This document shows, piece by piece, positions 1-64,000 of a stretch of 64,000 nucleotides of DNA. Under the pieces are notes generated by a model. It ran no database searches and was not told the DNA's origin. It was given only the letters and a program-made list of their open reading frames with translations. The translations under genes and the position numbers were made by a program. Position 1 is the stretch's first letter; each line of letters starts with the position of its first letter. This DNA is from Treponema sp. (lineage in GTDB: Bacteria > Spirochaetota > Spirochaetia > Treponematales > Breznakiellaceae): positions 1 to 64,000 of the forward strand of contig JAITUR010000003.1 of assembly GCA_031286205.1 (NCBI GenBank), in the 5' to 3' direction.

Positions 1-1890
1 ATGAAAACGCCTCTTTATCTTGCGGCTCTGGCATTTGGAATATTGGTTGGAACTTTTATTTATGTTGTATGCGACGGTCTTGTTTCCGCCGCTTTACTTG
101 ATTTTAATTTCCACGAATATCCGAGGCATCTACGGGAAGGAAGACAGGCGCTTAAAGCCATGATTATTCCTCTTGCGGTTGCAATTATGTCCGTTCCCTT
201 TGCCTGTTCAATTACACTTCTTAGTGTCAGGCTTGCAGGGGGCGCCCTTGATAACATGCTGGGCTGGAAGGTATGGTCGGTGTTTATAATTCCTGTTGCT
301 GTCTATTTTATCTGCGTTATCATTCTTTGTGTTAACTTAAAAAAGAACACTGTCAGGATTTTTACTTCCGTAATTGATCAAATGGAAAATCTTTCTTCCG
401 AGCAAAAAGATTTAACCAAACGCATTACCATTTGTTCGGTAGACGAAGTGGGAACCATTACAGGAATGGTTAATACCTTCTGCGAGCATCTTGGCACAGG
501 AATAATGGAAGTAATAAAGCTTAAGATTAATGCGCTTGCAAATACAGGTCTTGAGCTTTCCGCAAATATGGAAAAAACATCCAAAGCTGTAGACAACATT
601 TCCGAAAATTTCGAAGACATGAAAAGCCTTGGGGGTACGCAGGAAGAAGAAGCGGATAAAGCAAATAAAGCGGTAGAGGATATTAAATCCAGTATCGATA
701 TATTATCAAAATTGGTCGATGAACAGTCCGGCAATGTTGATACATCATCTTCTGCTATCGAGCAAATGACAGCAAACATTCGTTCCGTAACAAAAACACT
801 GGCAGAAAACAGCAAAAATGTAGATACGCTTACAGAGGTATCAGAAAACGGCAAAACCGGATTAAACACCGTAGTAGAGCAAATACAGGAAATCGCAAAA
901 GATTCAGAGGGGCTTTTGGAAATCAACTCTGTAATGAATAGTATTGCAAGCCAGACAAATCTGCTTTCGATGAACGCTGCCATTGAAGCGGCTCATGCAG
1001 GAGAAGCAGGAAAAGGTTTTGCTGTTGTAGCCGATGAAATCCGTAAACTTGCCGAATCTTCGGGAAAACAATCAAAAACCACGGCGGTAATGCTGAAAAA
1101 AATAAAAGCGTCTATAGACAGTATTACAATGTTATCGAATGATGTTCTTACCCGGTTTGAAGCCATAGATTCAGGCATAAAAACAGTTTCTCAGGTCGAG
1201 CTTAATATCCGCAATGCAATGGAAGAACAAGAAGCGGGCGGCAAACAAATCCTTGATTCCATAGACAGATTAAGAGATATAACTGCATCGGTTAAAAACG
1301 GTTCCGCAAATATGTCAAAGTCGGGCGAAGAGCTTATGAAGAAAACAAATTCATTTATAGATATTAGTCATCAGGTTGTAAATGGAATGAATGAAATTGT
1401 AAGTAATGCTATGGTCGAAATTCAAACTGCCGTAAAACATGTAGATGAAATGAGCGTAGAAAACAACAATAATTTTGCAGACCTAAAAGAAGAGATTAGC
1501 AAATTTATAGTTTCCTCCGGCGATGAAATAAAAACCGTCCTTGTTGTCGATGATGACGAAACACATCTTGAAATAACCCGGGTTATGCTGGAGAAAAATT
1601 ATAAAGTTGTTACCGTTACATCGGGAAAAGAGGCTCTTACTCATTTTTACAGAGGACTCGTTCCCAACATGATCTTGCTGGATTTAATTATGCCTGATAT
1701 GGACGGCTGGGGTGTCTACGATAGAATAAAAGCCATAAGTAATTTGCACTCGGTGCCTGTCGCCTTCTTTACATCTTCCAATGAACATGGAGACAAAGCT
1801 CGTGCCCAAAAAATGGGAGCTGTTGACTTTATAAGTAAGCCGACAGCAAAAGAAGAGTTATTGGGAAGAATAGAAAGACATATTAACTGA
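1..1890 (+). CDS. methyl-accepting chemotaxis protein fused to a response-regulator receiver domain
   Basis: A membrane chemoreceptor that would signal to CheA/CheW. Membrane segments lie at about residues 5-30, 50-75 and 90-112. A HAMP-like linker follows (about 112-165). The long helical signalling domain carries the conserved tip region at about 310-345 ([16 protein letters not shown], then [16 protein letters not shown]). The C-terminal 120 residues form a receiver domain (VLVVDDDE, phospho-acceptor Asp in LLDLIMPD, late SKP Lys), which is an unusual fusion for a receptor. The reading frame is open at base 1 and the apparent Met is the first base of the window, so the true start may lie upstream. 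No periplasmic sensor domain of normal size is seen, which fits either truncation or an intracellular/membrane sensor. The family assignment is secure; the ligand is unknown. Confidence 0.9.
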
Positions 1891-1916
1891 ATTTGTCTGA
1901 AAGGCATTGCAAGATA

Positions 1917-1951
1917 TTGAAACCCTCCTTAATTTACGATACACTTAAACC
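1917..1951 (+). promoter_or_regulatory. candidate promoter of hprK, leaderless arrangement
   Basis: TTGAAA (1917-1922), a 17-nt spacer, then TACACT (1940-1945). The hprK ATG at 1952 begins 6 nt after the -10 box, where transcription would be expected to start. No Shine-Dalgarno sequence precedes the ATG. Seen by eye only. Confidence 0.4.
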
Positions 1952-2941
1952 ATGAGTGACCGTGTATTTACAGTTTTAGACCTCATAGATCTTGACCTTA
2001 AAGAACATAACTCTTTGAACTTACGCTGTATTGCCGGCAGGAAGGGGCTTTCCAGATCCATCGATATTCCGGACTTGAATAGACCAATGGGCGCTATAAT
2101 GGGCTTTTTCGAAGGATTTGCTTTCCAAAGAATTCAGCTTTTTGGACAGGGCGAGTCCGCTTATTTACATCAACTTCAAAACGACGGACAAATCAGCGCT
2201 ATAGAAGAAATGTTTAATTATCCCATGCCCTGCTGTATCTTTACCCATAATAATACCCCGCACAAGGAATTTTTGGATATTGCGGAAAAGTCCCAGTGCC
2301 CTATCCTGCAAACAGATCTTGGGTCGGCGGATTTTTCCGCAAGAATTATGCGTATTCTTTCCAGGGTTTTCTCTCCCCGGCAGATTGTCCACGGCGTGCT
2401 TGTAGAAGTTTACGGTCTTGGTATTTTAATACAGGGGGATTCCGGTGTAGGTAAAAGCGAAACCGCTCTGGAGCTTATACATCGCGGACACCGTCTTGTC
2501 GCAGACGATGTTGTAGAGATAAACTGTATTCATGGAAATACGCTTATGGGTGCCGGTGCAAACAGGATAATTGGACACCACATGGAAATTCGCGGACCGG
2601 GAATTATCAATATAACACATCTTTTTGGAGTAAGGGCAATCCGCGACAGAAAAGAAGTGCAGCTTGTAGTCGAACTGGAAGAATGGGATTCCAATAAAAA
2701 CTACGACCGGCTAGGATCAGAAGATCATACAATAGAAATGCTGGGGGTAAATATTCCCAAGCTGACAGTGCCGGTAAAACCCGGAAGGAATATTCCTATT
2801 ATTATAGAAACTGCGGCAATGAACGAAAGGTTAAAATCTATGGGATACCATGCCGCAAGAGAATTTAACAAGAATATTCTAAAATGGATAGAAAGCGACG
2901 CTGCCCGTTCCGTATTTTTTGGGCAGGAAGATGTTATATAA
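1952..2941 (+). CDS. hprK: HPr kinase/phosphorylase
   Basis: Cytoplasmic bifunctional enzyme that phosphorylates and dephosphorylates HPr on Ser46, linking carbon status to regulation. At 329 residues it has the family's usual size. The N-terminal regulatory domain spans about residues 1-130. The P-loop GDSGVGKS is at about 162-169, and the HprK signature EIRGPGIINI follows at about 211-220. The ptsH gene encoding its substrate starts 9 bp after the stop. Spirochaetes commonly keep hprK and ptsH without a full sugar phosphotransferase system, so the role here is probably regulatory (inference). The start is the ATG at 1952, which has no ribosome-binding site but a promoter immediately upstream. 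Confidence 0.95.
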   Translation: MSDRVFTVLDLIDLDLKEHNSLNLRCIAGRKGLSRSIDIPDLNRPMGAIMGFFEGFAFQRIQLFGQGESAYLHQLQNDGQISAIEEMFNYPMPCCIFTHNNTPHKEFLDIAEKSQCPILQTDLGSADFSARIMRILSRVFSPRQIVHGVLVEVYGLGILIQGDSGVGKSETALELIHRGHRLVADDVVEINCIHGNTLMGAGANRIIGHHMEIRGPGIINITHLFGVRAIRDRKEVQLVVELEEWDSNKNYDRLGSEDHTIEMLGVNIPKLTVPVKPGRNIPIIIETAAMNERLKSMGYHAAREFNKNILKWIESDAARSVFFGQEDVI

Positions 2942-2950
2942 GGAATTACT

Positions 2951-3217
2951 ATGACAGAAAGAAATGTAAAAGTAATAAACAGAGCAGGTATTCACGCAAG
3001 GCCTTCGGCTATACTTGTTCAGACCACCAAAAATTTTAAATGTAATATTTACATTGAAAAAGGACAGGATCGTATTAATGCAAAATCCATTATGGGTATT
3101 ATTACCCTGGGTGCAGCGTACGGAACAGAGCTAAAAATTGTTGCCGAAGGAGAAGACGAAGTATCTGCCGTAGAAACTGTAGTAAAACTTTTTGAATCCA
3201 AATTTGAAGAAGAATGA
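2951..3217 (+). CDS. ptsH: phosphocarrier protein HPr
   Basis: Small cytoplasmic phosphocarrier of 88 residues, the normal HPr length. His15 sits in GIHARPSA (the site phosphorylated by enzyme I) and Ser46 in NAKSIMGI (the site used by HprK), so both regulatory sites are intact. It lies 9 bp downstream of hprK, and its stop overlaps the start of the following sensor kinase (ATGA-type overlap at 3214-3217). It is therefore part of one operon that joins HPr regulation to an NtrY/NtrX-like two-component pair. Confidence 0.96.
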   Translation: MTERNVKVINRAGIHARPSAILVQTTKNFKCNIYIEKGQDRINAKSIMGIITLGAAYGTELKIVAEGEDEVSAVETVVKLFESKFEEE

Positions 3218-4947
3218 AAAAAATATTTAACCAGGTTCGTCCTGAATATTCAATAATAAAAGTAAGGTTCTTAATCCTTATTTACGCCCTTCTTTGTATT
3301 CTTACAGTTCTTTTTTCCAGAAACTTTTTTGTAGATACTTTACAGAACGGCAAAGTACCGGAACGGTTAAGTATAATTGTTTTTTTTACGATTCCCGCTG
3401 TTTTACTGATTGTTCTTGGAGCTTCCATATTTTCCCTGTTTATCGATCTAATATTACGCCGTCCCGGAAGCAAGTTTAATGCTCGTCTTTTAATCTACTT
3501 TACACTTATTGTATTTTTTTCTATAGCGCCGATTACCATAATGACAAGCACCGCTCTTAATGAAATTGTCCGCTTTTGGCACGATTTGGACGCTCCTGCT
3601 TCTACAAGAGCGGCAAACAGTTTTGCGGCAGAGAATTACTCGCTCCACATGGAAAGATTCGAAAGTATCCTAAAACAAAATGATTTTAGCCGCATTACAC
3701 CAGGTTCTAAGCTGCCTCTGCATATTGCATCTATACAATTATTTGCGGATAACAATTCTTTTTTTACGGGCGATGAGCAATTCAGAATGGAGCTTCCCCC
3801 TTCTATCGATTCGGGTTTTCCGCCGCGGGAAATTCCGCGAGATATCGGAACAATCCGTTATGTGCTAAAACAAAGAGGTAATTCTATCCGTGTAATCAGC
3901 TACAATCTGGGCAGCGATTTTGACCGTGATCTGGCAGCTTTGGAAAATCAAGCAGAGCGCTTTGATACAATAAATCTTTTAAGGCAAAACATTCACTCTC
4001 TTCTAATTTTTTACTATGTAGTGTTCTTTCTTCCTACATTGCTAATGACGGTTATAATTGCAATTTCTTTTACAAAGCGCATTACCCAGCCAATTGTAGA
4101 GCTGACAGAGGCTACACGAAAAGTTGCGGAAGGCGACTTCTCCATTCAGATTTTATCCCGCCGCAACGACGAACTTGGACTTCTTATTCGTTCTTTTAAT
4201 GCAATGGTGCAGGATTTGGAAAAAACCCGTGCTGCCCTTGTAAAAAATGAAAAAATTTCTATCTGGCAAAACATGGCGCAGCAGCTTGCCCATGAAATAA
4301 AAAACCCGCTTACCCCTATTAAACTTTCCGCAGAACGCCTTTTGCGCAGGTGGCAAAACGATCCTAAAAACATAGGTGAAATTCTGGAATGCTCCGTGCT
4401 GGCAATTATCCAGGAAACAGAAAGCCTTGCTATTCTTTTAAACGAGTTTAGGACATTGTCAAAACCTATGGAACCTTCTAAGGTTTGGGCAAAATTAGGA
4501 GAATCCATAGAAGAAGTAATAAATTCATATTCAACTTCTTACCCGTCTGTAAATTTCGATATTAATTACACGGAAAAAGAGCTGCTTATAAAAATAGAAA
4601 AAAACAGATTATCGCAAATTCTAACAAACCTGATTATTAATGCCATAGACTCCATGAACGGACAGGGCTCCATTGATATCCGTACAGACCTTGTAAAAAA
4701 ACTGGAAATAAGTTATTGTAGAATAAGTATTAAAGATTCCGGCAATGGCATAAGCGAACAGGAACGGCATCGAATTTTTACTCCATATTTTACATCAAAA
4801 GAATCCGGCACAGGTTTAGGGCTTCCTATTGTGGAACGAATTATAAATGATCATGGCGGCGCTATATGGTTTGATTCTGCAGAAGGTGCAGGAACAACAT
4901 TTTATATCGATTTGCCGGCAGAAAAATCAAATAATGGAGAACAGTAA
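3214..4947 (+). CDS. NtrY-like membrane sensor histidine kinase
   Basis: Inner-membrane sensor kinase of 577 residues. Hydrophobic segments lie near residues 10-40, 45-75 and 88-115. A periplasmic loop of about 145 residues follows, then another membrane helix at about 265-288 and a HAMP domain (about 289-345). The HisKA motif AHEIKNPLTPIKLSAERL has its phospho-accepting His at about residue 360. The ATPase domain ends with N, G1 (DSGNGI) and G2 (SGTGLGLPIV) boxes. The architecture and the HEIKNPLTPIKLS motif match NtrY-type kinases. The partner response regulator starts 3 bp after the stop. The periplasmic part suggests an envelope or external signal; the signal itself is unknown. Confidence 0.92.
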   Translation: MKKIFNQVRPEYSIIKVRFLILIYALLCILTVLFSRNFFVDTLQNGKVPERLSIIVFFTIPAVLLIVLGASIFSLFIDLILRRPGSKFNARLLIYFTLIVFFSIAPITIMTSTALNEIVRFWHDLDAPASTRAANSFAAENYSLHMERFESILKQNDFSRITPGSKLPLHIASIQLFADNNSFFTGDEQFRMELPPSIDSGFPPREIPRDIGTIRYVLKQRGNSIRVISYNLGSDFDRDLAALENQAERFDTINLLRQNIHSLLIFYYVVFFLPTLLMTVIIAISFTKRITQPIVELTEATRKVAEGDFSIQILSRRNDELGLLIRSFNAMVQDLEKTRAALVKNEKISIWQNMAQQLAHEIKNPLTPIKLSAERLLRRWQNDPKNIGEILECSVLAIIQETESLAILLNEFRTLSKPMEPSKVWAKLGESIEEVINSYSTSYPSVNFDINYTEKELLIKIEKNRLSQILTNLIINAIDSMNGQGSIDIRTDLVKKLEISYCRISIKDSGNGISEQERHRIFTPYFTSKESGTGLGLPIVERIINDHGGAIWFDSAEGAGTTFYIDLPAEKSNNGEQ

Positions 4948-4950
4948 CTA

Positions 4951-6318
4951 ATGTCTGCAATTCTCATTATAGATGATGAACCGGGAATTAGAAAAGCTCT
5001 TTCTTCCATTTTAGAGGATGAAAAAAAATACAAAGTTTATACCGCCGAAGATGCCGTTGCCGGCATGGAAATTCTTAACCGCGAAAATATAGACCTTATT
5101 TTTTTAGATGTACTTTTGCCAAAAATTGGCGGCATAGAAGCTTTAGAAAAAATAAAAAACGAATGGCCTTTAATAGAAATTGTAATGATTTCAGGCCACG
5201 CCAATATTGATATGGCTGTTCGTGCCGTTAAACTTGGCGCTTTTGATTTTTTGGAAAAACCCCTGTCTTTGGAAAAAATTCTTACAGTCTGCAGGAACGC
5301 CACTACCATAATAAAACTAAAAGAAGAAAATAAAAAATTAAAAAAAATAAGCAATTTTGCAAATGAAGATATAATCGGCACAAGCGCTGCTATACGAAGC
5401 ATTAAAGAAACCATCAAGCAGGCGGCGCAAAGCGATGCCCGTATTCTAATTACAGGTGAAAACGGCGTAGGAAAGGAAGTGGCAGCCCGTGCAATTCATC
5501 TTTGCTCAGCGCGTACAGACGGACCCTTTATTGATGTAAATTGTGCGGCAATTCCGGAAAATTTAATAGAAAGCGAGCTATTCGGCCACGAAAAAGGAGC
5601 ATTTACAGATGCAATCTCCAGCCGCAAAGGGCGCTTTGAACTTGCCAATGGCGGAACTCTATTTTTAGACGAAATCGGCGATATGAGCCTGTCCGCACAA
5701 GCAAAGGTTTTACGGGTTATTCAGGAACAAAAGATTGAACGAGTAGGCGGCGAAAAAACCATAGAAACCGATGTGCGCATAATTGCGGCAACAAATCAGG
5801 ATTTGGAAATTGCCTGCGAAAACGGAAAATTCAGGCAGGATCTTTATTTTAGATTGAATGTAATTCCAATGCATATACCGCCGCTTCGAGAACGGCAGGA
5901 AGATATTCCCATGCTTTTATATCATTTTCTAAAAATACTAAAAAAAGATATTGCTATAGAATCCAGTGCACTGGAACAACTTGCCTCTCATGATTGGGCG
6001 GGAAATGTTCGCGAGCTTAAAAATTTGGCGGAAAGAATTGCGGTAATGCACCAAGGAAACAGCATAGGAAGCGATGAGCTAAGGAATTTACTCAATAAAA
6101 AGCTGAAAAAATCAAAAAAATCGGATTCTTCCGTACCGGAAAACATAATGGAACGGAATTTTAACGAGGCAAAAGAAATGTTCGAAAAAGCGTTTTTAGA
6201 GTTCCATTTATTCAGAAACAATGGTATAATATCTAAGACAGCAGAGGCTATTGGGATTTATCCAAGCAACCTCCATGCTAAACTTAAAAAGTTTAACATT
6301 ACAAATACCGTTAATTAA
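4951..6318 (+). CDS. NtrX-like sigma-54-type response regulator
   Basis: Cytoplasmic response regulator of 455 residues with three parts. The receiver domain has Asp53 in IFLDVLLP. The AAA+ domain has Walker A GENGVGKE at about 169-176 and Walker B GTLFLDEIGD. The C-terminal Fis-type helix-turn-helix is at about 415-450. It is co-transcribed with the upstream NtrY-like kinase. The loop that normally reads GAFTGA and contacts sigma-54 reads GAFTDA (residues 216-221). This may weaken or abolish sigma-54 activation, as in NtrX proteins that act with sigma-70. Which mode applies cannot be told from sequence. Confidence 0.9.
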   Translation: MSAILIIDDEPGIRKALSSILEDEKKYKVYTAEDAVAGMEILNRENIDLIFLDVLLPKIGGIEALEKIKNEWPLIEIVMISGHANIDMAVRAVKLGAFDFLEKPLSLEKILTVCRNATTIIKLKEENKKLKKISNFANEDIIGTSAAIRSIKETIKQAAQSDARILITGENGVGKEVAARAIHLCSARTDGPFIDVNCAAIPENLIESELFGHEKGAFTDAISSRKGRFELANGGTLFLDEIGDMSLSAQAKVLRVIQEQKIERVGGEKTIETDVRIIAATNQDLEIACENGKFRQDLYFRLNVIPMHIPPLRERQEDIPMLLYHFLKILKKDIAIESSALEQLASHDWAGNVRELKNLAERIAVMHQGNSIGSDELRNLLNKKLKKSKKSDSSVPENIMERNFNEAKEMFEKAFLEFHLFRNNGIISKTAEAIGIYPSNLHAKLKKFNITNTVN

Positions 6319-6327
6319 GGATGAAAA

Positions 6328-6933
6328 ATGAAGGAATTAACACACCGGCAAAAAGAAGTGCTAACCTTTATTGCAGATTTTATCAGAAAAAATACTTATC
6401 CGCCAACAGTAAGGGAAACAGCCGAGCATTTTGAAATGTCTGTAAAGGGTGCTCACGATCATATTATTGCGCTTAGAAAAAAAGGCTACCTAAAACATAC
6501 AGGCAATAAACCGCGGACATTGGGAGTAATAGATTCTAAATACTCGGATTCCTCCGAAGTTGTAAGAATACCAATTCTTGGAAGTGTAGCGGCGGGATTA
6601 CCCCTTCTTTCGGAAGAAAATCTCGATGGCAGTATTATCATGCATAAATCCCTTGTAAGAAAAGGCAAAAAATATTTTGCTCTTAGAGTAAAAGGGGATT
6701 CTATGACAGGAGCCGGAATATTCGAAGGCGATCTTGCCATTATCGAAAAACAGAGTACCGTTAAAAACGGAGAAATTGCTGTTGCCGTTCTGGATGACGC
6801 TATCACGCTTAAAAAGTTTTACAAGGAAAGTACGCGCATAAGGCTTCAGTCGGAAAATCCGGCGTACAAACCTATTTACAGCCAGGATGTTAAGATCGTT
6901 GGCAGGCTTACAGGCATTATCCGTAACTACTAA
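6328..6933 (+). CDS. lexA: LexA SOS repressor
   Basis: Self-cleaving transcriptional repressor of the DNA-damage response, 201 residues as usual. The N-terminal winged helix-turn-helix (about 1-65) is followed by the S24 peptidase-like domain. The cleavage bond is Ala89-Gly90 (SVAAGLPLL), and the catalytic dyad is Ser125 (GDSMTGAGI) and Lys162 (AITLKKF). An AAGGATG ribosome-binding site precedes the ATG. The stop overlaps the start of holA (TAATG), so repressor and clamp-loader subunit are translationally coupled. No LexA box was identified by eye in its upstream region, because the binding motif of this organism is not known. Confidence 0.95.
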   Translation: MKELTHRQKEVLTFIADFIRKNTYPPTVRETAEHFEMSVKGAHDHIIALRKKGYLKHTGNKPRTLGVIDSKYSDSSEVVRIPILGSVAAGLPLLSEENLDGSIIMHKSLVRKGKKYFALRVKGDSMTGAGIFEGDLAIIEKQSTVKNGEIAVAVLDDAITLKKFYKESTRIRLQSENPAYKPIYSQDVKIVGRLTGIIRNY

Positions 6934-7910
6934 TGAGCTCTTATATTTTCCTTGGTCCCGAATTGGGCAAAAAACAAGATGCTGTCGACTCTGTAAGAAA
7001 AAAATATTCCGGCACTTCTACAGAAGAAACCGTTTTTTATGCGGGCGAAACACCTGCAAGTACAATTGCGGACACTTTGCAAAATAGTTGTCTTTTTGCG
7101 GATACCCGTATTGTTATTGTAAAAAATGCCGAACTTATTAAAAAGAAAGACGAGGTCGAGCTTTTAGTCTCCTGTATAAAAAATATGGAAGAGAATACGG
7201 CTTTAATACTGCTTTCGGACGAGATTAAACTTGCCGCAAATCTAGATAATACCGTTCCGCCAAATAACCGCCAGATTTTTTACGAAATGTTTGAAAGAGA
7301 AAAAAACGAATGGCTGCGGCAATTTTTTAAACGCACAGGCTGCAATATAGATAAAGACGCAATAACTGCTGTTTTAGAACTGGTAGAAAATAATACGGCA
7401 GCTTTAAAAAACGAATGCACCAGGCTTATTAATTTTATTCAGGCAGAAAACGGCAAAGACCATACTATTACCGCCGAAGATATAGAAAAATGGTTTTCTC
7501 ATAACAGGGAGGAGTCCGCTTTTACGCTGTTTTCCCGTATTGCAAACGGCGACAAATCCAGGGCGCTGGAATCCATGTCTGTTATGCTTGCGGCAAAACA
7601 ATCAGGGCAAAGTATATTGGCTGGTCTTGCTTGGTGTTTTAGAAAACTTGGGGATTACATTATATTAATGGAAAGAGGAGATGCCGGTAATTTTGCAGAA
7701 CTTAGAAAAATAGGACTTTCTTCTCCCAAAGCAAAGGACGATTATTCGGCTGCTGCCCGGCGATACACCACTTTGGGCGCTCATGCCTGCCTTGCCATAA
7801 CTGCGGAATATGATTTACTTTTGCGTTCTCCGGTCTCTGTTATGGAAAATATATTAATGGATAGATATATTCTTGACCTGTTTAATCAATCTACTAAACC
7901 AGCAATCTAA
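6933..7910 (+). CDS. holA: DNA polymerase III delta subunit (clamp loader)
   Basis: Delta subunit of the clamp-loader complex, which opens the sliding clamp; 325 residues, typical for HolA. It has the N-terminal pattern YIFLGPELGKKQDAV, a middle region of AAA+-like character and the conserved C-terminal helical part (LAGLAWCFRKLGDY, then a family-typical end). Start overlaps the lexA stop by one base. The 3' end overlaps by 4 bp the end of the convergent hybrid kinase gene, leaving no room for a conventional terminator between them. Confidence 0.85.
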   Translation: MSSYIFLGPELGKKQDAVDSVRKKYSGTSTEETVFYAGETPASTIADTLQNSCLFADTRIVIVKNAELIKKKDEVELLVSCIKNMEENTALILLSDEIKLAANLDNTVPPNNRQIFYEMFEREKNEWLRQFFKRTGCNIDKDAITAVLELVENNTAALKNECTRLINFIQAENGKDHTITAEDIEKWFSHNREESAFTLFSRIANGDKSRALESMSVMLAAKQSGQSILAGLAWCFRKLGDYIILMERGDAGNFAELRKIGLSSPKAKDDYSAAARRYTTLGAHACLAITAEYDLLLRSPVSVMENILMDRYILDLFNQSTKPAI

Positions 7911-10900
7911 GCCAGCAATGTCTCTATAATTTTTACGGCTTCTTCAAAATCACTGTGCAGTAAATGTTCCGATATTTTACCAAGCTGTTCGTTAATATCA
8001 GACGGCCACCTTTTTTCTTTAATTAAAGAAATTTCTTTCTTTGCGGTTTTCTTTTCCATGTTTTGGCACGCTTCTTTAATATTAACAAGTTTTTCGTGTA
8101 AAAATTTCTTGTCATCTTCTTCTATTTGCACGGGGAATTCGTCTTTTGCTTCGAATTTACTTATTACAATGTAAAGCATTTCCATAAACGACGGCAATTC
8201 GGATAAAATCTTTTTTAAATCCTGTTCCCGTCCTGCCTTCTCCAGCTTAGCGGCTTCGTCAGAAAGATTTTTTTCTCCAACATTTGCAAGAGCGCTTTTC
8301 ATTGAATGGACATTAATTATAAATATGGATAAATCGTCCGCTCTGCGGCATTTATTCATGTAAATTGCTTCCATTACCTTAAGTACTTTTCGGGCATCCC
8401 GAATAAATATTTCCGCAAGCTGTCTGTCTACCTGCTTCTTTGCGCCATTGCCAAAGATTAAAGTGTCTTTTTGCTTGCGTGCCGCTTCTACAATTTCCGC
8501 CGGTTGTTTATCGCGCACCAGTTTATTTAAAACCATATTTAACTGACGAATATCAATTGGTTTAGAAATAAAATCGTCAAAACCATTTTCCAGGAACATT
8601 TCCGCCTGTCCGGAAAGAGCATTTGCCGTTAACGCTACAATAGAACCTGTATATCCAAGGCTGCGAATAATTTTTGCAGCTTCAATACCGTCCATTCTTG
8701 GCATCATATGATCCATAAAAATAATGTCGAATTTTTTTCCTTCTCTTATTTTATCTATCGATTCGAATCCGCTCATTGCGGTTTCTATAGAAAGTCCATA
8801 AGGAGCCATTAAACCTTTTGCAACATAAATATTTGTTTCTACATCATCTACAACCAGAACCCTGCCGTAAGGCATAAAATCTCTTTTCATTTGCGACGAT
8901 CTTGTTTTAAGCGAATTATCCGCGTTAAGCTGCATAAGATTGTCCGCCAATTCTTTGCCAAGAGTCTCGTCGCTTGCAACTTCTTGCGGCAATAGAACAG
9001 TAAATGTGGATCCGGCACCCGGAACACTTTCTATAACTATATTGCCGCTCATAAGCTCTACAAGATTTCTTGTGATATTCATTCCAAGCCCTGTGCCTTC
9101 TGTTTTTCTGTTAGCTTCCATGTTAAAACGAGAATATTCTGTACCTAATTTACGAACCTGTTCAGTGGTCATTCCTTGCCCTGTATCTTTTACTGCAAAC
9201 ACAAGCATTCTTTTGGAGTTGTTTTCCGAGTCTTCCAATTCTGCATAAACAGACATTGTAATTTTACCTTCCTGGGTATATTTAAACGCATTAGAAAGAA
9301 GGTTGTTTAATATTTGTTTTATTCTAAGTTCATCTCCAATAAACATTAACGGTAAATTTTCGTCTACATCCAGTATAAATTCAATTGGCTTGCTTTCGTA
9401 ACGCATAATATTAAGCTGAACAGTATCATTAATTAAACTTGCAACTTCATATCTGGAAGGTATTAAAACAAGTTTGCCGGCTTCTATTTTTGACAAATCC
9501 AAAATATCGTTAATAATACCAAGTAAAAGGTCGCCGGAGTTGGAAATTCTTTCGAATGCTTCTCTGGTAATACTTGGATGCGTATCATCCTGCAGTTGAA
9601 TTTCTGCAATGCCCAAAATGGAATTCATTGGGGTGCGTATTTCATGGCTCATTTTTGCAAGGAAGTCGCTCTTTGCCTTGCTGCTTTCTTCGGCAATCTC
9701 CGCTTTTCGCATTTCCGCAATTATTGCCTTTTGTTCACGCAAGTCCCGGATATATTCTGTTACCGTCCATTCTTCTTTGTGCTTAACACGAACACAAATA
9801 ATATCGGAAGGCATCGGTTCTCCATCCGGTTTTTGATGCATCCATTCAAAGCGGGAATAGCCTTCTTCAAAAGCTTTTCTTACAAGCAGGTTGTTTTTTT
9901 CGGTGGACGGAATGCCGTCAGATTGATACTCAGGAGAAAGCATAACGAATTTATCGATAAACTCCTGTTTGCCTGGCAGCCCAAACATTTTATATGCTTC
10001 ACGATTACAATCTATAATTTTAAGATTTTTATCCCAAATAAGCGCAGCCATAGGAGCTGCATCAAGCATTAGCCGTGTTCGTTCTTCCGCTTCCCGCATT
10101 TTTACAGTCTGCATATTATGGTTAATAGCGCTGCTCATCATAAGACCGGCGGAAGTTAAAATACTTATTTCTTCGTCAGAAAATATTCTTTCTTTGCGGC
10201 AGTCGTTAATGCTAAAAAATCCCCAGAAATCATTTTCCAAAAACATTGGAATCATAACAATAGACTTTATCTCGTAATAACCCAGGAAAGATTTATCTTC
10301 TTCGGAAAGCATTGCAATAGGCGCGTTAATATGTTCGCCATTCATGAATTTATGCGCCCAATCTTTTTTCATGCTGTACGGGAAATGAAGCCCTATCGGA
10401 ATAGGACGGCGATTTTTACCGTAGTTGCTTAACCATTCGTAACGCAAAACAAAGTGCGGCTCGTCGTCGATTGCTTCGTTACGCCATATTTCTACACGGT
10501 CGACATCCAGACATTGCCCAATAAGATCAAAGCATCTTAACAAAGAAGCTTCGAAAGCTGCCGATTCGTTGCTTGCAAGCAAAATTGCGGCTGTAGTATT
10601 TACAGTATCTAAAAGACGAACCTGCTGTTCGGACACCATTTGCAATTTTACTTCTTCCCGCAAATCACGAGTATAAACTACAATAATATAATCGCTTTTA
10701 TATTTAGTACGGACAAGAGTAACTTTACAAGGTATAATTTCTCCATCTAATTTTTGATTCTGCCAATTAAAACTGGTAACACCTCTTTCCAGGGTTTCAA
10801 AAATAAGCTTAAATAATTTTTCTTTGGATTTTTCTCCATCCGGCTGATACTCCGGCAATAGATCAAAAAATCTGTCTTTATATTCATCGAAGGATGATAG

Positions 10901-11989
10901 AGCGAACATTTCTACAGCATTTTGATTACAATCGATTACACTTAAATTTTTATCTAAAAAAGTTGCAGCTAAAGGTGTTTCGTTAAACATAATCTGCATT
11001 CTTTCCATAACTTTTTCTTTGTCGGTAAAAACATTCAATATTATCCAAATAAGAAAAATAGCAAAAATTGTGCCAAGTATAATAAGAATGGCAAGAAGAT
11101 TATTAATATTTTTAAAATAATTGGCTCTGGGCGTGACCATTCCCATATACCATCCATTTTCCAGCCCTCTAACAAAGACAATAGACTGGACTCCCCGGTA
11201 ATCTCTGATAACAAATTCGGAAATACCACCCTCTTCTCTAAACACATCAGTTAAGCTGGAAATGTCTGTTCGCATTTCATTGTAAGTTTTACCAAGTAAT
11301 TCTAAATTCGGATGTGCAATAATAGTTTGATTTTGACATAATAAAAATCCATAACCGTTATCTGAAAAACTTGCGCTTAAGGCATGACGCGCTACTCTAT
11401 TAATATCTATATTTACACAAATAATGCCAAGTGGTTCGTTATCTTTTCCAAAAATACGACGGGACAATGTTATAGAAATTTCGCGCGAAAATTCGTTAAA
11501 ATATGGTTCTGTAGTATAAACTTTGCCGCTAGCTTTAACTGCTCCTGTATACCAAGGACAACTGGCTGCTTCAAAACGATCCGGCGGACTCCATGCTTCT
11601 TCGCCCATCAATAAATCGTTATTAAAAATATCAAAAACACCGAAAAAACCCGTTACACCAACTAATATATTTCCTTCAGAATCATCAACATATCTATTGG
11701 TAAATAATAAATAGTCGTTAACCGCTTTTTTTCCAGCTCCATTAATAATCATTTCGCGGACAGTTTCTGAAATACCTCCTAAAAGGGTTTCCGGTTCCAG
11801 CATATCGCTTTTTATATTTGCTTCTGTAAAACGAATAGCATCCAGGGTATTTTCTCTTAAATGTTTAAGCTCGGCTTCGCGCATAAAGTAATAGCTAAAA
11901 ATTACCATTAACGCAAAAGCAATTATCACAAACAATACTTGTGTATACTTAGCGAGTAATTCTTTTGCTTTTAACAGCAAATATTTCAT
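7907..11989 (-). CDS. hybrid sensor histidine kinase: Cache-PAS-GAF-PAS-HisKA-HATPase-REC-HPt
   Basis: A 1360-residue membrane phosphorelay protein. An N-terminal helix (about 17-32) and a second at about 295-320 enclose a double-Cache-like extracellular sensor. Two PAS domains (about 335-440 and 640-745) flank a GAF domain (about 465-620). HisKA has phospho-His 782 (KMSHEIRTPMNS). The ATPase domain has DTGQGM and GTGLGMNI. The receiver has Asp1093 (IIFMDHMMPRMDG), and a C-terminal histidine phosphotransfer domain has His1228 (VHSMKSALANVG). All phosphorelay modules are therefore in one chain. Its start overlaps the stop of the upstream HD-GYP gene, whose last codons supply the GGAGGT ribosome-binding site, so the two are coupled. 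Output probably passes to another regulator, possibly the HD-GYP partner (inference). Confidence 0.93.
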   Translation of the reverse strand: MKYLLLKAKELLAKYTQVLFVIIAFALMVIFSYYFMREAELKHLRENTLDAIRFTEANIKSDMLEPETLLGGISETVREMIINGAGKKAVNDYLLFTNRYVDDSEGNILVGVTGFFGVFDIFNNDLLMGEEAWSPPDRFEAASCPWYTGAVKASGKVYTTEPYFNEFSREISITLSRRIFGKDNEPLGIICVNIDINRVARHALSASFSDNGYGFLLCQNQTIIAHPNLELLGKTYNEMRTDISSLTDVFREEGGISEFVIRDYRGVQSIVFVRGLENGWYMGMVTPRANYFKNINNLLAILIILGTIFAIFLIWIILNVFTDKEKVMERMQIMFNETPLAATFLDKNLSVIDCNQNAVEMFALSSFDEYKDRFFDLLPEYQPDGEKSKEKLFKLIFETLERGVTSFNWQNQKLDGEIIPCKVTLVRTKYKSDYIIVVYTRDLREEVKLQMVSEQQVRLLDTVNTTAAILLASNESAAFEASLLRCFDLIGQCLDVDRVEIWRNEAIDDEPHFVLRYEWLSNYGKNRRPIPIGLHFPYSMKKDWAHKFMNGEHINAPIAMLSEEDKSFLGYYEIKSIVMIPMFLENDFWGFFSINDCRKERIFSDEEISILTSAGLMMSSAINHNMQTVKMREAEERTRLMLDAAPMAALIWDKNLKIIDCNREAYKMFGLPGKQEFIDKFVMLSPEYQSDGIPSTEKNNLLVRKAFEEGYSRFEWMHQKPDGEPMPSDIICVRVKHKEEWTVTEYIRDLREQKAIIAEMRKAEIAEESSKAKSDFLAKMSHEIRTPMNSILGIAEIQLQDDTHPSITREAFERISNSGDLLLGIINDILDLSKIEAGKLVLIPSRYEVASLINDTVQLNIMRYESKPIEFILDVDENLPLMFIGDELRIKQILNNLLSNAFKYTQEGKITMSVYAELEDSENNSKRMLVFAVKDTGQGMTTEQVRKLGTEYSRFNMEANRKTEGTGLGMNITRNLVELMSGNIVIESVPGAGSTFTVLLPQEVASDETLGKELADNLMQLNADNSLKTRSSQMKRDFMPYGRVLVVDDVETNIYVAKGLMAPYGLSIETAMSGFESIDKIREGKKFDIIFMDHMMPRMDGIEAAKIIRSLGYTGSIVALTANALSGQAEMFLENGFDDFISKPIDIRQLNMVLNKLVRDKQPAEIVEAARKQKDTLIFGNGAKKQVDRQLAEIFIRDARKVLKVMEAIYMNKCRRADDLSIFIINVHSMKSALANVGEKNLSDEAAKLEKAGREQDLKKILSELPSFMEMLYIVISKFEAKDEFPVQIEEDDKKFLHEKLVNIKEACQNMEKKTAKKEISLIKEKRWPSDINEQLGKISEHLLHSDFEEAVKIIETLLA

Positions 11990-13008
11990 TATACCTCCGC
12001 TTTAACCGCTTTAAAAAGATCTTTTACTTCAAAGAAAACATCAGCGATCTCCGGATCATAATGAGTACCTGCGTTTTGCATAATTATTTGCACAGCTTCT
12101 TCGTCTGAAAATGCTTTTTTATATGGACGCTCAGAAACCAGTGCGTCATAAACATCTACAATTGCCATTATTCTTCCCTGCAGGGGAATTTCTTTTTCTG
12201 CAAGTCCGTAAGGGTATCCCTTTCCATCCCATCTTTCATGATGATACCCTGCAAATAAACGGGCGTTTCTTAAGAATTCCCCTTCGCCGGTTTGTGCAAT
12301 AATTTCGTCTATTATTTTTTCGCCTTCTATGGCGTGTGTTTTCATTACCTCGTATTCTTCTTCCGTTAACTTGCCGGGTTTATTAATAATAATATCTGTA
12401 ATGGAGATTTTTCCTAAATCGTGCATTCGCGCGGACGAAATTATTTTATCTACATCCCAGCCATGCATTTCATCTTCATATATTCCCCGCGCTTTCATTT
12501 CGTTTATTAATATTCTTATATATGCCGATGTACGCTCGATATGGCTGCCTGTTCCTTTATCTCTGTGTTCCACTATGTTTGCTAAAACCGATACTATACT
12601 GTTCTGCAAGCGATGAAGCTGCGCCGTCCGTTCACGAATAATTTCATCAATATCCAGGTGGGTCTTTATACGGTTTATAAGAACAGGCGCAGAAAACGGC
12701 TTGGTAACAAAATCCACCGCGCCCAGCTCAAACCCTTTTACCTCTACCTCGGGATCGTTACGGCCGGTAAGAAACATAACGGGAATATGAGAGGTGTGAT
12801 CGCTTTCTTTGAGTTTTTGCAAAGCCTGAAAACCATCCATTTCCGGCATTTCTATATCTAAAAGTATTAAATCCGGGGAAACTTTGTGCAAAAGCTCAAA
12901 CATCTTGGCAGCAGAGGGCATAGTCATAACTCTGTACAGGTCTTCCAAAGCCGATTCAGCCATAGAGAGATTGGTATCGCTGTCATCAATTACAAAAATG
13001 GTTTTCAT
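11989..13008 (-). CDS. response regulator with HD-GYP cyclic-di-GMP phosphodiesterase domain
   Basis: Cytoplasmic two-domain protein of 339 residues. The receiver domain (about 1-120) has the acceptor Asp in LILLDIEMPEMDG. The HD-GYP domain (about 140-335) has the metal-binding HD pair at His196-Asp197 (MHDLGKISI) and the signature HHERWDGKGYPYG. It would hydrolyse cyclic di-GMP when phosphorylated. It is encoded directly before the hybrid kinase on the same strand with a one-base overlap, which makes that kinase the most likely phosphodonor. It is divergent from the adenylate cyclase gene, so cyclic di-GMP and cAMP functions share one intergenic region of about 85 bp. Confidence 0.93.
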   Translation of the reverse strand: MKTIFVIDDSDTNLSMAESALEDLYRVMTMPSAAKMFELLHKVSPDLILLDIEMPEMDGFQALQKLKESDHTSHIPVMFLTGRNDPEVEVKGFELGAVDFVTKPFSAPVLINRIKTHLDIDEIIRERTAQLHRLQNSIVSVLANIVEHRDKGTGSHIERTSAYIRILINEMKARGIYEDEMHGWDVDKIISSARMHDLGKISITDIIINKPGKLTEEEYEVMKTHAIEGEKIIDEIIAQTGEGEFLRNARLFAGYHHERWDGKGYPYGLAEKEIPLQGRIMAIVDVYDALVSERPYKKAFSDEEAVQIIMQNAGTHYDPEIADVFFEVKDLFKAVKAEV

Positions 13009-13066
13009 ATATTTATAGCTATAGTATACAGTAAAGTCGATATATTTACCATACCATTAGACGGGG

Positions 13067-13101
13067 TTACTCTTAACCAATTATCTGTTATAATGTTAAA
13101 T
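13067..13101 (+). promoter_or_regulatory. candidate extended -10 promoter of the cyclase gene
   Basis: TGTTATAAT (13086-13094) is an extended -10 with a perfect TATAAT at 13089-13094. A weak -35 (TTACTC, 13067-13072) lies 16 nt upstream. The predicted start of transcription falls at the ATG at 13102, giving a leaderless message. Confidence 0.4.
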
Positions 13102-15825
13102 ATGAAAATAAAAAATAATGCTATTTTAGGTTTGGCGGCAGCTTCTCTGTTTTCTATTCTTTACATTTCCGGCATACTAAGCTCCACCGAAGACAGGCTC
13201 TACGATTTCTTTCTGCGTTTTAGGGCAAATCGCCAGCGTGTAGAAAATGTAGTTTTCCTTGATGTTGACGATCCTGCCATTGCGTACAATGGCGTTTACC
13301 CCTGGCCCCGCGCAATCCCTGCGGATGGTCTTTTACGCCTTAAAGAGTACGGTTCTTCTGCGGCAATATTCGATATTGAATACATCGATCATGGTCCGCA
13401 GGGAGTAGACAGCCTTTATTTAAATCAGGGTCTTGGCAATGACTTTTTCCGTTCTTTTTCGGAAATTCAATCCAGTGCGCAGGATATATTTTCTGCTATT
13501 CGTGCCGGGAGATCAAGCCGCAATGACATTGATTTTTTTGCAGGCTCCTTCTCTACTATCCTGAACAATGAACGCCAAAACCTTTATGAAAAAGCAAAAG
13601 GGGTTGCGCGTAACAACGATCTATATCTTGCGCAGGCTTTTGCGCTTAATGGCCGCGCATGGTCTACCATAAATTTGCAGGAATTCCATTTGGAAGGAGA
13701 ACAATCCGAGCGCCGTCCCACTGCGGAGGAACGCTTTTCATATCCTGTTAATGCCGCAGACAATGCGCACAGGGGTGCGGGTTTTATCGATGTATTGCCG
13801 GCTCTGCCTGCTTTTTCCAATGCCGCAAAGGGCGCAGGTTTTACGAATGTAGAAATTGATATTGACGGTGTACGGCGGCGTGTATACCTTACACAGAATA
13901 TTCAGGATCACTGGTATTTACAGCTTTCCTTTGCCCCATTAATTGATTTTCTTGGCAGTCCGGAAATTTTACTTGGAAAAAAAAGGTTAACAATAAAGCA
14001 GGCTAAATTCAGCGACGGCAGTACAAAAGATATTGAAATTCCGCTGGACTTTAAGGGCAGGATGCTGCTTGACTGGCCAAAGGAAGATTATGTTGACAGT
14101 TACGAGCATATTTCCTTTGCGCAATTTTCTCTGCTGGATGATATAGAAATGGAGATCGAACTTTACTGCAATGCCCTGATTTCTGCAGATATTAACTTTT
14201 TTTCCCGGTTCGATCCATCATTAAATCGTGTTCCTATTATGCTTGGAAATCTTCGCGAACTTTTTGACGCAGTACATGAATTAAGAAATCTTGCAATGGA
14301 ACACACCTCCGACGATTATTTTGATGAATATCTTAAATACCGTGGGCGGGCTCATTCTTTATTAGACGAAATGCTTTTACTGGATGCGGATAAAAAAATA
14401 CTGGAACTGGTATATGAATTAAGCGCCGAACATCCTGCCAGTGCCGAATATATAGAAGACGAAGCTTATTATATTACACAACTATTGGAATTTTTAAGAA
14501 TAAATCTTGATCGTCATGCAGAACTAACCGCAAAAAACGACAAAATATTGCGGGATAAGTTTGTAATTATAGGCAGGGTCGATACCGGAACGACAGACTA
14601 TGGAGCAAACCCTTTTTATGGAAAATATATCAATGTAGGGACTCACGGCGTTGTTCTGGATACCATTCTTTCCGAAAAATTTATTATTCCTCTTGGCTCC
14701 TGGTGGCGCATTATTTTTATGTTGATATTTATTCCCGGATTTTTTATTATTAGTGCAAATTTTTCTCCTGTTAAACGCACAGGAGCGGGACTGGGCGCAA
14801 CATTTTTAATTTTTATCTGCGCAATTTTATTATTCCGTTTAACAGGAGTTTATTGGGGACCTTTAGGCGTTGTTATTGCAATGATTGCCGCTGTTATAAC
14901 ACGCGAGATTATTGAATTTGCCGGATCCGAAAAGGAAAAACAATTTATTCGCAATGCTTTCTCTACCTATGTTTCGCCGGATGTTGTTAAAGAAATAATT
15001 ACAGATCCGTCTAGATTGCAGCTGGGCGGAACCAACCGTTATATGACCGCTGTATTTACCGATGTTAAAGGATTCTCTACAATATCGGAACAGCTAAGCC
15101 CGGAAGAACTTGTAAGTTTATTAAACCGCTATCTTAGCGTTATGAGCGATATTGTACTGGAAGAAAAGGGAACTATCGACAAATACATAGGCGATGCAAT
15201 TGTAGCTTTCTACGGCGCTCCGCTTGTTTTGGAGGATCATGCTCTGCGTGCCTGTATTTCCGCAATTAACATGAGGAAGGCGGAGGAAGAACTAAACAAA
15301 ATTATTATGGAGCAAAAACTTTCTCCTATGCCCATTTTAACACGCATTGGTATTAATACCGGCTATATGATTGCGGGTAACATGGGCACTGCCAATAAAA
15401 TGAATTATACGATTATGGGAAATGCCGTAAACCTTTCGGCGCGTCTTGAAGGCGTAAACAAAGAATACGGAACACAGATTCTTGCTTCCAGCACTACCAT
15501 AAATGAAACAGGCGACAAACTGCTTTACAGAAAACTGGATAGAGTACGGGTTGTCGGTATTAATGAACCTGTCCGTCTGCACGAAATTTTGGACACAATC
15601 GAAAACGCCTCTGATGAAGAAAGAAAACTTGTAAAGGTTTTCCACGAAGCTTTGGATAGTTTCGAAAACAGAGACTGGAAACAAGCCGCCGAAGGTTTTA
15701 AGGAAGTCCTTTCAGTCAGGGAAGAGGACGCTCCGTCCAAATTATACCTTGAGCGAAGCGAAAAGTTTGTTGCAACTCCCCCAAAAGACAACTGGGACGG
15801 CGTATTTAATTTAACATCGAAGTAA
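13093..15825 (+). CDS. CHASE2-domain class III adenylate/guanylate cyclase
   Basis: Membrane cyclase of about 907-910 residues. After a first membrane helix comes a large extracytoplasmic CHASE2 sensor domain (starting EDRLYDFFLRFRA, with DVDDPAI and YPWPRAIPA). Three membrane helices follow at about residues 535-615. The C-terminal class III catalytic domain (about 640-810) has metal-binding AVFTDVKGFS and KYIGDAIVAFYGAP, and NYTIMGNAVNLSARLE. A short helical tail ends the chain. The frame is open further upstream but would overlap the divergent HD-GYP gene. Starts at 13093 or 13102 are preferred; the promoter position favours 13102. The ogt gene follows after 3 bp. Substrate choice (ATP or GTP) is not settled from sequence. 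Confidence 0.9.
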   Translation: MLNMKIKNNAILGLAAASLFSILYISGILSSTEDRLYDFFLRFRANRQRVENVVFLDVDDPAIAYNGVYPWPRAIPADGLLRLKEYGSSAAIFDIEYIDHGPQGVDSLYLNQGLGNDFFRSFSEIQSSAQDIFSAIRAGRSSRNDIDFFAGSFSTILNNERQNLYEKAKGVARNNDLYLAQAFALNGRAWSTINLQEFHLEGEQSERRPTAEERFSYPVNAADNAHRGAGFIDVLPALPAFSNAAKGAGFTNVEIDIDGVRRRVYLTQNIQDHWYLQLSFAPLIDFLGSPEILLGKKRLTIKQAKFSDGSTKDIEIPLDFKGRMLLDWPKEDYVDSYEHISFAQFSLLDDIEMEIELYCNALISADINFFSRFDPSLNRVPIMLGNLRELFDAVHELRNLAMEHTSDDYFDEYLKYRGRAHSLLDEMLLLDADKKILELVYELSAEHPASAEYIEDEAYYITQLLEFLRINLDRHAELTAKNDKILRDKFVIIGRVDTGTTDYGANPFYGKYINVGTHGVVLDTILSEKFIIPLGSWWRIIFMLIFIPGFFIISANFSPVKRTGAGLGATFLIFICAILLFRLTGVYWGPLGVVIAMIAAVITREIIEFAGSEKEKQFIRNAFSTYVSPDVVKEIITDPSRLQLGGTNRYMTAVFTDVKGFSTISEQLSPEELVSLLNRYLSVMSDIVLEEKGTIDKYIGDAIVAFYGAPLVLEDHALRACISAINMRKAEEELNKIIMEQKLSPMPILTRIGINTGYMIAGNMGTANKMNYTIMGNAVNLSARLEGVNKEYGTQILASSTTINETGDKLLYRKLDRVRVVGINEPVRLHEILDTIENASDEERKLVKVFHEALDSFENRDWKQAAEGFKEVLSVREEDAPSKLYLERSEKFVATPPKDNWDGVFNLTSK

Positions 15826-15828
15826 AAC

Positions 15829-16299
15829 ATGGTACGATTTTTTTACAAACACTCTCTACTCCCCTGTGGTTTAATTATCACAGAAGAAGATAAAGCAATT
15901 TGCGGAGTCTCCTTTTGTAAAACAAGAAAAGATTTCGTAAAAAATACGGCAGCCAACGAAACCCCTCTTATTAAAAAAACAGTACAGCAACTGGATGAGT
16001 ATTTCAGCAAAAAACGAAAAACCTTTAACCTGCCGCTGTCTCTTAACGGCACTGAGTTTCAATTAAAAGTGTGGAATACCTTACAAAAAATCCCCTACGG
16101 AGAAACCTGCAGTTACGGAGAACTGGCAAAAATGATTGGAAATCCAAAAGCTTCCCGCGCTGTAGGAATGGCGAATAACAAAAACCCTGTGGTAATTATC
16201 ATTCCCTGCCACAGGGTTATAGGCGCAGACGGCAGCTTAACAGGTTATGCGGGCGGTCTGGATATTAAGAAAATTTTATTGGGTTTGGAAACTGCCTGA
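15829..16299 (+). CDS. ogt: methylated-DNA-protein-cysteine methyltransferase
   Basis: Suicidal DNA-repair protein that removes alkyl groups from O6-methylguanine onto its own cysteine. The active-site motif IIPCHRVIG is intact at about residues 123-131. The upstream helix-turn-helix region ([18 protein letters not shown]) binds DNA, and the C-terminal [13 protein letters not shown] matches the family. Length is 156 residues, typical of the short Ogt type. It starts 3 bp after the cyclase stop, suggesting co-transcription. The coding part of the left chromosomal block ends here; the cassette array begins within 150 bp. Confidence 0.95.
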
Positions 16300-16687
16300 C
16301 CACTTAATGCTGTTATCGTTTGCGCCTGTTGCTGGTTTGCATACCGTATGTACAGCAGCCTTTATCCATTTATTCTAACTTCTTCTACATACATTATTAT
16401 AATCCATGTTGTTGATATTATTTTTTCCACTTATTTTCCAATTTCGCCTAATATTTAAGATTGACAACATTTTGTAACCCAAATAAGCAGTGGGCTGGAA
16501 TGTGACGAAGAGAAAACCCTGCAAAGGGCGATAGCGCAACTGGTGTTTTGCGGAACCCGAACCGCCGAATATACTATACATTCAAATTAAAAGTCATGCT
16601 TTATTCCCATTATTATAACAGAGACAATAGCAGTACATATTAAAAATAATAATATATTTTTTCTCTGTTTCTGTTATTTTCATAGTA
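16300..16687. other. non-coding stretch with a decayed attC
   Basis: No convincing gene. Positions 16441-16580 resemble the other attC sites of this window. The remainder is AT-rich, with an imperfect inverted repeat (ATAACAGAGA near 16614 and TCTCTG plus GTTAT near 16660-16676) that may act as a terminator. Confidence 0.5.
16441..16580 (-). repeat. degenerate integron attC site (attC-1)
   Basis: It follows the same order of blocks as the attC at 55871-56038. TTCGCCTAATATTT corresponds to the R' side, TTTTGTAACCC to TTTTGTAGCCC, and GCAAAGGGCGATAGCGCAAC with GCGGAACCCGAACCGCC to the internal arms. The R'' end that should read CGTTTGTTA is lost. It lies 3' of the cassette gene at 16688-17314, as expected for an old, decayed last cassette. 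Confidence 0.6.
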
Positions 16688-17314
16688 TTAATCTAATATT
16701 TCTCTGTTTTTACCTGTAGACGGATCGATATGCTTATGAATTGAGCGTTTATGCTTATCAAGCCATTTATCTAATTCTTCTGCCGCTACCGTGCTGCCTT
16801 CACCGTAAGCCAAGGTAAAAATTAAATTAGCCACATCAGCATTACTACCCTCTATTACATTTGTAGCGGTCGGCCTTGATGGTCGTTCATGTAAATTTCC
16901 ATGAAAAGTATGGATAAGCCAGTCAATTAAAAACATTTTTTCCGCGTAAGTTTTTGCTAAAGGATATTTTTCGTAAAAATTTTTAAGTTCGGGCAGAGCA
17001 CCGTATCCATGCAATGTCTGTTTTTTATAAGAATCATTAAATTCACCGAATAGTATAGTCCAACCACATTTCGAACATTTTAATAAAAAATTTCTGTTAT
17101 AATTATGCGGAATTTCCGTCCGGCACTCTATACAAACAGCTTTTCCAAGATTTGAAGATGTAACCATCAGCATACTGTCAACTCGTACATACAGGCTGAG
17201 CCCCACATCGTCAACGAGTTCTTCGTCATATATTCCTTTTGCGTCCTGCTCATACAATTTTTTTATTTTATGCCGTGGTACTTTTTTTGCCCATGTTAGT
17301 TTTCTGTGTTCCAA
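16688..17314 (-). CDS. cassette-borne protein with a zinc-ribbon, unknown function
   Basis: A 208-residue soluble protein that I do not recognise. Two CxxC pairs (CIEC and CSKC, 22 residues between pairs, about residues 61-90) suggest a structural zinc ribbon. The C-terminal part is rich in charged helices. No membrane segment or signal peptide is present. The start is a TTG at 17314 preceded by CGGAG at a suitable distance; no better ATG exists. The gene sits between attC-2 (upstream on its own strand) and the decayed attC-1 (downstream), which marks it as an integron-type cassette gene. Confidence 0.75.
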   Translation of the reverse strand: MEHRKLTWAKKVPRHKIKKLYEQDAKGIYDEELVDDVGLSLYVRVDSMLMVTSSNLGKAVCIECRTEIPHNYNRNFLLKCSKCGWTILFGEFNDSYKKQTLHGYGALPELKNFYEKYPLAKTYAEKMFLIDWLIHTFHGNLHERPSRPTATNVIEGSNADVANLIFTLAYGEGSTVAAEELDKWLDKHKRSIHKHIDPSTGKNREILD

Positions 17315-17385
17315 CTTAATCTCCGATAATACAAACTGTTAAAATACTATAATATTTTATATATTTTGTCAACCTGCCCCAATTT

Positions 17386-17566
17386 CACTTAACGTTTCAG
17401 GCAACTGGCGTTTTTTTGTGCCTGATAAGGAGAATACGAAGTATTTTACGGACGCAAAAAAATATGGCGGAGAGAAAATTGCACAAAGGCGTTTACGCCG
17501 ACTACAATTTTTCGAAGCCCAAAATGCCCGAACAGGGCATTTTGCAGTTACCGTTTGTTATATGCC
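17386..17566 (-). repeat. integron attC site (attC-2)
   Basis: On the - strand it begins with R'' GGCATATAACAAACGG (from 17566) and ends with GAAACGTTAAGTG (R' at 17386-17393). These are the normal TAACAAACG and ACGTTA ends of attC sites. The long central arms are imperfectly self-complementary (for example CAAAATGCCC and GGGCATTTTG). The TAA stop of the neighbouring cassette gene lies inside R''. It is about 90 percent alike by eye to attC-4. Confidence 0.85.
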
Positions 17567-17968
17567 GTTTGTCCTTTTCCAATTATTTTCATATTTTTCA
17601 ATAATGTGGTTTCTTATATACAAACTATGTAAAAATATTGTTGAAATTGGTAAAATTATAACAATATTTTCAATATTGAAATTATTATCAACAGGCGCAC
17701 TCATTGAGAAAAATAAAGCAAGCAAAGGACCAATTATTGGAGCTATTAATAAAAACATATTTATATTACTATATGTTTCAATTTTTACTATTTTAAACCA
17801 TATAAAATTAACAATAGAGAGAAATATCACAATTGATAATTTTAAAATTAGTATTATAACAATACCAAGTACCATATCATCAATACCTGAAATAATAAAT
17901 AATATAGTACCTATAATTATAGAAATTATAATATCAATAATTATATATTTCATTATTTTATGTTTCAC
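17558..17968 (-). CDS. cassette-borne small membrane protein
   Basis: An AT-rich gene for a hydrophobic protein of about 136 residues with about four predicted membrane helices (YIIIDIIISIIIGTILFII, the MVLGIVIILILKLSIVIFL region, MFLLIAPIIGPLLALFF, IVIILPISTIF). I do not recognise it. The GTG at 17968 is the preferred start because AAAGGAGG precedes it by 6 nt; the longer frame to 18013 lacks a site. The stop codon lies in the attC-2 R'' sequence, typical of integron cassettes. The cassette's other end (R' at 18046-18055) repeats the R'' sequence and about 8 further bases, so its boundaries are well defined. Confidence 0.7.
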   Translation of the reverse strand: MKHKIMKYIIIDIIISIIIGTILFIISGIDDMVLGIVIILILKLSIVIFLSIVNFIWFKIVKIETYSNINMFLLIAPIIGPLLALFFSMSAPVDNNFNIENIVIILPISTIFLHSLYIRNHIIEKYENNWKRTNGI

Positions 17969-18045
17969 ATTTACCTCCTTTAATATTTTATAATAAATAA
18001 TTATTTTATTCAAGTAATAATATTTTTAAACAATTTTGGACAAAT

Positions 18046-18068
18046 GGCATATAACGCTCTAGGTTAGC
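18046..18068 (-). repeat. left fragment of attC-3 (R' end) cut by the prophage
   Basis: GGCATATAACGCTCTAGGTTAGC is the R' end of an attC, matching positions 60279-60301 with one difference. The sequence then changes abruptly to phage DNA at 18069. The continuation of the same attC is found at 55882-56038, on the other side of the prophage. Confidence 0.85.
18058..18068. other. attL core of the prophage
   Basis: TCTAGGTTAGC, repeated exactly at 55871-55881. Including three preceding bases, the two copies agree in 13 of 14 positions (CGC versus CGT). It lies 2 bp inside the integron R' box. Confidence 0.8.
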
Positions 18069-18130
18069 TACACAAATTTAAAACCTACCCTAAATCCTTA
18101 CCAGACAACAAATTACCAAATTTGCTGTTT

Positions 18131-18156
18131 TTTGAGACAGTAAATTTGAGACAGTA
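18131..18156. repeat. paired 12-bp direct repeats near attL
   Basis: TTTGAGACAGTA occurs at 18131-18142 and 18145-18156. It resembles the TTTGATACAC pair near attR (8 of 10 positions), so these are candidate integrase arm-type or excisionase binding sites (inference). Confidence 0.4.
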
Positions 18157-18258
18157 GCCGTCCTCGACCACGGCTATTCAATCAAGCAATAAGTCCCTTT
18201 TTAGGGCTTTTTGTATACCCCCTCTGGAGTTGGTCGAGACTTCGTGGGGGTTTTTTGT
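18155..18258 (+). terminator. hairpins at the prophage left edge, including two terminator-like stems
   Basis: TAGCCGT/ACGGCTA (18155-18176) forms a first stem. AAGTCCC and AGGGCTT followed by TTT (18191-18212) looks like a rho-independent terminator. CCCCC (18218-18222) with GGGGGTTTTTT (18246-18256) could form a second, with a long loop. They may isolate early phage genes from read-through across attL. Confidence 0.45.
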
Positions 18259-18274
18259 CAGAAGGAGAAAGCGT

Positions 18275-18418
18275 ATGGATGTAATTATTTTATTTATCTT
18301 ATTGCTTATTTGTTTTATCGCTCTGGCGTTAATAGAGCGGTCAATCAATAAAAACATCCAAAAACCGCGTGATCGTGGATTCCCATATTCACGCAAAAAG
18401 AGAAAGAAACCCTCCTAA
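18275..18418 (+). CDS. 47-residue single-pass membrane protein
   Basis: Small early phage protein. One membrane helix (IILFILLLICFIALALI, about residues 4-20) is followed by a strongly basic tail (RKKRKKPS). The ATG at 18275 has the ribosome-binding site AGAAGGAGAAAG; an upstream in-frame start at 18230 would include the terminator stem and is not preferred. I do not recognise it. A host-membrane or superinfection role is possible but unsupported. Confidence 0.55.
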   Translation: MDVIILFILLLICFIALALIERSINKNIQKPRDRGFPYSRKKRKKPS

Positions 18419-18431
18419 AATACTGGCTCTA

Positions 18432-18541
18432 GCCGGGCGGAGTTGTTCCCGGCAATAAGGATCGTTTACCTGGAAGGTAGCTAGCGGTGGGTTTGTCCCC
18501 TTTCAAGACGCTAGAAAGTGGTTCGAATCCACTGCGGTCCA
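18432..18541 (+). ncRNA. tRNA-like structured RNA
   Basis: A perfect T-arm (AGTGG-TTCGAAT-CCACT, 18517-18533) is followed by GCGGTCC. That strand can pair with GGATCGT at 18459-18465 as a 7-bp acceptor stem with two G-U pairs. Between them are a D-arm-like hairpin (TACC/GGTA, 18467-18479) and a 6-bp stem CTAGCG/CGCTAG with a 22-nt loop where an anticodon arm should be. No normal 7-nt anticodon loop exists, so it is not an ordinary tRNA. GCCGGG/CCCGGC (18432-18453) adds a 5' hairpin. It could be a tRNA mimic, a decayed tRNA or part of a leader RNA. Confidence 0.4.
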
Positions 18542-18639
18542 TAACCTTTCCGGAATGAGGGCATATATCGTTCGTTGAACGAGCCCAAAAAAGAAAAGGT
18601 AGTGTATTTATTGATTTATAAATCATTCCGGAAAGGTTA
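18542..18639 (+). promoter_or_regulatory. leader hairpin with 17-bp perfect inverted repeat
   Basis: TAACCTTTCCGGAATGA (18542-18558) is the exact reverse complement of 18623-18639. Inside the loop, GGGC/GCCC and TCGTTC/GAACGA form a second hairpin (18559-18586). The structure ends 8 nt before the AAAGGGGG ribosome-binding site of the next gene, suggesting translational or transcriptional control of that gene. Confidence 0.55.
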
Positions 18640-18659
18640 ATTCTTGAAAGGGGGACAAT

Positions 18660-19043
18660 ATGCACATTGAAAAAGAAACAGAAAAAGCATTGTTGGTTAA
18701 TCACAATGCAGTGTCGTTTTGGATCCAAAGGCGATGGCTTAAAGCCGATGGAACATTTACGAAAGCGGGCTGGAAAGCGTACCACATAGCCAGCCGGAAT
18801 CACTGGGAGCATTTTAGCTTTAATGCAATGAAAGAATTTGAATATATCCAGGAGACCGAAAAAGCGGTACTGCTACGCTGCGCCGTAAAGCTTCCTGACG
18901 GTGCTGAAGAGTCGCAGGAATTCTGGCTGCCTAAGACGATGCTTCGTAACTGGAATTTTGTATCAGATAAGGTTAAAGAGATTGAGGCAAAGTTTCCGTT
19001 TCATGGGACTTATGTAAAATGGAGCGGAAGAACAACTAAATGA
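18660..19043 (+). CDS. phage early protein, unknown function
   Basis: A 127-residue soluble protein with a charged, Trp- and Lys-rich composition and no recognised domain. The strong site AAAGGGGG precedes the ATG by 5 nt. The stop overlaps the start of the next small gene (ATGA). A motif-like stretch WIQRRWLKADGTFTKAGWKAY near residues 20-40 might contact nucleic acid, but this is only an impression. The gene follows the structured leader RNA. Confidence 0.65.
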   Translation: MHIEKETEKALLVNHNAVSFWIQRRWLKADGTFTKAGWKAYHIASRNHWEHFSFNAMKEFEYIQETEKAVLLRCAVKLPDGAEESQEFWLPKTMLRNWNFVSDKVKEIEAKFPFHGTYVKWSGRTTK

Positions 19044-19195
19044 TACTGATTAAGAAATGCAGGCATCCAAATGCTACGGTTAAGTGCGAGCATAAGGAAT
19101 GGATTTTTATTGTGGGTAAGAAAAAAACTGTGCGCATTTGTAATCGTAAGGGTGCTTGCATTTTTGAGAAAAAGAAAGGGGGTATAAATGATTAA
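19040..19195 (+). CDS. 51-residue Cys-rich phage protein
   Basis: Small ORF overlapping its neighbours at both ends: ATGA overlap with the upstream stop, and an 8-bp overlap with the next ATG at 19188. It encodes Cys7, Cys16, Cys34 and Cys40 plus His9 and His18, a spacing compatible with a small zinc-binding fold. It is basic and of unknown function. Translational coupling with both neighbours supports it as a real gene. Confidence 0.5.
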   Translation: MILIKKCRHPNATVKCEHKEWIFIVGKKKTVRICNRKGACIFEKKKGGIND

Positions 19196-19382
19196 TTGCG
19201 AACCAGAAAAATATCATGAATGCAAAAAAATAATAGCGAAAGAATTAGAAGATGGATTTATTGAAAGTTCAATACAATATTCGCATCGTATTGGAGATGG
19301 ATTAGTTAAAATAGGCAGCCGCGAATATAATGGGAAAACTTATCAGGTATTTATAACAGTTGAGGAGAAAAAAGATGAATAA
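19188..19382 (+). CDS. 64-residue phage protein, unknown function
   Basis: Small acidic/mixed protein with predicted beta-strand character in the second half (LVKIGSREYNGKTYQVFITV). The ribosome-binding site GAAAGGGGG lies just upstream of the ATG. Its last codons carry the GAGGAGAAA site for the next gene, so the two are coupled. I do not recognise it. Confidence 0.55.
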   Translation: MINCEPEKYHECKKIIAKELEDGFIESSIQYSHRIGDGLVKIGSREYNGKTYQVFITVEEKKDE

Positions 19383-20277
19383 AGGTGCAATAGTATTACC
19401 GATAAAAACAGCCGCGGCGTTTGTAGGGGCTCAACTTTGCGAGCTTCACAAATGCGATAGACCGTTTATGGTTAAATTCTCCGGAAAGAAGAATAAAAAA
19501 ATAAATGGAAAATATATATCATCAACTGAAGAAATTATTATCTATGAAAAAAACTTCATAAGCGAAGAAGGGCAACTTAACGAAACGATGTTAATGTACA
19601 CTGCGATTCACGAGCTTGCACATCATATCCAATTCACGGAGTATGGTCAGACAGGCAGCCGTTCACATACAAAATTATTTTATTCGATACTTGACGATCT
19701 TATAGAGCTGGCGGAAAAAGCCGGGATATATAAACCTGTAATCGATGCGGAACTCCAAGAGATGATAGATGAAGCTAAAAAAATAAGTTGTGAATTGGCA
19801 AAGTTGCAACGCGAGCTGGGAGCAGTACTGGTAAAGCTTAACGACACATGTGTAAATAAAGGTATAAGGTTTGAAGATATAATGCACCGTAAAGTTAGGG
19901 TGTCGAAAGAAACTGCAAATAAGATTTTGAAAATACAGTCGATAAATATTCCTGAAAATTACGGCATAGATATCCAAGAAGCCATTGCCGGCGAGCGTGA
20001 TGAGTACAAACAGAAAGCGATGGCAGCCGTGGCGAAAGCGGGTAAGAGTATTTATCAGATAAAACGCGCAGGCTCATCTTTTTCTTCCGGAGAGAAGAAT
20101 AGCGAAAACGAAATAGATGAGCTTATACGAGAGAAAACACGGATTGAAAAGACGATTGAAACACTTAGCGGAAGGCTTCGGGAGATTATGAGGAAGATAA
20201 ATAACGATGCCGGGCTACGGGTACCATGCGCGGCAGACGGAAGGAGCGGGGTTTATGTCAGTAATGCCGAAGAATAA
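19375..20277 (+). CDS. SprT-like zinc metallopeptidase with coiled-coil tail
   Basis: A 300-residue soluble protein. The zinc motif HELAH is at residues 79-83 and a third His in SHTKLF at about 98, the spacing expected for SprT/gluzincin-like proteases acting on DNA-protein crosslinks or other substrates. The C-terminal two thirds is mostly helical and includes coiled coil (EIDELIREKTRIEKTIETL). The ATG at 19375 has GAGGAGAAAAA upstream; the TTG at 19360 is not preferred. Similar proteins occur in early regions of phages. The target is unknown. Confidence 0.7.
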   Translation: MNKGAIVLPIKTAAAFVGAQLCELHKCDRPFMVKFSGKKNKKINGKYISSTEEIIIYEKNFISEEGQLNETMLMYTAIHELAHHIQFTEYGQTGSRSHTKLFYSILDDLIELAEKAGIYKPVIDAELQEMIDEAKKISCELAKLQRELGAVLVKLNDTCVNKGIRFEDIMHRKVRVSKETANKILKIQSINIPENYGIDIQEAIAGERDEYKQKAMAAVAKAGKSIYQIKRAGSSFSSGEKNSENEIDELIREKTRIEKTIETLSGRLREIMRKINNDAGLRVPCAADGRSGVYVSNAEE

Positions 20278-20560
20278 AAACAGAACGGACAAAATATGGG
20301 GTGAAACTCTAAAAGTGATTCTTGAGGACTGCGGGAACAAGTGCGAATTCTGCGGAGCGAAAAACCATACTTTCGATAAAAGCGGAAGGCAGGTTGTACT
20401 TGCTATAGTTATAAAAGATACTACACAGGAAAATTTAACCAGGGATAATCTACGAGCTTTATGTCAGAAATGTCATAATATATTCAACGCCAAAAAAAGG
20501 CTGGAAGCCAGGCGTAAAAAACTTGAAGGGGGACAATATGGTAAAGAACACAAAGGGTGA
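20255..20560 (+). CDS. HNH-type zinc-finger endonuclease-like protein
   Basis: A 101-residue protein with CEFC and CQKC pairs and NLRALCQKCHN, the usual C-terminal half of HNH nucleases (the Asn-Leu-x-x-Leu-Cys-x-x-Cys-His pattern). The first His of a canonical HNH motif is replaced in VLAIVIKDTT, where DHI would be expected, so nuclease activity is doubtful. The ATG at 20255 has GGAAGGAGCGGGG upstream. It overlaps the end of the protease gene. The ribosome-binding site for the macro-domain gene is inside its 3' end. Confidence 0.6.
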   Translation: MSVMPKNKNRTDKIWGETLKVILEDCGNKCEFCGAKNHTFDKSGRQVVLAIVIKDTTQENLTRDNLRALCQKCHNIFNAKKRLEARRKKLEGGQYGKEHKG

Positions 20561-20993
20561 TCTTTTGAAATGGGTTGGGGTATCGCAGGTAATAGCCCAT
20601 CAAACAAATTGCCTGGGAATAATGGGCGGGGGTGTTGCTGCGCAAATTAAATCGAGGTATCCGGAAGTATATGCGGAATACAAAAAATTCTGCACGGCTA
20701 ACAAGTCATTGCTGGGTCAATGTCAATTAGTTGAACTTAATTCCGGGAAGGGATTTATAGCAAATTTATTTGGGCAGCAGGGGGTAGGTCCGGGCCGGGC
20801 AACCGATTATGACGGTTTGCAAAAAGCTCTGGGGAATTTGGCGAATCAAATGAGAGAAAAGGGTTTAACATCGGTGGCGTTTCCTTATAAGCTGGGCTGC
20901 GGCTTGGCGGGCGGGGACTGGAAAGTTGTAGAGCCGATGATAACAAAATTATTTTCGGAGTTTGATACGACTATTGTTGAGTACGCTTCATAG
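20538..20993 (+). CDS. macro-domain protein (ADP-ribose binding/hydrolysis)
   Basis: A single macro domain of 151 residues. It has the N-terminal GDLLKW, the ligand-loop pattern QTNCLGIMGGGVA and the second loop FPYKLGCGLAGGDW, closest in style to ADP-ribose-1''-phosphatase/Poa1-like macro proteins. Such proteins bind or remove ADP-ribose from proteins, nucleic acids or small signals. The ATG at 20538 follows GAAGGGGG. No DarT-like toxin is adjacent, so this is not a plain DarTG pair. In a phage it could counter a host ADP-ribose-based defence or reverse the phage's own ADP-ribosyltransferase (inference). Confidence 0.85.
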   Translation: MVKNTKGDLLKWVGVSQVIAHQTNCLGIMGGGVAAQIKSRYPEVYAEYKKFCTANKSLLGQCQLVELNSGKGFIANLFGQQGVGPGRATDYDGLQKALGNLANQMREKGLTSVAFPYKLGCGLAGGDWKVVEPMITKLFSEFDTTIVEYAS

Positions 20994-21025
20994 AAGCGGA
21001 GAAAATTGGTTTATTTATCATTTTT

Positions 21026-21103
21026 ACCCTCCGGGGTTGTGTTATTGTCCGGCCTGTACGGGCGCGGAGTTGATACCAGGGATTATACCACATTCCGGAG
21101 GGT
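21026..21103 (+). promoter_or_regulatory. second CCGG-type leader hairpin
   Basis: ACCCTCCGG (21026-21034) pairs with CCGGAGGGT (21095-21103). The right arm context CATTCCGGAGGGTTTA closely matches CATTCCGGAAAGGTTA of the 18623 element. Both precede phage genes by 22-60 bp, so this may be a repeated leader element. Confidence 0.45.
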
Positions 21104-21162
21104 TTATTTAGGAAAATAATTCTGTCCGTATGGGCGGAAAAATATAATGAGGAGAGTGAAGA

Positions 21163-22971
21163 ATGAAAACTATTGAGCTGGATAAAATTATTAGTGAAGA
21201 CAACCGGATGTACACGAAGGACGAAGGGTTTGAGCAGCTTATGAACAGCATAAAGGAATTTGGAATTATTGAGCCGCCGGTTGTCCGGGCGCAGGAAGAC
21301 GGTACATACAAAATCATTGCCGGGCGCCGGCGGATTGCTGCGGTACGGAAATTGACCAAAGGATCTAAAGAAATGCCGAAGGTTAACTGTGTTACAGTCG
21401 ATAAAGATGATCCCAGGGATGATGATGATATTGCGCTTGCGGAAAATGTGAACCGCCAGGCGATGCATCCTTTGGATGAAGCGGTACTATTCTTTAAGAT
21501 GGAATGCCGCGGTCTTTCCGTGAAGGAAATCGCAAAGCTATACGCCCGTAGTCCGCAGGATATTTACAAGCGTCTTAGGCTTATGCGGTTGACGGATGAC
21601 TTAAAAACCGCGTTCCGGGACGGCAAGATGGACATTGAGGCTGCCGCCATTATTGCCGAGCTTCCTGAAGAGGATCAGAATTATTTTTATATGGAGCAAG
21701 ATAATATTAAATGGAAATATCGTGATGACTTTGGTGATGAAGATGGTGTACACAGAACGAGCGGGCAAGAAGCTGCAGAATTTGTACAGAGAAAACAGAA
21801 ATTTAAAATTAAGAAATTAATAAAGGGCTGCGCTGACTGTAAAAAGCGGACACATAATACGAATAACGAACTGTTTGAAGATTATGATCACTTTGACGAT
21901 GTATGTCTTGACGGCGATTGTTACCGCAAGAAATGGTATAACGCGATTGAGAAAGCTTTGAATGAACAGATAAAAACAGATGCGTTGCCTACGGATTACA
22001 AGATATATTTTGCTTCCGGGATACCTGCGGAGCTGTACAAGAAAGCAAGTTTCGTAGAATTCAATGGCACTAAGTGTGAAGTAATGAAGCCGAACAAGTA
22101 TATGTTTACCCATGAAGAAACCAACAGGAAAAAAGATGCTTGCTGGCGCATCCGGGAGCATGGCGACGGACAGATAACGGTTGAACGGATTGGCTATATG
22201 GTAAAAAAGAAAGAAGCGGAGAGGGGTGCTAAATCCGAAAAGAAAGATGATGAAGTCAGTATATACTGCCGGGAAGTACTTGAGGCGGTAGCCGAAAAAA
22301 GAGGGGTTGCAGCTGCGGAGCTTGCGAAGGAGATAAATGGGAGAGGCTTTGCCAGGAATAATGAGATAAAAAATAATATTGATACCCGTATGACAGAGCA
22401 CATTACCGCGCGGCGTATTGAATTGGATAAAAACGGCGCAACGGTGGATTATTTTTCTTTGCTTGTAAGAGCTTTAGATATTTTGTGCAGTGGCTGGAGC
22501 GGCAAATTAGATAAAGAACAGAAAGAAATGTTAAAAAAACTTACCGGGTGCGACGAGCTCATCAAGGTAGGATCTGTTATTCCTGCCGAGGCAGTGCCTG
22601 TATTCCATTTTGTTATCTGGAATATTTTAAGAGAATGGTACGATTATGAGGATATACCCGCTCTGGAAGAATTGGGCAAACTAAAACCCGGCGATAATAT
22701 TTACTTTGACTATTCCGGAATGAGTAAAGAAGAATACAAGGCTGCTTATATGAAGATAGCAGAGGAAGCAACTAATGAAGCATTAAACCCCAAACCTAAA
22801 GCCGAGCTTAATAAAAAAGAAAAAGCAGCGAAGGGAAAAGACAAGGGTGTCCGTAAGTGCCGGATATGCGGCTGTACTGAAGACGACTGCAGCCAGTGCA
22901 TAGAGAAGACCGGCGGACCGTGCGAGTGGGTTGAAAAAGATCTTTGTTCTGCGTGTGTGGAAAATAAATGA
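21163..22971 (+). CDS. ParB/Srx-fold nuclease-like DNA-binding protein
   Basis: A 602-residue protein. Residues 1-105 form a ParB N-terminal domain (GIIEPPVVR, then IIAGRRRIAA and ALAENVNRQAMHPLDEA). A ParB-type helix-turn-helix follows (LSVKEIAKLYARSPQDIYKRLRL is the region, about 120-145). A long middle of unknown fold contains a CxxC region (CADCKKRTHN, later CLDGDC). The C-terminal Cys-rich zinc module is at about 562-602 (CRICG, CSQC, CSAC). No ParA partner is nearby, so a role in phage replication, gene control or DNA binding is more likely than plasmid-type partition (inference). The stop overlaps the next start (ATGA). Confidence 0.8.
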   Translation: MKTIELDKIISEDNRMYTKDEGFEQLMNSIKEFGIIEPPVVRAQEDGTYKIIAGRRRIAAVRKLTKGSKEMPKVNCVTVDKDDPRDDDDIALAENVNRQAMHPLDEAVLFFKMECRGLSVKEIAKLYARSPQDIYKRLRLMRLTDDLKTAFRDGKMDIEAAAIIAELPEEDQNYFYMEQDNIKWKYRDDFGDEDGVHRTSGQEAAEFVQRKQKFKIKKLIKGCADCKKRTHNTNNELFEDYDHFDDVCLDGDCYRKKWYNAIEKALNEQIKTDALPTDYKIYFASGIPAELYKKASFVEFNGTKCEVMKPNKYMFTHEETNRKKDACWRIREHGDGQITVERIGYMVKKKEAERGAKSEKKDDEVSIYCREVLEAVAEKRGVAAAELAKEINGRGFARNNEIKNNIDTRMTEHITARRIELDKNGATVDYFSLLVRALDILCSGWSGKLDKEQKEMLKKLTGCDELIKVGSVIPAEAVPVFHFVIWNILREWYDYEDIPALEELGKLKPGDNIYFDYSGMSKEEYKAAYMKIAEEATNEALNPKPKAELNKKEKAAKGKDKGVRKCRICGCTEDDCSQCIEKTGGPCEWVEKDLCSACVENK

Positions 22972-23660
22972 AGATCCAGAGGTTGACTAAAAGGAACCGT
23001 ATACAGCTGGAGAAGATTTTCTTCAGCTGTATATTATCGGGTGACAGGCTTACAGATTGGCGTTATATAAAAGACACATACAAGGGCATAACATGGCGCC
23101 ACTTTGAGGATAATAAACACCGTGTACTGTGGCGGGTATTGGAATCATTTGATTTGGGTACTGTTTATTCCCGGAAAGAAATTATCCTGCAAGAAAAGTA
23201 CGAAGAACTAAAAGCATCTGTCAGGGAAATTTCAAAGTCCGAAGAGAATAAAGATGAAAAAGACGAATATATCAGGGAGTTAGTATATGCCTGGGAACTG
23301 CAGTATGAAATGGAAATTGCTGAAAAATCATCGGCGCAAGCCTGGCTTGAGCGGGAGCTTGAAAAAACAAACTCCTTCTTCTGTATAGGCGGAAAGGCGT
23401 ATCTCCATGAACTGTATGCGGTGTACCCGGTACTGGCGGCCGCGAACTTATTTGCGAACAGCCTGGGCTTTGTCAGACCGGAAGAACAAAAGCGATTATG
23501 CTGGAACTGCGGTCTTTCGCATGGGGTTCCGCCGCATATTAAGTGCGAGCTCCTTAATAAGATGGTGGACGCATACGACGGCTATGGTTGCGAGTATTGG
23601 CAGGAGTCACGCAAACTGAAGGAAAAAATAATAAAGGCTGTAAATGGGGAAGATGAATGA
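22968..23660 (+). CDS. DnaB-N-like replication protein, tentative
   Basis: A 230-residue protein. The first part and the motif GGKAYLHELYAVYPVLAAANLFAN (about residues 141-164) recall the N-terminal domain of DnaB replicative helicases, but the helicase motor domain is absent. A CWNCG motif with a later Cys (about 187-203) may bind zinc. It lies between the ParB-like gene and the primase-helicase gene with 4-bp overlaps on both sides, supporting a replication role such as helicase recruitment. The family call is weak and rests on a short pattern. Confidence 0.5.
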   Translation: MKIQRLTKRNRIQLEKIFFSCILSGDRLTDWRYIKDTYKGITWRHFEDNKHRVLWRVLESFDLGTVYSRKEIILQEKYEELKASVREISKSEENKDEKDEYIRELVYAWELQYEMEIAEKSSAQAWLERELEKTNSFFCIGGKAYLHELYAVYPVLAAANLFANSLGFVRPEEQKRLCWNCGLSHGVPPHIKCELLNKMVDAYDGYGCEYWQESRKLKEKIIKAVNGEDE

Positions 23661-25234
23661 AGGCTAGAAGAAAAGCGGCGAGCACGGAGCATTACATAAA
23701 TACCGGTTTGAGGGTGAAGAAGTCCGAGAAACGCGAACAGACTGAAGCCGGCCGGCTTGCCGCTTTTATAATCGATATGATACCCAAAGAATATGATGTA
23801 TGGGAAGAATGTGACATAAACGAAGTGCATTTGTCATGCGAGATAATAAAGACCTGCGGCCGCTGGATTCGTTATTGCCCACAGATAGGCTGGATGGTAT
23901 ATAAAGAGGATGAGGGAAGATGGACGAATTACGGCGCGGAGAGCGCTGTACAACGGGTTATAACGCATTTTGGGGAGCTCCTGAATGAGGGCGCTGCATC
24001 AACGAACCCTGGGGAGAAAAGATTTGCGCGGCGAATACTGTCTAGCGCGGGTATCGGGGCAATAAAGAGAATATTAGAAGGCGATGTATCTATCGCGGTT
24101 GATCAAAAGATGTTTGATGCCGATCCGTATCATTTGAACTGCAGGGGTGATATGTACGATTTACGGACAGGTGAGAAGAGGGCTTCGGCTCCGGAAGATT
24201 TATTTTCAAAGAGTACAATTTGCAAGGCGGCGGAACTTGAAAAAATAAAAGAAGGCTGGAAGATGCCCAGGGTATCTAAAATATTTGAAGATTTTTTGGT
24301 AAAGATAACAAGCAAGGAAGGTAAAGCTAGAAGCGACCTTGCTTTTTATTTGCTGTCATGGTTTGGTTATTGTCTTACAGGGGATACCGGCGCGTCGTTC
24401 TTCGTCAATTTCCACGGAATTGGGAAGAACGGAAAATCCGTATTATTAAACCTTATGCTGCAGCTATTCGGTGATTACGCTATGACGCTTCATTCAGATA
24501 TTGTAATAGAAAGATACGCGCAGAGCCAATTTGATGAATCTGAACTAGTAGGCAAGCGCCTTGCGGTTCTTATAGACGCTCCGGAAGGCCGTCTTAATAT
24601 GGATAAATTAAAATCGATAGTTTCCGGCGACCAGATAACTGCAAAGCGCAAGTACCTGGCCAATATGCAGTTTTCGCCTATTTGTAAGATAGCGGTTGGA
24701 TCTAACCCCAGGCTTACGCTTAAGGATACAGGTCTTGCGGTACGCCGGCGAATCCGCATGGTTCCTTTTGATTATGTAGTTTCCGATGATGAAGACGATC
24801 CTAATATCGGGAAGCGGATGTTAAAGGAAGAGGGTTCGGAAATTTTAGCGTTATTGATATGGTTTGCGCATCAGTATTATAAAGAGGGTGAAGGCCCGAA
24901 AGCGTTTCCCGGATGCAAGGTTGTGGATGAGGCGAGCGCGGAGTATATGGAAAGCGAAGACCTTGTAGGTAGATGGAAGAAAGAAAGAACGGAAACTGCG
25001 GAACCGGAGAAATATGAGAGCGCAGGGGACTTGTACGAAGACTTCCGGAAGTGGTGCGATGATGAAGGTGTCCGAAAGAAAATGTCAAAGAATAAGTTTG
25101 GCGAATATCTTACAACTCATGTACCGAATAAAAAGAGAACTGAAGACGGTATAATATACCAGGGGATAAGGTTAAAGCCCCGCCCGATACTGCAGCAATC
25201 CGGACCGCCGACTAAAGACAAGGGCGGCGGATAG
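23657..25234 (+). CDS. D5/P4-type phage primase-helicase
   Basis: A 525-residue protein of the superfamily 3 helicase type used by phages and plasmids to initiate replication. The D5_N region lies before the motor domain. Walker A GIGKNGKSV is at about 254-262. Later motifs include VLIDAPEGRLNMDKLKSIVSG (motif B region), KIAVGSNPRLTL (sensor/motif C) and the arginine-rich end LAVRRRIRMVPFDY. A C-terminal winged-helix-like part follows. No clear N-terminal primase domain is visible. It is the last gene of the early operon, and an AT-rich intergenic region follows that may hold the origin. Confidence 0.88.
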   Translation: MKARRKAASTEHYINTGLRVKKSEKREQTEAGRLAAFIIDMIPKEYDVWEECDINEVHLSCEIIKTCGRWIRYCPQIGWMVYKEDEGRWTNYGAESAVQRVITHFGELLNEGAASTNPGEKRFARRILSSAGIGAIKRILEGDVSIAVDQKMFDADPYHLNCRGDMYDLRTGEKRASAPEDLFSKSTICKAAELEKIKEGWKMPRVSKIFEDFLVKITSKEGKARSDLAFYLLSWFGYCLTGDTGASFFVNFHGIGKNGKSVLLNLMLQLFGDYAMTLHSDIVIERYAQSQFDESELVGKRLAVLIDAPEGRLNMDKLKSIVSGDQITAKRKYLANMQFSPICKIAVGSNPRLTLKDTGLAVRRRIRMVPFDYVVSDDEDDPNIGKRMLKEEGSEILALLIWFAHQYYKEGEGPKAFPGCKVVDEASAEYMESEDLVGRWKKERTETAEPEKYESAGDLYEDFRKWCDDEGVRKKMSKNKFGEYLTTHVPNKKRTEDGIIYQGIRLKPRPILQQSGPPTKDKGGG

Positions 25235-25775
25235 GCTGTCCAGCACTGTCCAAGAAAAAAATCCAGTAAAAGTTTATTATTCCCGGAACAATTCATGTAA
25301 TACTTGTCTTTAGAGTATTACATTTTGGTCATTTTTTAATAATTTACATATATCGCCCGCCTTCTACAATAATCAGAAGAAGTCGAAAGTGTTGAAATTG
25401 CGTGCTTTATCCTGTAGGACTGAAGAATCCTGTAATAGCATTTTCCAAAGTACTACAGGCGATAACTCTTTATCTAGTAACGATTTATATATTTTAATGT
25501 AATACTGTAATACTTTTATATAAAAGTATTTAATATAAATAAAAAAAGAAAGTTATATATAAAAAGTTTACTGCGGTAGAAGTACTACAGTCTTACAGAA
25601 GTATTGCTGCAGAGGCAAAATTGCATACACTATCCGGGAAAAATATTTAATAAAATTAATAAAAAAGTATTGACAAAATAAAGAATGCATATTATAAATA
25701 ATAAAACCGACAGGCTCTCGACCGCCTGTCACAATAATAATTTACTCGTAATAAATTATTCGTGACGAGGGGTCG
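25235..25775. promoter_or_regulatory. AT-rich intergenic region with repeated GTAATACT motifs (operator or origin candidate)
   Basis: No gene. It contains TGTAATACT/AGTATTACA (25296-25304 and 25314-25322), a perfect 22-bp palindrome AATACTTTTATATAAAAGTA plus TT (25509-25530), and further relatives such as AGTACTACAG (near 25450 and 25587) and GTAATACTGTAATAC (25499-25513). Repeated sites beside a D5 primase suggest an origin or the operator of a phage regulator. Confidence 0.5.
25670..25698 (+). promoter_or_regulatory. strong promoter of the virion operon
   Basis: TTGACA (25670-25675), 17-nt spacer, TATAAA (25693-25698). The message would begin near 25705, just before the stem GACAGGC/GCCTGTC (25709-25730), and run into the small terminase gene. 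Confidence 0.65.
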
Positions 25776-26429
25776 ATGGCAAAAACCAAAAGAGAAGAAC
25801 AGGATTTATTCCCGGACGCGCCTTTATGGTGGCAAGGTCTTACAGACCGGCGCAAGTTGTTTGTGGAATTATACTGTACAGATAGAACTTGTTTTCTTAA
25901 CGCGACCGCGGCGTATATAAAAGCGTTCGGGCGCGAAACAAAAAAACTTTCCGAAGCATCGATACAATCCAACGCATCAAGAATGCTGCGGGAACCGAAG
26001 GTAAATATAGCTATCGGGAAACTGATGCGCTCCCTTCAGAACGAAAAAGATAAAATGAGCGAGTTTCAAGTACTGGATGCTTTGAACACTCTATCGTTTT
26101 ACAATCCTGCAGACATTATAGATAAAGACGGCAACCTTGTTAAAAGCCTTGAAGAACTTGGTCCGCTTGCGATGTGTATAACCGGTATAAAGAAAAACAG
26201 GAACGGTTATGAAATAAAACTCTACGACCGAACGAAGTCTTTAGCCATGCTTGGTCATTATCTAAATCTTATAAGACCTGTAGAAGGCAATACAATAGTG
26301 AACCCCGTTGTGTATATCAATGACAAGGAAGACGAGGCTGCGCTTAAAACACCATCTAAACGAAAGCAAAAAGCAATAACCGCAAGCTCCGAAGAAGCCG
26401 AGTACGAATTGATGGGGGCTGCCGTATGA
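25776..26429 (+). CDS. terminase small subunit
   Basis: DNA-recognition subunit of the packaging motor, 217 residues. The N-terminal region (LTDRRKLFVELY, NATAAYIKAFGRE, ASRMLREPKV) matches the helix-turn-helix of Terminase_2-type small subunits. A C-terminal region follows with YDRTKSLAMLGHYLNL, common in this family. It overlaps the large-subunit gene by 4 bp. First gene of the late operon, preceded by a consensus promoter. Confidence 0.88.
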   Translation: MAKTKREEQDLFPDAPLWWQGLTDRRKLFVELYCTDRTCFLNATAAYIKAFGRETKKLSEASIQSNASRMLREPKVNIAIGKLMRSLQNEKDKMSEFQVLDALNTLSFYNPADIIDKDGNLVKSLEELGPLAMCITGIKKNRNGYEIKLYDRTKSLAMLGHYLNLIRPVEGNTIVNPVVYINDKEDEAALKTPSKRKQKAITASSEEAEYELMGAAV

Positions 26430-27883
26430 GCAAAAACATCGTAAAAATGACAGGTTTTGATCAGAGAATTGTAAATACGGTACTTTGGAAGCCGCATGAA
26501 AAGCAATCATTGGCGATAAAGTCAAACGCGTTTGAATTGTTATTCGGGGGAGCTGCGGGCGGGGGTAAGAGCGATTTTCTATTAATAGATTATTACGCCG
26601 GAGTAAATAAATACGCTAAAGCCTGGACAGGCATACTGTTCCGAAGGTCAATGCCGGAGCTTGAAGAATTAAAAAAACGCGCGTGCGAGATATACATACC
26701 GCTTGGCGGACGGCTTACAAACAACAGTCGCGACTTTATATTTCCCAACGGCGCAACGCTGAAGATGAGATATTTGGACAATGACAAGGATGTTCTTAAC
26801 TATCAGGGGCATCAGTATACATGGATAGGGTTTGACGAGTTGGGCAATTACCCTACCGACTATGCCTGGAGATATATGATAACCCGCGCGCGCAGCGCTG
26901 CGGGCGTTCCTTGTTATATGAGGGCGACAGCTAACCCCGGCGGTGTCGGCCATGCCTGGATTAAAACGCGCTTCATTGACGGATTTTCGCCGTACAGAAA
27001 ACATCAAACAATAGAAACCAACGGCATGGTAAAGATACCGATAACGAGATGTTTTATTCCGTCCATGCTGGAAGACAACCCTACCCTTATGAACAACGAT
27101 CCTGACTACGAACACAGGTTGGCGCTGCTTCCCGGACATTTGTATAGAGCGCTTCGGCATGGGGACTGGGATATATTCGCGGGTCAGGTATTTGAAGAGT
27201 TCCGCAGAAGCTCGCATGTAATTAAACCGTTTGCGCTTGAGCCCGGGCAATGGAAAAAGTTTTATTCGTTTGACTGGGGGTATGCTAAACCGTTCAGCTT
27301 GGGCAAGTGGGCAGTAAACAGCGAAGGCAGGATGATCCGTTACGGCGAATGGTACGGGTGCGATAAGGATGAAATGAATGTGGGTATCAAGATGGGGACT
27401 GCGGAAGTTGCAGACAAAGCCTGGAAAATGGCTGTCCTTGAAGGTGTAACGGAAGTTGTGGCGGATACCGCGATGTGGAATAAAGAAGATGATGCTCCAA
27501 GCAGGGCGGAACAATGGGAAGATGCGGGCTTCAAGATGATAAAGGCGAATAAAGACCGTGTTAACGGGAAAGCGATGTTCCACCAGCGGCTGCAGTCAAA
27601 AGATGAGGACGGGCACCCGATGTTGCAGATTTTTGACCATTGCGTTGATTTTATCCGCACTATCCCGGTTCTTACACCCGACCCGCACAAGCCGGAAGAT
27701 GTAAACACAAACCTGGAAGACCATATATACGATGAAAGCCGTTATGCGGTAATGAGTGACTTTGCGCACAATCCCGGTAATGCGCTTAGAAAACAACACG
27801 GCAGTTATAACTTCCGGAGAAAGAAAACAAGTGCTGATTTAGATCCAATAAGAATGTTTAAGGAGGGGCGTTATGGCGGATGA
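26426..27883 (+). CDS. terminase large subunit
   Basis: ATPase/nuclease that packages DNA into the procapsid, 485 residues. The Walker A-like GGAAGGGKSD is at about 40-49 and Walker B-like WIGFDELG at about 131-138. The coupling region RATANPGG(V)GHAWIK follows. The RNase H-like nuclease begins at SFDWGYAKPFSLG with the first acidic residue in place, and TEVVADTAMW and the final acidic region follow. The 3' end overlaps the portal start by 11 bp. Confidence 0.93.
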   Translation: MSKNIVKMTGFDQRIVNTVLWKPHEKQSLAIKSNAFELLFGGAAGGGKSDFLLIDYYAGVNKYAKAWTGILFRRSMPELEELKKRACEIYIPLGGRLTNNSRDFIFPNGATLKMRYLDNDKDVLNYQGHQYTWIGFDELGNYPTDYAWRYMITRARSAAGVPCYMRATANPGGVGHAWIKTRFIDGFSPYRKHQTIETNGMVKIPITRCFIPSMLEDNPTLMNNDPDYEHRLALLPGHLYRALRHGDWDIFAGQVFEEFRRSSHVIKPFALEPGQWKKFYSFDWGYAKPFSLGKWAVNSEGRMIRYGEWYGCDKDEMNVGIKMGTAEVADKAWKMAVLEGVTEVVADTAMWNKEDDAPSRAEQWEDAGFKMIKANKDRVNGKAMFHQRLQSKDEDGHPMLQIFDHCVDFIRTIPVLTPDPHKPEDVNTNLEDHIYDESRYAVMSDFAHNPGNALRKQHGSYNFRRKKTSADLDPIRMFKEGRYGG

Positions 27884-29549
27884 TAGAAAGGAGTTTATAG
27901 ACGAGGTTAAAAACCGGTTTGAATATTTGAAGAGTGAAAGGCAGAAGCGCGAAGGCGACTGGAAATCGGTACAGCAGTTTGTAGCGCCATCGATATTTGA
28001 TTGGGATAACCCTCATAACAAGTCCCCTCAAAGACCTGAAAGATACACTTCCCGACCTACAAACTACCTTAAAACATTAAGAAGCGGTATTACAGGGTAT
28101 TCGATATCGCCGAACATCGCCTGGCTGAAGCTGGGGTTTGAAAACCTTGATCTTGCAACCGCCCACGGGGCAAAGGACTGGCTTGAAGCTGTAGAGAAAG
28201 TGCTGTACGCGGAGTTTAACCGCAGTAATTTGTATCCGCAGAACTCGAAGTATATAGAGTTTGCCGCAACTTACGGCCATGCTGTAATGCTTATAGACGA
28301 GCAGCTGACCGAAAACAGACTGCGGTTTACAAACCTGAATACACAGGAAACCTTCCTTGACATAAACGAATTTGACGAAGTGGACACTGTGTTCCGGCGT
28401 TTTGTAATGTCATTAAAAAATGCTTCAACTTTATTCGGCGAAGATAAACTATCAGGCACAAGGCGGATGGACTTAAAAGACAAGAAGAAATGGAATAATG
28501 AGATTACCATACTGCACGCGGTATATAAAAGAGATGAATACAATGACGAATCCACTAAAGCAACGGATATGGAGTACGCTTCTATATTTATCGATTATGA
28601 CGGGGATCATCTGATAGAAGAATCGGGTTATAACGAATTTCCTTATGCTGTATTTATCTGGGATACGATTAACGGTACGGCATACGGTGATTCCCCTGCA
28701 ATTAATGCACTGGACGATATTGTGCAGCTAAATATGATAGACCGGGCGAAAATGCGGATTGCGCAGATGTCAGCGTTTCCCGCGTTTAATACACCTGAAT
28801 CAATGAGAGAAGAAGTAGGGGTTGTACCGAACGGACACAACTATTACAAAAACAAAGACGAGCTTATATTCCCGATTAACACGGGGCAGAACTTCCCCAT
28901 AACGCTGGAGGCGCAGAGGGATATGGAAAACCGCGTAAAGGATTGGTTTTATGTCGATTACTTCCTTGCTCTTATGAACCAGCGCCCGCAGGATTTAACC
29001 GCTACTTATGTTATGCAACTGCAGGGAGAGAAAGCGGCAGTATTGTCTGACCTGGTTGTGAACCTTAACAACGCGCTTACAAAGATAATCCAGAGGTCTT
29101 TTAACATACTTTGGCGGCAGCGGAAGATACCCCAGCCGCCTGAAGCGATAAACGGCAGCGGAGCGCAATTAAAAGTTGACTTTATAGGTCCGCTTGCGCA
29201 GGCGCAGAAGAAATTCCACGAGAGCGCAGGAATAAATCAGGGCTTGCAGTTAATTGGAGCGGTTGGACAGCTGTCGCCTGTGGCTATGGATGTTATTGAC
29301 TTTGACCAAACGCTTAAAAGCGGGCTTGACGGTATGGGCTTCCCGCAGAGCGCAATCCGCGAAGACAGGGATATAGAAGAGCTGCGTAAGGAAAGAGCGC
29401 AGCAGGAAGCGGCAATGCAGCAGCAACAACAGGCTATGGCGCAACAAGAAGCGATTATGGAAAACTACGGGCAGATGAACGAGCCTGTAAAACAAGGAAG
29501 CGCGATAGATCAGATGAACAAGGTAATGCAGGGACAGGGGGTTATGTAA
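27873..29549 (+). CDS. head-to-tail connector (portal), podovirus T7 gp8-like type
   Basis: A 558-residue portal of the Head-tail_con family. Typical stretches are the N-terminal KSERQKREGDWKSVQQFVAP, SRPTNYLKTLRSGITGYSISP, ATYGHAVMLIDE and the later MNQRPQDLTATYVMQLQGEKAAVL. This type is found in short-tailed phages and is the main reason for the podovirus call. The last 45 residues (Gln-rich, starting AAMQQQQQAMAQQEA) reappear in a small gene at 37186-37470. GGAGGGG provides the ribosome-binding site. Confidence 0.92.
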   Translation: MADDRKEFIDEVKNRFEYLKSERQKREGDWKSVQQFVAPSIFDWDNPHNKSPQRPERYTSRPTNYLKTLRSGITGYSISPNIAWLKLGFENLDLATAHGAKDWLEAVEKVLYAEFNRSNLYPQNSKYIEFAATYGHAVMLIDEQLTENRLRFTNLNTQETFLDINEFDEVDTVFRRFVMSLKNASTLFGEDKLSGTRRMDLKDKKKWNNEITILHAVYKRDEYNDESTKATDMEYASIFIDYDGDHLIEESGYNEFPYAVFIWDTINGTAYGDSPAINALDDIVQLNMIDRAKMRIAQMSAFPAFNTPESMREEVGVVPNGHNYYKNKDELIFPINTGQNFPITLEAQRDMENRVKDWFYVDYFLALMNQRPQDLTATYVMQLQGEKAAVLSDLVVNLNNALTKIIQRSFNILWRQRKIPQPPEAINGSGAQLKVDFIGPLAQAQKKFHESAGINQGLQLIGAVGQLSPVAMDVIDFDQTLKSGLDGMGFPQSAIREDRDIEELRKERAQQEAAMQQQQQAMAQQEAIMENYGQMNEPVKQGSAIDQMNKVMQGQGVM

Positions 29550-29595
29550 GTGTGAAGGTATTTAACATAAAGAAAAATTATAAAGGAGTAAGGAT

Positions 29596-29895
29596 ATGAG
29601 TGTTAAAAAAAGAGTTATTCCAAATTTTTGGAAAGACAAGAAGCTGACTGACGATGAAAAGAACGAAATGCTTGTGGAAACGGTCAGGAAGGTATTTTCC
29701 ACAGAGGACGGGAAGATTGTATTGAATATGCTTTTAAGAGACTTGTGTGTATTCGAACCCATTGCGGGGGACGGATTGAACGAAAAAGCTCTTAATGAAT
29801 ACGGCAAATTTTTTATCCGGAAACGATTGGGCTTAAGCGAAACAAAGTTGATAACCGACTTTATCGCCGATACCGCGTTTTCCGGAAGGGGGTAA
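29596..29895 (+). CDS. small protein between portal and scaffold, unknown function
   Basis: A 99-residue soluble, charged protein. AAAGGAGTAAGGAT precedes the ATG. Genes at this position in related podoviruses are usually small structural or assembly proteins. No motif was recognised, so no function is given. Confidence 0.6.
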   Translation: MSVKKRVIPNFWKDKKLTDDEKNEMLVETVRKVFSTEDGKIVLNMLLRDLCVFEPIAGDGLNEKALNEYGKFFIRKRLGLSETKLITDFIADTAFSGRG

Positions 29896-29898
29896 TAT

Positions 29899-30780
29899 AT
29901 GTTTTTTGCGAACCTGTTAAGGGGGATGCTTACAACAATGGCTGCGCCGGCGAGTACCGGTACAGGCGCACCTTCGGGCGTTTCGTCTGAAGGCGCAAGC
30001 GGATCTACGGATAACGGGACACCTGCGCCCGGTAACGCGGAAGAACAATCATTGGCAAGCGCATTTGGAGACAAAGGCAGCGCCAATACTACAGCAGGCA
30101 CGGAAGGACAGGACACCGGCGGAACAACCCAGAAAGGGGATAAAGCCGCGGGGAGTACCGAAACCGGAAGTGTGGAAACAAAGCCGCCTGCATGGTTTGA
30201 GCAGCTACCGAAAGAAATGAGGGATAACCCTGAGTTTACAGGGAAGCTTGCGAAGTACCAGAAGATCGGCGATATGGCAAAGACAATCATAGAGCTGGAA
30301 GGGAAGGTCTCAAGCCTTACATCGCAAGATGCGGAAATTCCCAAGACGGCGGCTGATTATTCCTTTGCCAAGGATAAAGAGGGCGACGGAGAGACAATCG
30401 CGCAAATTGCCCACAGGGCGAATCTTACAGCCGGACAGGCAGAAACCGTGTTTGCAAGCATTAAAGAGTTTGGGGAAGCACGGATGCAGTCTTTGGCCAA
30501 AGCGCGGGAGCGGCAAGTACTGGAAACGGATGCGGCGTTAAGAACCGAGTTTGGCTCCAAATACAAAGAAAAAATCGAGCTTCTTGTAAGGGGGCTTGAT
30601 GCCGCAGGTCCGAATGTCGGCAAACTCTTAAGACAGGCGGGGCTGGATAGCAACCCGGAAATCGTAAAAGCCTTTATTGCCTTCGGGGGGATGACGCAGG
30701 AAAGCGGATCGTCCAGGGGCAAAGGGGCTGCAGGGGATTCCTTTGTTCCGACTTCGGAAGGTGGAACCCTTTACAAATAA
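29899..30780 (+). CDS. capsid scaffolding/assembly protein
   Basis: A 293-residue protein with a low-complexity Gly/Ser/Thr/Ala-rich N-terminal half (about 15-95). It is followed by a helical, charged section (PAWFEQLPKEMRDNPEF and KYQKIGDMAKTIIELEGKV) and a C-terminal helical part. This composition and the position directly before the major capsid gene are typical of phage scaffolds. GGAAGGGGG precedes the ATG at 29899. The call rests on composition and context rather than on a catalytic motif. Confidence 0.7.
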   Translation: MFFANLLRGMLTTMAAPASTGTGAPSGVSSEGASGSTDNGTPAPGNAEEQSLASAFGDKGSANTTAGTEGQDTGGTTQKGDKAAGSTETGSVETKPPAWFEQLPKEMRDNPEFTGKLAKYQKIGDMAKTIIELEGKVSSLTSQDAEIPKTAADYSFAKDKEGDGETIAQIAHRANLTAGQAETVFASIKEFGEARMQSLAKARERQVLETDAALRTEFGSKYKEKIELLVRGLDAAGPNVGKLLRQAGLDSNPEIVKAFIAFGGMTQESGSSRGKGAAGDSFVPTSEGGTLYK

Positions 30781-30801
30781 TAATTAACAGGAGATTAATT
30801 T

Positions 30802-31761
30802 ATGGCTACATTAAATATGTCCGATCAAATGACGGCATTGGAAATCGTTAAGCGGGCGAACAATCCCGAAGCTTGGCGAATTATTGAAATTATGTCGCGC
30901 ACAAACGAGATGCTGACCGATGTACCGGCCTACGAAGCCAACAACGGAACAACCAACACGGCTTTAGTGCGTAAGATAAGCCCTTCCGGTCAAACGCGTA
31001 TTTACAACCGCGGTGTCGGCAGAACAGCCACACAGACAAAAAAGGTCGAAGACCGTATCGCAATGCTTGCGGATTATTCGCTGGTTGATGCCTCGATGGT
31101 AGAACATTCGGGGAATGTTAACGCGGCGCGAATGAGCGAAGCGCAGGCGATTATCGAAGGCATGGGGCTTACACAGTCCGAGCTTTTGATTTACGGCGAC
31201 GGCGAGCGGGATGACGAGTTTGACGGACTCATGGCAAGGCTTAACGACCCGAGCAATCCATGTTTTATTGACATGGACGGTACCGGGGACGAGCTTACAA
31301 GCCTCTTCCTTTGCGCTATCGGCAAAAACCAGTTCCATTTGATTTACCCGAAGGGATCAAACTCTGTCGGCGTAAAGCATGTGGACAAAGGTATTGAAAC
31401 CGTAAGAGACGGAAAAAACGGCGAGTACGAAGCCTACAGGAGCTATTTCGAAGCGCAGTTTGGTATAGCAGTTCCGAATCCGGAATCGGTTATCCGTATT
31501 GCGAATATCCCGAAAGACGCTACAGGCGATGACATCGTTGACAAAGTCCTGGAAGCAAAACGCAAGCTGCCCAAGGGCGCGACAACATATGCGATGTACT
31601 CGAACCAGGGGATCCTTATCAAGATTGATAAGGCAGCAAGGGACAAGGGCAATGTGGTCCATACAGCGGCAGATCCGTGGGGTAAGGAAATTACCCACAT
31701 ACGGGAAATCCGCTGCAGACAGATGGATGTAATCCTTGACACCGAATCACGGGTAGCGTAA
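30802..31761 (+). CDS. major capsid protein
   Basis: A 319-residue protein with the pattern of the GP20/GP7-like major capsid family of podoviruses: ALEIVKRANNPEAWRIIEIM, TNEMLTDVPAYEANNGTTN, SEAQAIIEGMGLTQSELLIYGD and the later HFYPKG-like HLIYPKGSNSVG. It sits between the scaffold and a Bbp16-like cement protein, the expected place. An AGGAG ribosome-binding site is present. Expected HK97-type fold. Confidence 0.85.
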   Translation: MATLNMSDQMTALEIVKRANNPEAWRIIEIMSRTNEMLTDVPAYEANNGTTNTALVRKISPSGQTRIYNRGVGRTATQTKKVEDRIAMLADYSLVDASMVEHSGNVNAARMSEAQAIIEGMGLTQSELLIYGDGERDDEFDGLMARLNDPSNPCFIDMDGTGDELTSLFLCAIGKNQFHLIYPKGSNSVGVKHVDKGIETVRDGKNGEYEAYRSYFEAQFGIAVPNPESVIRIANIPKDATGDDIVDKVLEAKRKLPKGATTYAMYSNQGILIKIDKAARDKGNVVHTAADPWGKEITHIREIRCRQMDVILDTESRVA

Positions 31762-31776
31762 GGGAGGCGTTAAAAT

Positions 31777-32163
31777 ATGACAATAAATTTTTGTTATGAC
31801 GAATTAAATAATTTCGGGAGCCTAACCGCCGCGGGGACATTCCCCAATGTTATTAACCGAGGACCGTCTGACGGAGACAATACAGGCGAGGCTTCGGTTG
31901 AACGAATGACAGTAGACCTGAAGCTGCCTGAAGGCGCTCTTGCAGGAGCAGGTCCTGTAACGCTTAGCGTACAGGGTTCCGACCAGGAAGCCGCCGATTA
32001 CGAAACTATCGTAACAAGCGGAAGCATTGCGATTGCAGACTTGAACAAAGACGGGTACGGGCTTCCCATACCCAAGACAAAGTTCAAGTATATTCGCGCG
32101 GTTATTGCGGGATCGTTTGCCGGTACGGTTCAGGCGATTATCAATTCTTACATCGGTAAGTAG
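31777..32163 (+). CDS. Bbp16-like capsid cement protein
   Basis: A 128-residue beta-rich protein resembling the Bbp16 family of Bordetella phage BPP-1, which stabilises the capsid. The conserved look includes the acidic/polar N-terminal half, LSVQGSDQEAADYETI and the end PKTKFKYIRAVIAGSFAGTV. It directly follows the major capsid gene. Confidence 0.75.
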   Translation: MTINFCYDELNNFGSLTAAGTFPNVINRGPSDGDNTGEASVERMTVDLKLPEGALAGAGPVTLSVQGSDQEAADYETIVTSGSIAIADLNKDGYGLPIPKTKFKYIRAVIAGSFAGTVQAIINSYIGK

Positions 32164-32173
32164 GGGGCTGTGA

Positions 32174-32347
32174 ATGTTTAACAAGAAAGAAGAAACAGCT
32201 GAAAAACCGAAGGTCTTTAGGTACAGGTGTAAAACAAAATGTACCTACAAAGGCAAACTGGTCCAGGAAGGGGAAATTATTTTCCTGGATAAAGAAGAAC
32301 AACTATCGCACTTTGAGCTTGTAAAAGACAAAGAAAGCGAGGAGTAA
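32174..32347 (+). CDS. 57-residue phage protein, unknown function
   Basis: Small charged ORF starting at the ATG at 32174, just after TAGGGGGCTG, and ending at 32347. Residues 15-35 contain two Cys (CKTKC) and a beta-like KLVQEGEIIFL. It resembles the small beta-rich proteins that often follow cement genes in podoviruses, but I cannot assign a family. Confidence 0.55.
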   Translation: MFNKKEETAEKPKVFRYRCKTKCTYKGKLVQEGEIIFLDKEEQLSHFELVKDKESEE

Positions 32348-32424
32348 AAGAATTGCTGCAAGGCGGGAGTACTACCGCTCTGCAGTAAACCTTAAATTTA
32401 CTATCCCTTGAGGATGGAGGAGGT

Positions 32425-32715
32425 ATGAAGATGAAAAAGATTTTCGTTTTCATGATGGTATTGGCGCTGGCGCTGGCTGTGGTATTTAATGCCGCGGCAG
32501 CAGGCGTATCGGGTGAACCTGACACTATTCAGGTAATGGATACCGCTTTAATTGAAGCAGTGTTTCCATGTGAAATAATCCTGCCGGTAGTCTTATTTGA
32601 TTCCGGTATGTTTGCAATCGATCCAGATGATGATGCTAATGGCGAAAGCACAGGTACTACGGAGGCTCTAACCCTTCGGGGAACTAGAACTGCAAGAGCA
32701 AAGAAGATTGTATAA
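32425..32715 (+). CDS. small protein with an N-terminal signal-type helix, inside the capsid operon
   Basis: A 96-residue protein preceded by a very strong GGAGGAGG site. Residues 1-26 look like a signal peptide or membrane anchor (KKIFVFMMVLALALAVV, then NAAAAG as a possible cleavage region). The rest is short and acidic, with a Thr- and Arg-rich end. An exported protein in this position is unusual. It may be an envelope-acting cargo protein or a virion protein using the helix as a membrane anchor. Confidence 0.55.
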   Translation: MKMKKIFVFMMVLALALAVVFNAAAAGVSGEPDTIQVMDTALIEAVFPCEIILPVVLFDSGMFAIDPDDDANGESTGTTEALTLRGTRTARAKKIV

Positions 32716-32729
32716 CAGCAAAGAAAACA

Positions 32730-32776
32730 GCGCCGTCGGTTTCAATTACTGCCGTTGGCAGACGGCGGCGCTTATT
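32730..32776 (+). terminator. GC-rich hairpin between two virion genes
   Basis: GCGCCGTC (32730-32737) and GACGGCGGCGC (32761-32771), with an inner hairpin GCCGT/ACGGC (32751-32766) and a weak T-run (TTATTT). Possible partial terminator or processing site. Confidence 0.35.
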
Positions 32777-32795
32777 TCCACAAAGGGAGAATACT

Positions 32796-32996
32796 ATGAG
32801 TTTGAATAATGCTTTTGGCGGAACCGGCGACAGTAATATCAAAAAGATAATCGATATTACCGAAAGGATGGACAGGATTCAAAGAGCGATAGACAAGATT
32901 CGTTACAACGACGAATTACTGGAAGCGCTTCCTGATCTGGTTGTTAAACTAAGCGCGGCAAAAGATGCGTGCATAGCGGAGTTGAAAACACTATGA
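32796..32996 (+). CDS. 66-residue helical phage protein
   Basis: Small, mainly helical, heptad-like protein (IKKIIDITERMDRIQRAIDK). AAAGGGAG precedes the ATG. The stop overlaps the start of the tail tubular gene (ATGA), indicating coupling. Possibly a small connector or adaptor, unproven. Confidence 0.6.
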   Translation: MSLNNAFGGTGDSNIKKIIDITERMDRIQRAIDKIRYNDELLEALPDLVVKLSAAKDACIAELKTL

Positions 32997-33919
32997 ATAT
33001 GAATATCGACCTTGTAAACCGTGCGTTGTATACGACAGGGCATGAGGAATTAATTTCCAAAGAAGACAGAAGCGATGAAAAGAAAAAACCTATGTACAAT
33101 TTGTGCAAGGCGTTCTACTTATCGACTTATCTTGAAGCTTTGTCTGAAGTACCCTGGGTGTCCGCGCGAAGGCGTAAGCGGCTTATGAGGGTACGCCGGC
33201 CGCGGTTCAGGTCAGGATACAGGTTTGTCTATACCCTACCCTACGACTGCGCGCGTGCTGTCGAATTGTCCGGTAAAGGCGATTACATCATAGAGGGCAG
33301 ATACCTATGCACAGACGAGAAGCGGGCGGAGCTTATGTATATTACCAACGGTAAAAGGCTGCCCAGGCTCCGTATAGCGCAGGCTCCGGCTCCGGGAGAG
33401 GAAGCGGACATTGTCTTGTCCCCCGGCGAAGTGGATGAAAGCGATATTCCCGTTGATGTGGTATTTGATCCGGGAGAGCCGGAAGAGGACGGTATAGGAA
33501 AGGAAGAATGTTTAGAATGTGGAGAGCTTTTAGACCATTGTACTTGCAAGCCGGAAGAGGACGATAACGGCATCGATACAATGGATTGGGACGAGCTGGA
33601 CGAAGCCGAAGCGGACGATTTGGACGAAGGCGATATTTACGAAGAAGACGAGCTGGACGAGGGCGATATTGTGGAAGATACAGACGAGGATTATCCGGAG
33701 TATGAGCTTCCGCAGTATGAACCAAAGTTTTACGAATATATAGAAATGTCTCTTGCCGCAAAGTTTGCCATTAAGATAACGGACAAGCCGCAGCTGTCGA
33801 GTATGCTATTCCAGAAAGCGCAGTTTATTAAAGACCAGGCTATTACCGCTTCCAAGAGTATGGCAAAGGCAAAGAAACAGCATCATGAGTGGTGGGATGA
33901 ACAAAGGAAGGGGTTTTAA
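32993..33919 (+). CDS. tail tubular protein A-like (T7 gp11 type) with an acidic insertion
   Basis: A 308-residue protein. The N-terminal region (LVNRALYTTGHEELI, FYLSTYLEALSEVPW, YRFVYTLPYDCARAVEL) and the end (FYEYIEMSLAAKFAIKITDKPQL, KDQAI) follow the T7 gp11-like adaptor that joins portal and nozzle. Between them lies an insertion of about 110 residues dominated by Asp and Glu (LDEGDIYEEDELDEGDI). It contains a small zinc-like patch CLECG/CTCK. The insertion is absent from standard family members as I know them. Its stop overlaps the next start. Confidence 0.75.
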   Translation: MNMNIDLVNRALYTTGHEELISKEDRSDEKKKPMYNLCKAFYLSTYLEALSEVPWVSARRRKRLMRVRRPRFRSGYRFVYTLPYDCARAVELSGKGDYIIEGRYLCTDEKRAELMYITNGKRLPRLRIAQAPAPGEEADIVLSPGEVDESDIPVDVVFDPGEPEEDGIGKEECLECGELLDHCTCKPEEDDNGIDTMDWDELDEAEADDLDEGDIYEEDELDEGDIVEDTDEDYPEYELPQYEPKFYEYIEMSLAAKFAIKITDKPQLSSMLFQKAQFIKDQAITASKSMAKAKKQHHEWWDEQRKGF

Positions 33920-36438
33920 TGTTAATAACAAACTTTGCAAGCGGCGAACTTTCTAAGACTCTTTTTGGTCGTATAGACTTACCCCAGTACTACAGCGGAG
34001 CTGCCAGGCTGGAAAACTTTGATGTAATTCCTACGGGCGGAATAAAGAGGCGCAGCGGAATGAAGCGCCTGCAGGAGTTGGACGCTAACGGCAGGCTGAT
34101 ACCTTTTATTGTAAACAGGGAAGAATCTTATATTTTTATATTCAGCGATGCGCAAATAGATATATACCGTGCGGGCAGCTGGGAGCAGCCGGTAAAAACC
34201 TTTACAAATGAGGATATAGAAAGCACTACCCTATACACCGAAAACGAGATATACGATATCCAATACGCGCAGAACCAAAGAATAATGGTAATAGCGCATC
34301 CCGAACACCCGCCTATTGTTATAGAGTTTACAGATGATGATATAACAATAAACACCCTGGAAATAAAAATATATATAAAACAAGAGCACGCTCCGGAGTT
34401 AGAATCCACCTTTGAACAAGAAGAGGATAAATACTATCTTGAAAAACAATATCTTATGCAGGAAGGACAATATCCAAGATGCGTTACTTTCTTTAACGGC
34501 AGGCTTGTATTTGCAGCCACTGAACGCGATACACAGAGGCTGTTTTTCAGCGCCGCTTATAATTACAATGATTTTTCTACATACAAACAATTTATTATCG
34601 AAATTAAAAATTATGTATTTGTAAGGGTGAAAATATCAAACGGATCCTGCAAAATACAACTTTATGACGATCTGGAAGCGGAGAAAATTGCCACCCCGGA
34701 TACCAAGACATACTACATAGAAACAAGATTTTTCCCCGAAGGATCAATAGTACTTATACCGCCAATGATACGGTTTGATGAGAACGGCAACAAATATATA
34801 GAAATGGAATCGGATAAACCCGCGCAGAACCTGTTAAGAAGTATGCCTGAAAATATAGAAAGAGAGCTTGACGAGAAGGTTAAAGAGTTTAACGAGCAGA
34901 ATGAGAAGCTTATTAATAAGGGAAGAGTTGCAAGCCAAAGTGTTGGACAGGAAGTTGCTGTATATGCCATTTTAATAGGAGCATCATTTTATAAATTTGG
35001 TGAAATAATGTATCATCAAAACCAGCCTACTGACAATATAAGACCGGGAACATTGTCGGAACCATACCCTTTACCGTGGAATATCGGACAAATGATTGAC
35101 GATGGCACGGCTAGAGATTATTTAATAAATGAAATAATGATAAATAGCCTTAAATATTCAAATACCACGACATCCTATAATGCTGACATAGCAAGAATTG
35201 TTGGCGACTGGATTCCAATAATCAAAAAACATAATAAATACGAACATCCTGACTTGCCGAAAAACCCTTACTACGGAACGATGCCTGAAATAAGGGCGCA
35301 AATATTAAGATTATATGCGGCAAGCGAAATATATATACCGATTTACACTATCGAACAAAAGAAAGATGAATACCCTACTCCGGATAACGGGTTTATGTTT
35401 GAGATTGCATCCGGTGTAAATGACGCTATCCGATGGCTTTCAGTAAACAGGGGTATTATAGTTGGAACGGAATTATCCGAATGGTTTATTCCGCCGGATG
35501 TACATTCTACAAATACACAAGCTGTAAAGTGTTCCAGTTACGGATGCGATTATATTCCGGGTGAAGCTATCGGAGAATCTACCTGTTTTTTCCAAACAGG
35601 GCGTAGAAGCCTTGTAGAATACTATCCCAATGAATATAACTTTTTCCGCGCCAATAATATGGCTATGCTGTCAACACAAATGCTGCATGAAAGCCCCGCT
35701 AAAGAATTCGACTATACTGCAGCCCCATTTACAAAACTATACATTACCCGCGATGACGGGCAAATGGTAACGCTTTTATATGACAGGAGTTCCGGGACTT
35801 TCGCGTGGGGGCGCATTACTACAGGGGAAGTTACAAGAGATACCATAACCCCAGAAGATATAGAAAGGGCAAAGAAAACGCATCACAGCAGAAAAAACAC
35901 TTACGAGATTTCTCCCGGTCCGTTTATAAAACCAAAAAAACTGGTGCGAATTGTCGAGGGGGAAATACAGAGCGCCGCGGTTCTTCCCGGTGAAAGCGGG
36001 TTTGACGAGGTCTTTTTAATTGTAAAGAGAAACGGCGGGTTTTACCTGGAGCTTCTGAAAGAAGACGGAGATGTTTATCTTGACAGCTGGGGGGAATATA
36101 ACGGCGACAGAACCGGCTACACGGACGACGCTATAGTCCATGAAGGGAAGATTGGGTATTCCTATACTTCGATTATTACCTCGATGCCGATACAGGCTAA
36201 TCATAAATTAAAACAGACGAATATTAAAAACCTGAATATAAGGTTCTGCGACTCTTATATGCCCTTTACAAGAGCCTTGCCGTCTGAAAATGAAAACAGC
36301 ATAAAAAGACCGGAGCCTAACAGCGATGTGGTTCAATCGTATTTTCCGGGCGGGTGGAACAAGAATTTACAGTTTGAAATAATTCATGAAAAACCGACCA
36401 GGTGTTGTATCCTGGCCGTATATGCGGAGGCGGAATAA
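33919..36438 (+). CDS. tail tubular protein B-like nozzle protein (T7 gp12 type)
   Basis: An 839-residue protein opening with ITNFASGELSKTLFGRIDLPQYYSGA and IPTGGIKRRSGMK, the usual start of phage nozzle/stabilisation proteins. Beta-rich middle repeats and the motif-like KLYITRDDGQMVTLLYDRSSG follow. It would form the tail tube end in a short-tailed virion. The extended middle (about residues 280-480) is polar and lower in similarity to my memory of the family. Confidence 0.82.
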   Translation: MLITNFASGELSKTLFGRIDLPQYYSGAARLENFDVIPTGGIKRRSGMKRLQELDANGRLIPFIVNREESYIFIFSDAQIDIYRAGSWEQPVKTFTNEDIESTTLYTENEIYDIQYAQNQRIMVIAHPEHPPIVIEFTDDDITINTLEIKIYIKQEHAPELESTFEQEEDKYYLEKQYLMQEGQYPRCVTFFNGRLVFAATERDTQRLFFSAAYNYNDFSTYKQFIIEIKNYVFVRVKISNGSCKIQLYDDLEAEKIATPDTKTYYIETRFFPEGSIVLIPPMIRFDENGNKYIEMESDKPAQNLLRSMPENIERELDEKVKEFNEQNEKLINKGRVASQSVGQEVAVYAILIGASFYKFGEIMYHQNQPTDNIRPGTLSEPYPLPWNIGQMIDDGTARDYLINEIMINSLKYSNTTTSYNADIARIVGDWIPIIKKHNKYEHPDLPKNPYYGTMPEIRAQILRLYAASEIYIPIYTIEQKKDEYPTPDNGFMFEIASGVNDAIRWLSVNRGIIVGTELSEWFIPPDVHSTNTQAVKCSSYGCDYIPGEAIGESTCFFQTGRRSLVEYYPNEYNFFRANNMAMLSTQMLHESPAKEFDYTAAPFTKLYITRDDGQMVTLLYDRSSGTFAWGRITTGEVTRDTITPEDIERAKKTHHSRKNTYEISPGPFIKPKKLVRIVEGEIQSAAVLPGESGFDEVFLIVKRNGGFYLELLKEDGDVYLDSWGEYNGDRTGYTDDAIVHEGKIGYSYTSIITSMPIQANHKLKQTNIKNLNIRFCDSYMPFTRALPSENENSIKRPEPNSDVVQSYFPGGWNKNLQFEIIHEKPTRCCILAVYAEAE

Positions 36439-37181
36439 TGTGGTGGATGTTAATAGGCGCAGGAATTGGCGCGGGATTGGGAGCAATATCGACTTATGAA
36501 AGAGAACAGCAAGAAAAAGCGGTGTTGCAGCATCAGAAAGAACAGGCATGGGCTGCGTATGTCTACGGTAAATCGCACAGCGACCAGCAGTACGCGATAA
36601 GCAAGCAAGAAGCGCATTACCAGTTGGGCGAACAAGACAGGGCGCTGCATGAGGGCATGGGGCTTTTTAACGATCAGTTTAATACAGGTCTTCTGGCGCA
36701 AGCGTTTGCGGAACAGGATGCGAGGATACAGACTTCATCGGCGACGGGTATGTCGCTTGCCGCAGAGGGCGCAAGCGGGACAAGGGGGAACGAATCCAAC
36801 GAAATGGTACGGGCTTATGCAAAACAGGGGCTTGAACAGCAGGTTGGTACGCAAAAACAACAGAACGAGCAAATTCTTAAAGGCACTATACAGGATGCGA
36901 ACCGGTCTGTGAAAGCTATTAACTACGAGAGGGATTCCTGGGATCCCGGCGGATACAGGTACAAGATGAAGCAATCGCAGGATACTTACAACCTTAATAT
37001 CGCAAATCTTGGGCAGGCAGACTTTAATAAACGCATGGAGTGGGCTACAGCAACGCCGCTTGATTATGTAACATCCGCTTTTGGCGGAGCTTCGTCGGGT
37101 ATTAATTTTGGATACAGTATGTGGGATATGAACCGGAATTATAACGGCAACCCAGAACCTTGGAAAACAATAGGAGGATAG
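36438..37181 (+). CDS. internal virion protein (T7 gp14-like ejection protein)
   Basis: A 247-residue protein. A Gly-rich N-terminal membrane-active helix (MWWMLIGAGIGAGLGAI) is followed by a long Gln-rich helical section (YEREQQEKAVLQHQKEQ, later EQQVGTQKQQNEQ). This is the typical build of small internal proteins injected to extend the tail through the envelope. The start at 36438 (after GGAGG) is preferred over the longer frame from 36402. Confidence 0.75.
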   Translation: MWWMLIGAGIGAGLGAISTYEREQQEKAVLQHQKEQAWAAYVYGKSHSDQQYAISKQEAHYQLGEQDRALHEGMGLFNDQFNTGLLAQAFAEQDARIQTSSATGMSLAAEGASGTRGNESNEMVRAYAKQGLEQQVGTQKQQNEQILKGTIQDANRSVKAINYERDSWDPGGYRYKMKQSQDTYNLNIANLGQADFNKRMEWATATPLDYVTSAFGGASSGINFGYSMWDMNRNYNGNPEPWKTIGG

Positions 37182-37185
37182 AAAT

Positions 37186-37470
37186 ATGAAAAGAATTAAG
37201 TATTGCGTAAGACATGAAGGCAAGACTTACGGCTATGACGAAGCGTATGATCGAATCGTCATTGTAACCATAGACGACATTGAATTAGAAGAATGTCCGA
37301 AAAAGGTTGGAAAACTAATGAGTCTCCTAAGAAATGAGGAGAAAGAAGAAACTGCGATGTTACAGCAACAACAGGCTATGGCGCATCAGGAAGCTTTTCT
37401 TGATCAACAGGAACCGAAAAGTGCGATAGAAGCAATGGAAGAAATAATGAAAGATCAAGGGGTAAAATAA
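37186..37470 (+). CDS. small protein sharing its C-terminal tail with the portal
   Basis: A 94-residue protein. Residues 1-50 are a unique beta-rich domain (RIKYCVRHEGKTYGYDEAY). Residues 56-94 (TAMLQQQQAMAHQEA, then SAIEAMEEIMKDQGVK) closely repeat the end of the portal at 29405-29546, also at the DNA level (CAGCAACAACAGGCTATGGC in both). The shared tail suggests a duplication and a common binding partner. Confidence 0.65.
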   Translation: MKRIKYCVRHEGKTYGYDEAYDRIVIVTIDDIELEECPKKVGKLMSLLRNEEKEETAMLQQQQAMAHQEAFLDQQEPKSAIEAMEEIMKDQGVK

Positions 37471-39749
37471 TGAACAGACACGCTACTTTATCGGATGCGT
37501 TTGATGCCGCATCGAGAGCATCAACTATGATGATGCAGCCAATAACGGCAGAAATGAGGCGGACGAATGAGCTACACGCGCAAAGATACTGGGACGAGTA
37601 TGAGACTGCGGTTGCAAACTATAAAAGGGATAATCCGTGGAATTATAAGGGTGATCCGGATAATCCTATAGAATTGGAAAACTACAGAAGGCAATATGAG
37701 GAAAAATTAAACAGTTATTCCGATTCGCTTTTTAATCAGGGAAAGAAAAACAATAGCTCCAAACACTATAGAGACCTGTTAGAAACCGGAAGGGTAAAAG
37801 CCATAGAAAGCAACCGAAGGTTCTCTTTGGAAACAGAAGATAAATGGCGTATGGAATTTGAATGGGAGAGGTTTAATAAAAATATTGACGGATATTTGGA
37901 AACTATGGAACCGCAAAGAGCCTATGAAGCGTTTGAAAATGCGTTTGCACTTTATCGGGAAACAAAAGAAGTTACACCGGAGCAACAGGCAGGAGTACGC
38001 AATACTTACGGTAAAATGTTAAGGGAGAGATATTCTACTCAAAGATTTGCGCAGGTTTATGCGAATAACCCCGGCGACTTAACGGCTGCCATGAATGCCG
38101 CTCTTGCCGATATTGAAAAAACTTTTGAGTTTATGCCCGGAATGGAGCATAACATTTATGACGAGGAAGGGAATATTACAGGCAAGGAAAGTCGTGCATG
38201 GTCTTACGAGGGTATGAAGGAAGCCGAGGAAAAACTTATGCACGGCAGGTACTTTGATATTATGAGTGAAAAACAGGCGTTTATGGAACGCATGATAATT
38301 GGAGGAAATTTAGAAGGAGCTATTAATTTTGCAAAAGCCTGGGGAGCAGAACTTAATAAAAGCTATAATCCTGACAATCGGGAATACGAATTTTCAAACG
38401 AAACACTTCTTGATCGAATGAGCAATTATTTCGATTGGAAAACTTTAGAAGGATATTTAAGTCAGGGAACTGCTGGAAAAAAAAGGATACTTCTTGATGT
38501 ATATAAATTAGAACCATTTATCCAATCACAATTTAAAGGGGCTGATGGCTCTGTTATTGTAGCTCGAAATGAAGATGGTTCACCAATTTTTGAAAAATAT
38601 GGTTCTATGGAGGAGGCGTTTAGAGGGTTTTTATACTGGAAAAGAGAAGCTTTTTTACATGATAACGGCGGTCCAGATAATGCCCTTGCTTTGCTTGACT
38701 GGGATATGAAAGAAGCCACTTGGCTTGAAGAATATTACAAGGAAGTTGGAACAGCACTTCAAAATATTGATAAAAGTCTTGCCGCAGATTATGGGAAGTT
38801 TAGGGATTTTCAAACATATCTTGACAGTAAAAGCGATTACTATTTACAGCATGTACCTGCTGCCCAAAGACGAGCGTATGCAGAAAGATCGGTTGATTTT
38901 TTTAACAGTATATTTTTTAACGGTATAACAGATGCTGAAACAATCAGAAATATGATGAAAGAATATACCGGTCGGGAAATCAGCAGGCTAATGACCGAAT
39001 ATAAAGTTCCTTCAAGTTCCAGCGCAGACAGTGAAGCAACAAGAGCTTTACAGATGAAAAATTACAGCGACAGTGTGATGAGCGAGCTTGGCGACAGCCT
39101 TATATTTAAATTATATTCACCACATAAAATTGTTTTAGGTGTCGAGGGAGATGGCAGAACTCCAGAGTCAACATATGTATTTAGAAGCGAACAGCAAAAA
39201 CAAGTCCTGGAAACGCTTCGAGAAGAAGAACGGGGTAAGGCGGCTGATATTTTAGGCATTGATAAGGACAGGTTATTGCCCGGCTGGATGGATTCACCGA
39301 ATGTAAGAGGTGATGTATTAGGAAAGGGAACTTTCACAATAGAAACTGGAGAACATGCCGGTACATATTTTCTTGATTATGACGACAAAGCTAATTATAT
39401 TCTTAGAAGAATAGATGGTAGTGAATATAAAAGCCAACGACGACCAAGAAAAACAAGTGAAAGAAGTGCTGACCGTAATGCTGACCACGAATTTTTATTA
39501 AAAGAAATAAATGACGGAAAACATCCAATTTCAGGGGAATCTATTCCTAATTTTCCAGGGGGAACAGGATACAGAAATTTGGATAATGGAGCTTATGCAA
39601 GTGAAATTTTACGGCAGCTAGATAGTCCGCCGTCCGATCTTCCTTTAGAAGTAATAAGAAACCGATACCCAAATTGGGGGGACTTACCTTTAGACACAAG
39701 GTTAAGAGCATGGAAAGAGGCGGACCAAAGAGGGAGAGGTAGACCGTAA
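37470..39749 (+). CDS. large internal virion protein, gp15-like by position
   Basis: A 759-residue, mostly helical, charged protein with YANNPGDLTAAMNAALADI and many short helices. It has no enzyme motif. Its place between the gp14-like protein and the giant polyvalent protein corresponds to the T7 gp14-gp15-gp16 ejection set. From about 38460 on, the DNA becomes visibly more AT-rich than upstream virion genes, continuing into the inverted cargo gene. That may mark a recombination border. Function is by context only. Confidence 0.6.
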   Translation: MNRHATLSDAFDAASRASTMMMQPITAEMRRTNELHAQRYWDEYETAVANYKRDNPWNYKGDPDNPIELENYRRQYEEKLNSYSDSLFNQGKKNNSSKHYRDLLETGRVKAIESNRRFSLETEDKWRMEFEWERFNKNIDGYLETMEPQRAYEAFENAFALYRETKEVTPEQQAGVRNTYGKMLRERYSTQRFAQVYANNPGDLTAAMNAALADIEKTFEFMPGMEHNIYDEEGNITGKESRAWSYEGMKEAEEKLMHGRYFDIMSEKQAFMERMIIGGNLEGAINFAKAWGAELNKSYNPDNREYEFSNETLLDRMSNYFDWKTLEGYLSQGTAGKKRILLDVYKLEPFIQSQFKGADGSVIVARNEDGSPIFEKYGSMEEAFRGFLYWKREAFLHDNGGPDNALALLDWDMKEATWLEEYYKEVGTALQNIDKSLAADYGKFRDFQTYLDSKSDYYLQHVPAAQRRAYAERSVDFFNSIFFNGITDAETIRNMMKEYTGREISRLMTEYKVPSSSSADSEATRALQMKNYSDSVMSELGDSLIFKLYSPHKIVLGVEGDGRTPESTYVFRSEQQKQVLETLREEERGKAADILGIDKDRLLPGWMDSPNVRGDVLGKGTFTIETGEHAGTYFLDYDDKANYILRRIDGSEYKSQRRPRKTSERSADRNADHEFLLKEINDGKHPISGESIPNFPGGTGYRNLDNGAYASEILRQLDSPPSDLPLEVIRNRYPNWGDLPLDTRLRAWKEADQRGRGRP

Positions 39750-39781
39750 TGACGGAAAAATTAATGGCAAAAACAATTATG

Positions 39782-40714
39782 TTATTTGGTAACAAAGATT
39801 GTATTAATATTAAAATAATTGCTAGGGCTTCTAATCGCAGTAAAGACACCATTATACCAATAACCAGTAGTAGTATTACCTCGAGAAAAGTAAATACCAA
39901 CCATAAAAATATTGTCTTCAAAAACAGCGTATTTTGCTCCAGACATTGGTACATTAATCTCATGACGCAAACCGTTTATATAATATGCTTCTCTCCCAAC
40001 CATAAAAACATTGCCATTGGACACCTTAAAGGCATCACCTATTGTAATACCAGGATCAGGAATATTATGCTGCACACCATTTATCCAGTAACATGCTCTA
40101 GAACTATCTTTATCAAAACCTCTAAGAATACTAGAAACAAATTGGACAGCACCAATAAAAACTTGACCATTGATAACTTCTATCCCTGTAGTAATAAAAT
40201 TGATAGAGTTAGGAAGTTCATGGCGAACACCATTAATCCAATAACAAGCGTAATATATCCTATTAGTAATATAATTACCTGCTGTATAAACAATTCCATT
40301 TTGAACAAAAATATAACGTATATCGCCATCAGCAGGACCTGGTTGACGCCTTCCATTGACCCAATAATCAGTTCCATAACGATCGTTTTTACCAGTTACA
40401 TAAACATTGCCATTTTCTACAAATATTTGGTAAACTTCAATGCAGTTTGGAAGTGGGTAACGAACCCCATTTATCCAATAGCAATATGTATTATCATATT
40501 GTCTGCCTGCTGCATACACTATACCATTTTGAGCTGTAATAACATCGACAGAAACTCCGTTAAGTTCAAAAAAATTATCATTCACCCAATAGACTGCTTT
40601 ATCTTCTCTACGATTAGGCGCAAGGCTTGTCCCATATGTACCGCCGATATACACAGTTTGCGCACCGATAAAGACAGGTATCAAAACAAACATAAAAACA
40701 AACAGCTTTTTCAT
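39782..40714 (-). CDS. secreted WINGV-repeat protein, probable prophage cargo gene
   Basis: A 310-residue protein with a clear signal peptide (MKKLFVFMFVLIPVFIGAQ). About seven repeats of some 40-45 residues follow, each with a core like YWINGVRHELPN (also YWVNGRRQPGP, YWINGVQHNIPD, YYINGLRHEIN), alternating with GNVYVTG or GIVYTAG strands. This suggests a beta-propeller. It lies on the opposite strand to the virion operon with its own ribosome-binding site (TAGGAG before the ATG at 40714) and a weak promoter (TTGCTT-17-TAAATT). This arrangement fits a lysogenic-conversion gene expressed from the prophage. Function unknown. Confidence 0.75.
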   Translation of the reverse strand: MKKLFVFMFVLIPVFIGAQTVYIGGTYGTSLAPNRREDKAVYWVNDNFFELNGVSVDVITAQNGIVYAAGRQYDNTYCYWINGVRYPLPNCIEVYQIFVENGNVYVTGKNDRYGTDYWVNGRRQPGPADGDIRYIFVQNGIVYTAGNYITNRIYYACYWINGVRHELPNSINFITTGIEVINGQVFIGAVQFVSSILRGFDKDSSRACYWINGVQHNIPDPGITIGDAFKVSNGNVFMVGREAYYINGLRHEINVPMSGAKYAVFEDNIFMVGIYFSRGNTTTGYWYNGVFTAIRSPSNYFNINTIFVTK

Positions 40715-40779
40715 AAATATTCTCCTATAAGGGAATTTAATACAAAATACACCAAAAAGCAAGAAAGGGGGGCGGCGTA

Positions 40780-43700
40780 ATGGCGGACTTATTTGAAAGA
40801 GAGGAACAGCATAATTTATTCCGATTGCCTGAAAGACCGGAACATTACAAGCCTGACCCGCCCCCAAACCCTATAGCGCAAACACAGATTGATCCGGCTT
40901 TTAGACTTCCTGAAAGCGTAAGCGAATATTCAACTCCAGATAGTCAAGACCGCGGAACTTATGCCGCAGAAATGTTTCAGCAATGGAGAGAAGGTTCTGA
41001 ACAAAGAAGGGAGTTTAGCGATCAATTAAAAACTACCCACGGGGGAACAGGGCTATCAGGGAGAGAAATAGCTTTTCTTTATGACATGAGAGAAAGAGGT
41101 CATATAGATGACGGTGAAATTTTTAAAATTGCATCATCAAAAGAACTTGGAGATTTCATAGGAATAGATCCCGGATTTGTTTATAATTTTTACGATGAAA
41201 TGTGGGCAGCCATATCTAATGATCGTGAAAATCGCTTTGCAAGACCACAGAGCCGTTGGGAAGCAATAAACAATTCCATACAAATGGCAAAGAATTCTGA
41301 TCCCCTTGGGGAAATGGGTAACAGATTATCTGCTTTACACGGTCAAATTAAAACCGCGTATGGTACAGAAAGAGACGAATTGCAAAAACAGGCTGACGAA
41401 CTTTGGCAGAGAATATCAGCAATCCGGGAAGAAAACGAGCGGTTATCCAGAGGTATGCCTACGGATGCGCTTTCTTTTATTTTAACCACTACTATTCAAT
41501 CCGCGCCGTACCAGCTTAGAACAATCACGGGCGGTATCAAGATGGGTACATATTTTGGAGCAGGCAGCGCTGTAGTCGGCGCAGCAGCCGGTTCAGCTTT
41601 ACCAGGAGTAGGTACTGCAGCCGGAGCTGCAGAAGGATTTGTTAGAGGATTTGCAAAAGGCTATAGTGTGGGAGCTTTTGAGGCGGGCAGCCGGGAAATG
41701 GCGGGGACTATGTATATCGAAATGATAGCCGCCGGTATGGAACAAAACAATGCCAGGCTATTGTCTATCGTTGGCGGCGGTATTAACGGTCTTATTGAAT
41801 CATCGTTGGGTGTAGTTGCGGGCGCGGGAAAGTCGATGGTAAAGAATATCGCCGGAAGAACTTTATCGCAGGAAGCGCAAAAACGAATAGCCGCTGCGGC
41901 TGCGAATAATTTTGTAAGCAGGCTTGGAAGAGATATAGCAACTTCGGCGGTGGGCAAGAATATCGTGACCAGAACATTAGTAGAATTTGCAAAGAATACT
42001 GTGAGCGAAGGTATAGAGGAAGGATTACAGTACATGGTAGAACAGGCGATGCTTGCTATCGGGGATGCCATGCAGGACGATCCTGTCGAAAGAAATATGT
42101 TTATGGATCCGCAGTATAAGGCGGAATTAGAGATGTCGATTTTAGGCGGTTTGGCGGGCGGTTTAGGTTTCGGCATTATGGGTTTGCCGCTTACAATATC
42201 GGGTAATGCCGCAACTACAGCACAGCAGATAACGGATCTTAGAGAACTTGCATTAAATATATCGGACAAAGAAGATTTCCGCACGGCGGCAAGGAACAGT
42301 CCGCTTACAGGAAATTTAAGTGATGCGGATATAGATAATATACATACAAGCGTTCAGACTATGCGCGAAGCCGAGGAAGCGACCCGCACCGAAGAATTAA
42401 GACAGCGGAGATTGTACGGCTCTATTGATCAGAGCGGAGAAATACACCGAGAAGGGGGCGGGAATCTTTACGGGGAGTTATCGCGCCATGTGGAAAGCGG
42501 CGGTATGGAGACGGGCGAATATGTGATAGGCTCTCCCAAAAAAAGCGAAAGCAACGCCTACGCAGTACTGGAATACGAAAAGCGAGGGGACAGAACGGAA
42601 GTTACGGGGTTCAATATCGGCGAGGCTTATGAAGGTTTGCAAGAGGAAATACTTCAGAACTTTGCCAATGAAATGGGTACGGAAATTAATTTTGACGGGA
42701 AGGTATACGCTCCGGTTGAAGGGGCGGCTACGGCAAGGCGGTTTGGGTTTGCAGCGGAAAAGGCTTCCGGCGCGGCATCGGCAAGAACTGCTTCCGGGTT
42801 CAGTTTTAGTAAGCAGCAGTATACGGCGCAGGATACAAAGGCGGATACTTCCGCCAAACAGAGTTTTGCGCGGCAGATTCGGGAAGCCGGTACTCAAGTA
42901 AAAGGAGCGCAAGTAGAAACCATTGTTGACTTCTACGACCAGGTAGGGCGCAAATGGTTTGGAATGGGCTTTGAAAAGTTTATGAACCGTATGGCGCTTA
43001 ATCCGGATCAGTTTGTAACGAAGCAGGATATGACGGATGCGCAGATTGGGGAGTGGTACAGGTCGAAGTATTCGGCGCAGGAATTGGCGGCGCGGGGTAT
43101 CGACCTTAATAATTTGACTGAAGAACAGAGGCAGGCGGCGAGGGAATCCGTTAAGGGTTTTGCAACTCCCGGAATGGACGGTATTACAAAGTCGATTACC
43201 GCTGCGAAGAACGCGGATATTTCCACTTTTATTCATGAGGGAATTCATGCGTTTACGAATTTGGCAAAGGCTATGGATCCGGAATTGTATCAGGAGATGA
43301 TGAGGGCTGCGGGGCTGGATAACGAGGTCTTTATGCAGGCGGCGCCGGAGCAGCAGGAATTTATGCTACGGGATGCCTGGGAAAAGTTGGCTCATCAGAT
43401 GGAGAGGTATCTTTACGACGGTATTGTCTCTGATCCCGTGAAAGATTTGTTTAAGAAACTTGCGGAGTTTTTGAAGGGTATTGTTGATGTATTAGACAGC
43501 CGTAAGGAACTGTCTCCGGAGATTAAGAAGCTGTATGACGAATTGTTTAAGGATACGGCGCAGGAAACGCGGCAGGACGGTTCTACGGAACGATCAGGGG
43601 TTAAATCGGAACGATCAGGTGCAAATATTGAACAATCAGGGGTAAAATCGGAACAGTTTGATATATATCAGGACGAGTATGACAAGGTTATCAGCGACAA

Positions 43701-46700
43701 GAGTAAGCCATTAGAGGAAAGGTCTGAAGCTGCGGTTCATAAGGCGCAGATGTTATTCTCTGACGAGCTACTTGCTCCGCAGGACAGGAAGCACAGGGCT
43801 ACTGCAGAGTTGATAAAACAGGCGGATAAGATTCCCGATGAGGCGCAGCGTAAGAAAGTTATTGCGGATATCCGCAGGCTTAGGGATATGTATAAGGGTA
43901 CTGCCGCCGAGTATAAAGCGCCTAATGGTAATAACAGTTTGTTGCTGGAAAGTCTTGGGGAAAAGACTGGGCAGCAGGCATGGTATGCGGTAAGGACGGA
44001 GAGTTTTAAGGAATGGTTTGGGGACTGGGAGCGGGCTGCGCGGGTAGAGGCGATAGAGAATATTGAGGCTATAAAGGTAAAAGCTGCAGAACATACAAGC
44101 CAAAAAGAAGCGGAAAGTATAATACGCACATTTGGACAAGAGCCTATAACAAACAAGAATGATGATCGTAAAGCGATAATCCCCGTAAATACCATAGGAA
44201 AATTATACGGGCATAAAGGTTATAATATTACAAAAATAATTAAAGAAATTCCCGCTCTTTACGAAACATCTAAACACGGATGGTCTGAATCCGAAAGAGT
44301 AAAACCTGGTCATAAAGTTCGCCCAAATGTTAAGGAATACCATAATTATATAAATAAGTTTAATGATGGAGCAGGCGAATATTTTATAAGGTTTACATTA
44401 CATGAAGAAAAGACAAGGTCGAATAAACCCGGGAAAAACTATATTCATTCGGCTGCTATAAGTAATATTGAAATATATAAAAAAGGCGATAACTTGCAAC
44501 AGATCCGTGAAAAGAGCACGGGTGAAACAAGCACATCGCCTTTCATTGATTTAAGATTAGTCGATTTTTTCAATTCTGTCAAGGAAAATGTTTCGAAAGT
44601 TGTAGATAAAAACGGGGAACCGCAAGCAGATATTTTTATGGAAAATGCGGGGGCATACGGCGATTTAACGCCAAAAACCTTATTCCAGACGGCGTGGCAT
44701 GGGACTGCGAATTCCTTTACAAAGTTTGATAACTCGATGATGGGAAGCGGTGTCGGCAAGCAGCTGTACGGCTGGGGGCATTACTTTACAAGCGAAAGAA
44801 GTATTGCGGATTGGTATAAAAGATCACTGTCGAATGTGTATAACAAGCAGGGAAGAACTTATGAAGTTGATATTCCCGGAGATGAAGTATTCCTGGATTG
44901 GGGAAAGAGCATAGATAAGCAGCCGGAAGCTGTGCAAAAAGTCTTGGACAGGCTTATAACCTGGGATGAAAACGGCAAGAGCAAATATCATTATCAGTAT
45001 AATATCCGTAAATTAAGCGACGGGTATCAAACCTATAAAACGCTTGCTGACGGAAAAATCAAATACGATACTTTGGCGGAAGCGCAAGCCGCGGTTAAAT
45101 CCGAAATAAAAAAGCATTATACGGGGGGAATGTTTTATACAAACCTTGCCGCTACCATTACCCCGAAGAAAGCATCGTTATTGCTGGATCATCTGGGGGT
45201 AAAGGGGACAAAGTACTTTGACCGGGGAACGCCGTATGTAGATGAAATGAACCAGCCGGTCGCCGAGAAGGGGGCGTATAACTATGTAATATACGGCGAC
45301 AGCGATATAAATATACTTCAGACATTTTTCCAGGATGATGAGTTTGAAGCGTTTATGAATGATTATCCGGGTGTTGTAAAGCACGCCGCGAGTTTTGAAT
45401 CTGCGGAAGACCTTGCCGCTTATTACGGGGTATTCGGAGAAATGCCTGAAACCGTGCTACAGAAAGCGAATGACGCAGGTTACTTTGACCGTATTTACAA
45501 AGAAGCGAAAGGCGAACCCGAAACCGGAACTATTCCTGAATATGATTTTAATAAAAATATATCCGCAAAAAAGATAGTTGCGGCATTACGGGCGTATGGG
45601 GTAAGCGCTGCGGACGCGCTTGAAGCTGTCAAGATTGTAAGGAACGAGAAGGGAGATGCGGTATCTTATCTTGAAGAATTGGGAGTATCGCGCATTGATG
45701 CCGAGGCTTACATTGAACATTCAAAGGTATTCAGCCGTCAAGAAATGCTGCAGATGGAAAAAGATGCAAAGCTGGAACATGAAGCGGAACCGAAGACAGA
45801 AACTGTCAAACTTGGTACTGATAATGAAGCGGCTAAAAAGTATTTTGAATCATTGCATGAAAGCGCAAAAGAGATACATTCTGATTTGAAACAAGATTCT
45901 TCTCTGTGGGAAAACATGGAAGCGGAGCTTGCCGGGGAAGGAAGAACCGCCGAAGACTTTATAAACTGGTTTAATACCGATAAAGGCTTTGATGATTTAT
46001 TGTTATTGGCAGCGCAGACGGAAAAAGATGGGGAAGTCCGAGGAGAAACCGAAGCGGAAACCCGCAGGAATAAAGCTGCCGCTGCCGCGGCGAGGGCTGC
46101 ATTTAACAAGAATAACCCCAACTGGGACACAGCGTTTAAGAGCGTACTTGCCCGTAAGAAGGTAGATGAAAAAACTAAAAAAATACTTCGGGGTATGATC
46201 CGCAACCGTCCGCTTCAGTACATGGAAGCCTGGGCGGTTATGAGCGGGGACGATACCTGGCTGCCGAACGAAACCGATGCGCAAAAAATTAAACGGCTGG
46301 ATACTTCCGGGATGGTTGACGAAGAATACCTGCAAAGACAAAGCCCGGAAGAATTAGAAAGAATCGGGCGGCAGTTGGGCAGCGAGAGGATACGGCAAAA
46401 GATACAGGACGGAAGCCTGCGGTTTGATGATCCTGATATGGACAGCTATGAACAGCAGCTTAAAAAAGATCAGTCGGAAACGCAGAAAAAGATTGAAAAG
46501 AAAAAAGAAGATTTAAGCGATTACAAAGAATTGCTGCAAAAAATAGCGGAGAATGAAAAGCGGCATCAGATGATTGTACGGCAAACCGCGCGCAATACTA
46601 CCGATGCGGGAATTGCCGAAATCAAAAAAGAACGCAAGAAGCTTGCGGAAGTCCAGGCGGATTACAGGCGCGCTATTCAGGAAATGGAATATTTAGCCAA

Positions 46701-49533
46701 AGATTTAAACATTACGCAAAGAAATAATTATCAGGAATTCCGGCGGTTATTGCGGGAGCAGACCGAACAGCAAGAGCAGCTGCAGGCGGTGAATGAATTA
46801 AGGGAAATTAAAAAGCGCGATATGCGTATGGTATTACGGCGCGTTGACTTAAAGACGGTGCATGTAACTAATGCGGCTAATATTAAATGGGTGCAGTCGC
46901 ATTTTGACAGTTATCAACTTGCCGCCAAGTGGGTGGGACCGGGAGCCAAGAGTTTACAGCAGCTTTACAATCAATTTATAACAGATGACGAGTACCGCGA
47001 TGCGTTAAGAAAAAGACTGGGCGGGGGTTATTATACAAGCATAGAGCGAACAATTTACAAGGATATAAAAACCGGAGATACCAGGGCATACAGCGAATTA
47101 TCCGCAGAGCAGCGCAGGCGGCTTAAACGAGCGCTTTTAGATAATCAGAGTATCTTTGAAGAATTAGGTATTGATATTGACGAAGATCGGAAACGCTACA
47201 GCCCGCAGGAATACGCGGAGCATGAAGCGTACATGAAAGATTTTATTCCTGCAGACCTGCTTGTAAAGATGCAGGGGCTTATGGAAGACGAGAATGGAAA
47301 CCGCCGTACCAAGATGGAAGACTGGACGGTTGAAGATATGCAGAGGCTTGCCGGCGTTGTCAGTAATCTGCGCAGGGAAGGCAGGGAAAACGAGCAGGCG
47401 CGGAAGGAAGCAAGAAAGCAGCTGCTTGATGAGAGAATGTCTAAAACGCTGAAAGTGCTTAAAGCAAATATGCCGAAGGGTACAAGTCCTGAAGACGCGC
47501 CGTACACAGCCGGTAAAAAAATCGAGGAAGAAAAAATGTCCGGACGGCGCGGGTTATTTTATTCCGTGCATAATGCAAGAAGGTTTTTCAGAAGGCTTGA
47601 AGGGCATAAGGACGGATACCTTTACGATTCGATGACCAGAGCGGAATATGATGCTTTTAACAAGGAATGGGGACACGCTCTTGCAAGACGAGAAAAGGTT
47701 GCGGAGCAGTTTAAAAAATTAGGCATTAAAGAAACCGATCTTGTTAAATATCAATTTGAAATATGGGATGCCAAAGGCACTAAAAAAGCTACGCTGGACG
47801 AAATGCTATCTTTATACTACGCGCAATATAACGAGCGGGCATTCCATGCGGTTGTGTTTGGGAACTTCGCTAGTGTGGAAGACCGCAAAATATTAAAAGA
47901 CTTTGCGGACAATAAAGATTTACACGGACAGATGAATTATGAAGCGGAGATTGCGAAGCGGTACTGGAACGATATGAAAAAGCTTGAAGACTTCTTTGCC
48001 CGGGAAGGAAACGAAAAATACCGCAAGGTTATGGATATTATCGGCAATGATTATGACGAGAATTACCAGAGGCTGAAGGACTTTGTGGCGCGGGAATATA
48101 ACGAGGAGCTTGGAAGCGAAGGTTATTATATGCCGCTGCAGAGGTTAGGGGTAATCCCAAAAACCGAAGAAGATACAAAACAAGCTTTGGCTGACAGCGG
48201 ACTATCGCCGCATATAAACAGGGGCTTTACCAAAGGGCGTGTTGATATACCGTCATTTGAACAACAGGCGGTTCGTATCGGTTTATTTAATATATGGGAT
48301 TCTATGGTTCAGAAACAGGAACATCTTATGGCTTACGATTCCCTTATGAAGCAGACTAAACAAGTTTTTGAAGGTGACAGTAAAACAAGCGAACAGATAC
48401 GAGCGGCGCTCCGAGGCGGCTGGAGTGAAGAATCAATAAAATATATAAAGAAATGGACAAGCGAGCTTGCGGCTCCGCCGGTTAATGAAGATGTTAAAAA
48501 CCTAAATAAGGTGCACAGAATACTGCGCGGACACTTCCCTGCGGCGATGCTGGGCTGGCGTGTTGCAAGTATCTTAAAACAGGCGATAGAAAGTCCGCCG
48601 CCGTTTTTTCAGTTTGTAAATCCCGGCGAGTATTCGGCTGCGGCAATATCCTGTTTAAGCAAAGAAACACGAGACATGATTTACGAAAAAAGCACTTACC
48701 TGAAGGTTCGTTATTTTGATCCCGCAATGGCGGTAATGAAGAATATGGAAAAAGCATACCTTGCGGGGAACATTGGAAAAGCAGAAGCGGCATTTGCAAA
48801 GTTTGAAAATATTGGAATGAAAGGTCAAGAATGGATTGATACGGTATGCGTTATTCCCGGTTGGCTTGCAGCATACAAGAAAAAACTTGCGGAGCTGAAC
48901 CGTACGGTATCTGACAATAAGAGCGAACAGCAGATTGAAAAAGAAGCGGTACATTACGCGGATCAGGTAGTAAGAGACTGCCAGCCGTCATCGGTACTTA
49001 TGGATCAAGCTCTGTTAATGAAAGGGGATAAAAACCCGTTTTACAGAATGCTGCAGCAATTCCAAACCCCGATTGTATCTATATTCCAACAGTTATTTAT
49101 TGATACACCGATTAACTTCAGGAATGGAAGGATACTTGAAGGTCTTTGGACATGGGCAATATACGCGCTTATTGCAATTACCATAGGCGCTATGCGCGAT
49201 GATGAGGATGAAAAGTTTGATCCGAAAAACCGCGCTATCGATGCGCTGGTAATGCCTTTGGAAATGATACCTATGGCAGGCGGACAGCTTTCTTACTGGG
49301 CGGAGAGCTATATAAAAACAGGGAAAGCCAGGACATCAAGCCGCGGTCAATTTCCGGTTGTTGAATCGGTTCTACGCACGGGGAACGCAATATCGGATGA
49401 GGACTGGGCGAAAGCGGGATGGAATGCGCTTGAAGGGTTCATGTATCTGACAGGCGGTCCGGTTGCCGCTAAACGGGATATTGAAAAAGCTGTTGAGGAA
49501 GAAAACCCATGGCGAATATTGGGTATTAAATAA
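40780..49533 (+). CDS. giant polyvalent internal virion protein with zincin and ADP-ribosyltransferase-like domains
   Basis: A 2917-residue protein in the position of T7 gp16. Seen in order: a polar N-terminus; a Gly/Ala-rich membrane-active section (about 235-310, GAAAGSALPGVGTAAGAAEG); and a zincin-like motif FIHEGIHAFTNL at about 816-827 with EKLAHQMERYL later. Then come a region like large polyvalent-protein domains (ESFKEWFGDWE, about 1075) and an ADP-ribosyltransferase-like domain of the ART-PolyVal kind (AWHGTANSFTKF with His at about 1307, YGWGHYFT, ending near 1520). A long coiled-coil part and a C-terminal module with two hydrophobic segments (WTWAIYALIAITIGAM) complete it. It is probably injected with the DNA and acts early in the host. 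The third ART catalytic residue could not be confirmed. Confidence 0.8.
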   Translation: MADLFEREEQHNLFRLPERPEHYKPDPPPNPIAQTQIDPAFRLPESVSEYSTPDSQDRGTYAAEMFQQWREGSEQRREFSDQLKTTHGGTGLSGREIAFLYDMRERGHIDDGEIFKIASSKELGDFIGIDPGFVYNFYDEMWAAISNDRENRFARPQSRWEAINNSIQMAKNSDPLGEMGNRLSALHGQIKTAYGTERDELQKQADELWQRISAIREENERLSRGMPTDALSFILTTTIQSAPYQLRTITGGIKMGTYFGAGSAVVGAAAGSALPGVGTAAGAAEGFVRGFAKGYSVGAFEAGSREMAGTMYIEMIAAGMEQNNARLLSIVGGGINGLIESSLGVVAGAGKSMVKNIAGRTLSQEAQKRIAAAAANNFVSRLGRDIATSAVGKNIVTRTLVEFAKNTVSEGIEEGLQYMVEQAMLAIGDAMQDDPVERNMFMDPQYKAELEMSILGGLAGGLGFGIMGLPLTISGNAATTAQQITDLRELALNISDKEDFRTAARNSPLTGNLSDADIDNIHTSVQTMREAEEATRTEELRQRRLYGSIDQSGEIHREGGGNLYGELSRHVESGGMETGEYVIGSPKKSESNAYAVLEYEKRGDRTEVTGFNIGEAYEGLQEEILQNFANEMGTEINFDGKVYAPVEGAATARRFGFAAEKASGAASARTASGFSFSKQQYTAQDTKADTSAKQSFARQIREAGTQVKGAQVETIVDFYDQVGRKWFGMGFEKFMNRMALNPDQFVTKQDMTDAQIGEWYRSKYSAQELAARGIDLNNLTEEQRQAARESVKGFATPGMDGITKSITAAKNADISTFIHEGIHAFTNLAKAMDPELYQEMMRAAGLDNEVFMQAAPEQQEFMLRDAWEKLAHQMERYLYDGIVSDPVKDLFKKLAEFLKGIVDVLDSRKELSPEIKKLYDELFKDTAQETRQDGSTERSGVKSERSGANIEQSGVKSEQFDIYQDEYDKVISDKSKPLEERSEAAVHKAQMLFSDELLAPQDRKHRATAELIKQADKIPDEAQRKKVIADIRRLRDMYKGTAAEYKAPNGNNSLLLESLGEKTGQQAWYAVRTESFKEWFGDWERAARVEAIENIEAIKVKAAEHTSQKEAESIIRTFGQEPITNKNDDRKAIIPVNTIGKLYGHKGYNITKIIKEIPALYETSKHGWSESERVKPGHKVRPNVKEYHNYINKFNDGAGEYFIRFTLHEEKTRSNKPGKNYIHSAAISNIEIYKKGDNLQQIREKSTGETSTSPFIDLRLVDFFNSVKENVSKVVDKNGEPQADIFMENAGAYGDLTPKTLFQTAWHGTANSFTKFDNSMMGSGVGKQLYGWGHYFTSERSIADWYKRSLSNVYNKQGRTYEVDIPGDEVFLDWGKSIDKQPEAVQKVLDRLITWDENGKSKYHYQYNIRKLSDGYQTYKTLADGKIKYDTLAEAQAAVKSEIKKHYTGGMFYTNLAATITPKKASLLLDHLGVKGTKYFDRGTPYVDEMNQPVAEKGAYNYVIYGDSDINILQTFFQDDEFEAFMNDYPGVVKHAASFESAEDLAAYYGVFGEMPETVLQKANDAGYFDRIYKEAKGEPETGTIPEYDFNKNISAKKIVAALRAYGVSAADALEAVKIVRNEKGDAVSYLEELGVSRIDAEAYIEHSKVFSRQEMLQMEKDAKLEHEAEPKTETVKLGTDNEAAKKYFESLHESAKEIHSDLKQDSSLWENMEAELAGEGRTAEDFINWFNTDKGFDDLLLLAAQTEKDGEVRGETEAETRRNKAAAAAARAAFNKNNPNWDTAFKSVLARKKVDEKTKKILRGMIRNRPLQYMEAWAVMSGDDTWLPNETDAQKIKRLDTSGMVDEEYLQRQSPEELERIGRQLGSERIRQKIQDGSLRFDDPDMDSYEQQLKKDQSETQKKIEKKKEDLSDYKELLQKIAENEKRHQMIVRQTARNTTDAGIAEIKKERKKLAEVQADYRRAIQEMEYLAKDLNITQRNNYQEFRRLLREQTEQQEQLQAVNELREIKKRDMRMVLRRVDLKTVHVTNAANIKWVQSHFDSYQLAAKWVGPGAKSLQQLYNQFITDDEYRDALRKRLGGGYYTSIERTIYKDIKTGDTRAYSELSAEQRRRLKRALLDNQSIFEELGIDIDEDRKRYSPQEYAEHEAYMKDFIPADLLVKMQGLMEDENGNRRTKMEDWTVEDMQRLAGVVSNLRREGRENEQARKEARKQLLDERMSKTLKVLKANMPKGTSPEDAPYTAGKKIEEEKMSGRRGLFYSVHNARRFFRRLEGHKDGYLYDSMTRAEYDAFNKEWGHALARREKVAEQFKKLGIKETDLVKYQFEIWDAKGTKKATLDEMLSLYYAQYNERAFHAVVFGNFASVEDRKILKDFADNKDLHGQMNYEAEIAKRYWNDMKKLEDFFAREGNEKYRKVMDIIGNDYDENYQRLKDFVAREYNEELGSEGYYMPLQRLGVIPKTEEDTKQALADSGLSPHINRGFTKGRVDIPSFEQQAVRIGLFNIWDSMVQKQEHLMAYDSLMKQTKQVFEGDSKTSEQIRAALRGGWSEESIKYIKKWTSELAAPPVNEDVKNLNKVHRILRGHFPAAMLGWRVASILKQAIESPPPFFQFVNPGEYSAAAISCLSKETRDMIYEKSTYLKVRYFDPAMAVMKNMEKAYLAGNIGKAEAAFAKFENIGMKGQEWIDTVCVIPGWLAAYKKKLAELNRTVSDNKSEQQIEKEAVHYADQVVRDCQPSSVLMDQALLMKGDKNPFYRMLQQFQTPIVSIFQQLFIDTPINFRNGRILEGLWTWAIYALIAITIGAMRDDEDEKFDPKNRAIDALVMPLEMIPMAGGQLSYWAESYIKTGKARTSSRGQFPVVESVLRTGNAISDEDWAKAGWNALEGFMYLTGGPVAAKRDIEKAVEEENPWRILGIK

Positions 49534-49552
49534 AACAGGGAGGCTATAGAGA

Positions 49553-51403
49553 ATGAAGAAAGAAGGGTTAAAGGTTATTGCTAAAAACTTTATCGGGAGT
49601 ACGGCAAATTGGAATAAAATAAATCCAAGGCTGCCCAGATCGGTATGGGGTATGGAAGAGACAACCGATGGGAAATTATTCCTAAAGATTGGCGACGGCA
49701 AGACACGCTGGAAAAAACTGAAGTATTTTGAAGTTGACAGTATTCATGGGCTGCGGGAGTTGATACAAGAAAGAGACGGCAATTTAAGTGAAATTCTGGA
49801 ACACCTGGCTTCTTTGCAGGAAGGGCTTGATACGGAAATCCAAGAACGCCAAACCGGTGATGAAGATTTAGCCGAAAGTGTTACAGAGTTAGAAACCGCA
49901 ATCACCGAAAACAAGGAAGCTGCAGACAATCATTTAATTATAATTGATGACCAAATAGATACACTTAAACAAATTCTTGATGGAACAAAATCAATTAAAT
50001 TAACCGGAGATTTTTTAACCAGGGTTATAAATGGAACTACGCCGGTAGCAAAAAATCTGTTTGCACCTCTGACCGTATTTGAAGCACGCAGAACGATAAT
50101 ACATGATGCTAACGGAACTATAGGTATTTACATAGAAGATGTGGATGCTTCTGCAATTATTGTGGAAACATTGACAACATCACAAATCGCGCCCAGCATA
50201 CCGACAGGATTGGGGAGTGTTCAGAGATTTGCCGATTTACCGCAAACAATTACGGAAGCTGCCGCCAGAGGCTGGCACACCCCTAGAATTGATGACTATG
50301 CTTATGTACAAAGAGACGAAAATTATGCCGATCAAAGAATGGTTTGGCATGTTGTTACCGTCGATGAAGATGGAAATATGACATGGGGAAATCCAATTAC
50401 ATCGATGGAAGGGGATTTCCAGATTCAAACAACATCAGAGGATGCGGGGAAAGTATTAACAGGCGGAGCCAGCCCCGGAACATACGGTGAATCTTTGGCT
50501 ATAGATACAGATCCCACGGAAGGAAGCAATAATCTTGTTCAATCCGGCGGATTATTCGCATGGTTTGGCGGGGTTCGCTTGATGTTAAAGACCGTTAATA
50601 AAAATATTATTGGGGCTATTAATGAATTGTTTGACGGAAAGCTGGATAAATCTCATATTGAAGACGAAGGTTCGCATGAAATAACTGTTACAGATGAAGA
50701 AAGTACGGAATTAAAGGAAGCGGGAAAAGACACTGTAAAAAATTGGATACAGAGTTTTAGAAAAAATATTAAATCTATATTTCTAATTTTGGAAACAATG
50801 AAGAATCAGCTTTTTAATAAAGCGGATTTAGTAAATGGAAGAGTCCCGCCGGAGCAGCTTCCGCCTGTAAGCGACTTTATACCGGTATCAACAAACGCAT
50901 CTCTTGCGGGGACAGGATCGCCCGATAATCCATTAAGATTTGTACCTCTTAGCGGGGAGATAATTTATTCAACTAACGCAAATTTGGTATCTGCTTTACA
51001 AACGAGATTTGGCAGTGTATGGCACAGGGCAGAAAGTAGTGACGGTACAAATTCGGTTCGCAGCGGTATTTTTCCTGAAAGTGATAACGGAAATATAACT
51101 CTTTTTCCAGGCATTACTTTACTGACAGGGAGTGTAGTCCATATTACAGTTTGCTGCAGTAAAGCACGCTGCGATAATCAAACTGGTTCTATTCGCTTGT
51201 TTTCTAATACGAGAAATATTCAGACAATCACATTGTCTGGCGCTGCTTCCGGGCTATTTAATTTTAACGCTATTACTTTACAAGCGAATGAAATATTACA
51301 AATTGAATTTAACCTTCTTAATAGACCTTCTGCAGAAGGATGTACTGTTAATTGGTTTGCAACAGCAGTTAAAGGTGTTGCAATTTATTTTTATCATAGG
51401 TGA
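49553..51403 (+). CDS. tail fibre with Mtd_N-type attachment domain
   Basis: A 616-residue fibre. Residues 8-60 (STANWNKINPRLPRSVWGME, then KLFLKIGDGKTRWKKLKYFE) match the N-terminal domain of BPP-1 Mtd and many other fibres, used to attach to the virion. A coiled-coil shaft (about 63-145) follows, then beta-rich repeats and a C-terminal receptor-binding domain starting near 470. No C-type-lectin variable region and no reverse transcriptase were found, so it is not evidently diversified by a retroelement. Confidence 0.8.
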   Translation: MKKEGLKVIAKNFIGSTANWNKINPRLPRSVWGMEETTDGKLFLKIGDGKTRWKKLKYFEVDSIHGLRELIQERDGNLSEILEHLASLQEGLDTEIQERQTGDEDLAESVTELETAITENKEAADNHLIIIDDQIDTLKQILDGTKSIKLTGDFLTRVINGTTPVAKNLFAPLTVFEARRTIIHDANGTIGIYIEDVDASAIIVETLTTSQIAPSIPTGLGSVQRFADLPQTITEAAARGWHTPRIDDYAYVQRDENYADQRMVWHVVTVDEDGNMTWGNPITSMEGDFQIQTTSEDAGKVLTGGASPGTYGESLAIDTDPTEGSNNLVQSGGLFAWFGGVRLMLKTVNKNIIGAINELFDGKLDKSHIEDEGSHEITVTDEESTELKEAGKDTVKNWIQSFRKNIKSIFLILETMKNQLFNKADLVNGRVPPEQLPPVSDFIPVSTNASLAGTGSPDNPLRFVPLSGEIIYSTNANLVSALQTRFGSVWHRAESSDGTNSVRSGIFPESDNGNITLFPGITLLTGSVVHITVCCSKARCDNQTGSIRLFSNTRNIQTITLSGAASGLFNFNAITLQANEILQIEFNLLNRPSAEGCTVNWFATAVKGVAIYFYHR

Positions 51404-51411
51404 GGTGAAAA

Positions 51412-52371
51412 ATGAAATTATTTGAATTAGTTTTGTATCAAAGCTGTAATCAAAAATGTAAGGATTGTCCAATGGCAAAGTGGACATTTGAACCGGATGA
51501 GAAATTTGAAGATGGTCATCCAAAAAACGCTATTACTAACGACCGCTTAATTAAGTGGTTGGATAAGTATCTTCCCCCTGATGAATGGTTTCCTAATATT
51601 TCTGGTGGGGAACCTGGTCTTTACCCAGGAATCATTACTTTAATTCCTTTACTAGCAGCGAGAGGTTATAAGGGAATGGTCAGAACTAACGGAAGTTTGC
51701 CAATTCCGGAATCTCAAAATTTTAAGCGGGTTGCCGCATGGCATAAAGATCAACGCATGCCTGAATATTACGATGCAATTCTTATACTGGAAAATCCGGA
51801 AGATAACTGGGCGGGGAAAGAAAAGATTTGCAAAGAAAGAAATATTCCTTATGCGGTGTTTCCGTATAAGTTTTTTGCCACAGATCATAGTCAAACAACT
51901 TGTTATCCGCCGAAGCCGAACAGATTATTTACTCATATGTGTACCATGTATTCATCAGGTTCTTTGAGTACTAACGGATGTATGGCGGGAACAGGCGACC
52001 ATACAAAATTATCTTTACATAAAATGTCGGAACCGCCTGTATTTGATTTAGACTTATGCCGTATGTGCGGCAATGTCGGAGCAACCGAATATTTTATTTT
52101 CCATATGCCGGGCTGGGCTGATACCTATGGTATAAAGGATAGTATGATTAAAGATTTCAGCTATGAAAGCATGGTTTTTAATCCTAGAACAATGTATCCC
52201 TTACTTACAAAGGACAATAAATGGGTTGGCGAGAATGGCGAGGTGCTGGGTGTGTTGGGCGATGACATAGATGAGATTAACAGAGAATATGCAAAAACGC
52301 ACCCGGACAGTTTTACCGCGCAGTCTGTGTGGAAAGTAGAAGAAATTAAGGAGGGGGAAGATGAAGAATAA
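51412..52371 (+). CDS. phage-encoded radical SAM enzyme
   Basis: A 319-residue protein with the radical SAM cluster motif CNQKCKDC at residues 14-21 (CxxxCxxC) and the second motif ISGGEPGLYPG near 61-71. The C-terminal half has more Cys (CYPP, HMCTMYS, NGCMAG, LCRMCG) that could hold an auxiliary cluster, as in SPASM/Twitch maturases. It begins 8 bp after the tail fibre stop, with GAGGTG as ribosome-binding site, inside the late operon. A maturase of a virion protein, perhaps the fibre, is a reasonable guess. Queuosine-type or other chemistry cannot be excluded. Confidence 0.85.
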   Translation: MKLFELVLYQSCNQKCKDCPMAKWTFEPDEKFEDGHPKNAITNDRLIKWLDKYLPPDEWFPNISGGEPGLYPGIITLIPLLAARGYKGMVRTNGSLPIPESQNFKRVAAWHKDQRMPEYYDAILILENPEDNWAGKEKICKERNIPYAVFPYKFFATDHSQTTCYPPKPNRLFTHMCTMYSSGSLSTNGCMAGTGDHTKLSLHKMSEPPVFDLDLCRMCGNVGATEYFIFHMPGWADTYGIKDSMIKDFSYESMVFNPRTMYPLLTKDNKWVGENGEVLGVLGDDIDEINREYAKTHPDSFTAQSVWKVEEIKEGEDEE

Positions 52372-52388
52372 TAAACCGGGGGTGTGTC

Positions 52389-52991
52389 TTGGATATAATT
52401 AAATATATTATAAGCAAAGATTTACCCGCTTTAATCACAATAATAGTGATATTATGCATTCTTGTTTTCGAAACAATTGTGCTTGCGCGTATTTTCCTGC
52501 CAATATGGTTTTCAAGAAAAGATACTCAAGGGGAAAAAATGAAGTCAATAAATAATAAACAACCTAATAAAGCATGCAGTTATAGTCTACAAACAAGGCA
52601 TGAAAAACGGTTAGAAAAAATTGAACGGATGCTGGAGGAAGATGTAACCGAACGCAAGATTCGTCAGGCTGAATTTGATGAAAAGCTGCGCGGAATCAAT
52701 ACCAGTATAAAAGAACTTGCTGACCGTACAGATGATGTTTCCAGGGGTACGCTTGAAAACATGGTTTTTAACGATGATCATCCCTCTATATTTAACCGGT
52801 TGAAAGCTTTACGCAGATTAATTGCCATGGATGTTAACGGCAGGATTTGCGATAAAGGATACAAACTTATTCTTGCAAACAAAGAAACATGGAAAGATGT
52901 TTCCAGTATGAGTATGAATCTGGATATCAAAAACAAAGAATACTACGAAAAAACAATGCGCGATTTTAATCGCCTTGTATATGCAAATTAA
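52389..52991 (+). CDS. membrane-anchored coiled-coil protein in the lysis region
   Basis: A 200-residue protein starting at a TTG (after CGGGGGTG). One N-terminal membrane helix (ALITIIVILCILVFETIVL) is followed by a linker and a coiled coil (KRLEKIERMLEEDVTERKIRQ, to about 120), then a small globular end. Unknown function. Position next to endolysin and holin suggests a lysis or envelope role. Start depends on keeping the membrane helix. Confidence 0.55.
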   Translation: MDIIKYIISKDLPALITIIVILCILVFETIVLARIFLPIWFSRKDTQGEKMKSINNKQPNKACSYSLQTRHEKRLEKIERMLEEDVTERKIRQAEFDEKLRGINTSIKELADRTDDVSRGTLENMVFNDDHPSIFNRLKALRRLIAMDVNGRICDKGYKLILANKETWKDVSSMSMNLDIKNKEYYEKTMRDFNRLVYAN

Positions 52992-53001
52992 GGAGAGAAA
53001 T

Positions 53002-53508
53002 ATGAAAGAACTTTTAGGAAATGAAAAAGCAAAAAGAATTTACGAAGTTATTAACGAAGTAGTTGTAATGCCTGATGTGCAGCGCGGCTTCCCGGATGCA
53101 AACGGTAATACCAATGTTACCTGGTGCAACCGTGCTTTACACCGGATACTGGACAGGCTTGGCGGACAGGAATCATTATTACTTGAGCCGCGCGGCATTA
53201 ACTGGACAAATGCTAACGCAATGGTACGCAATGCAAGGGCAAATACAGAGAGGGTGTCCGATGGCGGGCTTGCGCAATCTATGGCAAATGACGGCAGCCT
53301 TATTGTGGCAGTCGCGCCCAATGATAAAGGTCCGGGCCATGTCGCTCTTGTTTGTCCGGATGTTATGCAATACAAAGAGGAGCTAGGTCCGAGAATTGGT
53401 CAGGCGGGCTTGAGAAACGGGATTATGTATATCAGAGAGGGTTTTGCCCATTTGACACCTTTAGTTGAATATTACTTAATTCCGTACGAATCGGGCTGCA
53501 GTGCGTAG
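53002..53508 (+). CDS. cysteine-peptidase/amidase endolysin, probable
   Basis: A 168-residue protein. The pattern NVTWCNRALHRIL (catalytic Cys) with GHVALVCPD (His) resembles NlpC/P60 or CHAP-type peptidoglycan hydrolases, which use a Cys-His pair. AAGGAGAG precedes the ATG at 53002. No signal peptide is present, so it needs the downstream holin to reach the periplasm. It precedes a small two-helix membrane protein and the spanin-like genes, the order of a lysis cassette. Confidence 0.7.
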   Translation: MKELLGNEKAKRIYEVINEVVVMPDVQRGFPDANGNTNVTWCNRALHRILDRLGGQESLLLEPRGINWTNANAMVRNARANTERVSDGGLAQSMANDGSLIVAVAPNDKGPGHVALVCPDVMQYKEELGPRIGQAGLRNGIMYIREGFAHLTPLVEYYLIPYESGCSA

Positions 53509-53517
53509 GGGGGAGCT

Positions 53518-53748
53518 ATGAAAACAAGAAAATCTACGGCTTTTTGGATGTCATTTTTATCGTTGATTGCGATATATTTTATTACTTTGTGGCAAAACCC
53601 CGATGTATTAAAATCTATCGCCGGCGGAATTATATGGGGTATAGTCGCCGCCGGCGGATTATACCAGGGCGCGAATGTCGCGGACAACGGCGTAAAAGGA
53701 AAGTTCTATAGACCGGAACTGGACGAACCTAAACTGGAGGGTAAATAA
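53518..53748 (+). CDS. small membrane protein, holin candidate
   Basis: A 76-residue protein with two hydrophobic segments (FWMSFLSLIAIYFITLW, about 9-25, and IAGGIIWGIVAAGGLY, about 34-49) and a short polar tail. Size and place right after the endolysin fit a class II holin. The GGGGGGAG-like site precedes the ATG. Stop and next start overlap as TAATG. Function by context. Confidence 0.6.
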   Translation: MKTRKSTAFWMSFLSLIAIYFITLWQNPDVLKSIAGGIIWGIVAAGGLYQGANVADNGVKGKFYRPELDEPKLEGK

Positions 53749-54137
53749 TGTGGAAAAGAATTATAAGTTTGTTATTGTTATTGGGGTTCTGTGTTTCCTA
53801 CTTGGGGGCGCAGTCACCTTTATCATCTGTAGAGCGTATTCAGGAATTGCTGGACGAGCTGGATCAGAATTTAGCGCAGCAGGCGATCTTAATAGAAACA
53901 TTGCAGACGAGCAACGAGCAAGCCTCAGCGGAGTTGAACGAAGCATTGAGGCTCTTGAAAGAATCCGAGGAATCACTACGGAGACAAATAGCTCTCTCCG
54001 AAAACTTGGGGTGGCTAATAGAGGATCAAGCGACATATCAGCGCTTATTAGAGAAGAAACTAACATTTTGGCGGATTATTTCCGGGATGTTGGCAACGAG
54101 CTTGATAACTACCATAGTGATTTTAGCGACTAATTAG
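53748..54137 (+). CDS. unimolecular-spanin-like protein (frame A of an overlapping pair)
   Basis: A 129-residue protein. The signal-type N-terminus (WKRIISLLLLLGFC) has a Cys at residue 15 that could be lipidated by a relaxed spirochaetal lipobox. A coiled coil follows (about 28-100, VERIQELLDELDQNLAQQA and SEESLRRQIALSENL), then a C-terminal membrane helix (FWRIISGMLATSLITTIVIL). This is the topology of a unimolecular spanin, which fuses outer and inner membranes during lysis. Its entire length overlaps another open frame starting 2 bases later. Family similarity was not tested. Confidence 0.7.
   Translation: MWKRIISLLLLLGFCVSYLGAQSPLSSVERIQELLDELDQNLAQQAILIETLQTSNEQASAELNEALRLLKESEESLRRQIALSENLGWLIEDQATYQRLLEKKLTFWRIISGMLATSLITTIVILATN
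53750..54133 (+). CDS. i-spanin-like protein (frame B, overlapping the previous gene)
   Basis: A 127-residue frame starting at the GTG at 53750, inside the ATGTGG of frame A, and ending 4 bases before it. It has an N-terminal membrane helix (FVIVIGVLCFLLGGAVTFII, about 7-26) and a polar, helical periplasmic part (NIADEQRASLSGVERSIEALE), the build of an Rz-type i-spanin. Both frames share one ribosome-binding site (CTGGAGGG). Overlapping spanins are known, but usually one is nested in a larger gene. Frame B could be chance, yet its composition is protein-like with no stop. Confidence 0.5.
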   Translation: MEKNYKFVIVIGVLCFLLGGAVTFIICRAYSGIAGRAGSEFSAAGDLNRNIADEQRASLSGVERSIEALERIRGITTETNSSLRKLGVANRGSSDISALIREETNILADYFRDVGNELDNYHSDFSD

Positions 54138-55672
54138 GCGGCTTTTTTGACAGTTCGTTTCTTTCGCGCGGTTCCGGACTGTCGAGTCTGTCCGAAAATA
54201 TGCTTATCTAATATTGCAAACAGTTTTTTAATTTTAATAATTAATTTTTTACGGGCTATTCTATCTTTATGAAAATAATTTTTCTCCATATTGGAAGATG
54301 TTTTATGCCCCATAAAATACTCTTCTATATCCCCCAATTCGTTTTCGCCCATTACTGTTTTCCAAAAATGCCTGGAAGAATAAAAACGAATATTCTCTTC
54401 TTTTAACTGCCCTTCGGTATAGCCTATATGTTTTCCTAATTCTGCGCAGGCATCTTTATAAATAGAAGCTCTATTTTTCTTTGCTTTAGATGACTTTCTA
54501 AAGATATAATCATTAAATCCTTTTTTATATTTTTTTGCGTATACAATTATTTTATTGTATAATTTTTCATGTATTGGCAACTCTCTTATTCCGTTTTTTG
54601 TTTTACTTGAAGGAATTTTTAACATAATATAATTATCCATTTTATAAAAATCGCATAATCTAATTTGCTCTATTTCGCAGTTTCGCATATTTGTTGTTGT
54701 AATTATTAATGTAAGCATATAGTGCAAATCATTTTTCCATTTTTTATTCCATGCGCCTTTTAACATATTAGTTTTATAACAACCGGTAACTTTAACATCA
54801 GTTATTTTTAGTACCGGTAATGATGCGCAAGGGTTGATCTTTATATCGCCTGTAATTATTAAATGTTCAAATATTGTACTTACATAACCTAAATAATGAT
54901 TTATCGTTTGTGCTGTAATTCCTTTTTTTATAACTTCCCCTTTTTTATTTTTTAAGTCCAACAAGAGATAATTTTGATATTTTGCCAAAAATGGTGTGTC
55001 AATTTCGTAGATGTTTTTTATTTTCTCCTTTCTTAGATAAGGAATAAATGTATTTATAATATTACTGTGATAGGTATTTCTTGAATCCTCTGAAAGCATG
55101 CGTCCTCTTTTTCTGTCTATTTCTATATACCGTGAGCCGGGGGCGTAATAATTTTTTAACAATCTGTATAATCCGACAGTCTGCCTGCCATATTTTTTGA
55201 AATATACATCCAATATTCTTTCTCTGTTCTCTACTGCAAATTTCTGCGCGGCGAATAAATCGTTTGTATGCGTTGACCATCTTGAGGGTACTACTCTACC
55301 CTCATATATGTACCTTACATAATATGTAAATCCAAGTTTTTTACTCTTTACTTTGCTTAAACTGTATCCTTTGGGAACTCGTTTGGCTATAAACTTTTTA
55401 TTAAATTCCTGTAATTCCGATAATTCATTGGGGAATTTTTTTTCTATTTTTTTCCTGTATTGCTCGATTGATGTATTATTATTTGTCAGCATTAATCCAT
55501 TTTCGAGGCTTTTAAATATATCAAATGTGTTAAATAAAAGGTGTACGCCAGTTGTGGTGGGTATTTTTGTACATGGTATAACTCCAAGATTTACGAGCGC
55601 TATTGTAGCATTTTCGTTAATTTTTAACAAACTTGCCGTTTGACTTAAATTAAGAAATGTATTATTATTCAT
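54134..55672 (-). CDS. int: phage tyrosine integrase
   Basis: A tyrosine recombinase of about 512 residues. The N-terminus has an excisionase-like helix-turn-helix (LNLSQTASLLKINENA). A SAM-like core-binding domain follows. The catalytic part has Arg in TTTNMRNCEIEQ, Lys in PSSKTKNGIRELP, RFYSSRHFWKTV (box II, where the first His of HxxR is Tyr), GHK and the nucleophile Tyr in MEKNYFHKD. The gene lies 199 bp from attR. The ATG at 55672 is preferred; a longer frame to 55756 would run through two regulatory hairpins. Its 3' end overlaps the spanin-like gene by 4 bp. Confidence 0.88.
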   Translation of the reverse strand: MNNNTFLNLSQTASLLKINENATIALVNLGVIPCTKIPTTTGVHLLFNTFDIFKSLENGLMLTNNNTSIEQYRKKIEKKFPNELSELQEFNKKFIAKRVPKGYSLSKVKSKKLGFTYYVRYIYEGRVVPSRWSTHTNDLFAAQKFAVENRERILDVYFKKYGRQTVGLYRLLKNYYAPGSRYIEIDRKRGRMLSEDSRNTYHSNIINTFIPYLRKEKIKNIYEIDTPFLAKYQNYLLLDLKNKKGEVIKKGITAQTINHYLGYVSTIFEHLIITGDIKINPCASLPVLKITDVKVTGCYKTNMLKGAWNKKWKNDLHYMLTLIITTTNMRNCEIEQIRLCDFYKMDNYIMLKIPSSKTKNGIRELPIHEKLYNKIIVYAKKYKKGFNDYIFRKSSKAKKNRASIYKDACAELGKHIGYTEGQLKEENIRFYSSRHFWKTVMGENELGDIEEYFMGHKTSSNMEKNYFHKDRIARKKLIIKIKKLFAILDKHIFGQTRQSGTARKKRTVKKAA

Positions 55673-55687
55673 ACACTGTTTTTCGGT

Positions 55688-55737
55688 ATTAAGAATTATA
55701 TCTTTAATAATTCTTAATTTTACCCCTTTTTGGGGTA
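55688..55737 (-). promoter_or_regulatory. int promoter region with operator-like palindrome and second hairpin
   Basis: A 12-bp perfect inverted repeat, ATTAAGAATTAT/ATAATTCTTAAT (55688-55699, 55707-55718). A - strand TATAAT (55700-55695) lies within it, 23 bp before the int ATG. TACCCC-TTTTT-GGGGTA follows at 55721-55737. The repeat would place a repressor on the -10 box. Confidence 0.45.
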
Positions 55738-55746
55738 GGGGAAATA

Positions 55747-55767
55747 TTTGATACACCTTTGATACAC
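55747..55767. repeat. paired 10-bp direct repeats near attR
   Basis: TTTGATACAC at 55747-55756 and 55758-55767. Similar to the TTTGAGACAG pair near attL, so candidate arm-type sites for integrase or excisionase. Confidence 0.4.
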
Positions 55768-55812
55768 TACCCGAATTTACGAGAATTTTGTTAAAAATTC
55801 GTAAAAAAAGGG

Positions 55813-55841
55813 TTGACAGTATATTGTTTTAGTGGTAAAAT
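55813..55841 (+). promoter_or_regulatory. rightward promoter facing attR
   Basis: TTGACA (55813-55818), 17-nt spacer, TAAAAT (55836-55841). It points out of the prophage into attC-3. In the circular phage it would read across attP into the left-end early genes. Confidence 0.5.
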
Positions 55842-55870
55842 TAATATATATAAGGATTTGGAGCTAGCGT

Positions 55871-55881
55871 TCTAGGTTAGC
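55871..55881. other. attR core of the prophage
   Basis: TCTAGGTTAGC, identical to 18058-18068. To the left is phage sequence (GGATTTGGAGCTAGCGT); to the right attC sequence continues (AACGGTTTTGTAGCCC). Confidence 0.8.
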
Positions 55882-56038
55882 AACGGTTTTGTAGCCCGGA
55901 TAAGCGAAACCGAAGGTTTTGCAGGGCTGTAAAAATGTGGTGGAGCAAAAACCCACAAAGGGCGATAGCCCGACTGGGTTTTTGCGGAACCCGAACCGCC
56001 CTAATAGGGCGGTGAGCATATACCGTTTGTTAGGCGAC
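55871..56038 (-). repeat. right fragment of attC-3 with R'' end
   Basis: Contains the internal arms (TTTTGTAGCCCGGATAAG, GCAAAAACCCACAAAGGGCG) and the R'' end GTCGCCTAACAAACGG on the - strand (56038-56023). Joined to 18046-18057 it forms a complete attC of about 180 bp closely matching attC-6. Confidence 0.85.
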
Positions 56039-56063
56039 GTTTGACTTTAAGATATAATATTTT

Positions 56064-57035
56064 TTAAGCATCCGGGATACTAGATAAAATATGAAATATA
56101 TTTAAAATAATGTTTATTATCAATGATACATAATATATTTTATTTTTAGCTTTATATATTTTTTTATTAAGTATTAATGATAATATAAATAATATTATAA
56201 TGAATATATTTGAAAAAAATAGAACCTCATACATTTTATACCAAAAAGCCCATAAATAAAATGTTTCAGATAATTGTGCAATATTAGATCCTCTATTAAA
56301 TATAAAGACATATGAAAATGATAAAAATGTTACTATTGAGTTTAAAATAAAAATAATAGGAATACTTTTTAGTATATTATTACAGAATATATTTGATATA
56401 TTATTTTTTATATAAATAGTTATCATAATAATAATTGACAATATCCATAAATAATAAATAGCCCATGCAGAGTACGACCATAGATTATATATCCATAATA
56501 TTATGTTTGGATTGTGTACATATTCAAAACATGTTATTTTGTAAGGCGTTTCTTCTTTAATTAATAATCCATCATCAATTTTATAAATTATTGTTACAAT
56601 AACATCTATACTTTCATCTAATTCCATATTTCCATAATATTTTGGATAATCTCTAAATTTTAAATTAGCTATACCTTTTAAATTGTATGGGTTTTTTATT
56701 TCTTTATCATTAATGAGATATATTTTTTTTCCATCCCTAAAGAAACTTAATTCCTTTAAATATAAACAGTTAATAGGTAATAATCTTGGATCAATTACTA
56801 CTTCTAGAGTGGAGTAATTACATCCCGCTGTTTGCGTATCCCAAATAAACATATTAGTATTATTATAATCCATATTTAATTTCTTCTCAGAGCCCGCAAA
56901 GCCTGGAAATTCTGTATGTATCCATTCTGGATATTCTAATACTCTCAATGAATAACTTTTTATTTTAGAAGAACAACTAATTAACATTGAGGATATAAAA
57001 AGTACAAGTAAAATATTTTTAAGATAAACTTTCAT
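56064..57035 (-). CDS. cassette-borne lipoprotein with C-terminal membrane helices
   Basis: An AT-rich gene for a 323-residue protein. The N-terminal lipoprotein signal is MKVYLKNILLVLF then SMLISCSS, with the lipid-bearing Cys at about 21. An external domain of about 150 residues follows, then about four or five membrane helices in the second half. I do not recognise it. It occupies one cassette: R' at 57092-57101 and R'' at 56029-56038 share GTCGCCTAAC and flanking bases. The strong AT bias compared with the chromosome fits acquired DNA. Confidence 0.7.
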   Translation of the reverse strand: MKVYLKNILLVLFISSMLISCSSKIKSYSLRVLEYPEWIHTEFPGFAGSEKKLNMDYNNTNMFIWDTQTAGCNYSTLEVVIDPRLLPINCLYLKELSFFRDGKKIYLINDKEIKNPYNLKGIANLKFRDYPKYYGNMELDESIDVIVTIIYKIDDGLLIKEETPYKITCFEYVHNPNIILWIYNLWSYSAWAIYYLWILSIIIMITIYIKNNISNIFCNNILKSIPIIFILNSIVTFLSFSYVFIFNRGSNIAQLSETFYLWAFWYKMYEVLFFSNIFIIILFILSLILNKKIYKAKNKIYYVSLIINIILNIFHILSSIPDA

Positions 57036-57091
57036 TCTTATATTTTAAACCATTATATTTCTTTTGTCAATATAAACTTCAATATTCAAAT

Positions 57092-57275
57092 GTCGCCTAA
57101 CGTTCTAGGTAACTGACGTTTTTTTGTGCTCGATAAGGAAAATACGAAGTATTTTACGGGCACAAAAAAATGTGGCGGAGAGAAAATTGCACAAAGGGCG
57201 TAAGCCCGACTGCAATTTTTCGGAGCCCAAAATGCCCGGACAGGGCATTTTGCAGTTACCGTTTGTTATGTGAAG
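57092..57275 (-). repeat. integron attC site (attC-4)
   Basis: R'' CTTCACATAACAAACGG at the 57275 end and R' ending AGAACGTTAGGCGAC at 57092 (- strand). The interior is very similar to attC-2 (GAAAATACGAAGTATTTTAC, GGCGGAGAGAAAATTGCAC). The phage core is changed here (TCTAGGTAACTG). Confidence 0.85.
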
Positions 57276-57301
57276 TTGGTTTTTGCTTTTATCAGACTAT
57301 T

Positions 57302-57559
57302 TTATTTTTTCCAACGTTCCAACAACGATAAATCGTTTTTTATTTTTTCTCTTGCTGTTTGTTCATCAGGATAATTTTTTATCCTAAACGGAATACAGCT
57401 TTCCACCATTTCATCTAATGTTTCATCTTTTGAAAATGCCCCATTAGGAAAACAGTATTTACAATATTTTCCATTTTTTGAACCCTCAGAATTTTTACCA
57501 TAAAAATCCTCATTTGATAATTCCATTCCACAACTTTGACATAACTTTGAGTTTTCCAT
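57302..57559 (-). CDS. cassette-borne small zinc-ribbon protein
   Basis: An 85-residue protein with CQSCGMEL at residues 7-14 and CKYCFPNG near 33-40, the two CxxC knuckles of the putative zinc-ribbon family seen in many small bacterial proteins. The C-terminal part (MVESCIPFRIKNYPDEQT) continues the domain as in full-length relatives. AAGGAG precedes the ATG. It follows the XRE-glyoxalase gene after 2 bp on the same strand, so the cassette carries two coupled genes. Function unknown. Confidence 0.75.
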   Translation of the reverse strand: MENSKLCQSCGMELSNEDFYGKNSEGSKNGKYCKYCFPNGAFSKDETLDEMVESCIPFRIKNYPDEQTAREKIKNDLSLLERWKK

Positions 57560-57561
57560 TA

Positions 57562-58167
57562 TTAAACTCCTTGTTTATATTTTCCTGTTATTTCTATAAC
57601 ATTATTATCAGGATCGCATAAATGAAAATAATAATAATCCGAGTGTGCCTGTCTTATTTCAGTAACACTCCCTATATTTAAACTTTTAACCCTTTCATAT
57701 TCCGGCTGTAATTCATCTATCCAAAAATTTAATACAAATTTGTAATCCCCGTTACCGCTATAATCATGTTCATGTAAATTTGATTCATTCATTAGCGATA
57801 TACATTTATTGTCAAAGAAGAATTCAGCAAATATGTTTGTATTTACTGTTGAAACACGCATTGATAAAAACTTTTCGTAAAAATCCACTGATTTATTAAA
57901 ATTTTTTACAATTAAATATATAGAACCAAAATGTAATTGATTTTTATTCGGTTTACTGAATAAATTTTCATTTATAGCCAATAATATATCTGTAGAAATT
58001 GAGAATAATTTACTCATAGCAATAATTTTATCAACTTCTGGGAGAGCCTGACCTATTTCCCATTTTGAAACGGACTGTCTTGTTACGGACAATTTTTCAG
58101 CCAATATCTCCTGCGAAAGTCCATTTTTTACCCTATATTCCTGTATTTTCATTCCAATACTTAACAT
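57562..58167 (-). CDS. XRE-type regulator fused to a glyoxalase/bleomycin-resistance (VOC) domain
   Basis: A 201-residue fusion. Residues 1-70 form an XRE helix-turn-helix (GLSQEILAEKLSVTRQSVSK). Residues 75-200 form a VOC domain (FGSIYLIVKNFNKSVDFYEK, and the end FHLCDPDNNVIEI). AGAGGTG precedes the ATG at 58167; the longer frame to 58233 lacks a site. Such fusions may bind a small molecule to control DNA binding, or combine resistance and regulation. Ligand unknown. Confidence 0.82.
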   Translation of the reverse strand: MLSIGMKIQEYRVKNGLSQEILAEKLSVTRQSVSKWEIGQALPEVDKIIAMSKLFSISTDILLAINENLFSKPNKNQLHFGSIYLIVKNFNKSVDFYEKFLSMRVSTVNTNIFAEFFFDNKCISLMNESNLHEHDYSGNGDYKFVLNFWIDELQPEYERVKSLNIGSVTEIRQAHSDYYYFHLCDPDNNVIEITGKYKQGV

Positions 58168-58330
58168 ATTCACCTCTTGTTTATTCAATTCTAATAAAAA
58201 AATGAAAAAATTAAAACCAACTAAAGTTTGCAATTTGTCAACCTGTGGTTGCGTACTTAATTTTGTCCTTATTTTATTATTATTGTCAAGTATTATTTAT
58301 TATATAATTTTCCGACCAACTCAAAAACCA

Positions 58331-58395
58331 ATTTCACATAACTCCCTTTAAACGACATTAATTCCGCTACATTAACCGCTCACATAGAAGTGGGC
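58331..58395 (-). repeat. short or degenerate attC (attC-5)
   Basis: The R' end reads GGGAGTTATGTGAAATTGG on the - strand and repeats the R'' of the same cassette at 57265-57279 with one change, so this cassette border is firm. The R'' side of the site (near 58380, TATGTGAGCGGTTAATG) is diverged, and only about 65 bp separate the ends. Confidence 0.5.
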
Positions 58396-58400
58396 ATGTT

Positions 58401-59108
58401 CTATTTTTTAATCTTCATTTTAATCCAATTTTTTTCCAACCAATACTTATTATCAGCACTTATTGGATTTTCATTTTTTAATGTTTTTTGATGAAGCATT
58501 TTACAAATTGTAAATAATATTTTATGCTTTATACTTTTATGTACAATATATTTTCTACTATATCTTTTTGCCAATTTTATTGTTTTTGTCTTAATTATTT
58601 TCTTCCGTCTTTCAGATATTTTATCCCATATTACATGTTCCATTAAACCAAATCCCAATTTTTTTATATCCGAAATACCCAGCCATGAAAGGCTTGTAGC
58701 TACATCATTTTGTGCATATTTATTTGGCGCGCCTACGCTTTGCGTTAAAATTACAGCTCTTTTTGAAAACATTTCTTCTTTTGGACGATGAACCATCCAA
58801 TGAACGCCAAAATGATCAAGCAAGGATTTTATTTGCCCAGGTGCTCGTAAAACATAAACTGGATATGCAAAAACTATTAAATCTGCTTCGATAATGGCTT
58901 TCCATATAGGTATAGTAAATTCAACATGTGGACAATTATTTTCATCTGTAAAGAAACATGTTTTACAACCACAGCAGAAATACGGGCAATCTTTAGGGAG
59001 ATAAAACTCAATTATTTTATTTCCTTCTCGTAGTTCATTTAAAAATATATTTTTTATATTATAAGTACAGCCTTTTACTTCTGTACCATTTATTAAAACA
59101 ATATTCAT
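58401..59108 (-). CDS. NADPH-dependent FMN reductase-like iron-sulfur flavoprotein
   Basis: A 235-residue protein with the flavodoxin-like fold of the FMN reductase family. It starts MNIVLINGTEVKGCTYN, has the Cys cluster CCGCKTCFFTDENNC (about 45-59) near the FMN site, then DLIVFAYPVYVLRAPGQIKSLLDHF. The last 70 residues are basic. GGAGG precedes the ATG. It follows the radical SAM gene on the same strand in one cassette, so a redox partner role for that enzyme is plausible (inference). Confidence 0.8.
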   Translation of the reverse strand: MNIVLINGTEVKGCTYNIKNIFLNELREGNKIIEFYLPKDCPYFCCGCKTCFFTDENNCPHVEFTIPIWKAIIEADLIVFAYPVYVLRAPGQIKSLLDHFGVHWMVHRPKEEMFSKRAVILTQSVGAPNKYAQNDVATSLSWLGISDIKKLGFGLMEHVIWDKISERRKKIIKTKTIKLAKRYSRKYIVHKSIKHKILFTICKMLHQKTLKNENPISADNKYWLEKNWIKMKIKK

Positions 59109-59193
59109 TTAATACCTCCATTGTAAATATCATATATTTATTTTGAGAAAATGTCAAAGGTGCCGTTTGCTTTTACACTATCCTTTTATGAAA

Positions 59194-60204
59194 TTAAAAT
59201 ATATTATTAAAAATAAATATTATTTTATTTTTTTTATAAAATGCAGCATCATAGGCACAGCTTGAATAGCAATATGGATTACAACCTTTGACTAATGTTT
59301 TTAAATAGCTTTTTAAAGATTTTATTTTTTTAGATGTTAAGGAAAGAAAATGAAAGTTAGTTTCGTCCATTTTTTTGGTACAACTTCTTATTGCTCCATT
59401 TGGTGTGACATTTATCCAACCAATTTTAGTAGGATAATTGCATTTCCAAAAACTTTCCTGCTTAATAAATCTAAAGACATTTGTGTAATACGATTTAGGG
59501 TCTATGATAAGGTATTTTTTCTTTTTTTTATTTAAAATGTATTTTACAATGTTTTCCAATAATTCAATATCTCTTTCTGAAAAATATATTTCTTTGTTAT
59601 CTATATCTTTCATGTTTGGGACTATGAAGCCTAAAGAATGTGGAATTTTGTTCTGATTTGAAAGTTCCAATAATAATTTTATATCTTCAAAATTATTATT
59701 GTAAATGACACTATTCATTCTAAACTTCATGCCATAATTTTTCTTTGCACAATTTAATGCCTTAATTAAACTTTTATTAAAAAATGTGTTCTTTTTTGAT
59801 ACGGAATAATTATCATGTGTATCTACTGATACATTTAAATAATCTAATCCTGAGCTGCCTAGTCTTTGTACTGCAACATCATTCAGAAGAGTTCCGTTGG
59901 TTGTCATATCGGTCAAAATGTTATGTTTTGAGCAGAGCGCAATAGCGTCATATATATATTCCCAAAGCATGGGTTCTCCCCCCAAAAAACTTATAAATCC
60001 TACATTTAATTTTATTGCCTTATCAAGAACCTGATTAAATAAATCCCATGACATATTCGAAGCATTTATTTTTTTTTGGTAACAATAAAGACAATTTGAA
60101 TTACAATTGTCCGTAGGTATAACCCTTACAAATAGTGCAGTATATTTAAAATAAGATAAACCAAATTTTCTAAGAAAATTAATATTTTTTAAAGCTTTTC
60201 CCAT
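59194..60204 (-). CDS. cassette-borne radical SAM/SPASM-like enzyme
   Basis: A 336-residue protein. The cluster motif CNSNCLYC is at about residues 34-41, and GGEPMLW near 77-83. The C-terminal Cys set (CNYP, CTKKMDE, CNPYCYSSC) fits a SPASM/Twitch auxiliary cluster, so it probably modifies a peptide or protein. AAGGGTGG precedes the ATG at 60204. No obvious small precursor peptide lies beside it. A flavin reductase-like gene follows 85 bp downstream. AT-rich like the other cassettes. It is unrelated in sequence detail to the phage radical SAM gene at 51.4 kb. Confidence 0.85.
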   Translation of the reverse strand: MGKALKNINFLRKFGLSYFKYTALFVRVIPTDNCNSNCLYCYQKKINASNMSWDLFNQVLDKAIKLNVGFISFLGGEPMLWEYIYDAIALCSKHNILTDMTTNGTLLNDVAVQRLGSSGLDYLNVSVDTHDNYSVSKKNTFFNKSLIKALNCAKKNYGMKFRMNSVIYNNNFEDIKLLLELSNQNKIPHSLGFIVPNMKDIDNKEIYFSERDIELLENIVKYILNKKKKKYLIIDPKSYYTNVFRFIKQESFWKCNYPTKIGWINVTPNGAIRSCTKKMDETNFHFLSLTSKKIKSLKSYLKTLVKGCNPYCYSSCAYDAAFYKKNKIIFIFNNIF

Positions 60205-60278
60205 TAACACCACCCTTAAAATATAAATATATATTATTTTAGTATTTTTTGCAAGTATCTTTTATAGTCAATGCGAAT

Positions 60279-60437
60279 GGCACATAACGCTCTAGGTTAG
60301 CGACGGTTTTGTAGCCCGGATAAGGACTTGCGTAGCAAGACCAGGGCTGCAAAACTGTGGTTGGAGTAAGGCGTGGGAGCGAGCGCAGCGACCGACCTAG
60401 CCGAATGGCGGCGGAGCGTTAACCGTTTGTTATGTGC
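60279..60437 (-). repeat. integron attC site (attC-6) with an intact phage core
   Basis: On the - strand R'' GGCACATAACAAACGG starts at 60437 and the site ends AGAGCGTTATGTGCC at 60279. The R' and R'' ends are perfect complements over GGCACATAAC. It contains TCTAGGTTAGC at 60291-60301, the same core as attL and attR, and is uninterrupted. Confidence 0.88.
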
Positions 60438-60612
60438 CGCTTGCCTTTTTATATCTTTTTATCATATCAATAATTAAATATTTCTTTATATTTTTCATTT
60501 TTATCTCTCAAATACATATAGTTTAATAATTTATTATTAACTTATCAAATACATTTTAAGGTAATTTTGTGATATTGATAATTTCACTTTTTATGCAAAA
60601 TTAGAAAAAATG

Positions 60613-60699
60613 CTGACTACTTAATTTCATTTCTCGTTAATTTATTAAATTACTATTAAAATATTATTTTCAAATTAAATTCTGAAATTAAGTAGTCAG
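60613..60699. repeat. 17-bp perfect inverted repeat with 53-bp spacer
   Basis: CTGACTACTTAATTTCA (60613-60629) and its exact reverse complement (60683-60699), AT-rich between. Could be a transcription terminator of the small gene at 60717 or a miniature mobile element. No clear target duplication was seen. Confidence 0.6.
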
Positions 60700-60716
60700 A
60701 TTGGCCGGGCAGATTC

Positions 60717-61040
60717 TTACTCTTGCGAATTTGCACAGGTGCAATTGCACGCAAATGTAAATTGACGCGATACCCTGTTACGGTGCGGTGCATAATAATG
60801 GCGCGGTGCGTTGCGATTTGGCGCATTATGATGACGCGGTGCAAAATGTCGTTTGTGCGTATTGTACTGACGCAGTGCATACTGACGGTTATTCTGCTGC
60901 CTGTTTTCGGAACCTTGTGCAAGCTCTCGCTGCGCACGCTGTCTGCCTTTTGCTCTTTCAGTTTCTGCCTCGCCTTGCTGGGCAAATACCGAACCGGTAA
61001 ATAGTACCGCTAAAAATACTAATACTGCAATTCTTTTCAT
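60717..61040 (-). CDS. small secreted protein with His/Asn/Arg/Pro-rich repeats
   Basis: A 107-residue protein with a signal peptide (MKRIAVLVFLAVLFTGSVFA, then Q). A basic Gln/Arg-rich part follows, then low-complexity repeats (HHNAPNRNAPRHYYAPHRN), and a Cys-containing end (CNCTC). GGAGG precedes the ATG. It might bind metal or polyanions (inference from composition). It is the first gene on the array's right side; whether it is the cassette gene of attC-6 or chromosomal is uncertain, since 280 bp separate it from the site. Confidence 0.6.
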   Translation of the reverse strand: MKRIAVLVFLAVLFTGSVFAQQGEAETERAKGRQRAQRELAQGSENRQQNNRQYALRQYNTHKRHFAPRHHNAPNRNAPRHYYAPHRNRVSRQFTFACNCTCANSQE

Positions 61041-61162
61041 AAAAAGCCTCCGTTATGTTGAATTACATAACTATAACCAAGTCACTGAAAATGAGTTACA
61101 CACTTAAACTAAAATAAACATGGTAAAAAAATGTAACCTTTTAGATCTATAGGAGTATAAAA

Positions 61163-62932
61163 TTAAGTATGCTGGGCAGCCAATGTAATTAACGATGCAA
61201 ATAAACCCGCCGCAAGCACTACAATATAAATAGTTAGTGCGCCAGCAAATCCCATATTTAATACCAGCCAAATACCCAGTGTATTAAAAACAGACCTGTA
61301 TATAAATACAAAACCATTAAAAACTACCGGTAAAACCAAAAGCATAACAGCAAATAAATATCTTGGACGCTTCATTGCACGATACCGCCAGCCAATTACA
61401 ATAATAAAAATTGCCATAGGCAGGAAAAATAACGCCGACCCAAGACGGTTTAGAATCTCCGCATGGAAAATCTGATACACATAGCCGGCATTATTAAATA
61501 TTTTGGCAGATTTAAACAAAGCATCCATTTGCAAGCCGGATAAACCATTCTCTAATTCTCCCAGCAGCATTAAATCTTCGAAAGTAAAATTTAACAAAAT
61601 TCCGCCCGGTGTTTTAACGCCATATAAATATTCACTGTCATAACTTGTGTTTTTATCTTCCCTGTCAAGCGCATGCATTAAAACCATAATTTGCGGATTA
61701 TTATTTAATATAATCGGCTGTAATTTTGCATAGCGAGATCTTACACTTGCAACTGGCTGCGAGTAAGTATCAAAAGACATATATTCAAAACCCATGCCAT
61801 AGGCAACATCATCTGATGTTGTAAGGCTGTCAAAACGCATTACTATTCTGCCTTCGTTGCTTGGCAAAGAAAAAACAGCCCCTGTTAAAATATCGCCCAG
61901 CGACAACTCCATCTCGTCTATAAAAAAAGCAGTCTCTTTAGCGCCAATCTCGCTTGCGGCAAGAAAGTTTTTTACATCCGGATCGTCCGGGCTAATTTCT
62001 ATTAATTCCTGAAAAATATAAAAAGCTCGAATCCAGTCTCCGGTGTTCATTGCCTGATACCCTTCCAGCTTTAACTCGTATATTTTGTATTTTTGTTCTT
62101 CCCTGAAATTCGGCGCTAAAGAAGAAATCTCGTTCCATGCATCAGCCGACAATCTTGCAGAGGTTGTTACTTCAGGAGTGCCCGGAACGGCAAGACGGCC
62201 TGCAAGTGTGGCAAGCCAGTGTGCATCAAAAAAACGCCTTTCGGAAAACGCCGCTCTTGCCATGCTTAAAGCCTCTGCCGCATTTACCGGCTGAATCCCG
62301 CCGGAAAGAGTTGATATGCCGGCAGAACGATAATCTCTTATTAATGCTGCGCGTGCCTCGTCTCTTTCTCTGTATTCCTGATACTTAATCTCGTCCAATT
62401 TACGATTAATTTCTATTCTTGTATCAGTCAGCTCCGGACTGTTATACCAAATTCTTTCGCAGATTGCAAGAAACTGTGCAGCTTCTTTCCATTCCCCTTT
62501 TTCGCAGCGGTCCTGCATATGTAACTTTGACAGCCTGTATAATTCTCCCGTAAAACGCATATTTTCTTCCCTGTTTTTAACAACAGGAAAAGCTAAAAAG
62601 AAAATTATTCCGTAAATAACCGCGGCTATTACGGCAATAATTACGGAAACAGAAAGTCTTTTAAAAAACATTTCAGAAAAACTTTGGTAACTTTCTTCAT
62701 AGCTGGAGACAATTCCAAAAGGAATTACAAGCGCAGATAATACCAAAGCAGGAAAAAGATTAAATAATAACAAAGCGCCCTGAATAAAACGCCAATCCAT
62801 AGAATAAATTAAAAGCGGCGCCGTACTGCCCGGAAAAATAAATTTAAAAATCATTATAACCAAACTTGATGCAAGCATATAAATAATAAAAACATTTCTG
62901 GGGTTGCGTAATTTCTCCGTATTAAAAGTCAT
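61163..62932 (-). CDS. large membrane protein with a TPR-like middle, unknown
   Basis: A protein of about 589 residues. Three hydrophobic N-terminal segments (about 15-35, 48-72, 90-118) are followed by a soluble helical region (about 125-310) with TPR-like pairs (GEWKEAAQFLAICERIW, AFSERRFFDAHWLATLAGRL, MNTGDWIRAFYIFQELIE). A beta-rich section and four C-terminal helices complete it. The ATG at 62932 has GGAGG 7 nt upstream. It overlaps the end of the preceding gene by 11 bp. It seems a conserved chromosomal gene pair of spirochaete type, but I cannot name it. Confidence 0.7.
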   Translation of the reverse strand: MTFNTEKLRNPRNVFIIYMLASSLVIMIFKFIFPGSTAPLLIYSMDWRFIQGALLLFNLFPALVLSALVIPFGIVSSYEESYQSFSEMFFKRLSVSVIIAVIAAVIYGIIFFLAFPVVKNREENMRFTGELYRLSKLHMQDRCEKGEWKEAAQFLAICERIWYNSPELTDTRIEINRKLDEIKYQEYRERDEARAALIRDYRSAGISTLSGGIQPVNAAEALSMARAAFSERRFFDAHWLATLAGRLAVPGTPEVTTSARLSADAWNEISSLAPNFREEQKYKIYELKLEGYQAMNTGDWIRAFYIFQELIEISPDDPDVKNFLAASEIGAKETAFFIDEMELSLGDILTGAVFSLPSNEGRIVMRFDSLTTSDDVAYGMGFEYMSFDTYSQPVASVRSRYAKLQPIILNNNPQIMVLMHALDREDKNTSYDSEYLYGVKTPGGILLNFTFEDLMLLGELENGLSGLQMDALFKSAKIFNNAGYVYQIFHAEILNRLGSALFFLPMAIFIIVIGWRYRAMKRPRYLFAVMLLVLPVVFNGFVFIYRSVFNTLGIWLVLNMGFAGALTIYIVVLAAGLFASLITLAAQHT

Positions 62933-63842
62933 CGTCACGCCTCCTTTTCGATAAATAAATCAAAATGGAATAAAGATGGAGCAGCGTACCCAGAACAAGA
63001 GAAATTAAAGGAACAGCAAGAGAGGCAGGCAAAGCTTCTTTTAGGAAGGAACCCATAATTTCCTGTATATCAGGCGAATTAAGAAATATTCTCATGGCAA
63101 GAATTCCCCGAAATGCAAGAATACCTATAAAAAAATTTGCCAAAGGCCATGCGCTGAATTTAATGGCACAGCCAAATGAACATAAAAAGAAAATTAAAGA
63201 ACCTGCATAAATAAGAAAAGTTCCAATACCTTCGGCATAATGTTTCTGAAGCATATCCGCATTTAATTTTAAATCTATGGCAAGGCTTTTTAAGAACCAG
63301 GGGGTATCGTCTCCAAACGGAACAGGCGGAAGACTAGAATCGGAACCGGCATATGGGTGATAAGTCAAAGGCTGGCCGGGTATCGATATTACTCTTGGTC
63401 CAAGCGGTTCTGCAGTTCCATTTAATAAAATAATGGATGTATTGTTTCTGGCAAGTATTAATCCTTTTTCGCCCAACGGGATACTGCTTGTCTGAGAAGG
63501 CGGTACGGCTTTCCAGTTATTCAAAATTGCAGAAAACCCAAAAAGGAAAGCAAAGGACAAAATCATCAAAATAATAACCGACATAAATCCGGAATAATTC
63601 CGTCTTACGGTATAACTTAGGGCGAATAAAATCGATGCAAATAATGCCAATGACAATGCCCAATGAGCGGCGGCAATCATCAATGTTATAGTAGTTTCCG
63701 GTTTGGCAGGCAGATTCTTTGCCCAATCAACCCGCAGAGCCAGAAACCTGAAAACTGTGGATATCAGGAAGATAACAAGAAAACTTATACTAAAAAGAAG
63801 CACCAGCTTTGCAAAATTCTTCACAATATAAGAATAACACAA
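62922..63842 (-). CDS. membrane protein, partner of the previous gene, unknown
   Basis: A 306-residue protein with about seven membrane helices and one external loop (about 115-205, with ISIPGQPLTYHPYAG). Possible starts are a TTG at 63842 or a GTG at 63824, neither with a clear ribosome-binding site. The 3' end overlaps the next gene. Divergent from gpsA. Likely works with its neighbour in the envelope. Confidence 0.65.
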   Translation of the reverse strand: MCYSYIVKNFAKLVLLFSISFLVIFLISTVFRFLALRVDWAKNLPAKPETTITLMIAAAHWALSLALFASILFALSYTVRRNYSGFMSVIILMILSFAFLFGFSAILNNWKAVPPSQTSSIPLGEKGLILARNNTSIILLNGTAEPLGPRVISIPGQPLTYHPYAGSDSSLPPVPFGDDTPWFLKSLAIDLKLNADMLQKHYAEGIGTFLIYAGSLIFFLCSFGCAIKFSAWPLANFFIGILAFRGILAMRIFLNSPDIQEIMGSFLKEALPASLAVPLISLVLGTLLHLYSILIYLSKRRRDDDF

Positions 63843-63850
63843 TTTATTTC

Positions 63851-63885
63851 TTGAGTAAATAGAGAAAATAAAGCATAATTAAGGC
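63851..63885 (+). promoter_or_regulatory. candidate leaderless promoter of gpsA
   Basis: TTGAGT (63851-63856), 17-nt spacer, CATAAT (63874-63879); the ATG at 63886 begins 6 nt after the -10 box. Confidence 0.4.
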
Positions 63886-64000
63886 ATGAGTGCACAAATT
63901 GCCATCCTGGGGGCAGGAGCCTGGGGAACCGCCATAGCGAAAGTAATAGCCGATAAAAACAAGGATGTAGTCATTTGGAGTTTCGAAGAATCTACCAAAG
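63886..64000 (+). CDS. gpsA: NAD(P)-dependent glycerol-3-phosphate dehydrogenase, N-terminal part
   Basis: The first 38 codons of GpsA, cut by the window end. The dinucleotide-binding motif GAGAWGTAIA at residues 9-18 and VVIWSFEE are typical. The enzyme makes glycerol-3-phosphate for phospholipid synthesis. It has no ribosome-binding site at normal distance, but a promoter placed for a leaderless message. Confidence 0.88.
   Translation, partial: MSAQIAILGAGAWGTAIAKVIADKNKDVVIWSFEESTK

Follow-up and report, generated by a model that had tools for sequence, protein, structure and literature searches.

A Treponema podovirus-type prophage whose tyrosine integrase probably uses an integron attC site as attB

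Introduction

Can an integron attC site serve a tailed phage as its chromosomal attachment site? The question is raised by a prophage in 64,000 nucleotides of Treponema sp. DNA (contig JAITUR010000003.1; this whole stretch is called the window below), the two ends of which adjoin different parts of an attC. Cassette arrays of integrons are usually thought to be acted on by the integron integrase and no other enzyme. If a family of phage integrases recognizes the same inverted-repeat site, it would link two tyrosine-recombinase systems on one DNA site, and would give phages many attachment sites that travel with cassettes. The system also allows a direct test of lysogeny freezing cassettes versus driving them from a phage promoter and, if the mechanism proposed here is true, it would provide a recombinase that acts on attC as duplex DNA, whereas recombination of this site normally requires the folded single strand.

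Results and Discussion

General features of the prophage

The prophage was originally predicted at 18046-56038. The element is real and its better limits are 18058-55881, where it is flanked on both sides by TCTAGGTTAGC. Its predicted identity as a tailed phage was borne out: terminase, portal/connector, major head protein and tail proteins, which together define a podovirus-type tailed phage, were all detected, as was a primase (Table 1). A tRNA-like sequence (GGATCG...GTGGTTCGAATCCAC...CGGTCC) is located at 18462-18545 in the left end of the phage and is conserved near 680-760 in L141, an IMG/VR phage contig; ARAGORN made no call. A tRNA as attachment site was ruled out, since the prophage ends contain no tRNA.

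Table 1. Features of the prophage and of its flanks, in window coordinates
Feature	Position	Strand	Remarks
Left neighboring cassette gene	17558..18013	-	no known family
attL	18046..18068	-	attC R' box (GCGTTATATGCC, minus strand) and 11-bp shared core 18058-18068; read directly
Left arm-type direct repeats (predicted)	18131..18153	+	TTTGAGACA, two copies (18131, 18145)
Left-end phage gene	18660..19043	+	127 aa; homolog 82% identical in L141
ParB-like protein	21163..22971	+	
Primase/helicase	23657..25234	+	
Terminase small subunit	25776..26429	+	
Terminase large subunit	26426..27883	+	
Podovirus-type head-tail connector	27873..29549	+	PF12236
Major head protein	30802..31761	+	
Two tail proteins	32969..36438	+	phrog_394, phrog_376
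Giant protein, polyvalent protein	40780..49533	+	2917 aa; ART-PolyVal match, weak
Tyrosine integrase	54134..55756	-	540 aa; SAM-like domain; PHROG integrase; R358, K385, R462, H484, Y494 conserved in family
N-terminal HTH_17/excisionase-like segment fused to integrase	55487..55672	-	weak here, E 0.075
Right arm-type direct repeats (predicted)	55747..55766	+	TTTGATACA, two copies (55747, 55758)
Outward-facing sigma70-like promoter (predicted)	55813..55841	+	TTGACA-17-TAAAAT, between integrase and att core
attR	55871..56038	-	shared core 55871-55881, then attC L', stem, L'', R'' (GCCTAAC)
Right neighboring cassette gene	56064..57035	-	lipoprotein-like, no known family; own attC split by prophage
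Intact attC upstream of lipoprotein cassette	57096..57276	-	
Intact attC used for comparison	60280..60440	-	same CTCTAGGTTAGC core

The split attC

The flanking 11 bp, read directly at both ends, form a short identical core, which lengthens to CG[C/T]TCTAGGTTAGC if one mismatch is allowed. To the left of 18058 the DNA reads ..GGCATATAACGC, the R' end of an attC on the minus strand; to the right of 55881 there is a complete attC stem and then the R'' end, to GTTAGGC at about 56033. Both junctions are therefore as first described, with R' on the left and the remaining attC on the right. The further claim that joining the flanks rebuilds a full attC was upheld: the joined sequence aligned through the join with an intact attC of the same genome (G000:C76, about 50301-50492) at 91% (176/194 positions), and also with the intact attC at about 60280-60440 of the window. 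Its folding was better than that of shuffled sequences (z -3.95), and the cassette genes on both sides of the prophage lie on the minus strand, as expected.

The flanks are complementary parts of one attC, with the caveat that L' (GCTAACC) in the joined site shows incomplete complementarity to L'' (GGTATATG), in contrast to C76 and attC57. Because the two are not cognate, the attC may already have been recombinant before the insertion. The flanking cassette was intact in no second genome, its attC alone being shared.

Because strict detection of attC by its hairpin failed to recover known sites, motif scans and BLAST comparison were used instead. The motif scans of the window placed attC half-sites at 17390-17560, at the two prophage ends, and at 56022, 57098-57258 and 60285-60422, the rest being isolated chance matches.

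Integrase, with predicted arm sites and outward promoter

An integrase with conserved catalytic residues adjoins the att core, its start lying about 115 bp away, and the sequences of solved structure nearest to it include Int of entries 6en0, 6emy and 6emz. The HTH_17/excisionase-like match is clear in homologs (E to 6e-7) and is a separate ORF in the related locus L060 (E 3e-9). The motif TTTGAKACA is present in two copies at each prophage end; these four copies, out of only six matches in the window, are predicted to be arm sites. Direct-repeat pairs were also observed in the related loci L068, L071, L072, L073 and others. Judged from the sequence, such paired end repeats are the layout of a lambda-type attP. 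The placing of the integrase and candidate arm sites at the prophage ends, as in the original prediction, was thus confirmed.

The predicted outward promoter, TTGACA-17-TATAAT-like, recurs at the corresponding place in the family loci L052-L077. Its -35 hexamer (TTGACA) is exact in 19 of the 21 family members compared, with a -10-like hexamer 16-18 bp away, and the promoter would read outward across att into host DNA; in several family members its score was no better than those of shuffled sequences. In the circular phage this promoter is predicted to read into the left end and, in insertions at an R' half, into the next cassette in the sense direction.

Related integrases at attC sites

A search of other genomes for this integrase beside attC sites had been suggested as a check. 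Single-protein queries gave no relatives in viral contigs, genome contigs, phages or plasmids; relatives there were reached by profile search only. Relatives were identified in many genomes of its family, the named ones being nearly all Treponema or Spirochaetaceae MAGs (one record is labeled Proteiniphilum), and on eight IMG/VR contigs. We read a termite-gut origin of these relatives from the isolate names. As for the target, attC-like sequences are present in 90 of 200 family genomes.

Twenty members had a recognizable att end, and a member was counted when the distance from its conserved outward -35 element to an attC half-site was no more than 150 nt. On this basis the ends of 12 of the 20 coincide exactly with an attC simple site, where 0.035 would be expected per locus (P 3e-13), the break always lying 55-97 nt from the conserved outward TTGACA; besides the window prophage, the check had thus placed 11 members of the family at attC halves. 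The counts exclude L059 (attC beside an N-truncated integrase), L065, L070 and L078 (no flank), and the more distant L051, L063, L064, L066 and L067, in which the att end could not be placed. Both junctions are visible only in the window prophage; the distal ends of the IMG/VR relatives had no attC, these contigs being probably fragments.

Insertions in attC were found in both arms and in both orientations. L053, L054 and L055 have a complete attC stem that breaks at GGAACG/TTTT, with the L' half, arm and orientation as in the window. In L056, L057, L062 and L073 the integrase-proximal half is R', which is the opposite orientation, while L072, L074, L077 and L071 (the last cut by a contig edge) have an R'' half, so that the other attC arm was used. 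The integrases of L074 and L077 are close and the attCs belong to different cassettes, which indicates independent insertions.

Three other accounts of these joins were considered, two of which are addressed by the counts. The joins could be assembly artefacts, or could result from later homologous recombination between similar attC repeats after the phage had entered elsewhere; the sequences are indeed MAGs, attC stems in one genome are over 90% identical, and L' and L'' of the joined site match poorly. However, repeat-driven mis-joins would leave the attC whole and not split it between L' and R', and in 12 independent assemblies, drawn from two collections, the break is within an attC half-site and its distance from the integrase is fixed, which makes this account highly improbable. 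Coincidence, in which an integrase family of low specificity is frequent at attC only because attCs are abundant, would fit the presence of non-attC members in the family. Against it, outer attC half-sites were observed 4 times in 567,582 background positions and at 8 of the 20 att ends, the other four ends adjoining whole attC stems, and we regard coincidence as exceedingly improbable.

Relatives at non-attC sites had been named as what would count against attC as the attachment site. Such relatives exist: L052, L058, L060, L061, L068, L069, L075 and L076 (about 30-47% identity) have no attC at the corresponding place, and L052, at 46% identity, is among the closest relatives. The objection therefore holds in part, eight relatives being elsewhere and 12 of 20 at attC, and site choice varies within the integrase family. 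Attribution of attC use to a single clade was unsupported, attC and non-attC members being interleaved in the tree. Taken together, attC targeting is a common habit of the integrase family, recurrent though not universal. L141, which carries the homolog of the left-end gene, also sits at a different, non-attC site. A PF00589 search found no integrase on this contig, nor was one found in its far 9 kb, and it is therefore no evidence that site choice depends on the integrase alone.

Two further loci were observed. In L059 (395-735) an intact attC is followed by an N-terminally truncated integrase; this is the end of a prophage, decayed or recombined, within an array. In L060, an MNT/HEPN-like toxin-antitoxin pair located some 660 to 1600 bp upstream of the integrase lies between loxP-like palindromes (ACTTCGTATAACATTACGCTATACGAAA) and may be a cassette of another kind that phages use as target.

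A possible integron recombinase of the host

A recombinase of about 400-430 aa resembling XerA/IntI is encoded at G000:C89:724-1989 (L046) and in L148, L150 and L161-L167. It scores over the cut-off of NF040815 and below that of TIGR02249, and lacks the IntI-specific insert. In most of the genus genomes checked, the distance between this gene and attC arrays is no more than about 1-4 kb. From its sequence and position, the enzyme may be what actually serves these Treponema as integron integrase, and the host may have an active integron.

Such an enzyme could have captured the circular phage as a giant cassette, recombining an attC/attI-like site of the phage with attC. Besides the position of this recombinase, it would agree with this account that the insertion falls in the IntI core site and that the L053-L055 junctions are exactly at G/TT, the IntI cut position. 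IntI, however, performs no strand exchange in the R''-L'' arm of folded attC, the arm in which L071, L072, L074 and L077 are inserted. The phage side in the window has no GTT triplet (AACGCTAGC), and no canonical IntI above the NCBIfam cut-off was detected in this genome or in 40 genus genomes. Nor was the pattern of an IntI-captured cassette found, namely G/TT of R' on both sides and an intact attC on the element, there being no attC inside its ends. Since, in addition, the attC association follows a single family of phage integrases and predicted arm sites are present in the prophage, capture by the integron integrase is considered very unlikely.

Proposed mechanism of integration

The local anatomy and the 11 further members at attC halves support the original claim that the tyrosine integrase of a tailed phage uses attC as attB. 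We put at about 0.87 the probability that this is a temperate podovirus-type tailed phage whose own arm-binding tyrosine integrase uses the integron attC simple site as chromosomal attB. The attP of the circular phage would have a core copying the attC L'-spacer (GCTAACCTAGA, minus strand) with two arm-type repeats on each side, and its junction is predicted to read ..GTGTAGCTAACCTAGAACGCTAGCTCC... The integrase would align this core with the inverted repeat L'-spacer-R' in attC, to which the integron integrase also binds, and would presumably itself perform both this recombination and excision. The attC substrate would probably be double-stranded, and crossover would fall within the shared 11 bp.

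The two halves of the attC simple site (R'-L' or R''-L'') form an imperfect inverted repeat around CTAG or CCGG, and this symmetry would allow both orientations. With many copies of such an imperfect palindrome per genome and two half-sites per attC, insertion could take place in either arm and in either orientation. In the window R' and R'' are now 38 kb apart, and the lipoprotein cassette would not be excisable by its attC until the phage leaves.

A broader proposal is tentative, its chances falling a little short of even. A tyrosine integrase lineage of tailed phages from termite-gut Treponema would have specialized on attCs as repeated, mobile attachment sites, used as duplex in either arm or orientation. 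Its prophages would reversibly inactivate cassette sites, and the outward promoter would transcribe flanking cassettes in lysogens and, after circularization, cross attP into the left end.

Comparison with known systems

IS1111-attC insertion sequences and group IIC-attC introns target attC specifically. These are small elements that use a transposase or retro-homing, without site-specific phage integration or attL/attR. Group IIC introns associate with integrons (PMC7923331).

The original prediction knew of no described tailed phage with attC as attB. A phage-related precedent does exist: the PLE satellites of V. cholerae integrate into VCRs (attC) through a large serine recombinase (PMC5481146, PMC8844924), with proof in vitro (PMC6002521). 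In the open-access full texts searched, no tailed phage was found whose tyrosine integrase works at attC; to this extent the novelty stood. PLE1-type elements likewise use repeated chromosomal-integron attCs as attB and may so land beside different cassettes, and the related PLE2-type integrases use another site (PMC5481146, PMC8844924), as some Treponema relatives do. PLE, however, is a satellite whose recombinase is of the large serine type and whose RDF is supplied by phage ICP1, whereas the Treponema element is a tailed phage with a tyrosine recombinase in place of a serine one, predicted arm sites, a fused excisionase-like domain, and use of both attC arms.

The reported excision points of Vibrio anguillarum prophage Va_90-11-286_p16 coincide with predicted attC sites (PMC9892861), so that this is also a tailed prophage with its ends at attC. 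In that case the repeat is 68 bp long and lies in two whole attCs, so that part of the integron is carried into the phage, and IntI activity is suggested by the authors (PMC9892861); in the Treponema case a single attC is split at the recombination core, and the integrase is of the phage's own type. Integrons are not mentioned in a published survey covering 38 prophages of Treponema (PMC11144348).

With integrases of the lambda/Tn916 type the Treponema enzyme shares its position beside the att core, paired arm-type repeats, a short shared core, the R..K..R..H..Y residues and an excisionase-like HTH. It differs in that attB is an integron attC, in that the usual first histidine of HxxR reads Y (FYSxRH), and in that many family members have the HTH as part of the integrase itself. 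In L058, L060-L062, L065, L068 and L069, small ORFs including an HTH_17 excisionase-like one precede the integrase; several of these loci have a ribbon-helix-helix-like gene whose promoter carries TTACTAGTAA repeats, probably an operator.
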